This document shows, piece by piece, positions 1 through 64,000 of a stretch of 64,000 nt of DNA. Below the pieces are notes generated by a model. It did not search any database and was not told the DNA's origin. It worked only from the letters and a program-made list of their open reading frames with translations. Each line of letters opens with the position of its first letter. Positions within the stretch are counted from its first letter, which is position 1. This DNA is from Sipunculus nudus (Eukaryota > Annelida > Sipuncula > Golfingiida > Sipunculidae), in contig CM049308.1 of the NCBI GenBank assembly GCA_026874595.1, positions 95,032,624 to 95,096,623 on the forward strand. Reading direction: 5' to 3'. Both the position numbers and the translations under genes were made by a program.

Positions 1-924
1 TTAGCTGTGTTATGCTGTTACATCTAGCCTGGCACCAGTTTATCAGCATCTATTACATCATGCCACTAGACATTTAGATTTCAGGTTATCATTGGTAAAT
101 ATTGACAAGAAAGTTTTTTTAAAAGCTTTTAAAAAATTTAGATTTATGATTTAAGTTATTCATCATACCAGGCAATGTTACAATCATGGATATTCAGCTC
201 TCTGTGGCTATATAAAGACAGCTATACATAGATTATAAATAATTGGTATCCCTACTCAACTAAATTCAAGAATTTGCCATCAATGAGATATATCTGTATT
301 TTACTTTTGCATTCAGTATGCATCCGTAATAATTTTACATATATTCCTGATTTCTTTTTTTTTTTAAAGTCAGCTGAAAAGCATTTTGTATTGGGGAAAT
401 AAATTTCAAAGTTATTTCAAGTAGGGACCACTTTTGTGTACAGATGGCAGCACTTGGTTTACCATTGACAGATTGCCAGTGCCTTGATGTTGGCCATTAG
501 CCAAGATGATGTCACTTCTATAAATAGTTTTGGCACAGTGCCAGGATTGGAAGAAGTGCAGCCAGGTATAGGTCAAGAGTTCACTCAGTGCAGTAGCTGC
601 ATTCTATTTATAGCTTTGGCAGACTGCTCACTGCATCATATTTGGCACCAAAGTTCAGCCTGAATCTGTTTATAGCTTTGGCAGACTGCCAACTGTGTCA
701 GATTATGCAATAGGTCAAGAGTTCACTCAGTGCAGCCAGGTGCAGGTCAAGAGTTCACTCAGTGCAGTAGCTTGAGGCAGCAATTTGTCGCAGGTCACTC
801 GGGGGCAACTGCCTTACTCACCTAAGCCTTGTCAGCCCAGTGCATCAAACTCTAGGGAAGTTTGATGCATTGGACAGATATTTTGACCTGTCTATGTGTC
901 TTTGATGGTATTCTTATTTACAAG
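1..924. other. Unique sequence with short direct repeats
   Basis: AT-rich. The words AGGTCAAGAGTTCACTCAGT (about 570, 714 and 745) and TTTATAGCTTTGGCAGACTG (about 608 and 668) are repeated within 200 bp, a small local duplication. No gene is visible. Confidence 0.5.
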
Positions 925-2140
925 ACAGGTGGTGCCACCTACATTGACTTTTGCAGTGTATGCGCCTGCTTATTTCTAAGGAGGGGTTTGACATATCAGT
1001 CTGACATTGGGCATATTTATATATCTCTTTGTTGTATATAAGACTGGTGATACCAGCTACAATCATTGTATCCGCCAAAACAGAGTTTTGCGGATTCTAT
1101 GTTTTCAGTCAGATGCTGACCCTGCCGCCATCACCGCATAGGTTTCCGCAGAATTTTTTAAAATTTGGAATTATGATCGGTCACATAAACCTACATATCT
1201 CGGGAACCGTTTGACCAATAAGGCTAAAGATTTTGCACAAATGTAGCCCTTGGAAAGCTTTATAACATGCACTAAAAATGGTGGCGCCACCTGCAACCAT
1301 GTTTGCACAGCCTCCATCTGTTCATCTGCCTTGGAATAAAAACACTCATATCTCTGCATTGGTTGGACTTATCCATCTGAAATTTTGCATGTATATACAT
1401 CCTGGACAGCTTTCTTGATTTTATGACAGGTGGCGCCACCTACATTCACGTCTAAGCTGCAGACATCCAAGCTCATATCTCAGGAACCGTTTGTCCAGTT
1501 GGACAATTTTGCATGTGTATAGATCTCCCATAGCTCTTTATTATACACAAAACTGGTGGTGCCACCTGCAACCATTTTTGCACAGCGTCCATCTGTTCAT
1601 CTGCCTTGGGAGAAAATCACTCATATCTCCGCAGTGGTTTGACTTATCCACCTGATATTTTGCAGGTTTATACATCCTTGACAGCTTTCTTGTTTTATGA
1701 CAGGTGGCGCCACCTACATTCAAATTTACGCTGCAGACATCCAAGCTCATATCTCAGGAACATTTGACCGATTGGGCATAAATTTTGCATGTTTATAGAT
1801 CTCACATAGCTCTTTATCATACACAAAAGCGGTGGCGCCACCTGCAAACATTTTTGCACAGCGTCCATCTGTTTGTTTGCCATGGGATAAAATCACTCAT
1901 AACTCGGCAGTGGTTTGACATAAAATTTTGCAGGTTTATACATCTTGGATAGCTTTCTGAATTTTGTTGCAGGTGGCGCCACCTACATTTATGTATACGC
2001 TGCAGACATTCAGGCTTATATCTTATGGACTGGTTTGACATATCCCCCTGAAATTTTGCCTGTGTATAGATCTCACATTGCTCTTAATCATACACAAAAT
2101 TGGTGGTGCCACCTACCACAATTTTTGCACAGCGTCCGTT
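925..2140 (-). mobile_element. Family 2 element, inverted copy with GGTGGCGCCACC boxes
   Basis: The terminal hairpin TGTATCCGCCAAAACAGAG then TTTTGCGGAT, at 1,066-1,095, is the reverse complement of the right end of the copies at 8,322-9,577 and 40,127-41,297. Inside is a roughly 270-bp internal repeat that carries the palindrome GGTGGCGCCACC or GGTGGTGCCACC about every 130-140 bp, with conserved spacer words (TGCACAGCGTCCATCTG, CTGCAGACATCCAAGCTC). No coding capacity is seen. The outer limits are uncertain, because similar boxes continue past the hairpin to 925. Confidence 0.65.
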
Positions 2141-2965
2141 TAGTTTTTAGTACTTTCATTGTTTATATACATGTTATACATGTCCTTGAAAAGTAATGGT
2201 CAAGCATTGAAGCATTATACCTGGTGTAATCTCATTGCACAGGTTCGCATTAGGCCTGTAGGCCTTGTTACCAAATACAAAATTATTCATGGTCAAGTCA
2301 ACTCTTACAGTTATGGTCATAACCCTAACTTGAATAGACTTCACCCTATGACCCTTATCTATGTAATTTTTCAATTAAAAAAAAATATAGTTGATAGTTA
2401 CTGAATTATATTGGCCACATGATTTTCATGTGGCAGTGATGGGGGGGGGGGTATTAAATGGCACAAAAACAAGGAAATTATTATATATCCCACCAATGGT
2501 TTCTGATACATACAAAGCAACCCAAGATCTCTTGTCAACCAAATCCATCAAGCCTTTATTGAGATATTTAATGTTTTGTGTGATTTTCACCAAATATGAA
2601 CTTAGGGTCACTCTTCTGGTGCAGTTAATGGAAAGTGACTGGGTATAAATCGGTGCTGGGATCCAATTATCAAGCCCAGCCTACTTGTCCAGCTGTAGAT
2701 TTATCAAAGTTTCCATGTCACTGATTTAATTGTCAGTAATATTTCTATTTTTATCCATCTGCCCACCTCTCCTAACAGAAATCAGGACACACTGACTCGC
2801 ACTTCATTTAATATTACATTTTATCATGCAATCTGTTCACACACAACAACAAAAGAAAGGAAATAAAGAGCATTCATTTAATATGTCTTTATGCAAGAAA
2901 GAAAGAAACGCCCATCCAATGGGCCTGACTGAATACAAGCACCCCTGTGCGAGTGACAATATCAC
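2141..2965. other. Degenerate element-like sequence and unique flank
   Basis: Positions 2,210-2,650 resemble, on the plus strand, the internal sequence at 28,600-29,950 and 46,800-47,260 (phrases such as GGTCATGACC, CACCAAATATG, and GGTCAAG followed by CACTCT). It is probably an old transposon fragment. A run of about 12 G lies at 2,440. The remainder to 2,965 shows nothing. Confidence 0.5.
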
Positions 2966-3204
2966 ATGCCAGATGTATGTACATCACATGTCAGCTGTAT
3001 GTGCATCACATGTCAGCTGTATGTGCATCACATGTCAGCTGTATGTACATCACATGTCAGCTGTATGTACATCACATGTCAGTTGTACGTACATCACATG
3101 TCAGTTGTACGTTCATCACGTCAGCTGTATGTACATTACATGTCAGTTGTACGTACATCACGTCAGCTGCACATACATCATATGTCAGCTGTATGTACAA
3201 CACT
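2966..3204. repeat. 22-bp minisatellite (about 11 copies)
   Basis: The unit GTATGTACATCACATGTCAG plus CT is repeated with changes of GTGCATC, GTACGTACATC and a 3-bp loss (CATCACGTCAG). It contains the palindrome ACATGT. No clear exon boundary lies next to it, in contrast to the arrays inside the gene. The 159-residue plus-strand open frame over it reads a Cys/His/Ser repeat created by the period. Confidence 0.9.
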
Positions 3205-4480
3205 TGAATAATCTGTACTATTATTATGATCTACGTGTACAGTCAATATTTGTATGTTACTACAGCTACTGTAGAGCCAATACATCAGTCAATGTAGCTA
3301 TATAATGCCTGAACAATACCACTAAATTAAACTAGGTGTGGCTACTATTAATGAAACGCAGGTGTGTGTATATGGCGTATGGTGCTACATCTTAATGTGT
3401 GTTTGAGTGACAAAAGAAAGCTGAAGTATTCTAAGTACATGCAAGTAATCACATTGACCAACATGTTAAATGATATAATTCTAAGCTGATAAAGTTTAAT
3501 CCATTGAGTAACATATACCATATTGACCCCTATATGCAGTTAACAAAGACAATGAGCATACAAATCAGGAGAGAGTTCACATAATGCATACAAAGTGAAC
3601 AGAATAGTCTTTATAGAAAATGACAAGTACCCTCTCAGAGGGTGACCCTGTGGTAGACATCAGTGTATTACAGAGAGCTAGGTGGTCACCTCTATAAATT
3701 TTAAAAGTTACAAGCATGAGACCAGTCAGTGATACTGTTTTGATATTACTTGCTATATAATGTAAGGTCATGGGCAGACTCCAGACTGGGTGAAAGAGGA
3801 TGTTAACTGTGAACCACGTCTTGTCTTCAGGCTACACATCAGAAAGCGAGAGCTACCAGTGTTGTTTACGTTCTTATAAATGTTGTGAAATGTACAAAAC
3901 AAACAGTGCTCCTATGATACAGTGAACATTACCTTATGTCTAGGATAACGTGGTTAAAACAAGGGTTTCATTATTCCTCTTACCTATACATATAGTGAAT
4001 AAGTTTACAATCTTTACAACAAAATATATCTATAATTACAAAGAAGGAATACATTGTAACTCCCAGCATGATGTGCCCCCTGAAATGTATCAATATCACA
4101 AACTCATCTGGTCACTGTATGTGCTACATCACACACACAAATTTCAATTTGATTGCTTTTACACAAAATGAAATACAATTGTGTACAACAAAATCAGATA
4201 ATATTGCATAATCATTATAAATCCTTTCCCAATAAAATTGCCTCAAGCTATCAATTGCAAGTCAAATATGCATTTACCATACAGTAAAGATTAAGAAATT
4301 GCTAGGAATTAAAATGATATACAAGCTTCTAAGTTAAATGGCCCATGGTACTTGTTGTAATGATATAAACCTAAGTACAGTTTTCACACCATTACATGTC
4401 TGTACTGAGCAAGTGAACTGTGATGATGAGCATGAACTACAAGAAAATAAACATCATGAAAATACTAAGTACATGATTAT
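3205..4480. other. Unique AT-rich sequence, nothing identified
   Basis: No exon-like frame, repeat unit or element end was seen. The longest open frames are below 75 codons, with ordinary AT-rich composition. Confidence 0.5.
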
Positions 4481-6707
4481 ACCCTGCTGCTGAGGATAAT
4501 TTATTAGTCTCTCCAGTATTCAATGACTTGGTGGTAATGCTTTTGTCTCTCACACAACAGGTTAATCCCCATCAGCATACATGTTTCTTGTTAGTCTAAA
4601 TTCAATATATTGGGCATACAATCAGCTGAGAAACACTCCTGTTTACCAAACATGGATGAGGGCAACATCAGAGTATCTATCTGATGGGACAGAAGGAGAA
4701 AAACATATTCTGTTACTTGTTGTCATGAGGGTGGGCTGGATATTAAAACTCAGTGACAGCAGGACACTGCATGTTTAACCAGTCATTGTACTATAATCAG
4801 GTTTTATGATGAATCCTCAATCTCTTACATAATATCAGAATAATATCACAGTAATATAAGGACTTTGTAATATTCAACTTTAGCCTATAATATCAGTACT
4901 AGAAGTATTTAATATCCTACTAACATCTACATGTATTTTACAAAACAGATCTACTACAAATAAAAATTAACAATTTCAGTCAGGATCAGACATACATGTA
5001 CCTTATTTAACAGCCCCTTCTATTTCAGGCTTATTGCATTTTGTTACAACAGAAGTTTTGTTACTTTACATTATTATAATTATATACTTATAGTAATACA
5101 AAGCTTCAAAATTCAGGGACCTTCAAGTTAACATCAATTATACATGGCAACATGTCAGTTTGCATTTTCCTTGAAAATATACAGTGAGACCAAAATCAGA
5201 CCTGAATAAAAAAACAATCTTTGAGATCTGACACCAAAATCTGAGGACAGGTGACATGTAACACACCTGACATGATGTACCCGGGGTGATCTGTTTGATA
5301 TGAAACTCAGTTATACAGTAACACTATCACTACAGTGTCACCTTTGCAGGTGTACCCAGGTTTTTATAGTATTGGTATAATGTAATGTCTCCATTGTTGT
5401 AATGCCAAATTTTGTATTGACAGTGGACTCTTACTGTGATTACAGCTACAAGGGGACAAATCCCGTGTCATAATCATATATGATACTGAACTGAAAAGAA
5501 AGTGTATTACTGATACTGTGAGACTGAGTGAGAAGCCTCGGTTTACTATAAGAAATCACAAAAAAATATGTGATTAACATAAAAATTAATTTAGTCAATC
5601 AATCATCAAACTTCAAAATTCTCAAATTTTATTCTTTGTGAAACACTTTCAAACACTTTTTGATAATCTAAATATAAGCTGACTTTAATATTGATATTTC
5701 AATTAATATTAACAGTAATATCACCATTTAAGCAGTTTTGAGTTTAAGATACAAACTAAAATTCAGCTACAACTTAATAACGTAGATGAACATTCCATGT
5801 GTCCTACCGGTATACCTGAATGTGTGATGAAATTCATCTCACGACAACATGTTGCCTCACAACAGTTCACTGCGGAAGTTTTAAACTTCAGGAATGAAAA
5901 AAAAACAGAGGAAGCACTCTATCAAATGGTACTTGTTCTAACAATGTAATGAGGCATTGCTTTAGGCAAAAAAATAAAAGGATTTCTCTGGCATCCAGCG
6001 CATCAATTTAACTACCTAAATTATAAATGTTCCAACAAAATTTACCAATTTGAACTTTTGCTGCTTAGTCATTTCTTTAAAGAAAATAACAATACATTGT
6101 GCTTTTACCTGTTATGCAAAATAACCTTGTTATGATCATGTTGTCCCCTTATTTTATGAATTTATCAAATGAAATCAATAATAAAAATGTAAAAACCTGC
6201 CTGCCCTAACTGATTTCTAAAAAAAGTGCCTGAGAAACAAAAGTTAATTTTTTTTGTCTTACAATCAAATTTTAGTGTCACAAGACTGAATATCCTGAAG
6301 CAACAACAAAACATATAAGTTGTAAACAGGTGGACATCTCATACTTTTTCACTCTCTATTAAAGTTTTTACATGATATCCTTTCACAGCAACACTCATAT
6401 ACCAGACTAAACTTGACAAACATCGAGTCACTACTTTGCAGGAAATAAACCTCAGTGTGTGAGCAGTATTTCTTTAATAACAGGTCACATTTGATGTGAA
6501 TCTGGTAATCTGTGTGTTCTCACTTAAGGGAGAGTTCTGTACATGTTGATTATTTACATCTGATGAAGGTTTGGCACTCTGTGCCATGTTTCCTACGCAC
6601 AACACAATTTTAATGAGACTAGTTTGAAAGTTATATGGCATCAGTAAGGCACACCAATGAATCCATCATATTGTCACAGCTTTTCTTCAAAGTTGACCTC
6701 TCTGGAA
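4480..6707 (-). other. Presumed 3' untranslated region and downstream unique sequence
   Basis: This is AT-rich single-copy sequence with no plausible coding frame or transposon signature. AATAAA on the minus strand occurs at 5628-5633 and at 4500-4505; either could direct polyadenylation if E10 is real, and I cannot choose between them. Nothing else is visible. Confidence 0.35.
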
Positions 6708-6731
6708 CTATGGTGGGGCTCTGCCTTCTGA
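6708..6731 (-). CDS. E10, possible terminal coding segment (SEGRAPP-stop)
   Basis: A good acceptor, CTTTTATATTTTAG, ends at 6732. Phase 0, left by E9, reads Ser-Glu-Gly-Arg-Ala-Pro-Pro and then TAG at 6708-6710. The sequence beyond, to about 4,500, is unique, AT-rich and lacks long open frames, as expected of a 3' untranslated region. Such a short terminal segment can occur by chance, so this is a tentative end for the gene. Confidence 0.45.
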   Translation of the reverse strand, partial: SEGRAPP

Positions 6732-8321
6732 CTAAAATATAAAAGAAAATACAGTTAAACAATTCTACTGGAATTCTACTGGTTTCTGGACTATATATTC
6801 ATGTATGGTACATGCAGTTCTGACCAGATGCAAATCTGAAGTTACATGGTTAATGCCCCAAGCAGCAAGGTTGGAACTAACATCTAAGGATTAACAAGTG
6901 GCCCATGGGCCATGACGCTCAGCTGTATTCAGGGAACCTTGAACAATGGGTAACATGATTCCCAGTGCTCTCAAAATCATGCATTTTGCAAATAGACCTT
7001 AAATTATGGTCACAGTGACCTTATTCTACATCCAGCTGCTACCATTTGTGCCCATGTGACAAATAGAAGGTTAAAATCATGTTCTTTCACACAGCTTGCA
7101 GAATATAGGTCACAGTGACATTATTTCTGGTTTCAAAGAAATTTTATGAGACCTTCCTGGCTCTTAATCAAATTAGAAGTCTCTTGGTCCAACTGTAACC
7201 AATCATGCAAAGCTGTCCTATAGGGTGCTCAAATGATGTTTTTTCACATATCTTGCAGAACATAGGTCACTACGACTTCATTCCAAGTTTCCAAGGAGAT
7301 TTTTCATGGACCTCCCTTAATGTCAAGTGAGAAGATTCTAGATCCAATGGTTACAATTTGTGCCCTGTTAGCAGATGACCACTTCTTTAAAGGTCTTAAA
7401 CTAGAGAGAGAAATGCGTAAACATTTGAAACTAGATGTGTCGGAACGACATTAATGCCCCGGCCTGGGGCAAATTAGAAACATTTGTTAAATTGTTTTAA
7501 GTTCAGGAAGTATTGTATGGTCAAAAGTAGGTCAACAAGGGCAAAATGCAAACTCGATCTGTAAAGGGTTATTATCAAGCAACACACCAAAAATCAGGCC
7601 GGTGTCTGCAGGCATTGTGAAAAAAAGTCCATATATGTGCATTTTTCATGAAAATTTCTGTCTTTCATGAAATTTTCTATGTTCAGGATCTGTCATATGG
7701 TGAAAAATAGGTTAACTGGGAGGAAACCCGAACTCGATCTGTAAGTAGTCATTTTGCGCCCACAGACCAAACATTAGGCCAGTATCTGTAAGCATTGTAT
7801 TGCGAAACTAGAATATTAGCAGAAGTTGATAATCATTTATAAATTTAAATTGGAGAGGTATGTACCATGTTTCATAACAATCCACCAAATGCTTCCTGAG
7901 AAATAAGCTCCTAAGTTTTTTTCTATACTTAGCTCTGTGACCTTGAAAAGTAGGTCAAGATAACCCATCTTTGAACTTGACCAAGATTTTGTAAATATAA
8001 TGCAATAGCACTGAAGAAATGAAGTTCCTGTGTTGAATACCTTTTCGAGATATCCTGCACAAAAGACCAAAATTGAAAAAATCCGATAAAATTTCATTAA
8101 AAAATCAGAAATTGCAGGTGGCGCCACCAAAATTGTGCAGCACATACAGACCATCAGTCCCAATGACCATAGTAAGTTTTGTGAAAATCCACACAATGGC
8201 TCCTGAGATATAAACTTCTGAGTGTTTTTCTATAATCAGCTCTAAAATGTAGAAAAATGGGTCAAGGTCACCCATCTTCGAACTTGACCGAGATTTTATC
8301 GATATACATCTTCACTGATGA

Positions 8322-9577
8322 AACTAGAATACAGGTAGTCGACAAGCGACTACTTGTATCCGCCTAAATCAGAGTGGAACGGGTGAAGTGTTGCATATTA
8401 GCATGGATGTCTGCAGCCAAATTGTGTATGTAGGTTGTGCTACCTACCAAAAAATCCAGAAAGCTCTATACACATGCAAAACTTTGGCCCAATCGGTCAA
8501 ACGGTTCCCAAGATATGAGCTTGGATATCTGCTGCATAAACTAGAATGCAGGTGGCGCCACCTGTCATAAAATCAAGAGAGCTGTCGGGGATGTATAAAC
8601 TTGCAAAATTTTAGGCAGATATGTCAAACCACTGCCGAGATATGAGTGATTTTATCCCATGGCAGACAAACAGATGGGAGCTGTGCAAACATGGCTGCAG
8701 GTGGCGCCACCAGTTTTGCGTATGATAAAGAGCTATGTGAGATTTATACACATGCAAAATTTTGGCCCAATCGGTCAAACGGTTCCCTAGATATGAGCTT
8801 GGATGTCTGCAGCGTAAACGTGAATGTAGGTGGCGCCACCTGTCATAAAATCAGAAAAGCTATCCAGGATGTATAAGCATGCCGAATTTCAGGTGAATTA
8901 GTCAAACCACTGCAGAGATATGAGTGATTTTAACCCAAGGCAGACGAACAGATGGACACTGTGCAAACATGGTTGCAGGTGGTGCCACCATTTTCGGTTT
9001 ATGTTATAAAGCTCTCCAAGGGCTACATTTGTGCAAAACAATTTTCCTGATCGGTCAAATGGTTCCTGAGATATGAGCTTGGATGTCTGCAGCGTAAACG
9101 TGAATGTAGGTGGCGCCACCTGTCATAAAATCAGAAAAGCTATCCAGGATGTATACGCATGCCAAATTTCAGGTGAATTAGTCAAGTCACTGCAGAGATA
9201 TGAGTGATTTTAACCGAAGGCAGACAAACAGATGGACACTGTGCAAACATGGTTGCAGGTAGCGCCACCATTTTTGGTGTATGTTATAAAGCTCTCCTAG
9301 GGCTACATTTGTGCAAAAGAATTTTCCTGATCGGTCAAACGGTTCCCGAGATATGTGGGTTTATGTGTGGAAACAGACGCACAAACGGACGCAGAGCGCA
9401 AAGGAAAGGTCAGAGGTCAAAACAAAATCGGGGCGCAGCAGTTCACATGTGACCCGAACATAATCCCGGGTTTCGGAAAATTCCGCCCAGCGGTTACGGA
9501 GGAGTTCTCCGGACACCTACGCGGCGGCGGCCAGCTGAAAACATAGTATCCGCAAAACTCTGTTTTGGCGGATACAA
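8322..9577 (+). mobile_element. Family 2 element inside the family 3 element
   Basis: The left end is CTAGAATACAGGTAGTCGAC then AAGCGACTACTTGTATCCGCC. The right end is the hairpin GTATCCGCAAAACTCTGTTT then TGGCGGATAC. The internal repeat with GGTGGCGCCACC boxes occurs on a roughly 130-140 bp spacing, here reading in the opposite direction to the copy at 925-2,140. A non-repeated tail (9,360-9,540) rich in CG precedes the hairpin. No protein is encoded. Confidence 0.7.
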
Positions 9578-9739
9578 TAAAATTCCAACGGTGAATCCTT
9601 TTAGAGATATCCCGCTCACAAGGTTAAAGTTAACAGACGCGGAACGGATGGACGGACGGACAGACACCGGACAGACAGATGGACAGACAGACAGCTTGGG
9701 TGACGACAATAGCCCATCAGCCTATGAGCTGAGGGCTAA

Positions 9740-10925
9740 AAACGGCTGTACATGTGTATTTGTCATGAAAATTTCTATTTTTCATGAATTTTTCTAAATT
9801 TAAGAGCCGTAAAACGGTCAAAAGTAGGTCAACCGGGACGAAACACAAACTCGATCTGGAACTGGTCATTATCTGCCCACACACCAAAAATCAGGCCAAT
9901 ATCTGCAGGCATTGCGAAAAAAAGTCTGTACATGTGTATTTGTCATGAAAATTTCTATTTTTCATGAAATTTTTTTAGTTAAGGAGCCGTAAAACGGTCA
10001 GTAGGTCAACCGGGACAAACGCGAACTCGATCTGTAACTGGTCATTATCTGCCCACACACCAAAAATCAGGCCAATATCTGCAGGCATTGGGAAAAAAAG
10101 TCCGTACATGTGTATTTGTCATGAAAATTTCTATTTTTCATGAAATTTTCTAAGTTTAGGAGCCGTAAAACGGTCAAAAGTAGGTCAACCGGGACGAAAC
10201 GCGAACTCGATCTGTAACTAGTCATTATCTGCCCACACACCAAAAATCAGGCCAATATCTGCAGGCATTGGGAAAAAAAGTCCGTACATGTGTATTTGTC
10301 ATGAAAATTTCTATTTTTCATGAAATTTTCTAAGTTTAGGAGCCGTAAAACGGTCAAAAGTAGGTCAACCGGGACGAAACGCGAACTCGATCTGTAACTG
10401 GTCATTATCTGCCCACACACCAAAAATCCGGCCAATATCTGCAGGCATTGCGAAAAAAAGTCCGTACATGTGTATTTGTCATGAAAATTTCTATTTTTCA
10501 TGAAATTTTCTAAGTTTAGGAGCCGTAAAACGGTCAAAAGTAGGTCAACCGGGACGAAACGCGAACTCGATCTGTAACTGGTCATTATCTGCCCACACAC
10601 CAAAAATCAGGCCAATATCTGCAGGCATTGCAAAAAAAAGTCCTTACATGTGTATTTGTCATGAAAATTTCTATTTTTCATGAAATTTTCTAAGTTTAGG
10701 AGCCGTAAAACGGTCAAAAGTAGGTCAACAGGGACGAAACGCAAACTCCATCTGTAACTGGTCATTATCTGTCCACACACCAAAAATCAGGCCAATATCT
10801 GCAGGCATTGCGAAAAAAAGTCCGTACATGTGTATTTGTCATGAAAATTTCTATTTTTCATGAAATTTTCTAAGTTTAGGAGCCGTAAAACGGTCAAAAG
10901 TAGGTCAACCGGGACGAAACGCGGA
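9740..10925. repeat. 180-bp tandem satellite (about 6.6 copies)
   Basis: The word GTACATGTGTATTTGTCATG recurs at exactly 180-bp spacing (about 10,104, 10,284, 10,464, 10,644 and 10,824), with slightly shorter earlier units. Each unit contains TTCTATTTTTCATGAAA, AGCCGTAAAACGGTC (a small inverted repeat, CCGT...ACGG) and CGAACTCGATCTGTAACTGG. Copies differ at only a few positions, so expansion is recent. Confidence 0.92.
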
Positions 10926-11299
10926 ATGACGGAATGACGGACATGGGTAAAACTATATGCCCTGGCCACTTTGTGGCGGGGGCATAAAAAAATACAAGTG
11001 GCCCCACCGGTCTGCAAGAACTGATGAAACACTCCATGATCAATATGCATGCAAAGAATCAAAGGGATAAATGCATTAGTTATTCTGACACTGGAGCTTT
11101 TGTATCAAATTTTTTAATTATTCTGGGGGGTATTTATGAGCCCCATAGCTCGAAGGATATGGGTAACAGACCTAATTTAAGGTTTCCAAGGAGATTTTTC
11201 ATTGACTTCTCAGGATTTCAAGTTAGAAGATTCAAGGTCCAATGTTTACGATTTGTGCCCTGTTAATGTACGACCAGACGAACAGCGGACAAAGACTAA

Positions 11300-13221
11300 C
11301 AAGGGACCCATGGGTCACGGCACTCAGATGTTATATATGATCACAAAATATGATTTGGAAGAGGAGGTAGGCAAAGGCTGGTTTTGTGAGCTCTATTATG
11401 AGTTGATGGTGTTTAATTCAAGTTATGTACGATTTTGATAATATCTTTGGAGAAAGGGAAGAGGACTGATGTCATTAATATTATTTACAGTTGGAAATGG
11501 TGTGCTATTATCACATAGGTTTTGACTTGGCCATAAAACTTTACCTACATTGCAGCAGAATTATTTGAAAAGTTTAACTATTTATTAAAAATTAATAACA
11601 AATATAATGTCAAATATAATTTAAATTAAAAATAATAACAGTATCATGTTTTTTTCATCAAAGATTTTTAAATAATATTATCGAAATAAATGATTATTAA
11701 AATAATATTATAGAATATATTCATGAATGCATTTGTATTCAAACACTTTCATTTTTACGTGTATTCCTATCCTTATACATGAAATTATGGAGTACATATT
11801 CATATTTGCATTCAAATACATTTGCAAAGTACTGCACCATGTCTGGTATTTATTCAGTTTCAGCCAAACAAAGTTCTTAAGAATCCAGAATAAACAAATA
11901 TCACAAATTTAAATAATGATCATAAGTACCTGGTTTTATGAATTATCTTAATATTAAAAAATAAAACTATAATATTCACTTTGGACTACCTTCACATCAA
12001 TCTACACACTAGACATAGCAAGAGTCTTATGACAATTATTAACATTACAGAAATCATAATGAGAACTTGTCTAAGATCTGAATTTTGATCATATTCAAAT
12101 TTTTTTTATTTAAAAAAAAATGTATCAGAAAAAAATTTGAAGTATCTCAGCTATGAAACCATTATATGTGTAAAAAATAACCCAAGGATAAGAATACCCT
12201 ATAAATTATACAAGGAGAAAACTAGAGATGGGCAAGTTTGATTTTATTAACTGAAATATAGGAACCAGTAATATAAATTTTGATTATTTACATAGTCTTG
12301 TGACAGCTGTTACAGCCACGTGTCTGAATGTCATAAGTAAAACCTATTGACATCTTTAATCAGTACTTGTCCAAGTAAAATTTAAAAATTTTGACATATT
12401 TTAACTTTTTTTAAAATTTGAAATAAATATAAATTAACAAGCTGAAACACATGGAAAAGACCTGGGAATTTAGATTTATATTATCCACTGCATCTTTGTC
12501 AATCATAAATTTCCTTCATATAATCCCTTATAGTATAGAACAATATAATTTAATTATTTTTTTTTCATTATTAAAATTGAACAGAAAAATACCATAGGTG
12601 ACTAAATGGTGTTATTTGGAATACATTTTCATCCATCCATACAATTCCATAAAACATCAGTAACTGCAAGGTGAGCTGTTAGTGTTACTCATCAACTGTC
12701 AAATTCCTTTTCTACTGATTATTTAGTTGTTATTATAGACCTATAAAAATTTATTTATTCATTGTTTATTGTTATGCTGTCGGTTTAAACAACTAATAGA
12801 TGAGCTGGGTTGGACACCTAGATCAGCTGTGGCCAGCAATAAGCTGCCCAGCTGCAAGTATATACCCCGCCTCAAGCGTGCATAATTGGCCTAAAGGTCA
12901 ACTTGAGGACATACAGGTGACTGAAGAGGGGCTGGAAAGAGCCTGGGTCTGACATGGTCTCATAAAAACTTTAATAACAGTTTTTGGCCAATTTCTTTCA
13001 ACTTTCAAAACTAACAAGCTGAAATCCTTATTTCTGCATGATATGAAAATTATATCAACAGTGCTTACAGGAAACAAACATGCGATGATCAAAATTAGGC
13101 AAAATTTAAGGTACTGATTTTATATTTATGCTAATAACTTATTAACTTTGAAAAATTCAGAACTAATTTTGGGTATACAATTAAATCTTGATTAATTAAT
13201 GTTATATCCCTGACAAAAAAA
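11300..13221 (+). mobile_element. Family 1 element, left part, with AT-rich unique body
   Basis: It begins CAAGGGACCCATGGGTCACG followed by GCACTCAGATG. The first 160 bp (TATGATTTGGAAGAGG, GCTGGTTTTGTG, GAGTTG-TGGTGTTTA) match the copy that starts at 28,042. The rest to 13,213 is very AT-rich with no coding frame. A second family 1 copy follows at 13,222. Confidence 0.5.
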
Positions 13222-15580
13222 CAAGGGACCCATGGGTCACAGCGCTCAGCTGATCGTGATTGGACTATAAATGTTTCTCCACTGTGATACTATATCGAGT
13301 CGATAAAGCTTATGAATATCATGGACATGTTGGGCTGTTATAAAGGAATGTAATGTAATATGTTAGTAAATGATAAATAGAATATCCTGACTGATGGATT
13401 AATAGAGTAAAATATAGTGGTTTAATTTTTATTTATTTAAGAGGGGTTGAAAATTGTGATATATTTGAGCAAATATGAATGCAATGACAGCAGTAATAAG
13501 CAGTAGTAGAATGATGATAAGGCCATTTGTTGAAGGATCTAACGTGTATGGAAGTCTGCAAGCTTTCAGTTTGACAGATATGATGTTATGATTAACTATT
13601 CTGATAAAGGGATTTATGAATTTGTGACTGTATGACACAATATCTCTTTAGTCTTGACAAGGTACATTATTGTGATGCCCACTATGTCTACATATTACAC
13701 ATTATTGACATCATTTCTGGCATGTACATAGGTACCTATGGACGAATAGTTATACAAAATATTAAAGTATGAATATATCTGATTCATCTTGTTCTTGTTT
13801 ACCAAGGCTGACTTTGGGATTGGGTTCGGAGAAGGGAAAAGTGAGGGCAGCACGAAGGTGGATGTAGAAATATTCTATTGTAATGTTTTCATTTATATAA
13901 GAATATGAGAAGCTAAGAGGAAAGGGGCCCTCCTACTGGGTTATAGTAAAGTTCTAAATATAAAGCCAATTTTTTTAGCATATCCACTCTTTTCATTAAG
14001 AAGTTTTTATCTGAATCCTTTTTTTTTTTATTTACAAGTTTTATAAATTTTTCATAAAAAAATTGAAAATATAAGTTAAAATATTACAATTGTTGCAAAA
14101 ATTGCAATCATTATATATACAAAGTAAAAAAACTGAAAATATAAGTTAAAATATTAGAATTGTTGCAAAAGTTGCAATCATTATATATACGGAGTAAAAA
14201 ACATTGGGTCATATTATGCATACACATATATTTTATTATTTTTAAATCATAAATGTTTAAACTGATTTTAAAAGAAAATAATGCCACAACATGGCATCTA
14301 CAAGAATATTCTTTGAATCACTAATAAAAAGTTTTGCACATTGGAGTTTTCAGGACATGCTTAATTTTATTCACCAAAATAAAATAAAAGTAAATTTGAT
14401 AAAATAAAACATCTTTTCAAATAAAGAATACACACTGTTGGTTGAATGAGGGACAAACAATATCATTGTGCTAATTACTATCCCAGTTTTAATTAATTAC
14501 TGGAATTAATAGTCAATTTCACACCTGGTGAAGTTTTTACTCTTCTGAAGTAAGGGATTACTTATCTCATGAACATCCACACTTTCACAGCAATACACCA
14601 CTTTGTGGACACAATTAAATGTGCACTTTAATCATTGTAACCCTGGTGGTTCAATACAAAATCTAAAATGTAGCATGTCCAAGAATAAAATAAAATACAG
14701 AAAATTATAACATTCATCTAGTTTATGCACCAGCTGGGGGGATGAGTGCAGGGCAGAGGGGAAGCCTGCTGGTAGTGACCGAGCTCAGCCAAGGCAAGCT
14801 GCCTGGGGAGGGTTAAATAATGCAAGTGAAGGCTGTACTACTAGGTGGGCTAGATGTAAACAACACTTGACATGGTGTATGAAAACTTGAATAAAAGCTA
14901 CTCTTTTCAATCAATTCCTTTGAAATTTCAGATTTTAAAAGATTAAATCCTTATGTATATATGCTGTGAAAATTAAATCATCAGTGCTTACAGGGAAAAA
15001 ACCTGCCATTACCAAAGCTGGACAAAATTTAAGGTATTGATTTTTTATTTATGCTAATAACTTGAAAAATTTGCAAAATTCAGATCTAATTTTGGGTAAA
15101 CAACTGAATCTTGATTGAAGTTATATTCCTGAAAAAAAGTCTCTACCTTCAGCAATTCTCATGTAAGGGGAGTAAATATATTTCCTGATTTTTTTTTAAA
15201 TTGCATTATATTTTGGCCCATAACTTCAAAATAATACCCAACAATGACCTAATTTTTTGTATGTTCATAGAAAATGTATGAAAGAACGTGAATAATTAAT
15301 ATGATTAAAAAAACAGATCAGTGGTTTTGATATTAGGCAGCCTTGAAGTGTAATAATGGCTTTTTTATGGAAAACGGAGGTTTTTCCTTAATATCTTGAA
15401 GGAACGACGTCTTAATGACCCAATTTTCAGTATGGTAGGAGATTTTGGGGACATCTAATAATATGCAAAATTTTGGATTGGTAGGTCAAACGGTTTTCAA
15501 AACGTGCCCTGTTAACGGCCGGACGGACGGACGAAAGGACCACGACAATAGCTCAGATGACTTATAGTCAGCTGAGCTAA
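13222..15580 (+). mobile_element. Family 1 element (subfamily with the 2.4-3.1-kb body)
   Basis: It starts CAAGGGACCCATGGGTCACA-GCGCTCAGCTGAT and ends with a GGACGGACGGACG microsatellite, TAGCTCAGATGACTTATAGT and CAGCTGAGCTAA. The body is closely similar to those starting at 24,599, 33,010 and 36,328. A 69-codon reverse-strand open frame with a hydrophobic segment (13,429-13,638) recurs in these copies. The differences are mostly replacements, so I do not call it a gene. Confidence 0.75.
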
Positions 15581-15689
15581 AAATTTCTAGCTTCAGATGA
15601 TGACTTATAGTCAGCTGAGCTAAAAATCATTTCTGAGGATGAATTGCATTTTAAAGACAAAATAGCAAACTGGCCCCAATAACTGTTAG

Positions 15690-15860
15690 ACTCCCGATGA
15701 CTTGACATATTTCAGTTTATAAGAGAAAAAGGAACAGCTGTTAGACTCACCACGACTTGAGGTATTTCAGTTTACAAGACAAAAGAAACAGCTGTTAAGA
15801 CTCACCATGACTCGAGGAAGTTCAGTTAACAAGACAAAAGAAACAGCTGTTAAGACTCAC
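15690..15860 (-). repeat. 55-bp donor-anchored triplication after E9
   Basis: From the E9 donor on the minus strand, GTGAGTCTTAACAGCTGTTT begins a 55-bp unit that ends CGAGTCATG. A second 55-bp unit ends CAAGTCGTG, and a third, diverged one ends CAAGTCATC. The exon ends CAAGTCATG, so the last nine exon bases are part of the duplicated unit. Two extra GTGAGT donors therefore follow the real one. It is the smallest array in the gene and looks like an early stage of the process seen elsewhere. Confidence 0.88.
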
Positions 15861-15983
15861 CATGACTTGTTGTCTGGAAGCCCAGCAGGGTCCACCAGCC
15901 TGCTGATCTCTCTCAGCACCTGGACCACTCCCTTTCCAGTTGGAGAAGTTCAACCAAGACACAGATCCAGTGTCACCAAAGCC
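15861..15983 (-). CDS. E9, 41-codon coding exon
   Basis: The acceptor TTTCACCTTTGCAG ends at 15984 and the donor is GTCATG|GTGAGT at 15861/15860. The exon has 123 nt, and only the phase-0 frame demanded by E8 is open. It gives GFGDTGSVSWLNFSNWKGSG followed by a Gly/Gln/Ala-rich end. A second frame contains a more ordinary-looking stretch (VLREISRLVDPAGLP), but it has a TGA and would need a weak purine-rich acceptor, so I chose phase 0. Directly after the donor is a short tandem duplication of the junction. Confidence 0.65.
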
Positions 15984-16127
15984 CTGCAAAGGTGAAACAT
16001 TGACAGAAGATGTTAACCTCTTATGTTTGTGAATATCCATCTATAGAGAGACAATGTTCATGGGACAGAGAGAGTACAAACAAAACAGTCATGTAGTGAT
16101 GATTCTACAGTTAATGTTATTTTGTAA
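15984..16127. other. Intron 8, short unique part
   Basis: Unique sequence between the E9 acceptor and a family 1 element. Nothing further is visible. Confidence 0.6.
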
Positions 16128-17895
16128 CAAGTGACCCATGGGTCATGATGCTCAGCCGACTGACACGTTGACAATATGTCCTTGCACAGGCAACAAATTA
16201 AGATAATGTAGGTGGTATCATTGTTGATGCATCTTAGCTTAAGTTCTAGAATCCATAATAAGCACAACAAATTTGATGGCAATCCAACCAGCCTTTCCTG
16301 GGGAATCTGGCAATTTGTGGGTATTTTGCATTACATACCCCAAAACTCTGAGAATATAGGTCACAGTCACAGAATTTTAGGTTTCTGGGGTGAACTTTGG
16401 AGGAACTCTCAGGATGTCAAGTTAGAAGTTTCTGGGCCAAATGGTTATGATTTGTGCCCTACTTTGGTATCAAATTTTTCAATTATTCTGAGGGGTGCTT
16501 ATAAGCCCCATAGCTCAGAAAATATGGGTAACAGAGACCTACTTTTATGTTTCCAAGGAGACTTTTCATGGACCTCCCTGGATTTAAAGTTAGAAGATTC
16601 CAGGTCAAATGGTCATGATTTGTGCCCTGCTTTGGTATAAAACTTTTAATTATGCCGGGAGGTGTTTATAAGCCCCATAGCTCAGAGAATATGGGTAACA
16701 GAGACCTTAATTCTAGTTTCCAAGGAGATTTTTCATGGGCTTTCCTGAATGTCCAAATAAAAGATTCCAGGTCACATGGTTATGATTTGTGCCTTGTTAA
16801 CAGACAACCACATTTTTTTAAAGGTCTCAAAAATAAAGATAAAAATGTGTAAAAATTGGAAAAAGTCCAGGTGGCACCACTTTCTGCAGGAACTGATGAA
16901 ACACTCCATGATGCATATGCATGCAAAAAATCATGGTGATCAATGCATTAGTTAATCAGATACTTGAGCTTCTGTATCAAATTTTCATTATTCTGGGGGT
17001 TACTTCGAAGCCCCATAGCTTGAAGAACATGGGTAACAGAGACCTGATTCAAAGTTTTAAAGGAGACTTTTCATGGCCCTTTCTGGATGAGAAGTTAGAA
17101 GATTCCAGGTCCAGCGGTTACAATTTGTGCCCTGTTAACGGATGACTGCATCTTTAAAGGTCTCAGAAATAGAGAAATAAATTGTAAAAAATAGAAAAAA
17201 ATGCAGATGACACCACCAGTCTGCAGAAACTGATGAAACACTCCATGATCAATATCCATGCAAAAATTATGGTGATCAATGCATTAGTTGTTCAGATACT
17301 TAAACTTTTGTATCAAATTTTTCAATATTCTGGGGGGTACTTTGGAGCCCCATAGCTTGAAGAATATGGGTAACAGAGACCTGATTCCAGGTTTCAAAGG
17401 AGACTTTTCATGGTCCTCTCTGGATGTAAAGTAAAAACAATCCAGGTCCAGTGGTTACGATTTGTGCCCTGTTAACAGATGACTGCATCTTTTAAGGTAT
17501 CAAAAATAGAGAAAAAAAAAATTTTAAAATACAGGTGGCACCACCAGTCTGCAGAAACTGATGGAACACTCCATGATCAATATCCATGCAAAAAATTATG
17601 GTGATCAATGCATTAGTTGTTCAGATACTTGAGCTTTTGTATCAAATTTTTCATTATTCTGGGGGGTACTTTGGAGCCCCACAGCTTGAAGAATATGGGT
17701 AACAGAGACCTTACTCCAGGTTTCCAAGGAGACTTTTCATGGTCCTTTCTGGATGTAGAGTTAGAACATTCCAGGTCCAGCAGTTACGATTTGTGCCCTG
17801 TTTACGGACAGACAGCCAGACTGCCGGATGGCTGGACGGATGACGAACAAAGAGTGATCGCTATAGCTCGGATGACTTACAGTCAGCTGAGCTAA
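16128..17895 (+). mobile_element. Family 1 element with internal repeats of about 335 bp (intron 8)
   Basis: The left end is CAAGTGACCCATGGGTCATG then ATGCTCAGCCGAC. The right end is the GACGGATGACGAACAAAGAG region, the hairpin TAGCTCGGATGACTTACAGT, and CAGCTGAGCTAA. Four or more internal units of about 330 bp each contain CAGGTGGCACCACCAGTCTG, ACTCCATGATCAATATCCATG, ATGGGTAACAGAGACCT and TTTGTGCCCTGTTAAC. It is complete at both ends. No coding function is seen. Confidence 0.75.
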
Positions 17896-18299
17896 AAATG
17901 ATATATAACTAAAACTGACATTGGCATTCAGGGCTCCAACCAGACTGAAGAAATACAGGAAATTAATAGGAGGACTCGAGACAAAAAATAAAGTGATTTA
18001 TAGGAATTTTCAGCTAAAATTATAATTTTCCCTGCACCATTGTGGTAAACGCAGGAAATAAACATGACAATCATTTGTTTAACAAGCTTCTAATGGTTTA
18101 TTGGTTTAGATTGCTGTAATTGTAAGCTGAATCTCTTACATGGACAGTGCTACAAAAAAAAACATGTTTTCAATGATAATAAGTTTAATATTTGGTAATG
18201 ACTGTTATACATCAGAAACATGGTTTTGCAGTGAAAAATATAGGAACTTACAGGAAAATTTTATGGGAAAATACAGAATGTATAGGCGTCTATGGGAGC
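17896..18299. other. Intron 8, unique sequence beyond the donor array
   Basis: AT-rich, with no repeat and no exon-like frame. Confidence 0.6.
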
Positions 18300-19002
18300 C
18301 CTGAGCATTGTTACATACCTGTGGTCTGTGAGTACCCTAAGTTTTATTACATACCTGTGGTCTGTGAGTACCCTAAGTTTTATAACATACCTGTGGTCTG
18401 TGAGTACCCTAAGTTTTATTACATACCTGTGGTCTGTGAGTACCCTAAGTTTTATTACATACCTGTGGTCTGTGAGTACCCTAAGTTTTATTACATACCT
18501 GTGGTCTGTGAGTACCCTAAGTTTTATTACATACCTGTGGTCTGTGAGTACCCTAAATTTTATTACATACCTGTGGTCTGTGAGTAGCCTAAGTTTTATT
18601 ACATACCTGTGGTCTGTGAGTACCCTAAGTTTCATTACATACCTGTGGTCTGTGAGTACCCTAAGTTTTATTACATACCTGTGGTCTGTGAGTACCCTAA
18701 GTTTTATTACATACCTGTGGTCTGTGAGTACCCTAAGTTTTATTACATACCTGTGGACTGTGAGTACCCTAAGTTTTATTACATACCTGTGGTCTGTGAG
18801 TAGCCTAAGTTTTATTACATACCTGCGGTCTGTGAGTACCCGAAGTTTTATTACATACCTGCGGTCTGTGAGTACCCTAAGTTTTATTACATACCTGTGG
18901 TCTGTGAGTACCCTAAGTTTTATTACATACCTGTGGTCTGTGAGTACCCTAAGTTTTATTACATACCTGTGGTCTGTTAGTACCCTAAGTTTTATTACAT
19001 AC
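18300..19002 (-). repeat. 36-bp donor-anchored array after E8 (20 copies)
   Basis: On the minus strand the unit is GTATGTAATAAAACTTAGGG plus TACTCACAGACCACAG, 36 bp. The array begins at the E8 donor. Twenty successive junctions read CGCAG|GTATGT or CACAG|GTATGT without one loss of the donor GT. The last copy, at about 18,310, then decays. The exon end GGACCGCAG resembles the unit end AGACCACAG, so the duplicated segment included the exon edge. A shift to the next donor reads VCNKT and then TAG. The 295-residue plus-strand and 282-residue minus-strand open frames here are products of the period. Confidence 0.95.
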
Positions 19003-21697
19003 CTGCGGTCCAGCTGTTTTTTTGCCTCTGGATATCCCATCAGATTCTGTGACATCTGGCTCGTCTGCCCACTTGGATGCCCTCGCAGGCCACTTAGGGT
19101 TACACCCAAGCTCTGGTCGCCTCAACCTCTGGGCCCCAGATGGCGCTGTCGGTTTCACCTGACTGGTGCCTGCCAGTGATGGACATGTCATTGTCATGGA
19201 CCCCTGGGTCCATGGATGTGTGTTTGTCTCTGTCTGATAATTAGTCCATCCAGTTCCAGGTGGAAAAGAAGAGAGTCCAGATAGCATTGCATTGTGGGTA
19301 GACCCTACTGATTGTGCTTGGTTAAAGGAATGATCATTTTGTTGTGCCTTTGTTAAAGGATTTTCTAAATGGCTGCTGGACTTTGGTAATTGGAACATTT
19401 TTGGGTCAACATGACTGGCGTGTTGAGGTTTAATGCCAGCTGTGGCCTCATTTTGAGAAAGTTTGACATGAGGGCCATTAGCAGGGAGACCATTTTGTCC
19501 ATTGTTGCTCTGTGTGCCTGGACCCGCAGCAGCCATGTTACGTCTATCTCGCAGGGACTTTGGACCGTACTTCTTCCTGCGGTGCATGATCACGGGAGTG
19601 TCGTCGCTCTTGCCCTCCTGTGATGTCAGTGAGACTGGGTTACTGTTGTCAGCCACTGGTACACTGGACTGCCCCACCTGACTGGCATGTGTTAATAGCT
19701 GGCTGACATCTGTTGTAGTGTTGCCAGACTGTAACAGCTGCTGATCAGTGGTTGATGTTTTCAGTCCTGCAGGTTGATCAGGGGTCTGCTCTCTGGAGTT
19801 TTCTGTATTGTACGTGTTCTTGTGTGTACTGTAAGCTGTATGTTTGGTTCTGTAAGCCGTACTGTCTGTACCGTGAGCTGTGTCGTCATCTGTACCATAT
19901 GCTGACGGAAACACCACGGGGGAGCCTTTACCTGCTGTAGCACCAGTCTTTCCCTCCAATAATTTCTGTGATGCCAAGGTAATGCCTTGGAATGCTGATT
20001 TTTGTGTTGCCATGGTGATGCCTTGGGATGCTGACTTTCCAGTGGCTCCACCAGGTGGTAGATCAGTGATCTTCATCCCTGGTGTGAGCTGAGAATCATG
20101 GCAAGTGATATGGCGAGACTGGGTTTGGGGGTTAGTACTATGTACTCCTTGGCTCTGCTTTGGCTGGGTCATCTGCTGTAGTTGAGAAGACGGCACCCCT
20201 AGACCTGCTGCTGAGGGCATGAGGAGTGGTGGCATGAGGGCGGGGTTCAAACCCAGCTGTGTGTATGCACTTAAATCAGGAACCGCCCCAGTTAAACCGG
20301 CTGGGTTACCAATATCTGCTGAGATGGTCGCATCATTTCCTTGTTCCCCTGGTTGCTGCTGCTGGGGCACCATGGGAACCAGCATGAAACCCTGTGGTAT
20401 CCAGGTCATAGGAAGGAATCCCTGCTGCTGACAGTCAGCGCCCCATACCCCGCCCTGCTGGCCCAGCCAGTTCTGGTACTGTGCCCCAGCACCTGCTGAT
20501 GAAGCAGTCACCCGAGCCGCAGAGTCAGGCATCTCCTGAGCCACGGTGTCAAACAGCTTGGTGACCTTTGGGGATATGACTGTGGGGTTTACTACTGATG
20601 TTCTGCTGTTATTGACTGTTAGTGCACTGTTGAGTGTGACTGCTGAGGGAGTCTCGCTGGACGTTACAGATCCGGGAGTCTCTGACGAGGATATGACTGG
20701 ATCCCAACCAAACTGGATCTGGCTAGACTCGCTGCTTCCTGCTGAATCACGATTGCTGGGAGCTGGATTAGCTGAGGGAGGCATGAGTGAAGCAGCAAAC
20801 AGATCCTCAGAGTCAGTCCTTGATTTCTTGCCAGAAGGGAAGGCTGTTCCTGATCCACTGCCTGAGGAGGGTTTGAGGTTGGTACTGACTGACTGTGAGG
20901 GAGCCGTGCTGACTGGCTTGGGAATGGGACTGTTTTTAGCTACTTTAGTGGATTCCTTCCTCATCCTCCCTTGAGGGGATTCCATTCTTTCACTCCCAAT
21001 AGGTAAAGGCTGACTGACTTTGATATTCTTCAACTCATCAGAACACCTATAATCGTCCACGTTGGTGTCACTGTCGCTGTCAAGCGTCCTGAAGGACAGT
21101 GAGCTGCTAGAGGCCTCAGACTTTCCAGCTTCTGGTGTGTGTGACTGCTGCATCGGCTTCGACGTCTCAGACAAGTTTAACTCCTTTAGCAAGTCAGAGC
21201 CAAGTTCATTACTGTTGGAACTGCTGAACCTGTTTGTGGATCTCCATGGATCAGATCCGCCTTGTTTGTTCCACAGATTCGCAGGCACAGACGGTTGTAC
21301 AGAAGCCTCCACTGAGTCTGTGATTCGGTGTTCAATGATATTTTGCTGGGAATGACCACTCTTATTTTTCTCTAGTTGTTCAGAGCTGAGTGCTGATTGG
21401 TGGGATCCTGACAAAGCTGACAGTAAGGGGGCACCTGATGTTGCCGTGGATATATTACTATAACCTGGCTGCTCAGTTTTCAGCATTCCAGGTGCTCTGC
21501 TCGTTCTCATGGAGTCTGCCTTCACTTTTGTCACTGCAGCCCATGATGAATTTGCATATTCATCATTAATTGACCTATTAGCATATTCATCACTGACAGG
21601 CCTATTTGCAGTGCTTGTGACTGGTCCTCCGTAAGTCACCTGACCAGACGTTGTGTCTGGAGGGAATGTTTTCGTGTCAGGGAGGTACGCCGCCATC
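19003..21697 (-). CDS. E8, 898-codon low-complexity exon
   Basis: The acceptor TTCCTTCCTTTGACAG ends at 21698. The first G completes the Met codon split with E7, and 898 full codons follow to the donor GGACCGCAG|GTATGT at 19003/19002. The protein is mostly disordered by composition: Ser, Thr, Gln, Asn and Pro dominate. Visible features are a tandem DEYANRS-INDEYANSS near the start, a Ser-rich middle, a hydrophobic Trp/Gln/Pro/Met stretch around QGFLPMTWIPQGFMLVPMVP followed by QQQQ, an AYGT/AYRT/AYST-type Tyr-Thr repeat near residue 630, a basic HRRKKYGPKSLRDRRN near 725, and a final basic/Trp segment, NPKWPARASKWADEPDVTES. The internal ATG at 21,694 is not the start, because the frame runs on through E7. 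I recognise no catalytic domain. Confidence 0.9.
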
Positions 21698-22138
21698 CTG
21701 TCAAAGGAAGGAACATCCTAAGTAAGTGCTACTCATCACATCATCAATATATTTGTGTTTCAACAAAACTCTTTATTGTGTGAAAAAAATATAAGCTACA
21801 TGTATTTAAAAAATTCAGTTAATATACAACCAAATTAAACTTGCATGTGCTGGACCTATATTGTATAGAAGTGTTACTAACAGCCAATTTTAGTTTGCGA
21901 CTTTCTGACTTATTCTGATATAAATAAGTCTTTTAAGATGAAATTCTTAATATACTGTAATGCTTTTCATCATGTATATATGATTAATACAAGCCAGATA
22001 TGGAAACTGGACACATAAATTTGGACCTCAATAGATTGCATTTATATATTGAACTATACATTCTGATTCCTAATGCAGCAATCATACTTCTCACACAAAC
22101 ACTGTTTATACTGAGTACTTTACATATCGTAATCTCAC
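21698..22138. other. Intron 7, plain 441-bp intron
   Basis: It lies between the E7 donor CAT|GTGAGA and the E8 acceptor TTTGACAG. It is AT-rich and carries no tandem array, so not every junction in the gene is affected. Confidence 0.8.
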
Positions 22139-22346
22139 ATGGCTCGAAGTTCTGATTCTCGCTCTGCCTCACGTTTACTCAGCTCCAGAGCTTGTCTCAG
22201 CATCTCTTCCTCCTCAGCCTCTGAAGCCGGTGCAAGCTGATCCAGGTTCTCCTGCTTCATCTGCATCCTCTGAGCCCTGACCTGCCACAAGTTCTCACTG
22301 GGCACCGGTGCTGGCTGGAAGGCTAGTTGTCCTGATGGATGGAGCC
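22139..22346 (-). CDS. E7, coding exon with a ubiquitin-interacting motif
   Basis: The acceptor is TTTTTAATCCTGCAG ending at 22347 and the donor is GCCAT|GTGAGA at 22139/22138. The 208 nt fit phase on both sides: E6 leaves one base and this exon supplies two, then two bases remain for E8. The translation begins LHPSGQLAFQPAPVPSENLW and runs through a charged helix (QVRAQRMQMKQENLDQLAP) into EAEEEEMLRQALELSKREAE. That last segment fits the ubiquitin-interacting motif: an acidic run, then L-x-x-A-L-x-x-S-x-x-E. By family knowledge such helices bind mono- or polyubiquitin weakly. Only one copy is seen. The 5' end of this exon is the seed of the adjacent acceptor-type array. Confidence 0.88.
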
Positions 22347-24598
22347 CTGCAGGATTAAAAATATAAACATCAGTAGACAGGTGCTTGCTGGAAGGCTGGC
22401 TGTCCTGAAGGATGGAGCCCTGCAGGATTAAAAACACTAATATCAGTAGACAGATGCTGGCTGGAAGGCTGGCTGTCCTGAAGGATTAAAAACACAAAAA
22501 TCAGTACACAGGTGCTGGCTGGAAGGCTGGCTGTCCTGAAGGATGGAGCCCTGCAGGATTAAAAACACTAACATAAGTAGACAGGTGCTGGCTGGAAGGC
22601 TGGCTGTCCTGAAGGATTAAAAACACTAACATCAGTAGAGAGTCACTGGCTGGTAGGCTGGCTGTCCTGAAGGATTAAAAACACTAACATCAGTAGAGAG
22701 TCACTGGCTGGAAGGCTGGCTGTCCTGAAGGATTAAAAACACTAACATCAGTAGACAGGCACTGGCTGGAAGGCTGGCTGTCCTGAAGGATTAAAAACAC
22801 TAACATCAGTACACAGGTGCCTCTGGAAGGCTGGCTGTCCTGAAGGATTAAAAACACTAATATCAGTAGAGATTCACTGGCTGGAAGGCTGGCTGTCCTG
22901 AAGGATTAAAAACACTAACATCAGTAGAGAGTCACTGGCTGGAAGGCTGGCTGTCCTGAAGGATTAAAAACACTAACATCAGTAGACAGGCACTGGCTGG
23001 AAGGCTGGCTGTCTTGAAGGATTAAAAACACTAACATCAGTAGACAGGTGCTGGCTGGAAGGCTGGCTGTCCTGAAGGATTAAAAACACTAATATCAGTA
23101 GAGAGTCACTGGCTGGAAGGCTGGCTGTCCTGAAGGATTAAAAACACTAACATCAGTAGAGAGTCACTGGCTGGAAGGCTGGCTGTCCTGAAGGATTAAA
23201 AACACTAACATCAGTAGACAGGCACTGGCTGGAAGGCTGGCTGTCTTGAAGGATTAAAAACACTAACATCAGTAGACAGGTGCTGGCTGGAAGGCTGGCT
23301 GTCCTGAAGGATTAAAAACACTAACATTAGTAGACAGCCACTGGCTGGAAGGCTGGCTGTCCTGAAGGATTAAAAACACTAATATCAGTAGACAGGCACT
23401 GGCTGGAAGGCTGGCTGTCCTGAAGGATTAAAAACACTATCATCAGTAGAGAGTCACTGGCTGGAAAGCTGGCTGTCCTGAAGGATTAAAAACACTAACA
23501 TCAGTAGAGAGTCACTGGCTGGAAGGCTGGCTGTCCTGAAGGATTAAAAAACACTAACATCAGTAGAGAGTCACTGGCTGGAAGGCTGGCTGTCCTGAAG
23601 GATTAAAAACACTAACATCAGTAGACAGGTGCTGGCTGGAAGGCTGGCTGTCCTGAAGGATTAAAAAAACTAACATCAGTAGACAGGCACTGGCTGGAAG
23701 GCTGGCTGTCCTGAAGGATTAAAAACACTAACATCAGTAGAGAGTCACTGGCTGGAATGCTGGCTGTCCTGAAGGATTAAAAACACTAACATCAGTACAC
23801 AGGTGCTGGCTGGAAGGCTGGCTGTCCTGAAGGATGGAGCCCTGCACAAATTAAAAACACTAACATCAGTAGACAGGTGCTGGCTGGAAGGCTGGCTGTC
23901 CTGAAGGATGCAACCCTGCACAAATTAAAAACACTAACATCAGTAGACAGGTGCTGGCTAGAAGGCTGGCTGTCCTGAAGGATGGAGCCCTGCACAAATT
24001 AAAAACACTAACATCAGTAGACAGGTGCTGGCTGGAAGGCTGGCTGTCCTGAAGGATTAAAAACACTAACATCAGTAGACAGGCACTGGCTGGAAGGCTG
24101 GCTGTCTTGAAGGATTAAAAACACTAACATCAGTAGACAGGTGCTGGCTAGAAGGCTGGCTGTCCTGAAGGATGGAGCCCTGCACAAATTAAAAACACTA
24201 ACATCAGTACACAGGTGCTGGCTGGAAGGCTGGCTGTCCTGAAGGATTAAAAACACTAACATCAGTAGAAAGGCACTGGCTGGAAGGCTGGCTGTCCTGA
24301 AGGATTAAAAACACTAACATCAGTAGACAGGTGCTGGCTACAAGGCTGGCTGTCCTGAAGGATTAAAAACACTAACATTAGTAGACAGGCACTGGCTGGA
24401 AGGCTGGCTGTCCTGAAGGATTAAAAACACTAATATCAGTAGACAGGCACTGGCTGGAAGGCTGGCTGTCCTGAAGGATTAAAAACACTAACATCAGTAG
24501 AGAGTCACTGGCTGGAAAGCTGGCTGTCCTGAAGGATTAAAAACACTAACATCAGTAGAGAGTCACTGGCTGGAAGGCTGGCTGTCCTGAAGGATTAA
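22347..24598 (-). repeat. Acceptor-anchored tandem array before E7 (58/73-bp units, about 37 copies)
   Basis: The E7 junction (TTTTTAATCCTGCAG|GGCTCC and the next 35 or so exon bases, through CCAGCCTTCCAGCCAGCACC) is itself the repeat unit. Long units of 73 bp keep the junction. Most units are 58 bp and lack 15 bp between ATCCTGCAG and ATCCTTCAG, but still read TTTTTAATCCTTCAG|GACAGC, a usable acceptor. The remaining sequence is the linker GTCTACTGATGTTAGTG. A unit-to-unit alternation of AGACAGGTGC, AGACAGGCAC and AGAGAGTCAC forms a higher-order pattern. Use of an upstream copy would shift frame and meet a stop. The array is split by two transposons. Confidence 0.93.
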
Positions 24599-27500
24599 CA
24601 AGGGACCCATGGGTCACGGCGCTCAGCTGATCGTGATTGGACTATAAATGTTTCTCAACTGTGATACTATATCGAGTTGATAAAGCTTATGAATATCATG
24701 TACATGTTGGGCTATTATAAAGGAATGTAATGTAATATGTGAGTAAATGATAAATGAAATTACCTGACTGATGGATTAATAGAGTCAAATAAAGTGGTTT
24801 ATTTTTTATTTATTTAGGAGGGGTTGAAAATTGTGATATATTTGAGCAAATATAAATGCAATGACAGCAGTAATAAGCAGTAGTAGAATGATGATAAGGC
24901 TATTTGTTGAAGGATCTAAAGTGTATGGTAGTCTGCAAGCGTTCAATTTGACAGATATGATGTTATGATTAACTATGCTGATGAAGTGATTTATGAATAT
25001 GTGACTGTATGACACAATATCTCTTTAGTCTTGACAAGGTACATTATTGTGATGCCCACTATGTCTACATATTACACAATATTGACATAATTTCTGGCAT
25101 GTACATAGGTACCTATGGACGAATAGTTATACAAAATATTAAAGTATGAATATATCTGATTCATCTTGTTCTTGCTTACTGAGGCTGACTTTGGGATGGG
25201 GTTCGGAGAAGGGAAAAGTTAGGGCAGCATGAAGGTGGATGTAGAAATATTCTTTTGTAATGTTTTTCATTTATATAAGAATATGAAAAGCTAAGAGGAA
25301 AGGGGCCCTCCTACTTGGTTATAGTAAAGTTCTAAATATATGATTGCAAACTAATACTCTGACAAGACTGTCATGAAGAAAAACAGTAAAAGTTTTGAGA
25401 TACTGTGTTGCATACGAAAATTTACAGATGGACAGGCAAGTGGACAGAATGGACTAATACCTTTATTTCACTTTCAAGGGAATAATGCATTTAAGTTTAT
25501 ATATAATCCTATTTTTTTAAGCAGATCCACTTTTTCCATTAAGAAGTTTTTATCTGAATCATTTTTTTTATTTACAGGTTTATACATTTTTAAATAAAAA
25601 ACCTGAAAATATAAGTTAAAATATTAGAATTGTTGCAAAAGTTGCAATCATTATATATACAGAGTAAAAAACATTGGGTCATATTATGCATACACATATA
25701 TTTTATTATTTTTAAATCATAAATGTTTAAACTGATTTTAAAAGAAAATAATGCCACAACATGGCATCTACAAGAATATTCCTTGAATCACTATTAAAAA
25801 GTTTTGCATATTGGAGTTTTCAGGACATGCTTAATTTTATTCACCAAAATAAAATAAAATTAAATTTGATAAAATAAAACATCTTTTCAATTAAAGTATA
25901 TACACTGTTGGTTGAATGAGGGACAAACAATATCATTGTGCTAATTACTATCCCAGTTTTAATTAATTACTGGAATTAATAGTCAATTTCACACCTGGTG
26001 AAGTTTTTACTCTTCTGAAGTAAGGAATTACTTATCTCATGAACATCCACACTTACACAGCAATACACCACTTTGTGGACACAATTAAATGTACACTTTA
26101 ATCATTGTTACCCTGGTGGTTCAATACAAAATCTAAAATGTAGCATGTCCAAGAATAAAATAAAATACAGAAAAATTATAACATTCATCTAGTTTATGCA
26201 CCAGCTGGGGGGGGGGGGGATGAGTGCAGGGCGAGGGGAAGCCTGCTAGTAGTGGCCAAGCTGGGCCAAGGTAAGCTGCCTGGGGTGGGTTACATAATGC
26301 AAGTGAAGGTGGGCTAGATGTAAACAACACTTGACATGGTGAATGAAAACATGAATAAAAGCTATTCATTCCAATCAATTTCTTTTGAAAGTTTAGATTT
26401 TAAAAGATTAAATCCTTATGCATATATGCTGGGAAAATTAAATCAACAGTGCCAAAGTTGGACAAAATTTAAGGTATTGATTTTTTATTTATGCTAATAA
26501 CTTGAAAAATTTGCAAAATTCAGATCTAATTTGGGGTAAACAATTGAATTTTGATTAAATAAAGTTAATATTCCTGAAAAAAAGTCTCTAGGTTCAGCAT
26601 TTCTCATGTGAGTATATATATTTCCTGATTTTAAAAAAAATTGCATTGTTTTGGCCCATAACTTCAAAATAATATCCAATACTGACCGAATTTTTGGTAT
26701 GTTCATAGAAAATGTATAAAAGAATGTGAATACTAAATACGATCAAAAACAGATCAGTGGTTTTGATATTAGGCAGCCTTGAAGTGTAACAATGGCTTTT
26801 TTTATGGAAAACAGAGTTTTTTTTTCCTTAATATCTCGAAGGAACAAAGTCCTAATGACCCAATTTTTGGTATGGTAGGAGATTTTGGGGACATCTAAAA
26901 TTATGTCAACAGCCTGGGGAGCATAGAGATGTGCACTGAATGACCTACAGTCATCAAAGTGGACTGCTTGACAATGTAAGGGAATACAACAAGAGCCTCC
27001 AAAAAAATTCAATAACTAGCCTAATTTTGCAGCTTTTATTTTCAAATTTCAGATTTTAACAGATTAAATCCTTATGTATACATGGTGTGAAAATTAAATC
27101 CACAGTTCTTACAGGAAAAAAACATGCCATGGCCAAAGTTGGGCAACATTTAAGGTACCAATTTTATATTTTTGCCAATATTTAAAAAAATTTAACAAAT
27201 TTTGATCTAATTTTTGGTATACAATTAAATTTTGATTAATTAAAGTTGTATTACTGGAAAAAAGTCCCTACCTTTAACACTTTTGGTCTTAAGTGACCAA
27301 ATATCTTCCTGATTTTTTTACAAAGTCCATAATGTTTGGGCTCATAACTTTTTTAAATTATATAATACTGACTTTATATCTGGCATGTACATAGGAACTA
27401 TATAGAGGAATATTTATGGTAAATATGAAGAAAACCAGATGAGTGGTTTTGATATTAGGCAGTCCTGAAGTGTGAAAATAGATTTCTAATAAAAAATTGA

Positions 27501-27736
27501 GGTTTTTCCTTAATATCTCAAAGGAACGAAGTCCTATTGACCCAATTTTTGGCATGGTAGGAGATTATGGGGACATCTAACTGTATGCCAAAATTCAGAT
27601 TCGTAGGTCCAACGGTGTAGAAACGTGCCAGTCTTACGGACGGACATCCAGACGGACGGACGGACGGACGGACAGACAGACGGACAGACATTGGACCATG
27701 ACTATAGCTCAGATGACTTACAGTCAGCTGAGCTAA
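24599..27736 (+). mobile_element. Family 1 element (3.1 kb) inserted in the E7 acceptor array
   Basis: The left end is CAAGGGACCCATGGGTCACG; the right end is a GGACGGACGGACAGACAGAC microsatellite, the hairpin and GCTAA. The repeat array is interrupted at GGATTA and resumes in register at AAAACACTAACATC, so the limits are known almost to the base. The flanking A-run hides any target duplication. The body matches 36,328-39,460 over nearly its full length. It has a run of G at 26,207 (about 12) and the recurrent 69-codon reverse frame at 24,806-25,015. Confidence 0.85.
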
Positions 27737-28041
27737 AAACACTAACATCAGTAGACAGGCACTGGCTGGAAGGCTGGCTGTCCTGAAGGATTAAAAACAC
27801 TAACATCAGTAGACAGGTGCTGGCTGGAAGGCTTGCTGTCCTGAAGGATTAAAAACACTAACATCAGTAGAGAGTCACTGGCTGGAAGGCTGGCTGTCCT
27901 GAAGGATTAAAAACACTAACATCAGTAGACAGGCACTGGCTGGAAGGCTGGCTGTCCTGAAGGATTAAAAACACTAACATCAGTAGACAGGTGCTGGCTG
28001 GAAGGCTGGCTGTCCTGAAGGATGGAGCCCTGCAGGATTAA
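27737..28041 (-). repeat. Continuation of the E7 acceptor array between two transposons
   Basis: About five units identical in type to those before 24,598 resume right after the GCTAA end of the element at 27,736, and stop at the start of the next element. The phase of the repeat is continuous across both insertions (GGATTA on one side, AAAACACTAACATC on the other). This shows that the elements landed inside an existing array. Confidence 0.9.
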
Positions 28042-30528
28042 CAAGGGACCCATGGGTCACGGAGCTCAGCTGTTAAATATGATAAAAAGTATGATTTGGA
28101 AATGAGTCACATGCTGGTTTTGTGTGGTAATAAATATAAGCTGTATTATGAGTTGTTGGTGTTTAGCTTATGTATGATTTTGATAGTATCTTTGGAGACA
28201 GGGAAGAGGACTGATTTCATTTATTTTATTAACAAATGGAGTGCTTTTGTCACACAGATTTTGACTTGGCCATATAACTTATAAGCAGCACATATAATAC
28301 AAGTGTTTAAATATTTATCAAAATTTAATAACAAATACTGTGCCAAATATGATTTTTATTAAAAATAATAAGAAAATCATATGATTTTTTTCAATAAGAT
28401 ATAACTGAAATGATTATTAAAACTAGATATTTCTTGGCACCGCAGGTGCCATAGTATCCCTAGACAATTAACCCCCCCCCCACCATCCCCCCAGCCCTTG
28501 ATAAGATACATCTAACCAGTAAGTTTGGTGACTGTACCAACAATTTTTTTTATGAGTTTTTTTTATTGCCACGAATTCATTTTAACATTATCGCTGCTGT
28601 GACCTTAAAAAATGTATCAAGGTCATCCATGTTCAAATTTGATCTAGCCGTTGATAAGATGCATCAAACTTGTGGGTTTGGTGACTGTACCTTGAAGTCT
28701 TACTAAAGTTATTCCGCTTAAACATCATTTTAGCAAGAAAACAACATAAGGTGGCACACCTGTCTTCTGCAGAAAACAATGCTATCAAAGATCTTATATC
28801 AATTTGATTTTTGGACCAATCCATGCATTCCTTACTGGGATATTAAAGTTAACATCATTTCAGCATTATCGCCTCTGTGACCTTGAAAAATGCATCAAGG
28901 TCACCCATCTTCAAACCTGGCCTAGCCCTTAAAAAGATGCATCTAAACTGTAGGTTTGGTGACAATACCACAAATTCTTTTTTGAGTTATTGCCCTAATA
29001 TCATTTTAGCATAATCACTGCTGTGACCTTGAAAAACTGCATTAAGGTCATCTATGTCCGAACTTGACCCAGCCGTTGATAAGATGCATCAAACCTGTGG
29101 GTTTGGTGACTGTACCTCAAATTCTTTCAAAGTTATTGCGTTAACATCATTTTAACAAGAAAAGGACAAAAGGTGGTGCCACCTGTCTTCTGCAAAAGAC
29201 AAAGCTATCCAAGATCTTCAGTCATTATATGTATCCCTTACTGAGATATTAAAGATTTTATGTGAATTTCACCAAATATGGGAATATTCAAGGTCAAGGC
29301 CACTCTCATAGGAAAGGTCATGACCCCAATTCAAATAAACATCATCCAATACCCATGTCTATGTATATGCATAATATAAAAGAAATCTGTCCATTAGTTT
29401 TTGACTTATAATGCTCACAGTACTGTAAAGAGGCAATGATGGGGTATTAGACGGCACAAAAACAACTAAAAGAATAACAGGTGGCACCACTAGTTTCCAG
29501 TACATGACAACACTATCCAAGATCTTCGGTCAAGTTGATTTTTGGACCAATCCATGCATCCCTTATCGAGATATTAATGATTTTGTGAGATTTTCACCAT
29601 ATATGGCAATATTCAAGGTCAAGGCCACTCTCATAGGAAAGGTCATGACCTCAATTTAAATAAACATCATTCCATAACCCATATCTATGTATATGCATAA
29701 TATAAAAGAAATCTGTCCATTAGTTTTTGACTTAAAATGCTCACAGTCTTGTCAAGTGGCAATTTTGGAAGTATTAAAAGGCATGAAAACAAGTAAAGAA
29801 TAATAGGTGGCGCCACCAGTTTCTCAAACATGAAAACCCTATCCATGATCTTTGATCCACTTGATTTTGGGATCAATCCATGCAAGATTTCTTGAGATAT
29901 TTAAGAATTTGTGTGATTTTCCCCAAAATTGGACCTATTCAAGGTCAAGGACACTCTCCTAGTAAAGGTCATGACCTCATTTTAAATAGGCGTCGACCTC
30001 TCACCCATATCTATACTTAAACTAAGTTTGGTAAAGATCCATGAAATATTTTTTGAGTTATCGCGCCAACAAGATTTATATGCGGTGGCAGAGGCATGAC
30101 CGGTATGAAAACATAGTATCCCCCCAACTTTGTCTGGGGATACAATAATGTTATAAAATACATTCATGAATGCATTCATAATTACATTTTCCTAATTTCT
30201 GGTATGTATATAGGAACTATATAGAGGAATATTTATGGTAAATATGAGGAAAAACAAAGAGTGGTTTTGATATTAAGCAGTCCTGAAGTATGAAAATAGG
30301 TTTTTAATAAAGAGGTTTTTACAATAATTTCTCAAAGGAACAAAGTCGCAAAGACCAGTTTTTGGCTTGGTAGGAGATCTTGGGGACATCTAACATTATG
30401 CTGAATTTTGGATACCTAGGTCTTACAGTTTCAAAACGTGCCACATCTACGGACGGACTGACAGACGGACGGACGACTGATAATGGACCACCACTATAGC
30501 TCAGATGACTTATAGTCAGCTGAGCTAA
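28042..30528 (+). mobile_element. Second family 1 element in the E7 acceptor array, with a nested element
   Basis: The left end is CAAGGGACCCATGGGTCACG then GAGCTCAGCTG at 28,042. The right end, hairpin plus GCTAA, is at 30,528, again followed in register by the array. At about 28,425-30,150 a different element is nested. It begins CTAGATATTTCTTGGCACCG then CAGGTGCCATAGTATCCC and ends ATAGTATCCCCCCAACTTTG then TCTGGGGATACAA, and it resembles family 2 in its terminal hairpin. It has two or three internal units of about 300 bp with AAGGTGGCGCCACC-like boxes. Confidence 0.8.
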
Positions 30529-30800
30529 AAACACTAACATTAGTAGCGCTGGTTGGTAGACTGGCTGTTCTGAAGGATGGAGCCCTGAATGATTAAAAAC
30601 ACCAACATTAGTATGCAGGCTCTGGCTGGAAGACTAGCTGTTCTGAAGGATGGAGCCCTGCATGATTAAAAACACCAACATTAGTATACAGGCAATGGCT
30701 GTATGACTGGCTGTTCTTAAGGATGGAGCCCTGAAGGATTAAAAAACAATAACAGCAGTACATGGGCACTGGCTGGAAGACTGGCTGTTCTGAAAGATGG
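30529..30800 (-). repeat. Distal, diverged part of the E7 acceptor array
   Basis: Four long-type units continue after the second element: GGATGGAGCCCTGAATGATT, then CATGATT and AAGGATT variants. They keep the 73-bp form but have lost some acceptor AGs (CAG changed to CAT or TTCAG). Their greater divergence suggests that they are the oldest part and that homogenisation has been limited to units near E7. Confidence 0.85.
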
Positions 30801-30829
30801 GGAATCGACTTTTTAGTCTCTGACATTCA

Positions 30830-31148
30830 TAATTACAGTCTAAGCAACTACTTTTGTTATGTCCTTGTACCACAGTTCCCTCAGCATCAACCATGTTGCA
30901 TATTTGTGCCAATCTTACTCATCTCAGTATTCACAATAACCCATTCTTGTTCTAATTTCAGCATCCGCTTATTCTGTTCTGCCCTTGTATCTAGTTACAG
31001 TCCCATAGGTAACTATCATGTTAGTTTTCCTGTTACTAATTACAGTACCATGAGCACCTACAATGTTCTACACCTGTACATAATTAGTCACATGAGCACT
31101 TACCATGTACTACTCCTGTCAAAAAATTACAGTTACATGAGCACCTAC
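30830..31148 (-). repeat. Degenerate donor-anchored repeat after E6 (about 45 bp)
   Basis: Reading the minus strand from the E6 donor, GTAGGTGCTCATGTAACTGT begins unit 1 (45 bp), GTAAGTGCTCATGTGACTAA begins unit 2 (42 bp), GTAGGTGCTCATGGTACTGT begins unit 3 (45 bp) and a diverged ATAGTTACCTATGGGACTGT begins unit 4. More decayed copies are possible up to about 30,830. Units 1-2 end in CATG and unit 3 ends in ACATG, before the next donor. Lengths of 45 and 42 keep frame: use of the second donor would add 15 residues without a stop, while the third meets a TAA. Confidence 0.75.
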
Positions 31149-31318
31149 CATTTCCCACCACTGCTGTTTCTTCTTCATCCCAGTTAGGTTCCTGAGGTAC
31201 CTGTGACCTTGAACTTGGCCATGCAGGTGGATGAGACGTGGTGGACTGTGAGGTTATCGAGCTCCAGGCGACCTGCTGTTGCTGCTTCTCCTGTTGTTTC
31301 TTGGACTTGGTTTGTTTG
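31149..31318 (-). CDS. E6, Lys/Gln-rich coding exon
   Basis: The acceptor is TTGCTAATCTTCAG ending at 31319 and the donor is ATG|GTAGGT at 31149/31148. The 170 nt join E5 in phase (AG plus C gives Ser). The translation starts KQTKSKKQQEKQQQQVAWSS, a basic Gln-rich stretch, then a Ser/Pro/Trp segment and the acidic end EPNWDEEETAVVGNG. One base is left over for E7. The donor is followed directly by a degenerate 45-bp repeat with donor-like units; the frame stays open for one whole unit. Confidence 0.85.
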
Positions 31319-32677
31319 CTGAAGATTAGCAAGAAAATACATAGAACTACAGGGAAGCTGGTTAAAACAAGTGACCCATGGGTCAAGGGGCTCTGCTGAC
31401 AAACATACCAAAAGTTCATATAACCTAACATCAATTGAGACTTTACAGATAGACAGTTTCATCATAAAACATTTTTAAGCTGAAAGAGGCTAAAATTAAG
31501 AGGTTTTTGTCCGTAAAAAACAGTTCGATGAAGGTGGCACCACAAAAACCTCAATTTCAAATATGAGTCATGTGATCAACCTTCGCACAAATTTTGGCTC
31601 CAGCTGTTTCTGATATTGTAATTCTAGTATCCTTTTTTGGCCAAATAACTAACTGGGACCATTCAAACAAACTTGAGAGAGATTGTTTCAGGGATTATTT
31701 CTGTGTTTTTTTTTAGCTTTTTCCCTATAAAATCTAAGTAAATGCATATAGCAAAAAATTTAGCAAAATCCGAGTGTTTTAGATGGCTGATTTCTTGCAT
31801 GAAATTTGGTGATGCTTGCTCGATCCTGCCTTTTTTTAGATAGTATGGGTAACGTAGAGGTGACATAAGATTCCACACCATTGCATAAGCTCACAGGTTT
31901 GCTAAAAATGTTCCACTAGAAAATTATGCAGCTCCTTCCTGGCTATGAACTTGGCCTCCCCTGCGAATGTCTGACAGCCGTAACCCTTCTAAGGACTGAT
32001 ATGAGATTGTTAGAAATTGCCCAATTTACCCTGAAAATTCATATGTTCAGTAAGACCTCATTAAGTAAGACCGCTTGTATGCACTGAAGCTATTTGGAAA
32101 TATTCCGAAAAGTGCCTTCTCAGGCTATGCAAATGAGCTGAAATAAACCAATGACCACACGTGTGGTCACTGGAACCTTGGTTACCAATTCCAGTACATG
32201 TATACCCATATTTATTCAGTCACCTGAACCAGCCCCTAAGTGCTTGCAGGAGTGAAAACAAATGATTAAATGAACATTTAACACAAATTTGGTGGCAACA
32301 AGTGGTGATCATTCATTTTTTGGGAGGGTTATTTTTTTTACAATGGCAGTAAATAATGAGAGCATATTCACAATGGCGATGTCAAATTTGATACTGGTGA
32401 AGTGCTTCTTAAATAAAAGAAACAAAGTTATCATTCCCTTAATTCATTACAACAGAAATTTAATACAACAAAATAATTTCCATGGGACAAATGTGTTCAT
32501 TATAATGAGACTTGACTGTAGTTCATCACAAACAGTTGTGTCCTAGGCATACACTATTATCATGTATTTCATGTAATTTTCCCATCTAAATATCATCCTT
32601 TCTACTCCTAGCAAACAAGTCTATGATACTGACTAGTCCCATCTTCACTGTGTATTCTAATTGACCAGTTTTATTAC
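31319..32677 (+). mobile_element. Intron 5: solitary family 1 left end and unique sequence
   Basis: A left end, CAAGTGACCCATGGGTCAAG then GGGCTCTGCTGAC, lies at 31,368, but no matching right end is found before E5, so the element is truncated or decayed. One AAGGTGGCACCACAAAAACC box lies at 31,530. The rest to 32,677 is unique AT-rich sequence without an exon-like frame. Confidence 0.5.
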
Positions 32678-32889
32678 CTGTTGTTTGTCCATTTGTTTTC
32701 CTTGCCAGGTTTTCCTCCATATTTGCTGTGTAAGTCTGTAAGGTCCTGTTTCTGCTGTATCACATGCTGTGCTGGTGGTGGAACGATTGTTCCGTATGCA
32801 CTGCTGTTATCATCAACATCATTCCCTTTCAGCCAGTCGACAGTGCTTGGCGGGGAGAAGGAATTGGTCATCGGTAAACTAGGCCTCTT
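32678..32889 (-). CDS. E5, coding exon
   Basis: The acceptor is TATTATTTACAG at 32890 and the donor is CAACAG|GTAATA at 32678/32677. The exon has 212 nt: 70 codons in phase 0 and two extra bases. The translation begins KRPSLPMTNSFSPPSTVDWL, passes an acidic Asn/Ser segment (NDVDDNSSAYG) and a Gln-rich helix-like stretch (HVIQQKQDLTDLHSKYGG), and ends in a basic KPGKENKWTNN. I recognise no domain. Neither its donor nor its acceptor carries a tandem array. An (AT)n microsatellite lies about 35 bp upstream of the acceptor. Confidence 0.85.
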
Positions 32890-35800
32890 CTGTAAATAAT
32901 AATATAATAACATATAATAGATATATATATATAACACAAAACTATAACAAATAATCAAATGCAAGTCATATTCAATCCACCTCAACTTCAATAAAGAACC
33001 ATTTCAATACAAGGGACCCATGGGTCACGGCGCTCAGCTGATCGAGATTGGACTATAAATGTTTCTCCACTGTGATACTATATCGAGTCGATAAAGCTTA
33101 TGAATATCATGGACATGTTGGGCTATTATAAAGGAATGTAATGTAATAAGTGAGTAAATGACAAATGAAATTACCTGACTGATGGATTAATAGAGTAAAA
33201 TAGTGGTTTATTTTTTATTTATTTAGGAGGGGCTGAAAATTGTGATATATTTGAGCAAATATGAATGCAATGACAGCAGTAATAAGCAGAAGTAGAATGA
33301 TGATAAGGCTATTTGTTGAAGGATCTAAAGTGTATGGTAGTCTGCAAGCTTTCAATTTGACAGATATGATGTTATGATTAACTATGCTGATGAAGTGATT
33401 TATGAATTTGTGACTGTATGACACAATATCTCTTTAGTCTTGACAAGGTACATTATTGTGATGCCCACTATGTCTACATATTACACAATATTTCTGGCAT
33501 GTACATAGGTACCTATGGACGAATAGTTATACAAAATATTAATGTATGAATATATCTGATTCATCTTGTTCTTGCTTACTGAGGCTGACTTTGGGATGGG
33601 GTTCAGAGAAGGGAAAAGTGAGGGGAGCACGAAGGGGGATGTAGAAATATTCTATTGTAATGTTTTTCATTTATATAAGAATATGAAAAGCTATGAGGAA
33701 AGGGGCCCTCCTACTTGGTTATAGTAAAGTTCTAAATATATGACTGCAAACTTATACTCTGACAAGACTGTCATGAAGAAAAACAGTAAAAAGTTTTGAG
33801 ATACTGTGATGCATATGAAAATTTACATATGGACAGGCAAGTGGACAGAATGGACTAATACCTTTATTTCACTTTCAAGGGAATAATGCATTTAAGTTTA
33901 TACATAAGCCTATTTTTTTAGCATATCCACTTTTTCCATTAAGAAGTTTTTATCTGAATCATTTTTTTTATTTACAGGTTTTATAAATTTTTAATAAAAA
34001 AACTGAATATACAAGTTAAAATGTTAGAATTGTTGCAAAAGTTGCAATCATTATATATAAAAAAACTGAAACTATAAGTTAAAATATTTGAATTGTTGCA
34101 AAAGTTGCAATCATTATATATCCAGAGTGTAGCTCATATTGGGTCATATTATGCATACACATGTTTTATTATTTTTAAATCACAAATGTTTAAACTGAAT
34201 TTAAAAGAAAATAATGCCACAACATGGCATATACAAGAATATTCCTTGAATCACTATTAAAAAGTTTTGCACATTGGAGTTTTCAGTACATGCTTAATTT
34301 TATTCACCAAAATAAAATAAAAGATTCAGTAAATTTGATAAAATAAACATCTTTTCAAATAAAGTATACACACTGTTGGTTGAATGAGGGACAAACAATA
34401 TCATTGTGCTAATTACTATCCCAGTTTTAATTTATTACTGGAATTAATAGTCAATTTCACACCTGGTGAAGTTTTTACTCTTCTGAAGTAAGGAATTACT
34501 TATCTGATGAAAATCCGCACTTTCATAGCAATACACCACTTTGTGGACACAATTAAATGTACACTTTAATCATTGTAACCCTGGCTGAACAATACAAAAT
34601 CTAAAATGTAGCATAGCCTAGAATAAGAATGAATCAAATACAGAAAATAATAACATTCATCTAGTTTATGCACCATCTGGAGGGGTGGGTGCAGGGCAGA
34701 GGGGAAGCCTGCTGGTAGTGGCCAAGCTGAGCTAAGGCAAGCTGCCTGGGGTGGGTTACATAATGCAAGTGAAGGCTGTACTACTAGGTGGGCTAGATGT
34801 AAACAACACTTGACATGGTGTATGAAAACGTAAATAAAAGCTATTCTTTCCAATCAATTTCTTTGAAATTTCAGATTTTAAAAGATTAAATCCTTATGCA
34901 TATATGCTGTGAAAATTAAATCAACAGTGCTTACAGGGAAAAAACGTGCCATTGCCAAAGTTGGACAAAATTTAAGGTATTGATTTTTTACTTATGCTAA
35001 TAACTTGAAAAATTTGCAAAATTCAGATCGAATTTTGGGTAAACAATTGAATCTTGATTAAATAAAGTTATATTCCTGAAAAAAAGTCTCTAGGTTCAGC
35101 AATTCTCATGTTAGGTGAGTAAATATATTTCCTGATTTTTTAACAAGGGACCTATGGGTATATATGGGTGCTCAGCTGACGTTAACCTTGAAGGTAAAAA
35201 TCTAAAATAATATCAAATGGAGATAAAGTGTAAGAGGAAGAGGTAATAAAGGCCATGGTTTATATGATTGGTTTGTATTGATGAGCAAGAAATTGTTGCA
35301 AAAAATATTTTGTGACCTGACCATGTGTTTCCTAATGTTGAAACTAAAGCATGTGAGCAGTTTGTGAACAAATGATCTGTACTATTACCATGATCATCAG
35401 TTGGTTTTTCGATTAACTGTTGACATTTCAGTAGTTTACACATTTGTTCAATTGAATCTATTTTTTGTATAATATATATTATTAAATATATATGTACTTT
35501 TTTAATGAAATATATAAAGTTGAAATATAGCTAATTAACAACATAAAACAGGGCAAACAAAGCCTGATCTCAAATTCTGCTGAGGCAGGAAAACAATGAA
35601 CAAATGTTTGTATTAAATCCTCATTTTTTTATCACATCAATTATTTTCTAGTTTAAGTTTATATATCTATACATTTCCAATTTAACATATATATCTGAAT
35701 ATAAAAGTTGATTCATAATTCTCAATTGCATCATCATAAATCTCAATCTTGTCAGATAACACCACATCATGCATACAAATGTTTATTTATTTTTTACCAC

Positions 35801-36142
35801 AAAAATATATCTTTTAAATCTGCAAAACAATAAATATCTAAAAATAATACTTGATTTAGATTTCACAATTTTTTATTGTGCCTTTATTTATCCATAATGT
35901 GCTTCATATTTTATAATAATTTAAGCATACTGATGGGTTCAATTATATTTGTTTAAATCATTTAAAAGAAAATTGATTTCTTTAAAAATGCTACATTACA
36001 CAACATTGCATCTTCTGGATTACACCTTGAATTATTTTTTCAAGGAAAGTTTTTCATATCAGAGTGGAAACAGCAATACAATTAAGGAGATACAGTGAAA
36101 ACAATAACAATTACTGCATAAAACTTGGTGGGTTGGGTTTGC

Positions 36143-36169
36143 GGGGGGGGGGGGGGGGGGGGGGGGGGG
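36143..36169 (+). repeat. Uninterrupted run of 27 G
   Basis: Preceded by GGTGGGTTGGGTTTGC and followed by TGATTGGGGTGG. It lies inside element B and could form a G-quadruplex. The length may be affected by sequencing error. Confidence 0.9.
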
Positions 36170-36327
36170 TGATTGGGGTGGTGATATGAGAATAACTGTA
36201 CACCTGTCACAGCAGGGGATCTCCCCCAGTGACTGTAACAAATCAGAAACCCTGGCATAGCTGACTTCCAGTGACCTGGAGTGGGACCCTGCATCTGTAA
36301 TCAAAGCAAGTGACTACAGAAAAAAAA

Positions 36328-39300
36328 CAAGGGACCCATGGGTCACGGCCCTCAGCTGATCGTGATTGGACTATAACTGTTTCTCCACTGTGATACTATA
36401 TCGAGTCGATTAAGCTTATGAATATCATGTACATGTTGGGCTATTATAAAGGAATGTAATGTAATATGTGAGTAAATGATAAATGAAATTACCTGACTGA
36501 TGGATTAATAGTCAAATAAAGTGGTTTATTTTTTATTTATTTAGGAGGGGTTGAAAATTGTGATAAATTTGAGCAAATATGAATGCAATGACAGCAGTAA
36601 TAAGCAGTAGTAGATGATAAGGCTATTTGTTGAAGGATCTAAAGTGTATGGTAGTCTGCAAGCGTTCAATTTGACAGATATGATGTTATGATTAACTATG
36701 TGATTTATGAATATGTGACTGTATGACACAATATCTCTTTAGTCTTGACAAGGTACATTATTGTGATGCCCACTATGTCTACATATTACACAATATTGAC
36801 ATAATTTCTGGCATGTACATAGGTACCTATGGACGAATAGATATACAAAATATTAAAGTATGAATATATCTGATTCATCTTGTTCTTGCTTACTGAGGCT
36901 GACTTTGGGATGGGGTTCGGAGAAGGGAAAAGTGAGGGCAGCACGAAGGTGGATGTAGAAATATTCTATTGTAATGTTTTTCATTTATATAAGAATATGA
37001 AAAGCTAAGAGGAAAGGGGCCCTCCTACTTGGTTATAGTAAAGTTCTAAATATATGATTGCAAACTAATACTCTGACAAGACTGTCATGAAGAAAAACAG
37101 TAAAAGTTTTGAGATACTGTGTTGCATACAAAAATTTACAGATGGACAGGCAAGTGGACAGAATGGACTAATACCTTTATTTCACTTTCAAGAGAATAAT
37201 GCATTTAAGTTTATATATAATCCTATCTTTTTAAGCAGATCCACTTTTTCCATTAAGAAGTTTTTATCTGTATCATTTTTTTAATTACAGGTTTATAAAT
37301 TTTTAATTAAAAAACCTGAAAATATAAGTTAAAATATTAGAATTGTTGCAAAAGTTGCAATCATTATATATACAGAGTAAAAAACATTGGGTCATATTAT
37401 GCATACACATATATTTTATTATTTTTAAATCATAAATGTTTTAACTGATTTCAAAAGAAAATAATGCCACAACATGGCATCTACAAGAATATTCCTTGAA
37501 TCACTATTAAAAAGTTTTGCATATTGGAGTTTTCAGGACATGCTTAATTTTATTCACCAAAATAAAATAAAAGTAAATTTGACAAAATAAAACATCTTTT
37601 CAAATAAAGTATACACACTGTTGGTTGAATGAGGGACAAACAATATCATTGTGCTAATTACTATCCCAGTTTTAATTAATTACTGGAATTAATAATCAAT
37701 TTCACACCTGGTGAAGTTTTTACTCTTCTGAAGTAAGGAATTACTTATCTCATGAACATCCAGACTTTCACAGCAATACACCACTTTGTGGACACAATTA
37801 AATGTACACTTTAATCATTGTAACCCTGGTGGTTCAATACAAAATCTAAAATGTAGCATGTCCAAGAATAAAATAAAATACAGAAAAATTATAACATTCA
37901 TCTAGTTTATGCACCAGCTCGGGGGGGGGGGGGGGGATGAGTGCAGGGCGAGGGGAAGCCTGCTAGTAGTGGCCAAGCTGGGCCAAGGTAAGCTGCCTGG
38001 GGTGGGTTACATAATGCAAGTGAAGGTGGGCTAGATGTAAACAACACTTGACATGGTGAATGAAAACATGAATAAAAGCTATTCATTCCAATCAATTTCT
38101 TTTGAAAGTTCAGATTTTAAAAGATTAAATTCTTATGCATATATGCTGGGAAAATTAAATCAACAGTGCAAAAGTTGGACAAAATTTAAGGTATTGTTTT
38201 TTATTTATGCTAATAACTTGAAAAATTTGCAAAATTCAGATCTAATTTTGGGTAAACAATTGAATTTTGATTAAATAAAGTTATATTCCTGAAAAAAGGT
38301 CTCTAGGTTCAGCAATTCTCATGTGAGTAAATATATTTCCTGATTTTTTAAAAAATTGCATTATGTTTTGGCCCATAACTTCAAAATAATACTCAATACT
38401 GACCTAATTTTTAGTATGTTCATAGAAAATGTATAAAAGAATGTGAATACTAAATACGATCAAAACAGATCAGTGGTTTTGATATTAGGCAGCCTTGAAG
38501 TGTAACAATGGCTTTTTTTTATGGAAAACAGAGTTTTTTTCCTTAATATCTCGAAGGAACAAAGTCCTAATGACCCAATTTTCGGTATGGTAGGAGATTT
38601 TGGGGACATCTAAAATTATGTCAACAGCCTGGGGAGCATAGAGATGTGCACTGATTGACCTACAGTCATCAAAGTGGACTGCTTGACAATGTAAGGGAAT
38701 ACAACAAGAGCCTCCAAAAAAATTCAATAACTAGCCTAATTTTGCAGCTTTTATTTTCAAATTTCAGATTTTAACAGATTAAATCCTTATGTTTACATGG
38801 TGTGAAAATTAAATCCACAGTACTTACAGGAAAAAAACATGCCATGGCCAAAGTTGGGCAAAATTAAGGTACCAATTTTATATTTTTGCCAATATTTAAA
38901 AAAATTTAACAGATTTTGATCTAATTTTTGGTATACAATTAAATTTTGATTAATTAAAGCTGTATTACTGGAAATAAGTCTTTACCTTTAACACTTTGGT
39001 CTTAAGTGACAAAATATCTTCCTGATTTTTTTACAAAGTGCATTATGTTTGGGCCAATAACTTTTTTAAATTATATAATACTGACTTAATATCTGGCATG
39101 TACAAAGGAACTATATAGAGGAATATTTATGGTAAATATGAAGAAAACCAGATGAGTGGTTTTGATATTAGGCAGTCCTGAAGTGTGAAAATAGATTTCT
39201 AATAAAAAATTGAGGTTTTTCCTTAATATCTCAAAGGGACGAAGTCCTATTGACCCAATTTTTGGCATGGTAGGAGATTATGGGGACATCTAACTGTATG

Positions 39301-39460
39301 CCGAAATTCAGATTCGTAGGTCCAACGGTGTCGAAACGTGCCAGTCTTACGGACGGACATCCAGACGGACAGACAGACGGACGGACAGACAGACAGACTG
39401 ACAGACGACGGACAATGGACCATGACTATAGCTCAGATGACTTATAGTCAGCTGAGCTAA
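36328..39460 (+). mobile_element. Family 1 element C, full length, nested in B
   Basis: The left end is CAAGGGACCCATGGGTCACG at 36,328. The right end is an ACGGACAGACAGACGGACGG-type microsatellite, the hairpin TAGCTCAGATGACTTATAGT, and CAGCTGAGCTAA at 39,460. It is nearly identical in layout to the copy at 24,599-27,736, which makes it a good reference for the subfamily. The reverse 69-codon frame is broken here by small deletions (36,541-36,729). Confidence 0.85.
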
Positions 39461-39941
39461 TCAATAACTAGCTTAATTTTCAAGCTTTTATTTTCAAATT
39501 TCAGATTAGACAAACTAAATATTTATGTTTACATGCTGTGAAAATTAAATCAATGGTGCTTACAGGAAAAAAACGTGCTATGATTAAAGTTGGGCAAAAT
39601 TTAAGGTACTGATTTTTTTTTTATGCTAATAACTTAAAAAATTTACAAAATTCAGATCTAATTTTGGGTAAACAATTGAATCTTAATTAAACATAGTTAT
39701 ATACTTGAGAAAATAGACTCTAGTTTCAAAATTTTTCATGTTAAGTGAGTTATTATTTTTCCTGAATTTTTACAAAGTCCATTATGTTTGGGCCCATAAC
39801 TTAAAGAATTTATACTTTACAGACTTAATTTCTGGCATGTACATAGGAACTAGATAGAGGAATATTTATGGTAAATATTAGGAAAAACAGATGAGTGGTT
39901 TTGATATTAGGCAGTCCTGAAGTGTGAAAATAGGATTTTAA

Positions 39942-42900
39942 CAAGTGACCCATGGGTCATGACGCTCAGCTGACTGGGAAGAGATTCGCAAAAGGCAATT
40001 TTATCACCAGAATGGTAGTATATACCCATTCAACTGAAGCATCAAACAGATTAACCAACAGGCCAAGATTTAGTCTGTATTTATATATCTCAAAAATAGA
40101 GAAAAATGTGTAAACTTTTAAAACTAGAATACGGGTAACCGACAAGTGGCTACATGTATCTGCCAAAATCGGATAGTGAGGCATGGATTGAGTGGCAAGG
40201 GGAAATAGAGTGAGGTATGTTGCATATTAGCATGGATGTCTGCAGCCTAAATGTGTATGTAGGTTGTGCCACCTACCACAAATCCAGAAAGCTGTCCAAG
40301 TTGTATACACCTGCAAAATTTTAGGCAGAAAAGTCAAACCACTACATGTATATGAGCGATTTTTGCCCATGGCAGACAAACAGACAAACACTGTGCAAAA
40401 ATCTTTGCAGGTAACCCCTCCAGTTTTGTGTATGATAAAGACCTATGTGAGATCTAAACACATGCACAATTTTGGCCCAATCGGTCAAATGGTTCCTGAG
40501 ATATGAGCTTGGATGTGTCCAGCGTTAACTAGAATGTAGGTGGCGCCACCTGTCATAAAATCAAGAAAGCTGTCCACGATGTATAAACCTGCAAAATTTT
40601 AGGCAGTTATGTCGAACCACTACAGAGAAATGAGTAATTTTAGGCCACGACAGACTAACAGACAGACGCTGTGCAAACATTGTTACAGGTGGCGCCACCA
40701 TTTTTTGTGTATGTTACAGAGCTATCAAAGGGCTACATTTGTATAAATTTTATTTCCTGATCGGTCAAACGGTTCCCAAGATATAAGCTTGGATGTCATC
40801 AGCGTGAACGTGAACGTAGGTGGCGCCACCTGTCATAAAATCAAGAAAGCTATCCTGGATGTATACACATGACGAATTTCAGGTGAATTAGTCAATTCAC
40901 TGCAGAGATATGAGTGATTTTAATCCAAGACAGATGAACAGATGGACACTGTGCAAACATGGTTACAGGTGGCGCCACCATTTTTTGTGTATGTTATAAA
41001 GCAATCCAAGGGCTACATTTGTATCAATTTTATTTCCTGATCAGTCAAACGGTTCCCGAGATATGAGGGTTTATGAGTGGAAACAGACCCACAAATGGAC
41101 ACTGGATAGAGAGGAAAGGTCAGAGGTCAATGCAAATTGGTTAGGCACCAGTTCACATGTGACCCGATAATAGGTGTAAGTTTGGGAAAAATCGGTCCAT
41201 TAGTCTCCGAGGAGCTCTCTGGAAATGAACGCCGCCGCGGCGGAGGAACTCGGTCAAAAACATAGTATCCGCAAAACTTCGTTTTGGCGGATACAAAAAT
41301 ACAGGTGGCTCCACCAGTCTGCAGAAACTAATAAAAACACTTAATGGTCAATATCCATGCAAAAAATCATGGTGATCTCTGCATTAGTTGTTCAGATACT
41401 TCAGTTTTTGTATCAAATTGTCCATTATTCTGAGGGATACTTCGGAGTCCTATAGCTTGAAGGATATGGGTAACAGAGACCTAATTTCAAGTTTCCACAG
41501 GCACCTTTCATGGGCCTCCTTGCATGACAAGAATGAAGATTCTAGGTCCAGTTGTTGCGATTTGTACCCTGTTGACAGATAACCACATCTTTAAAGGTCT
41601 CAAAAAAAAGAAAAAAATTTGTAAAAATTTGAAAAAAAATAGAGGTGGCACACCCAGTCTGCAGAAACTGATGGAACAGCTCATGATCAATATGTATGCC
41701 GAAAATCATGACCATCAGTGTTGTAGTTATTGAAATACTGCAGTTTTTGTATCAAATTTTCCATTATTCTGGGGGGGGGGGGTATTTTGGACCCATACAG
41801 CTTAAAGAATATGGGTAACAGAGACCTAATTTCAAGTTTCCATGGAGACTTTTCATGGGTCTCCCTGTGTGTCAAGAATAAAGATTCTTGGTCCAGTTTT
41901 TATGATTTGTGCCCTGTTAACAGATGTTCATATCTTTAAAGGTCTCAAAAATACAGAAAAATTTCGTAAAAAAAAAAAACGAACAAATACAGGTGGTGCC
42001 ACCAGTCTGCAGAAACTTATGAAACACTCCATGATCAATATCCATGCAAACAATTATGGTTATCTCTGCATTAGTTGTTCAGATACTTTAGCTTTTGTAT
42101 CAAATTTTCCATTATTCTGATCTGTACTTTGGAGTGCCATAGCTCAAAGGATATGGGTAACAGAGACCAAATTTCAGGTTTCCATGGAGACTTATCATGG
42201 GTCTCCCTGTGTGTCAAGAACGTAGATTCTAGGTCCAGTCGTTACGATTTGTACCCTGTTGACAGATAACTACATCCTTAAAGGTCTCAAAAATGGAGAA
42301 AACAATTCGTGAACATTGAAAAATACAGGTGGCGCCACCAGTCTGCACAAACTGATGAAACATCTCATGATCAATATGTATGTCGAAAATCATGACCATC
42401 ATTGATGTAGTTAATGAGATATTGAAGTTTTTGTATGAAATTTTTGACTATTCTGGGGGGTAATTTTGGGCCCCATAGCTCGAAGGATATGGGTAACAGA
42501 GACCTAATTTCTGGTTTCCATGGAGCATTTTCATAGGTCTCTCAGTGTGTCAAAAATGAAGATTCTAGGTCCAGTCGTAACGATTTGTGCCACCTTACAG
42601 ATGACAGCATCCTCAAAGGTCTCAAAAATAGAGGAAAAAATCGTAAAAAATCAAACAGTACAGGTGGCGCCACCAGTCTGCAGGAACTGATTGAACATCT
42701 CATGATCAATATATATGCCAAAAATGAAGACCATCAGTGATGTAGTTATTGAGATATTGAAGATTTTGTATGAAATTTTTACTATTCTGGGGGGTACTTT
42801 GGGGCCCCATAGCTCAAAGGATATGGGTAACAGAGACCTAATTTCTGGTTTCCAAGGAGATTTTTCATGGACCTCTCAGTGTGTCAAGAATTAAGATTCT

Positions 42901-43358
42901 AAGTCCAGTCTTTATGATTTGTGCCTTGTTAACAGATGTTCACATTTTTAAAGGTCTCAAAAATAGAGAAAAAAATTCGTAAAAAATCGAAAAATACAGG
43001 TGGCGCCACCAGTCTGCAGGAAGTGATGTAACATCTCATGATCAATATGTATGCCAAAAATCATGACCATCAGTCAAGTAGTTAATGAGATATTGAAGTT
43101 TTTGTATGAAATTTTTGACTTTTCTGGGGGGTACTTTGGGGCCACATAGCTCGAAGGATATGGGTAACAGAGACCTAATTTCTGGTTTCCAAGGAGATTT
43201 TTTATGGACCTCTCAGAATCCCAAGTTACAAGGGTTACAATTTGTGCCTGGTTAACGGACGGACAGACGGACAGACAAACAGACGGACAGAGGGACAGAC
43301 GGACGACGGACAAAGAGTGATCGCTATAGCTCAGATGACTTTCAGTCAGCTGAGCTAA
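39942..43358 (+). mobile_element. Family 1 element D with 335-bp units, nested in B
   Basis: The left end is CAAGTGACCCATGGGTCATG then ACGCTCAGCTGAC. The right end is a GGACAGACGGACAGAC microsatellite, TAGCTCAGATGACTTTCAGT and CAGCTGAGCTAA. Between them are a nested family 2 copy (40,127-41,297) and five or six units of about 335 bp, each starting at CAGGTGGCGCCACCAGTCTG and containing ATGGGTAACAGAGACCTAAT. It belongs to the same subfamily as 16,128-17,895. Confidence 0.75.
40127..41297 (+). mobile_element. Family 2 element nested in D
   Basis: The left end is CTAGAATACGGGTAACCGAC then AAGTGGCTACATGTATC. The right hairpin is GTATCCGCAAAACTTCGTTT then TGGCGGATAC. The internal repeat has GGTGGCGCCACC boxes at about 40,538, 40,688, 40,819 and 40,968. 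It is closely related to 8,322-9,577. Confidence 0.75.
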
Positions 43359-44665
43359 TAAAAAATTGAGGTTTTTCCTTAATTTCTCAAAGGAACAAAG
43401 TCGCAAAGACCCAGTTTTCGGCTTGGTAGGAGATCTTGGGGACATCTAACATTATGCTGAATTTTGGATTCCTAGGTCTTACGGTTTCAAAACGTGCCAC
43501 ATCTACGGACGGACGGACGGACGGACAGACGGACAATGGACCACGACTATAGCTCAGATGACTTATAGTCAGCTGAGCTAAAAATTGCATTATATTTTGG
43601 CCCGTAACTTCAAAATGCCCAATACTGACCTAATTTTTGGTATGTTCATAGAAAATGTATGAAAGAATGTGAATACTAAATATGATCAAAAACAGATCAG
43701 TGGTTTTGATGTTAGGCAGCCTTGAAGTGTAACAATGGATTTTTTTAATGGAAAACAGAGGTTTTTCCTTAATATCTAGAAGGAACAAAGTCCTAATGAC
43801 CAAATTTTTGGTATGGTAGGAGATTTTGGGGACATCTAACATTATGCCAACAGCCTGGGGAGCATAGAGATGTGCACTGAATGACCTACAGTCATCAAAG
43901 TGGACTGCTTGACAATGTAAGGGAATACAACAAGAGCCTCCAAACAAATTTAATAACTAGCCTAATTTTGCAGCTTTTATTTTCAAATTTCAGATTTTAA
44001 CAGAATAAATCCTTATGTGTACATGCTGTGAAAATTAAATCCACAGTACTTACAGGAAAAAAACGAGCCATGGCCAAAGTTGGTTAAAATTTAAGGTACC
44101 AATTCTATATTTTTCCCAATATTTAAACAAATTTAACAGATTTTGATCTAATTTTTGGTATACAATTAAATTTTGATTAATTAAAGTTGTGTTACTGAAA
44201 AAAATCCCTACCTTTAACACTTTTGGTCTTAAGTGACCAAATATCTTTCCTGATTTTTTTACAAAATCCATTATGTTTGGGCCCATAACTTTTTTAAATT
44301 AAATAATACTGACTTAATTTCTGGCATGTACATAGGAACTATATAGAGGAATATTTATAGTAAATATGAAGAAAACCAGATGAGTGGTTTTGATATTAGG
44401 CAGTCCTGAAGTGTAAAAATAGATTTCTAATAAAAAACTGAGATTTTACTTAATATCTTGAAGGAACGAAGCCAATTTTCGGCATGGTAGGAGATTTTGG
44501 GGACATCTAAATGTATGCCGAATTTTAGATTTGTAGGTCCAATGGTCTCGAAATGTGCCAGTCTTACGGACGGACATCCAGAAGGATGGACGGACAGACA
44601 GACGGATGGACGAAGGACAATGGACCACGACTATAGCTCAGATGACATAAAGTCAGCTGAGCTAA

Positions 44666-45484
44666 AAATACTAATGAACACAATAGGGGAATAACAATAA
44701 AATGCACAACTTTAACACAACATAACATAAATAAAATATCAATCATATAGTATTGTACAAAACAGGTAAATCATTATGCAATCCAAATGCAATATCATAC
44801 TTGTATGAAATATAAACTCTGAGTGAAGATCACAGTAAGATCAGATGGGATAATAGTGTACTTCAATTTGTCTAGTATCAGGACAATAAGGATTATATTC
44901 ATGAGGTTTCAATTAAAGAAGTTCTCTGGTTTTCCAAAAATATAAACCCAACTGTGAAGATTTAAACAAAATAACTTTGTTTTGGCACTCTAAGACTAAC
45001 ATTTGTTATTTTACAACATGTTTTGGGGATGCCTTGTTGCCAAAGAGTCTATGTTCACTGTCTCAATATTTTGTTTTCTGCTCAAAAGTAACTTGCAGAC
45101 TAAGGTTAACTTCAGAAACATGGAATCATTCACTGATACATGTTGTCTTATAACCATTATCCACCACTCAAGTTAATCAGACACCTGTTCAGTTCTGACA
45201 TTCATCACTCTAATACTGGGAGGTGATTTGTGATTTTTCAAGATCACTATGAACAGTTGAGGAGTCATCTCAAGATAAACAAGCATAAAAATATTATTCT
45301 TACAATGACAGATTTAAGATTTGAGTATAAAACAAAATCAAAATATCTTGTCTGGCTTCATACACCGTAAATTCTTAGAAATACTGAACACACGTATCAC
45401 ATATTGTACATGCAGTATAAGTACCTGGCCTTACCTACAGAATGTGAGTACATTGGAAACTGCTTTAATAATCCATTACTAAAT
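44666..45484. other. Intron 4, unique part
   Basis: AT-rich unique sequence with no element end and no exon-like frame. Confidence 0.6.
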
Positions 45485-46225
45485 ACTGCTCCACAGCTGG
45501 ACCTTGGTGAGGGGGCTGGTGTTGCTTATCACAGATATACCTATCACAGGTATCAGCCTTATCTTGGTGAGGGGGCAGGGTACCCTACCACTGATATACC
45601 TGTCACAGGTATAAGCTGGACCTTGGTGAGGGGTGGGGTACCTTACCACTGACATACCTGTCATAGGGATCAGCTGGACCTTGGTGAGGGGCAGGGTACC
45701 TTACCACTGACATACCTGTCACAGGTATCAGCTGGACCTTGGTGAGGGGTGGGGTACCTTACCACTGACATACCTGTCACAGGTACCAGCTGGACCTTGG
45801 TGAGGGGCAGGGTACCTTACCACTGACATACCTGTCACAGGTATCAGCTGGACCTTGGTGAGGGGCGGGGTACCTTACCACTGACATACCTGTCACAGGT
45901 ACCAGCTGGACCTTGGTGAGGGGCAGGGTACCTTACCACTGACACACCTGTCACAGGTATCAGCTGGACCTTGGTGAGGGGCGGGGTACCTTACCACTGA
46001 CACACCTGTCACAGGTATCAGCTGGACCTTGGTGAGGGGCGGGGTACCTTACCACTGACATACCTGTCACAGGTATCAGCTGGACCTTGGTGAGGGGCGG
46101 GGTACCTTGCCACTGACATACCTGTCACAGGTATCAGCTGGACCTTTGTAAGGGGTGGGGTACCTTACCACTGATATACCTGTCACAGATGTTCAGCTGG
46201 ACCTCGGTGAGGGGGTACCTTACCA
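45485..46225 (-). repeat. 58-bp tandem array after E4 (about 13 copies), donor-like motif in each unit
   Basis: The unit is 58 bp, regular from about 45,610 to 46,190 and looser at both ends. On the minus strand it contains CCTGTGACAG|GTATGTCAG, an excellent donor match, followed by GTGGTAAGG, a second donor-like site. Variation is mainly T/C in the GTACCCC(G/A)CCCCTCAC part. Unlike the other arrays, I could not show that it starts exactly at an exon end. Confidence 0.88.
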
Positions 46226-46389
46226 CTATTCCCCTTATAACTGTTAATGCTGTTTATCCCGCTTTCTCACTTTTTCTTTGTGTATAACAGGTCTTTCCCC
46301 TTATCTACTGTGCTGTGTACAAACTTAGAACATGCAAAATAAGCAAGCCCCTTATCAGCTGACATAGGCAGTTTTACAAACACAGATTG

Positions 46390-46507
46390 CTTTCCGCCTC
46401 CTACAGGCCTGGCCAGTCCTCTTGGCCTCCTGTACGTCTTTACGTATCTTTTCCAGCTGTAACTTGTTATCAGTCCAACCTATCACCATATCCTTCAGAA
46501 TATCCAC
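46390..46507 (-). CDS. E4, coding exon with unresolved donor
   Basis: The acceptor is TTTTAATACACAG ending at 46508. Only phase 0 is open: VDILKDMVIGWTDNKLQLEK, then IRKDVQEAKRTGQA and further basic residues, reaching a stop near 46,355. Charge and hydrophobic spacing suggest a short amphipathic or coiled-coil helix. E5 starts in phase 0, but the phase-0 donors here (GAC|GTACAG, TGT|GTTTGT) are weak. T|GTAGGA and T|GTAAAA are in phase 1 and would require an unseen exon. The left limit given is therefore only the end of protein-like sequence. The 58-bp array starts about 160 bp further on. Confidence 0.5.
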
Positions 46508-46599
46508 CTGTGTATTAAAAGGGTTAAATATCAATAGATGTGCTCCTTTGTCTTGACGTTAAACGTGTCTCCAAGGCAACCTGCATGTAAAAAAAACTT

Positions 46600-47475
46600 C
46601 TTGTTGACCAGCATATATATAGGAGATGCCATAGTAACTCCAGAATTGGCATCCCCTTCTAACATAATGGCCCTTCTCCTGAAGCATATATTGACACTTT
46701 TCAAGGCCAGGGCTGTAGGAGGTCAAGGTCAAATTTTTAGTGGAAACAACTTGGACTTTTTGAGTATCAAATTTGAAGAATAAATATGCAGTGCTTGAAA
46801 AGTTATGGGTTGAAAAATCAGATTTGTTGCTGATTTGACCTTGGAGACCAGGGTCAAGGTCATCAGTTTTCAAACATGTTCAAGATCTTGATTGAAACAA
46901 TTAGTATGTCAAAATTGTAGAAAAAAGATTCAGCACTTAGAAAATTATAGGGTTCACTATAGTCACACATTTTGGCTGATTTGACCTTGTAGGTCAAGGT
47001 TACTGGTTTTTGAACTCATTCAGGTACTTACAACCTAACATCTCTCACACATCCAATTGAGAAATATGTATTTGTTTGTTTTTCACCAATTGTGGAAATA
47101 TTCAAGGTCAAGGCCACCCTCACTGTAAAGGTCATGACTCTAATTTAAACAGACTTCATTCTATTAACCCATATCTATGGATGTGCATAATATGAAAGAA
47201 ATATGTCCATTAGTTTTTTACTTATAATGCTCACTACTGTCAAGTGGCAATGAATGGGGTACTGTAGGCACAAAAAAAGAAAAGGTTTACAGGTGGCACC
47301 ACCTGTCTTCATTTCTAATGTCCTCCCTGAGTGTTCAGTTAGAAGTTTCTAGCTCCTAAGGTTATGATTTGTTCCATGCTAATGGACAGATGGACCAACA
47401 GACAGGAGGACGATTGACAGAGGGGGTGATCACTATAGCTCAGCATGAATGAAAGTCAGGTGAACTGAAAAAACA
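46600..47475 (+). mobile_element. Decayed element fragments in intron 3
   Basis: Positions 46,680-47,260 resemble the nested element at 28,425-30,150 (GGTCAAGGCCAC, AAAGGTCATGAC, CCCATATCTATG, GTCCATTAGTTTTT). A GGTGGCACCACC box follows at 47,293. A diverged family 1 right end (GATCACTATAGCTCAGCATG, then GTCAGGTGAACTGAAAA) is at 47,430-47,472. Confidence 0.55.
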
Positions 47476-47639
47476 TTCAATTTTAGTTTATTAGAAAATG
47501 AAGGACTTGTAGATTCCTTTATACATAATGAACATAAAACAGAACATGACCACCTTAAATAAAATGCACTAGGTCATTCAAAATGTCATGAGTCGACCAG
47601 TGTGACTAAAACACATACGTTATATTTAAAGGTTTGGTA

Positions 47640-48914
47640 GAGCAGGACTTACTGTGTTTACTGGAGCAGGACTTGCTGTGTTTACTGGAGCAGGACTTGC
47701 AGTGTTTACTGGAGCAGGACTTACATTGTTTACTGGAGCAGGACTTACTTTGTTTACTGGAGCAGGACTTGCAGTGTTTACTGGAGCAGGACTTGCTGTG
47801 TTTACTCGAGTAGGGCTTACATTATTTACTCGAGTAGGACTTACTTTGTTTACTGGAGTAGGACCTGCTGTGTTTACTGGAGCAGGACTTGCTGTGTTTA
47901 CTGGAGTAGGGCTTACATTGTTTACTTGAGCAGGCTTACTCTGAATACTGGAGCAGGACTTTCTGTGTTTAGTGGAGCAAGACTAACTGGCTTACTCTGA
48001 ATACTGCAGCAGGACTTACTTTGTTTCCTGGAGAATGACTTACTGTGTTTATTGGAGCAGGACTTGCTGTGATTACTGGAGCGTGACATACTGTGATTAC
48101 TGGAGCATGACATACTGTGTTTACTGGAGCAGGACTTGCTGTTTACTGGAGCAGGACTCGCTGTGTTTACTGGAGCAGGACTTGCTGTGTTTACTGGAGT
48201 AGGATTTGCTGTGTTTACTGGAGCAGGACTTGCTGTGTTTACTGGAGTAGGGCTTACATTGTTTACTTGAGCAGGACTTACTGTGAATACTGGAGCAGGA
48301 CTTAATTTGTTTACTGGAGCAGGACTTACTGTGTTAAGTGATGCAAGACTTACTGTAATTACTGGAGCAGGACTTACTGTGTTTCCTGGAGAATGACTTA
48401 CTGTGTTGACTGGAGCAGGACTTGCAGTGTTTACTGGAGCATGACTTGCTGTGTTTACTGGAGCATGACATACTGTGTTTACTGGAGCATGACTCACTGT
48501 GTTAACTGGAGCAAAACTTGCTGTGTTTACTGGAGCATGACTTACTGTGTTGACTGGAACAGGACTTGCAGTGTTAACTGGAGCAGCACTTGCTGTGTTT
48601 ACTGGAGCATGACTAACTGTGTTAACTGGAGCAGGACTTGCAGTGTTTACTGGAGCATGACTAACTGTGTTAACTGGAGCAGGACTTGCAGTGTTTACTG
48701 GAGCATGACATATTTTGTTTACTGGAGCAGGACTTGCTGTGTTTACTGGAGCTTGACTTACTGTGTTAACTGGAGCAGGACTTGCTGTGTTTACTGGAGC
48801 ATGACATACTCTGTTTACTGGAGCAGGACTTGCTGTGTTTACTGGAGCATGACATACTGTGTTTACTGGAGCAGGACTTACTGTGTTAACTGGAGCAGGA
48901 CTTGCTGTGTTTAC
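47640..48914 (-). repeat. 24-bp tandem array at the end of E3 (about 50 copies), potentially coding
   Basis: On the minus strand the unit is GTAAACACAGCAAGTCCTGC plus TCCA, or the same with GTAAGT in place of GCAAGT. It encodes VN-T-(A/V)-S-P-A-P. The frame is open from the exon through 47,922, giving about 40 degenerate octapeptides. It then ends through a one-base loss near 47,933, beyond which about ten more units follow. Each unit offers CCA|GTAAAC, and many also ACA|GTAAGT, as donor-like sites. Because the unit is 24 bp, use of any of them keeps frame with E4. Whether the repeats are intron or exon cannot be settled from sequence. Plus-strand open frames across this array are antisense shadows. 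Confidence 0.9.
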
Positions 48915-49010
48915 TAGAGTCTGAGGTGTTGGGACAGTCCAGTCTTCTTCTGTGACAGTGCTGCTGGGTTTGTTGGGAGAAATCACTGGTGCATACCCTG
49001 GGATGTTACT
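48915..49010 (-). CDS. E3, coding exon before the octapeptide array
   Basis: The acceptor TATATTGTAG ends at 49011. The frame is fixed by E2 ending in phase 0 and gives SNIPGYAPVISPNKPSSTV followed by TEEDWTVPTPQTL, 32 codons. The reading frame then continues without a stop into the 24-bp array as repeated VNTASPAP-like octapeptides to about 47,922. The exon therefore has no single obvious end. The first possible donor is CTA|GTAAAC at 48915/48914, exactly where the array starts, and stronger GTAAGT donors recur inside the array. All of these are in phase 0, as E4 requires. Confidence 0.65.
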
Positions 49011-49182
49011 CTACAATATACAAGAGAGGTAGGTCCATGGCCTGTTGGTAGCACGGTCTAATGAATATCAAAGACATTAATTATATGATAAGTATGTAAT
49101 AATCAAGCCTTCTTGACATAAAGTTTCATGGCAAGGAACAATGCATAAGACACAATCAATCTTTAATTCATCAGAATCTCAA
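49011..49182. other. Unique 170 bp between the 36-bp array and E3
   Basis: This is the only non-repeated part of intron 2. It should hold the branch point and pyrimidine tract for the E3 acceptor TATATTGTAG. Confidence 0.7.
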
Positions 49183-50299
49183 AGAAGATCAGACAAGGCT
49201 CAACTGTCCCTCTAACACACCATCAGACAAGGCTCGCTTGTTCCTCTAACATACAAGATCAGACAAGGCTCACCTGTCCCTCTAACACACCAGATCATAC
49301 AAGGCTCATTGTCCCTCAAACACACCAGGTCAGATGAGACTCGCCTCTCCCTCAAACACACCAGATCAGACAAGGCTCATCTGTCCCTCTAACACAACAG
49401 ATCAGACAAGGCTCACCTGTCCCTCTAACACACCAAATCAGATGAGGCTCACCTGTCCCTCAAACACCAGATCAGATGAGGCTAACCTGTCCCTCTAACA
49501 CACAAGATGAGAAGAGGTACATCTGTCCCTCTAACATACCAGATCAGACAAGGCTCACCTGTCCCTCTAACACACCAGATCAGACGAGGCTCACCTGTCC
49601 CTCTAACACACCACATCAGAAAAAGATCACCTGTCCCTCTAAAACACCAGATCAGACAAGGCTCACCTGTCCCTCTAACACACCAGATCAGACAAGGCTA
49701 ACCTGTCCCACTAACACACCAAATCAGACAAGGCTCACAAGTGATTAGACAAGGCTCACCTGATCCTCAAACACACCAGATCATCAAGGCTTACTTGTCC
49801 CTCAAACACACCAGATCAGAGGAGGCTCACCTGTCCCTCGAACACACCACATCAGACAAGGCTCACCTGTCCCTCTAACACACCAGATCAGACAAGGCTC
49901 ACCTGTCCCACTAACACACCAAATCAGACAAGGATCACAAGTGATTAGACAAGGCTCACCTGTCCCTCAAACACACCAGGTCATCAAGGCTTCCTTGTCC
50001 CTCAAACACACCAGATCAGAGGAGGCTCACCTGTCCCTCAAACACACAAGACCAGATGAGGCTCACCTGTCCCTCTAACACATCAGATCAGACAAGGCTC
50101 ACCTGTCCCTCTAACAACAAATCAGACAAGGCTCACCTGTCCCTCTAACACACCAGATCAGAAGAGGCACTTAGTCCCTCTAACATACCAGATCAGATGA
50201 GGCTCACCTGCCCTCTAAAACACCAGATCAGAAGAGGCACATCTGTCCTCTAACATACCAGATCAGATGAGGCTCACCTGTCCCTCTAACACACCAGAT

Positions 50300-53200
50300 C
50301 AGACGAGGCTCACCTGTCCCTCTAACACCACATCAGAAAAAGATCACCTGTCCCTCTAACTCACCAGATCAGACAAGGCTCACCTGTCCCTCTAACACAC
50401 CAAATCAGACAAGGCTCACCTGTCCCTCTAACACACCAGATCAGAAGAGGCACATCTGTCCCTCTAACATACCAGATCAGATGAGGCTCACCTGCCCTCT
50501 AAAACACCAGATAAGACAAAGATCACCTGTCCTTCTAACACACCAGATCAGACAAGGCTCACCTGTCCCTCTAACACATCAGATCAGACAAAGATCACCT
50601 GTCCCTCTAACACACCAGATCAGACAAGGCTCACTTGTCCCTCAAACACACTAGATCAGATGAGGCTCACCTGTCCTTCACACACAAGATCAGACAAGGC
50701 TCACCTGTCCCTCTAACACACCAAATCAGACAAGGATCACAAGTGATTAGACGAGGCTCACCTGTCCCTCAAACACACCAGGTCATCAAGGCTTACTTGT
50801 CCCTCAGACACACCAGATCAGAGGAGGCTCACCTGTCCCTCAAACACACCAAACCAGATGAGGCTCACCTGTCCCTCGAACACATCAGATCAGACAAGGC
50901 TCACTTGTCCCTCTAACACCAAATCAGACAAGGTTCACCTGTCCCTCTAACATACCAGATCAGAAGAGGCACTTAGTCCCTCTAACATACCAGATCAGAT
51001 GAGGCTCACCTGCCCTCTAAAACACCAGATAAGACAAAGATCACCTGTCCCTCTAACACACCAGATCAGACAAGGCTCACCTGTCCCTCTAAAACACCAG
51101 ATCAGACAAGGCTCACCTGTCCCTCTAACACACCAAATCAGACAAGGCTCACCTGTCCCTCTGACACACCACATCAGAAAAAGATCACCTGTCCCTCTAA
51201 CTCACCAGATCAGACAAGGCTCACCTGTCCCTCTAAAACACCATATCAGACAAGGCTAACCTGTCCCACTAACACACCAAATCAGACAAGGCTCACAAGT
51301 GATTAGACAAGGCTCACCTGTCCCTCAAACACACCAGATCATCAAGGCTTACTTGTCCCTCAAACACACCAGATCAGAGGAGGCTCACCTGTCGCTCTAA
51401 CACACCACATCAGACAAGGCTCACCTGTCCCTCTAACACACCAGATCAGACAAGGTTCACCTGTCCCACTAACACACCAAATCAGACAAGGATCACAAGT
51501 GATTAGACAAGGCTCACCTGTCCCTCAAACACACCAGGTCATCAAGGCTTACTTGTCCCTCAAATACACCAGATCAGAGGAGGCTCACCTGTCCCTCAAA
51601 CACACCAGACCAGATGAGGCTCACCTGTCCCTCTAACACATCAGATCAGACAAGGCTCACCTGTCCCTCTAACACCAAATCAGACAAAGCTCACCTGTCC
51701 CTCTAACACACCAGATCAGAAGAGGCACTTATTCCCTCTAACATACCAGATCAGATGAGGCTCACCTGCCCTCTAAAACACCAGATAAGACAAAGATCAC
51801 CTGTCCCTCTAACACACCAGATCAGACAAGGCTCACCTGTCCCTCTAAAACACCAGATCAGACAAGGCTCACATGTCCCTCTAACACACCAAATCAGACA
51901 AGGCTTACCTGTCCCTCTAACATACCAGATCAGAAGAGGCACATCTGTCCTCTAACATACCAGATAAGATGAGGCTCACCTGTCCCTCTAACACACCAGA
52001 TCAGACGAGGCTCACCTGTCCCTCTAACTCACCACATCAGAAAAAGATCACCTGTCCCTCTAACTCACCAGATCAGACAAGGCTCACCTGTCCCTCTAAC
52101 ACACCAAATCAGACAAGGCTCACCTGTCCCTCTAACACACCAGATCAGAAGAGGCACATCTGTCCCTCTAACATACCAGATCAGATGAGGCTCACCTGCC
52201 CTCTAAAACACCAGATAAGACAAAGATCACCTGTCCTTCTAACACACCAGATCAGACAAGGCTCACCTGTCCCTCTAACACACCAGATCAGATGAGGCTC
52301 ACCTGTCCCCCAAACACCAGATCAGATGAGGCTCACCTGTCCCTCTTACACACAAGATGAGAAGAGGTACATCTGTCCCTCTAACATACCAGATCAGACA
52401 AGGCTCACCTGTCCCTCTAACACACCAGATCAGACGAGGCTCACCTGTCCCTCTAACACACCACATCAGAAAAAGATCACCTGTCCCTCTAACTCACAAG
52501 ATCAGACAAGGCTCACCTGTCCCTTTAACACACCAGATCAGACAAGGCTAACCTGTCCCACTAACACACCAAATCAGACAAGGCTCACAAGTGATTAGAC
52601 AAGGCTCACCTGTCCCTCAAACACACCAGATCATCAAGGCTTACTTGTCCCTCAAACACACCAGATCAGAGGAGGCTCACCTGTCCCTCTAACACACCAC
52701 ATCAGACAAGGCTCACCTGTCCCTCTAACACACCAAATCAGACAAGGCTCACCTGTCCCTCTAACACACCAATTCATGAAGAGGCACATCTGTCCCTCTA
52801 ACATACCAGATCAGAGGAGGCTCACCTGTCCCTCTAACACACCAGATCAGAGGAGGCTCACCTGTCCCTCAAACACACCAGACCAGATGAGGCTCACCTG
52901 TCCCTCTAACACATCAGATCAGACAAGGCTCACCTGTCCCTCTAACACCAAATCAGACAAGGCTCACCTGTCCCTCTAACACATCAGATCAGAAGAGGCA
53001 CTTAGTCCCTCTAACATACCAGATCAGATGAGGCTCACCTGCCCTCTAAAACACCAGATAAGACAAAGATCACCTGTCCCTCTAACACACCAGATCAGAC
53101 AAGGCTCACCTGTCCCTCTAAAACACCAGATCAGACAAGGCTCACCTGTCCCTCTAACACACCAAATCAGACAAGGCTCACCTGTCCCTCTAACACACCA

Positions 53201-56200
53201 GATCAGAAGAGGCACATCTGTCCCTCTAACATACCATATCAGATGAGGCTCACCTGCCCTCTAAAACACCAGATAAGACAAAGATCACCTGTCTCTCTAA
53301 CACACCAGATCAGACAAGGCTCACCTGTCCCTCTAAAACACCAGATCAGACAAGGCTCACCTGTCCCTCTAACACACCAAATCAGACAAGGCTCACCTGT
53401 CCCTCTAACACACCAGATCAGAAGAGGCACATCTGTCCCTCTAACATACCAGATCAGATGAGGCTCACCTACCCTCTAAAACATCAGATAAGACAAAGAT
53501 CACCTGTCCCTCTAACACACCAGATCAGACAAGGCTCAATTGTCCCTCAAACACACCAGATCAGATGAGGCTCACCTGTCCTTCACACACAAGATCATAC
53601 AAGGCTCATTGTCCCTCAAACACACCAGGTCAGATGAGGCTCGCCTCTCCCTCAAACACACCCGATCAGACAAGGCTCACCTGTCCCTCTAACACACCAA
53701 ATCAGACAAGGCTCACCTGTCCCTCTAACACACCAGATCAGACATGGCTTACCTGTCCCTCTAACATACCAGATCAGACAAGGTTAACCTGTCCCTCTAA
53801 CTCACCAGATCAGACAAGGCTCACCTGTCCCTCTAACACACCAGATAAGACAAGGCTCACCTGTCCCTCTAACATACCAGATCAGACAAGGCTCACCTGT
53901 CCCTCTAACACACCAGATTAGATGAGGCTCACCTGTCCCTCTAACACACCAGGTCAGACAAGGCTCACTTGTCCCTCAAACACACCAGATCAGATGATGA
54001 TCACCTGTCCCTCAAACATACCAAATCAGACAAGGCTCACCTGTCCCTCTCACACACCAGATCAGATGATGGCTCACCTGTCCCTCTAACATACCAAATC
54101 AGACAAGGCTCATCTGTCCCTCTAACATACCAGATCAGACAAGGCTCACCTGTCCCTCTAACATACCAGATCAGACAAGGCTCACCTGTCCCTCTAACAC
54201 ACCAGATCAGACAAGGCCCACCTGTCCCCTAACATACCAGATCAGACAAGGCTCACCTGTCCCTCTAACTCACAAGATCAGACAAGGCTCACCTGTCCCT
54301 CTAACTCACCAGATCAGACAAGTCTAACCTGTCCCTCTAATACACCAGATCAGACAAGGCTCACCTGTCCCTCTAACATTCCAGATCAGACAAGGCTCAC
54401 CTGTCCCTCTAACATACCAGATCAGACAAGGCTCACCTGTCCCTCTTACACACCAGATTAGATGAGGCTCACCTGTCCCTCTAACATACCAGATCAGACA
54501 AGGCTCACCTGTCCCTCTTACACACCAGATTAGATGAGGCTCGCCTTTTTCCTCTATCATACCAGATTAGACAAGGCTCACCTGTCCCTCTTACACACCA
54601 GATTAGATGAGGCTCACCTGTCCCTCTAACACACCAGATCAGACAAGGCTCACCTGTCCCTCTAACACACCAGATTAGAGGAGGCTCACCTGTCCCTCTA
54701 ACATACCAGATCAGACAAGGCTCACCTGTCCCTCTTACACACCAGATTAGATGAGGCTCACCTGTCCCTCTAACACACCAAATCAGACAAGGCTCACCTG
54801 TCCCTCTAACACACCAGATCAGAAGAGGCACATCTGTCCCTCTAACATACCAGATCAGATGAGGCTCACCTGCCCTCTAAAACACCAGATAAGACAAAGA
54901 TCACCTGTCCCTCTAACACACCAGATCAGACAAGGCTCACCTGTCCCTCTAAAACACCAGATCAGACAAGGCTCACCTGTCCCTCTAACACACCAAATCA
55001 GACAAGGCTCACCTGTCCCTCTAACACACCAGATCAGAAGAGGCACATCTGTCCCTCTAACATACCAGATCAGATGAGGCTCACCTACCCTCTAAAACAT
55101 CAGATAAGACAAAGATCACCTGTCCCTCTAACACACCAGATCAGACAAGGCTCAATTGTCCCTCAAACACACCAGATCAGATGAGGCTCACCTGTCCTTC
55201 ACACACAAGATCATAAAGGCTCATTGTCCCTCAAACACACCAGGTCAGATGAGGCTCGCCTCTCCCTCAAACACACCCGATCAGACAAGGCTCACCTGTC
55301 CCTCTAACACACCAGATCAGACAAGGCTCACCTGTCCCTCTAACACACCAGATCAGACATGGCTTACCTGTCCCTCTAACATACCAGATCAGACAAGGTT
55401 AACCTGTCCCTCTAACTCACCAGATCAGACAAGGCTCACCTGTCCCTCTAACACACCAGATAAGACAAGGCTCACCTGTCCCTCTAACATACCAGATCAG
55501 ACAAGGCTCACCTGTCCCTCTAACACACCAGATTAGATGAGGCTCACCTGTCCCTCTAACACACCAGGTCAGACAAGGCTCACTTGTCCCTCAAACACAC
55601 CAGATCAGATGATGATCACCTGTCCCTCAAACATACCAAATCAGACAAGGCTCACCTGTCCCTCTCACACACCAGATCAGATGATGGCTCACCTGTCCCT
55701 CTAACATACCAAATCAGACAAGGCTCATCTGTCCCTCTAACATACCAGATCAGACAAGGCTCACCTGTCCCTCTAACATACCAGATCAGACAAGGCTCAC
55801 CTGTCCCTCTAACACACCAGATCAGACAAGGCCCACCTGTCCCCTAACATACCAGATCAGACAAGGCTCACCTGTCCCTCTAACTCACAAGATCAGACAA
55901 GGCTCACCTGTCCCTCTAACTCACCAGATCAGACAAGTCTAACCTGTCCCTCTAATACACCAGATCAGACAAGGCTCACCTGTCCCTCTAACATTCCAGA
56001 TCAGACAAGGCTCACCTGTCCCTCTAACATACCAGATCAGACAAGGCTCACCTGTCCCTCTTACACACCAGATTAGATGAGGCTCACCTGTCCCTCTAAC
56101 ATACCAGATCAGACAAGGCTCACCTGTCCCTCTTACACACCAGATTAGATGAGGCTCGCCTTTCCCTCTATCATACCAGATTAGACAAGGCTCACCTGTC

Positions 56201-56700
56201 CCTCTTACACACCAGATTAGATGAGGCTCACCTGTCCCTCTAACACACCAGATCAGACAAGGCTCACATGTCCCTCTAACACACCAGATTAGAGGAGGTT
56301 CACCTGTCCCTCTAACATACCAGATCAGACAAGGCTCACCTGTCCCTCTTACACACCAGATTAGATGAGGCTCACCTGTCCCTCTAACATACCAGATCAG
56401 ACAAGGCTCACCTGTCCCTCTAACATACCAGATCAGACAAGGCTCACCTGCCCCTCTTACACACCAGATCAGATGAGGCTCGCCTGTCCCTCTAACATAC
56501 CAGATCAGACAAGGCTCACCTGTCCCTCTTACACACCAGATTAGATGAGGCTCTCCTGTCCCTCTATCATACCAGATCAGACAAGGCTCACCTGTCCCTC
56601 TTACACACCAGATTAGATGAGGCTCACCTGTCCCTCTAACACACCAGATCAGACAAGGCTCACCTGTCCCTCTAACATACCAGATCAGACAAGGCTCACC
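50300..56700 (-). repeat. Higher-order repeat copy 1 within the 36-bp array
   Basis: Irregular landmarks recur about 6.39-6.42 kb downstream. They include units with CCACATCAGAAAAAGATCAC, 33-bp units, the dinucleotide-poor AAGTGATTAGACAAGG variants and the GATGATGATCACC variant. Examples are 50,635 with 57,057 (offset 6,422), 51,755 with 58,143 (6,388), 53,565 with 59,952 (6,387) and 55,156 with 61,542 (6,386). The offset drops by about one 36-bp unit near 50,950, so one copy has lost a unit. Inside this block a shorter duplication of about 1.6 kb is also visible (53,969 with 55,584). Boundaries are approximate. Confidence 0.8.
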
Positions 56701-59700
56701 TGTCCCTCTAACACACCAGATCAGACAAGGCTCACCTGTCCCTCTAACACCACATCAGAAAAAGATCACCTGTCCCTCTAACTCACCAGATCAGACAAGG
56801 CTCACCTGTCCCTCTAACACACCAAATCAGACAAGGCTCACCTGTCCCTCTAACACACCAGATCAGAAGAGGCACATCTGTCCCTCTAACATACCAGATC
56901 AGATGAGGCTCACCTGCCCTCTAAAACACCAGATAAGACAAAGATCACCTGTCCTTCTAACACACCAGATCAGACAAGGCTCACCTGTCCCTCTAACACA
57001 TCAGATCAGACAAAGATCACCTGTCCCTCTAACACACCAGATCAGACAAGGCTCACTTGTCCCTCAAACACACTAGATCAGATGAGGCTCACCTGTCCTT
57101 CACACACAAGATCAGACAAGGCTCACCTGTCCCTCTAACACACCAAATCAGACAAGGATCACAAGTGATTAGACGAGGCTCACCTGTCCCTCAAACACAC
57201 CAGGTCATCAAGGCTTACTTGTCCCTCAAACACACCAGATCAGAGGAGGCTCACCTGTCCCTCAAACACACCAAACCAGATGAGGCTCACCTGTCCCTCG
57301 AACACATCAGATCAGACAAGGTTCACCTGTCCCTCTAACATACCAGATCAGAAGAGGCACTTAGTCCCTCTAACATACCAGATCAGATGAGGCTCACCTG
57401 CCCTCTAAAACACCAGATAAGACAAAGATCACCTGTCCCTCTAACACACCAGATCAGACAAGGCTCACCTGTCCCTCTAAAACACCAGATCAGACAAGGC
57501 TCACCTGTCCCTCTAACACACCAAATCAGACAAGGCTCACCTGTCCCTCTGACACACCACATCAGAAAAAGATCACCTGTCCCTCTAACTCACCAGATCA
57601 GACAAGGCTCACCTGTCCCTCTAAAACACAATATCAGACAAGGCTAACCTGTCCCACTAACACACCAAATCAGACAAGGCTCACAAGTGATTAGACAAGG
57701 CTCACCTGTCCCTCAAACACACCAGATCATCAAGGCTTACTTGTCCCTCAAACACACCAGATCAGAGGAGGCTCACCTGTCCCTCTAACACACCACATCA
57801 GACAAGGCTCACCTGTCCCTCTAACACACCAGATCAGACAAGGTTCACCTGTCCCACTAACACACCAAATCAGACAAGGATCACAAGTGATTAGACAAGG
57901 CTCACCTGTCCCTCAAACACACCAGGTCATCAAGGCTTACTTGTCCCTCAAATACACCAGATCAGAGGAGGCTCACCTGTCCCTCAAACACACCAGACCA
58001 GATGAGGCTCACCTGTCCCTCTAACACATCAGATCAGACAAGGCTCACCTGTCCCTCTAACACCAAATCAGACAAAGCTCACCTGTCCCTCTAACACACC
58101 AGATCAGAAGAGGCACTTATTCCCTCTAACATACCAGATCAGATGAGGCTCACCTGCCCTCTAAAACACCAGATAAGACAAAGATCACCTGTCCCTCTAA
58201 CACACCAGATCAGACAAGGCTCACCTGTCCCTCTAAAACACGAGATCAGACAAGGCTCACATGTCCCTCTAACACACCAAATCAGACAAGGCTTACCTGT
58301 CCCTCTAACATACCAGATCAGAAGAGGCACATCTGTCCTCTAACATACCAGATAAGATGAGGCTCACCTGTCCCTCTAACACACCAGATCAGATGAGGCT
58401 CACCTGTCCCTCTAACTCACCACATCAGAAAAAGATCACCTGTCCCTCTAACTCACCAGATCAGACAAGGCTCACCTGTCCCTCTAACACACCAAATCAG
58501 ACAAGGCTCACCTGTCCCTCTAACACACCAGATCAGAAGAGGCACATCTGTCCCTCTAACATACCAGATCAGATGAGGCTCACCTGCCCTCTAAAACACC
58601 AGATAAGACAAAGATCACCTGTCCTTCTAACACAACAGATCAGACAAGGCTCACCTGTCCCTCTAACACACCAGATCAGATGAGGCTCACCTGTCCCCCA
58701 AACACCAGATCAGATGAGGCTCACCTGTCCCTCTTACACACAAGATGAGAAGAGGTACATCTGTCCCTCTAACATACCAGATCAGACAAGGCTCACCTGT
58801 CCCTCTAACACACCAGATCAGACGAGGCTCACCTGTCCCTCTAACACACCACATCAGAAAAAGATCACCTGTCCCTCTAACTCACCAGATCAGACAAGGC
58901 TCACCTGTCCCTTTAACACACCAGATCAGACAAGGCTAACCTGTCCCACTAACACACCAAATCAGACAAGGCTCACAAGTGATTAGACAAGGCTCACCTG
59001 TCCCTCAAACACACCAGATCATCAAGGCTTACTTGTCCCTCAAACACACCAGATCAGAGGAGGCTCACCTGTCCCTCTAACACACCACATCAGACAAGGC
59101 TCACCTGTCCCTCTAACACACCAAATCAGACAAGGCTCACCTGTCCCTCTAACACACCAATTCATGAAGAGGCACATCTGTCCCTCTAACATACCAGATC
59201 AGAGGAGGCTCACCTGTCCCTCTAACACACCAGATCAGAGGAGGCTCACCTGTCCCTCAAACACACCAGACCAGATGAGGCTCACCTGTCCCTCTAACAC
59301 ATCAGATCAGACAAGGCTCACCTGTCCCTCTAACACCAAATCAGACAAGGCTCACCTGTCCCTCTAACACATCAGATCAGAAGAGGCACTTAGTCCCTCT
59401 AACATACCAGATCAGATGAGGCTCACCTGCCCTCTAAAACACCAGATAAGACAAAGATCACCTGTCCCTCTAACACACCAGATCAGACAAGGCTCACCTG
59501 TCCCTCTAAAACACCAGATCAGACAAGGCTCACCTGTCCCTCTAACCAACAAATCAGACAAGGCTCACCTGTCCCTCTAACACACCAGATCAGAAGAGGC
59601 ACATCTGTCCCTCTAACATACCATATCAGATGAGGCTCACCTGCCCTCTAAAACACCAGATAAGACAAAGATCACCTGTCTCTCTAACACACCAGATCAG

Positions 59701-62700
59701 ACAAGGCTCACCTGTCCCTCTAAAACACCAGATCAGACAAGGCTCACCTGTCCCTCTAACACACCAAATCAGACAAGGCTCACCTGTCCCTCTAACACAC
59801 CAGATCAGAAGAGGCACATCTGTCCCTCTAACATACCAGATCAGATGAGGCTCACCTACCCTCTAAAACATCAGATAAGACAAAGATCACCTGTCCCTCT
59901 AACACACCAGATCAGACAAGGCTCAATTGTCCCTCAAACACACCAGATCAGATGAGGCTCACCTGTCCTTCACACACAAGATCATACAAGGCTCATTGTC
60001 CCTCAAACACACCAGGTCAGATGAGGCTCGCCTCTCCCTCAAACACACCCGATCAGACAAGGCTCACCTGTCCCTCTAACACACCAGATCAGACAAGGCT
60101 CACCTGTCCCTCTAACACACCAGATCAGACATGGCTTACCTGTCCCTCTAACATACCAGATCAGACAAGGTTAACCTGTCCCTCTAACTCACCAGATCAG
60201 ACAAGGCTCACCTGTCCCTCTAACACACCAGATAAGACAAGGCTCACCTGTCCCTCTAACATACCAGATCAGACAAGGCTCACCTGTCCCTCTAACACAC
60301 CAGATTAGATGAGGCTCACCTGTCCCTCTAACACACCAGGTCAGACAAGGCTCACTTGTCCCTCAAACACACCAGATCAGATGATGATCACCTGTCCCTC
60401 AAACATACCAAATCAGACAAGGCTCACCTGTCCCTCTCACACACCAGATCAGATGATGGCTCACCTGTCCCTCTAACATACCAAATCAGACAAGGCTCAT
60501 CTGTCCCTCTAACATACCAGATCAGACAAGGCTCACCTGTCCCTCTAACATACCAGATCAGACAAGGCTCACCTGTCCCTCTAACACACCAGATCAGACA
60601 AGGCCCACCTGTCCCCTAACATACCAGATCAGACAAGGCTCACCTGTCCCTCTAACTCACAAGATCAGACAAGGCTCACCTGTCCCTCTAACTCACCAGA
60701 TCAGACAAGTCTAACCTGTCCCTCTAATACACCAGATCAGACAAGGCTCACCTGTCCCTCTAACATTCCAGATCAGACAAGGCTCACCTGTCCCTCTAAC
60801 ATACCAGATCAGACAAGGCTCACCTGTCCCTCTTACACACCAGATTAGATGAGGCTCACCTGTCCCTCTAACATACCAGATCAGACAAGGCTCACCTGTC
60901 CCTCTTACACACCAGATTAAAAGAGGCTCGCCTTTCCCTCTATCATACCAGATTAGACAAGGCTCACCTGTCCCTCTTACACACCAGATTAGATGAGGCT
61001 CACCTGTCCCTCTAACACACCAGATCAGACAAGGCTCACCTGTCCCTCTAACACACCAGATTAGAGGAGGCTCACCTGTCCCTCTAACATACCAGATCAG
61101 ACAAGGCTCACCTGTCCCTCTTACACACCAGATTAGATGAGGCTCACCTGTCCCTCTAACACACCAAATCAGACAAGGCTCACCTGTCCCTCTAACACAC
61201 CAGATCAGAAGAGGCACATCTGTCCCTCTAACATACCAGATCAGATGAGGCTCACCTGCCCTCTAAAACACCAGATAAGACAAAGATCACCTGTCCCTCT
61301 AACACACCAGATCAGACAAGGCTCACCTGTCCCTCTAAAACACCAGATCAGACAAGGCTCACCTGTCCCTCTAACACACCAAATCAGACAAGGCTCACCT
61401 GTCCCTCTAACACACCAGATCAGAAGAGGCACATCTGTCCCTCTAACATACCAGATCAGATGAGGCTCACCTACCCTCTAAAACATCAGATAAGACAAAG
61501 ATCACCTGTCCCTCTAACACACCAGATCAGACAAGGCTCAATTGTCCCTCAAACACACCAGATCAGATGAGGCTCACCTGTCCTTCACACACAAGATCAT
61601 AAAGGCTCATTGTCCCTCAAACACACCAGGTCAGATGAGGCTCGCCTCTCCCTCAAACACACCCGATCAGACAAGGCTCACCTGTCCCTCTAACACACCA
61701 GATCAGACAAGGCTCACCTGTCCCTCTAACACACCAGATCAGACATGGCTTACCTGTCCCTCTAACATACCAGATCAGACAAGGTTAACCTGTCCCTCTA
61801 ACTCACCAGATCAGACAAGGCTCACCTGTCCCTCTAACACACCAGATAAGACAAGGCTCACCTGTCCCTCTAACATACCAGATCAGACAAGGCTCACCTG
61901 TCCCTCTAACACACCAGATTAGATGAGGCTCACCTGTCCCTCTAACACACCAGGTCAGACAAGGCTCACTTGTCCCTCAAACACACCAGATCAGATGATG
62001 ATCACCTGTCACTCAAACATACCAAATCAGACAAGGCTCACCTGTCCCTCTCACACACCAGATCAGATGATGGCTCACCTGTCCCTCTAACATACCAAAT
62101 CAGACAAGGCTCATCTGTCCCTCTAACATACCAGATCAGACAAGGCTCACCTGTCCCTCTAACATACCAGATCAGACAAGGCTCACCTGTCCCTCTAACA
62201 CACCAGATCAGACAAGGCCCACCTGTCCCCTAACATACCAGATCAGACAAGGCTCACCTGTCCCTCTAACTCACAAGATCAGACAAGGCTCACCTGTCCC
62301 TCTAACTCACCAGATCAGACAAGTCTAACCTGTCCCTCTAATACACCAGATCAGACAAGGCTCACCTGTCCCTCTAACATTCCAGATCAGACAAGGCTCA
62401 CCTGTCCCTCTAACATACCAGATCAGACAAGGCTCACCTGTCCCTCTTACACACCAGATTAGATGAGGCTCACCTGTCCCTCTAACATACCAGATCAGAC
62501 AAGGCTCACCTGTCCCGCTTACACACCAGATTAGATGAGGCTCGCCTTTCCCTCTATCATACCAGATTAGACAAGGCTCACCTGTCCCTCTTACACACCA
62601 GATTAGATGAGGCTCACCTGTCCCTCTAACACACCAGATCAGACAAGGCTCACCTGTCCCTCTAACACACCAGATTAGAGGAGGCTCACCTGTCCCTCTA

Positions 62701-63100
62701 ACATACCAGATCAGACAAGGCTCACCTGTCCCTCTTACACACCAGATTAGATGAGGCTCACCTGTCCCTCTAACATACCAGATCAGACAAGGCTCACCTA
62801 TCCCTCTAACATACCAGATCAGACAAGGCTCACCTGCCCCTCTTACACACCAGATCAGATGAGGCTCGCCTGTCCCTCTAACATACCAGATCAGACAAGG
62901 CTCACCTGTCCCTCTTACACACCAGATTAGATGAGGCTCTCCTGTCCCTCTATCATACCAGATCAGACAAGGCTCACCTGTCCCTCTTACACACCAGATT
63001 AGATGAGGCTCACCTGTCCCTCTAACACACCAGATCAGACAAGGCTCACCTGTCCCTCTAACATACCAGATCAGACAAGGCTCACCTGTCCCTCTAACAC
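56700..63100 (-). repeat. Higher-order repeat copy 2 within the 36-bp array
   Basis: This is the second copy of the 6.39-kb block. It matches copy 1 unit by unit, including rare variants, with only scattered single-base differences, so the duplication looks recent. It carries the same internal 1.6-kb duplication (60,356 with 61,970, offset 1,614). The last 300 bp, next to E2, lie outside the block and contain the most regular units. Confidence 0.8.
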
Positions 63101-63409
63101 ACCAGATCAGACAAGGCTCACCTGTCCCTCTAACACACCAGATCAGACAAGGCTCACCTGTCCCTCTAACACACCAGATCAGACAAGGCCCACCTGTCCC
63201 TCTTACACAACAGATCAGACAAGGCCCACCTGTCCCTCTAACATACCAGATCAGACAAGGCTCACCTTTCCCTCTAACACACCAGATCAGACAAGGCTCA
63301 CCTGTCCCTCTAACACACCAGATCAGACAAGGCCCACCTGTCCCTCTTACACAACAGATCAGACAAGGCCCACCTGTCCCTCTTACACGACAGATCAGAT
63401 GAGGCTCAC

Positions 63410-63510
63410 CTGCTGTGCCTTTTCTTTACGACGTGCCTTTTTACTCTTCTTCTTGTGTGTGGATTTGGTGATGAATATGTCTGTAGTCGGAGCTCTGTCT
63501 TGCTGAGGCT
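63410..63510 (-). CDS. E2, Lys-rich coding exon whose donor seeds the 14-kb array
   Basis: The acceptor is TTTCCCACCAG at 63511-63521 and the donor is CAG|GTGAGCC at 63410/63409. The exon has 101 nt: two bases completing a codon, then 33 codons ending in phase 0. The translation is a Pro/Gln start (PQQDRAPTTD), a short hydrophobic stretch (IFITKS) and a strongly basic tail (HKKKSKKARRKEKAQQ) that could act as a nuclear localisation or RNA-binding patch; that role is inference. An alternative acceptor at TTCAG|TTTCCC (63522) would also be open, but it forces an in-frame TAA just upstream in E1. The first base after this exon is the first base of the 36-bp repeat array. Confidence 0.75.
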
Positions 63511-63600
63511 CTGGTGGGAAACTGAATAAAGCAGAATAAATACAAGTGTATCACTTTGTGCCTGTCACAGTTAATGTTTAAGTAGTAGTTTAATACTTAC

Positions 63601-63644
63601 CGGCTTCCAATTTATTGCTGACTGAACCATCACAAAGGGAACTG
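63601..63644 (-). CDS. E1, small coding exon (tentative)
   Basis: The minus strand has a strong donor, GAAGCCG|GTAAGT, at 63601/63600. Reading back from it in the frame needed by E2 gives SSLCDGSVSNKLEA and then one leftover base, which pairs with the two leftover bases of E2 to make Glu. The proposed acceptor, GCTAACAG at 63645, lacks a good pyrimidine tract, so the upstream boundary is uncertain. An in-frame TGA lies about 25 bases further upstream and limits how far the exon can extend. Intron 1 would be 90 bp. I see no tandem array at this donor. Confidence 0.45.
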
Positions 63645-64000
63645 CTGTTAGCATTCTCTTCAACTCACTTAATATTGTTATGTGTTTTTGAACAGGGACA
63701 TTTTGTATATGAGTGTGGAGGTTCAAAACAATTTAAATGAAGGTTTCCTAATTGGAGACTTAACTTGGTATCGTGTTTTAAGAAACCAAACAAACATCAG
63801 CTTCCTCTCATTGTTACCTTGTCAGAAGTTAATATTCAGGGAAGTCTTCTTTTTATAAGTCACAAATCAGAAGTAAAGCAGCCTCAAAACTTAATTTAAT
63901 ACATCATATCTACACAAAATAGCTAATACCTCTTTATCCCAGCATTCATTTGTTATTGCAACTAACATTAACATTAATACCACACATTGCAGACACAGAT
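63645..64000. other. Sequence upstream of E1, nothing identified
   Basis: AT-rich, with no clear exon or array. It is probably another intron of the same gene. Confidence 0.4.

Follow-up and report, generated by a model that had tools for sequence, protein, structure and literature searches.

The human IFI6 (6-16) gene, a single small case, carries a minisatellite that supplies repeated donor sites. Tandem arrays that reiterate a splice junction are, more generally, already known from lancelets, birds and human ABCA7. The amphioxus examples, termed mirages, have been described in Adh3, the globins BflGb6 and BflGb9, TnC and PGBD5 (PMC3087553; PMC3902484), and regular splicing was reported from RT-PCR to be undisturbed (PMC3087553). 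Chicken exon stuttering is described as a local tandem expansion in the intron that duplicates the end of the neighbouring exon along with its donor or acceptor, with a source no more than 1 base from the exon border in over 90% of cases, several introns affected per gene and 1 to 44 copies (median 4); dot chromosomes hold 190 of the 236 introns, simple repeats there covering introns at medians of 7-93%, and the authors link the process to GC-rich sequence (PMC12954441). The VNTR in intron 18 of human ABCA7 has a 25-bp unit that opens with the two bases of the exon 18 donor and is reported to range from 12 to about 427 copies, reaching 10.7 kb; an isoform retaining one unit is minor (2 +/- 1%), and longer arrays are associated with more skipping of exon 19 (PMC5954066).

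Here we analyse a gene of Sipunculus nudus in which such arrays adjoin several junctions, within a 64,000-nucleotide stretch (the window) and its upstream extension. The gene lies on the minus strand, and all of its exon ends were set from open reading frames, phase and splice motifs (Table 1). Phases are consistent at the five checkable junction pairs (E2/E3, E5/E6, E6/E7, E7/E8 and E8/E9), an agreement that is partly built in, since the exon limits were drawn with open frames in view. A Pfam search with the E3-E8 translation returned only a weak UIM match (E 0.017, below the cut-off), Pfam searches with E8 and E9 gave no match, and neither did a PDB search with E8. On the same strand, at a distance of 9.4 kb upstream, there is a DnaJ exon that could not be joined to the host gene. 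The molluscan haemocyanin domain PF14830 had no match, a negative without weight, since the control genomes gave none either.

Table 1. Exons and tandem arrays of the host gene in window coordinates (a slash marks the exon-intron boundary)
Feature	Position	Strand	Length or period	Copies	Remarks
E2	63410..63521	-	112 nt		donor CACAGCAG/GTGAGCC; phase 0 into E3 (open reading frame and phase)
E3	48915..49010	-	96 nt		as drawn in the preliminary description; phase 0; true 3' end uncertain
E5	32678..32889	-	212 nt		donor AACAACAG/GTAATA; donor without array
E6	31149..31318	-	170 nt		donor GGGAAATG/GTAGGT
E7	22139..22346	-	208 nt		bears a weak ubiquitin-interacting-motif match
E8	19003..21697	-	2,695 nt		open reading frame of 910 aa; donor GGACCGCAG/GTATGT
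E9	15861..15983	-	123 nt		donor AAGTCATG/GTGAGT
E2 donor array	49186-63412	-	36 bp	394.6	TRF; fills 99% of the E2-E3 intron
E3 array	47640-48919	-	24 bp	53.1	TRF
E6 donor array	31028-31151	-	42 bp	2.8	TRF; degenerate
E7 acceptor array	22307..24598	-	58/73 bp	about 37	TRF and sequence; covers CTGCAG/GGCTCC
E8 donor array	18311-19010	-	36 bp	19.4	TRF; takes in about 7 nt of the exon
E9 donor array	15683-15869	-	55 bp	3.4	TRF; takes in about 8 nt of the exon
73-bp array	30549..30800	-	73 bp		family of the E7 acceptor array by TRF consensus
58-bp array	27734..28023	-	58 bp	5	family of the E7 acceptor array by TRF consensus
58-bp array	45494..46214	-	58 bp	12.4	TRF and sequence; contains CAGGTATGT; no recognisable exon adjoining
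Upstream intron	65870-80677 (extended coordinates)		14,808 bp		

TRF located arrays beside the donors of E2, E3, E6, E8 and E9 and the acceptor of E7, and the donor motifs that the preliminary description had quoted for them are present in the sequence. That description placed the start of each donor array at the first intron base, which needs correcting: the TRF edges reach into the exon by 2 nt at E2, 4 at E3, 2 at E6, 7 at E8 and 8 at E9, so that the units usually span the junction. On the acceptor side, the edge at E7 varies with the TRF row, one row ending exactly at the acceptor (22346) and the 73-bp row reaching 39 nt into the exon (22307). Boundary-spanning units of the kind that define amphioxus mirages thus occur at these five donors and, on the acceptor side, at E7 and at one exon of another gene (L094, below), and an AG or GT signal is repeated in many of the units. 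The donor GT is well retained across copies of the E2 (G90 T96), E8 (G100 T100) and upstream 48-bp (G99 T99) arrays, and copies of the E8 array have a mean identity of 98% to their own unit. The E2 array includes an internal duplicate of 6.39 kb, which might reflect an assembly error. As we read the comparison of units, in which the best of 36 pairings had a local score of 20 (shuffle p 0.005, uncorrected for the 36 tests), the units appear unrelated apart from a shared donor motif; together with the placement simulations below, this agrees with the earlier proposal that different units arose at junctions by independent recurrence.

The arrays sit on the junctions of this gene far above chance. 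The window and the 26 kb upstream of it contain 13 minisatellites; 8 of these (2 of them upstream of the window) have an end no more than 10 nt from a junction, and random placement put at most 3 that close in 40,000 placements. Setting the E7 edge at 22346 is the favourable choice; the stricter 22307 leaves 7 of 13, again against a maximum of 3, in 20,000 placements. The claim that the arrays depart from random positions therefore holds within this gene under either choice, with the qualification that the simulated values are not genome-wide probabilities, because the window had been picked for its arrays.

The assignment of the E3 array is less clear. The array and the motif quoted for its donor are both present, and its role as a donor array is ambiguous, as the 24-bp unit is in frame with E3 and reads VNTxSPAP. 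We consider the evidence evenly poised between an intronic donor array and a coding tandem repeat: the unit equals 8 codons, frame 0 stays open for about 30 of the 53 copies while the two other frames stop early, and CTA/GTAAAC, the donor originally assigned to E3, is a poor one, all of which suits a coding array; against it, a 22-bp unit shifts the frame part-way and later copies hold stops, so that a donor inside the array would be needed in any case.

The same pattern continues upstream of the window, where a donor array of 48-bp units (291 copies) meets an acceptor array of 51-bp units (15 copies) to make up 100% of an intron. Both the donor and the acceptor sides of introns are affected, and two introns consist almost wholly of array, one of 14,808 bp (100%) and one of 14,399 bp (99%).

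Less biased evidence than the window simulation comes from 60 myosin and kinesin exons of the same genome, taken without regard to arrays and comprising about 120 junctions (slightly fewer in fact, since the L118 acceptor flank and most of the L112 donor flank were not covered). The myosin sample consists of 40 matches from among the first 41 of a list of 75, one having been left out because it lay within neighbouring stretches already covered. For kinesin, 20 matches from among the first 21 of a list of 126 were used, and one that overlapped was skipped. Arrays span 3 of the approximately 120 junctions, all of them myosin donors (L111, L119 and L121); the L121 array has 1.9 copies only, and the L119 exon end was set by an open frame that runs 63 nt past the family match. 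Neighbouring myosin exons add two spanned junctions, with a donor array at L110 and an acceptor array at L094 whose edge lies 26 nt inside the exon. A further candidate, L141, was ruled out as a junction array on reading its acceptor. The 40 kinesin junctions contained no clear junction-spanning array; the main TRF row of one array stops 93 nt short of an acceptor (24 nt short for a weak tail row), and a repeat of two copies begins at intron base +7. Array units elsewhere carry the end of a TXNDC5/PDI exon (L016), of an ABCC-family transporter exon, with an alignment that reaches its last residue (L008), and of a permease-like exon (L019; E 7e-4, below the cut-off). Copies of an exon's edge in the neighbouring intron are a feature shared with exon stuttering. 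The expectation that such arrays extend beyond this gene is thus borne out by the myosin exons and by the exons at L008, L016 and L019, with cases in other genes on several contigs; the junction-array cases sit on contigs of 80-111 Mb. Among the best matches in the open-licence PMC literature we found no genome-wide report outside lancelets and birds.

These samples also bear on the idea that the arrays are ordinary, randomly scattered minisatellites of which those near junctions were noticed. Arrays away from junctions do exist, both in this gene (5 of 13) and around the sampled exons, and coding-like sequence lies beside 17 of 40 isolated copies of the donor motif CAGGTAAGT; nevertheless, the placement simulations and the exon-first counts both disfavour random scatter, which we consider an unlikely account.

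We instead favour, at a probability of about 0.8, junction-spanning minisatellites of the amphioxus-mirage kind, in which duplications across junctions are tolerated and then grow. A short tandem duplication (about 20-85 bp) across an exon-intron boundary would copy the last or first few exon bases along with the splice site; mRNA would still be made from the copy adjoining the exon, probably because exon definition pairs the sites flanking the exon; and the surplus copies would land in the intron, close to neutral, where slippage or unequal exchange may expand and homogenise the array, sometimes to nearly the whole intron (about 14 kb). Junction duplications would thus be tolerated because the exon-proximal site is kept. 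This accords with the suggestion in the preliminary description that spliceosomes pick the outermost site, and fits RNA work reported for ABCA7 (PMC5954066) and the amphioxus globins (PMC3087553). As the sequence reads, splicing from the downstream donors of E2, E8 or E9 would run into a stop codon in frame before the first unit ends; a coding mRNA should accordingly come from the exon-proximal donor.

The state of the surplus copies points to neutrality. In per-position values, the donor core of the E2 array is conserved at about 93% against 91% overall, and the donor of the upstream 48-bp array at about 95% against 95% overall; the repeated donors have decayed like the rest of the unit, as copies that are neutral would. 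It has to be considered that extra donor or acceptor copies are selected as U1-binding decoys, exon-definition boosters or regulators of alternative splicing, given that a donor-like motif recurs in the units at most donors and that ABCA7 array length reportedly alters exon 19 skipping (PMC5954066), an effect by which copies need not be fully neutral. We regard such selection as improbable, because donor positions in the 395- and 291-copy arrays vary roughly as much as other positions of the unit and show no excess conservation.

Whether tolerance is the whole explanation, or whether junctions in this lineage act as genuine mutational hot spots at which tandem duplications arise, perhaps by way of co-transcriptional R-loops or of microhomology linking a donor to intronic decoy donors, is a separate question, and on it the earlier hot-spot proposal fares unevenly. 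The 95.6 kb surrounding the sampled myosin and kinesin exons contain 8 arrays, of which 3 come to within 20 nt of a junction (P 0.007, with 5.4% expected for each) and 4 to within 30 nt (P 0.002, with 8.0% expected), figures that come from small samples and from array criteria fixed after the data were seen; the absence of a clear case among the 40 kinesin junctions weighs on the other side. Across C1-C7, arrays are found at 18 loci for CAGGTAAGT and at 4 for the reversed motif (p 0.009; the counts are limited to the places listed, about 100 of 329 and of 132), although single copies of the two motifs differ only 1.18-fold (15,332 against 12,946). Yet a coding score above the background cut-off was found upstream of 11 of the 18 listed arrayed motifs and of 17 of the 40 isolated ones (p 0.26), the latter being the first isolated copies of the list (C1, 0-6.6 Mb) and not a random draw, and the score itself being built from the codon use of five window exons and assumed amino-acid frequencies. 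Since isolated motifs so often lie beside coding-like sequence, motif arrays alone do not prove a preference for real donors.

The remaining loci of the motif scan are mixed. At seven of the 18 donor-motif arrays (L004, L010, L011, L012, L014, L018 and L021) the coding score of the edge is under the cut-off, and so it is at the any-spacing arrays L084 and L085; AAGGTAAGT arrays are less clear, with 1 of 5 above the cut-off (5 of 6 listed loci; the sixth, from C4:24479403 onward, was left out because its edge lies beyond the list). Two controls (L029 and L032) and a third any-spacing locus, L083, were unscored, TRF giving no array with the motif in its consensus, and three CAGGTGAGC arrays (L022, L023 and L033) were read in sequence and left out of the coding scores. 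Eleven loci in other genes score well for coding, and the distance by which the TRF edge enters their exons varies between 3 and 37 nt, which argues against a fixed breakpoint. We therefore hold a mutation bias at junctions, over and above tolerance, to be possible and on balance somewhat doubtful; its extension to the whole genome, with a few per cent of introns growing outward from their junctions and some introns of many kilobases consisting only of junction copies, is likewise put forward tentatively.

These observations bear on how introns lengthen and on why numerous exact copies can be tolerated next to a splice site. Should a few per cent of the junctions of an ordinary animal genome carry arrays, the phenomenon would be neither peculiar to lancelets nor bound to GC-rich dot chromosomes, and mutation bias could be weighed directly against tolerance in a long-read genome with annotation; if the genome-wide hot-spot reading were true, introns would have a lasting means of gaining length in an ordinary genome that is not GC-rich. 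For gene prediction they counsel caution, as one array may offer hundreds of donor-like sites.

Set beside the known systems, the arrays resemble the amphioxus mirages, described as minisatellite-like repeats that span the boundary on its 5' or 3' side and in which many of the units repeat AG/GT splice signals. They share with chicken exon stuttering the local copying of an exon edge with its splice site into the intron, as that process is described, but the link to GC-rich dot chromosomes is absent here, where the contigs are of 80-111 Mb and the window has 40% GC (0.29-0.50 in 2-kb steps). Internal tandem repeats in human segmental duplications are likewise reported as minisatellites with units of about 30 bp at exon-intron boundaries, and differ in having about 4 units, belonging to recent paralogs and being linked to new introns (PMC2812944). 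The ABCA7 VNTR differs in concerning one junction of one gene and in being polymorphic and disease-linked (PMC5954066). The earlier view that some 395 copies represent a different scale, formed against IFI6, understated precedent: with mirages, exon stuttering and an ABCA7 array of about 427 copies on record, 395 copies are not of a different scale for one site. What is new is that two introns of about 14 kb, on ordinary large chromosomes, are 99-100% array. In contrast to the amphioxus mirages, described from individual genes and with low copy numbers (6 and 3 for the two BflGb6 haplotypes), the arrays of this 1.43 Gb genome reach about 395 copies, fill introns to 99-100%, and occur at several junctions of one gene and in genes on several contigs.

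The array-bearing gene lies on the minus strand of contig C3, in a genome of 1.43 Gb and 153 contigs, and its exons are predicted from open frame, splice motif and phase; phase agreed at all five checkable exon pairs, although the limits had been drawn with open frames in view. Its product has no strong family match: the E3-E8 translation matched UIM weakly in Pfam, neither E8 nor E9 matched in Pfam, and E8 matched nothing in the PDB. An exon with a DnaJ domain (PF00226, E 2.8e-7) lies 9.4 kb upstream of the upstream exon X1, likewise on the minus strand, and may be where this gene begins.

The preliminary description held that arrays in this gene are seeded at splice sites, and suggested that junctions are prone to tandem duplication or that extra copies are tolerated. 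TRF confirmed its list of arrays, and the observation proved largely right, the interpretation partly so. The arrays overrun the donor into the exon by 2 (E2), 4 (E3), 2 (E6), 7 (E8) and 8 nt (E9), and at E7 one TRF row stops exactly at the acceptor while another extends 39 nt into the exon; units thus usually contain the exon edge. Consensus units are only slightly alike (best local score 20 over 36 pairings), and we read the roughly ten matched bases as the donor motif. At E3 the 24-bp unit keeps the reading frame, which stays open through about 30 of 53 copies, so that array could be a coding repeat, and we treat its status as ambiguous. The E2-E3 intron (14,399 bp) is 99% array, and with 26 kb upstream of the window added, the X1-X2 intron (extended coordinates 80677 to 65870; 14,808 bp) is 100% array by TRF, with 291 copies of a 48-bp unit beginning at the donor TACTCA|GTAAGT and 15 copies of a 51-bp unit stopping 3 nt short of the acceptor exon. 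The following intron holds a 46-bp array of 4.6 copies starting at about intron base +37. Within the 36-bp E2 array, segments about 6,386-6,388 bp apart form a higher-order duplication, several 500-bp stretches of which are 99.4-100% identical; this 6.39-kb duplicate looks like either one large expansion made recently or a fault of the assembly. The three pieces of a 58/73-bp family in the E6-E7 intron are perhaps one acceptor-seeded array divided by later insertions.

Predicted exons, arrays and dispersed repeats (window positions unless prefixed; L, separately fetched genome stretches; C, contigs)
Feature	Location	Strand	Detail
E2	63410-63521	minus	predicted (frame, motif, phase)
E3	from 49010	minus	predicted
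E4	from 46507	minus	predicted; donor not resolved
E5	32678-32889	minus	predicted
E6	31149-31318	minus	predicted
E7	22139-22346	minus	predicted
E8	19003-21697	minus	predicted
E9	15861-15983	minus	predicted
DnaJ-domain exon	L003:9740-9928	minus	
E2 array	49186-63412		36 bp
58/73-bp family	30549-30800, 27734-28023, 22307-24598		three pieces
X1-X2 intron and next intron's array	L001:1573-2644, L001:2675-6377, L002, L003:1-306		X1-X2, 48-bp donor array meeting 51-bp acceptor array; next intron, 46-bp array
Similar ORFs	13432-13647, 24809-25024, 33218-33433, 36544-36738		RDIVSYSHKFIN...
Tandem blocks	1266-2137, 8492-9355, 16629-17802, 40224-43207		275-337 bp, dispersed
Satellite	9748-10923, L003:6033-7114		180 bp
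Spanned myosin junction	L111		36 bp x 20
Spanned myosin junction	L119		30 bp x 21.6; putative exon end from open frame, 63 nt beyond family match
Spanned myosin junction	L121		83 bp x 1.9, degenerate
Neighbouring exon, donor array	L110		21 bp x 14, in fetched flank
Neighbouring exon, acceptor array	L094		82 bp x 5.8, in fetched flank
Myosin intron array	L110:1-452 (gene sense)		39 bp
AAGGTAAGT array	C4:24479403 to beyond 24484228		45 bp, >4.8 kb
CAGGTGAGG arrays	L023 (C1:61596-63296), L033 (C1:2170200-2171900)		24 bp

Dispersed repeats also occupy the window. Judged by their similarity, the four ORFs within and downstream of the gene are apparently copies of one dispersed element; the palindrome GGTGGCGCCACC is present in several of the tandem blocks, which the satellite resembles.

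Counting arrays of period 20-100 and at least 2.5 copies, with overlapping rows merged, we found 13 in 66.4 kb of the gene; the relevant edge of eight lies no more than 10 nt from a junction, and that of six no more than 5 nt. Forty thousand random placements gave a mean of 0.10 and a maximum of 3 at the 10-nt criterion. With the E7 edge set to 22307, seven of 13 arrays remain at junctions (maximum 3 in 20,000 placements), or nine within 40 nt (random maximum 4); dropping E3 in addition leaves six. Introns X3-X4, X4-X5, E5-E6 and E7-E8 hold none of the 13.

Since the window had been picked for its arrays, we sought samples not selected for them. From 75 listed myosin-head exon matches we used 40 among the first 41, and from 126 kinesin matches 20 among the first 21; each was fetched with flanks of 700 bp, some of them trimmed, and together they cover 95.6 kb. 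Arrays spanned three of about 80 myosin target junctions and clearly spanned none of 40 for kinesin, or three of about 120 together, plus two neighbouring junctions. Among eight arrays of at least three copies and period at least 15, AT-only arrays excluded, L110, L111 and L119 contribute three that come to within 20 nt of a junction at one edge (5.4% expected each, P 0.007), and L094 makes a fourth when the limit is 30 nt (8.0% expected, P 0.002); these values serve as a guide only, the thresholds having been chosen after inspection. The 39-bp array in L110, which stops some 250 bp short of the family match, is possibly the donor array of the preceding exon.

Genome-wide, three CAGGTAAGT copies at 20-50 bp spacing gave 329 matches and the backwards query 132, against 15,332 and 12,946 single motifs. 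Among about the first 100 forward matches listed were arrays at 18 loci, reaching C7:75 Mb, and among the backwards matches listed nine loci, four of these in C1-C7 (18 versus 4, p 0.009, assuming 46% of the genome searched). Coding scores exceeded the 95% background level beside 11 of 18 donor arrays, one of seven scored controls and one of five AAGGTAAGT arrays; at those 11, an exon-like open frame stops at the first donor, with the TRF edge 3-37 nt inside the frame. Isolated CAGGTAAGT motifs, many of them probably real donors as well, also passed in 17 of 40 cases (p 0.26 against the 11 of 18), so that the coding-score test does not demonstrate preferential arraying of real donors. Homology backs the exons at L016 (TXNDC5/PDI, E 1.5e-36) and L008 (ABCC2, E 2.6e-8, the alignment reaching the exon's last residue; Pfam ABC_membrane below cut-off) and, with less certainty, at L019 (permease, E 7e-4, below cut-off); L007 matched PH weakly. 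Among ten exon translations compared with Pfam, these four had a plausible match and the other six had none. The L015 exon had no PDB match. Two CAGGTGAGG arrays 2.1 Mb apart have near-identical flanks, which would mark a segmental duplication or an assembly duplicate.

Aligned to their units, the E2 array matches at about 93% in the donor core and 91% overall, and the upstream 48-bp array at about 95% for both, so that donor positions vary about as much as others; by our reading of the sequence, splicing at the second donor in place of the first would run into a stop before the end of one unit in the arrays of E2, E8 and E9. Both results are consistent with copies that would be ignored by splicing and not maintained by selection. 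Most probably, a short tandem duplication over a junction spares the exon-proximal copy, exon definition favours this copy while the remainder turns into intron, and the array then enlarges through slippage or unequal exchange.

Amphioxus mirages (PMC3087553, PMC3902484) have a structure identical to the arrays here, and chicken exon stuttering (PMC12954441) is the identical phenomenon, with >90% of sources at most 1 base from an exon border and gerbil genes cited as unshown data. Human ABCA7 carries as many as about 427 copies of a 25-bp unit beginning with the exon 18 GT; an isoform that keeps one unit is put at 2 +/- 1%, and exon 19 skipping rises with longer arrays (PMC5954066). The phenomenon is therefore already known. 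In chicken, dot chromosomes hold 190 of 236 introns, which the authors relate to GC-rich sequence (PMC12954441), whereas our cases lie on 80-111 Mb contigs and window GC is 40%. What the Sipunculus nudus genome adds is several genes, large contigs, both intron ends and introns that are almost wholly array.
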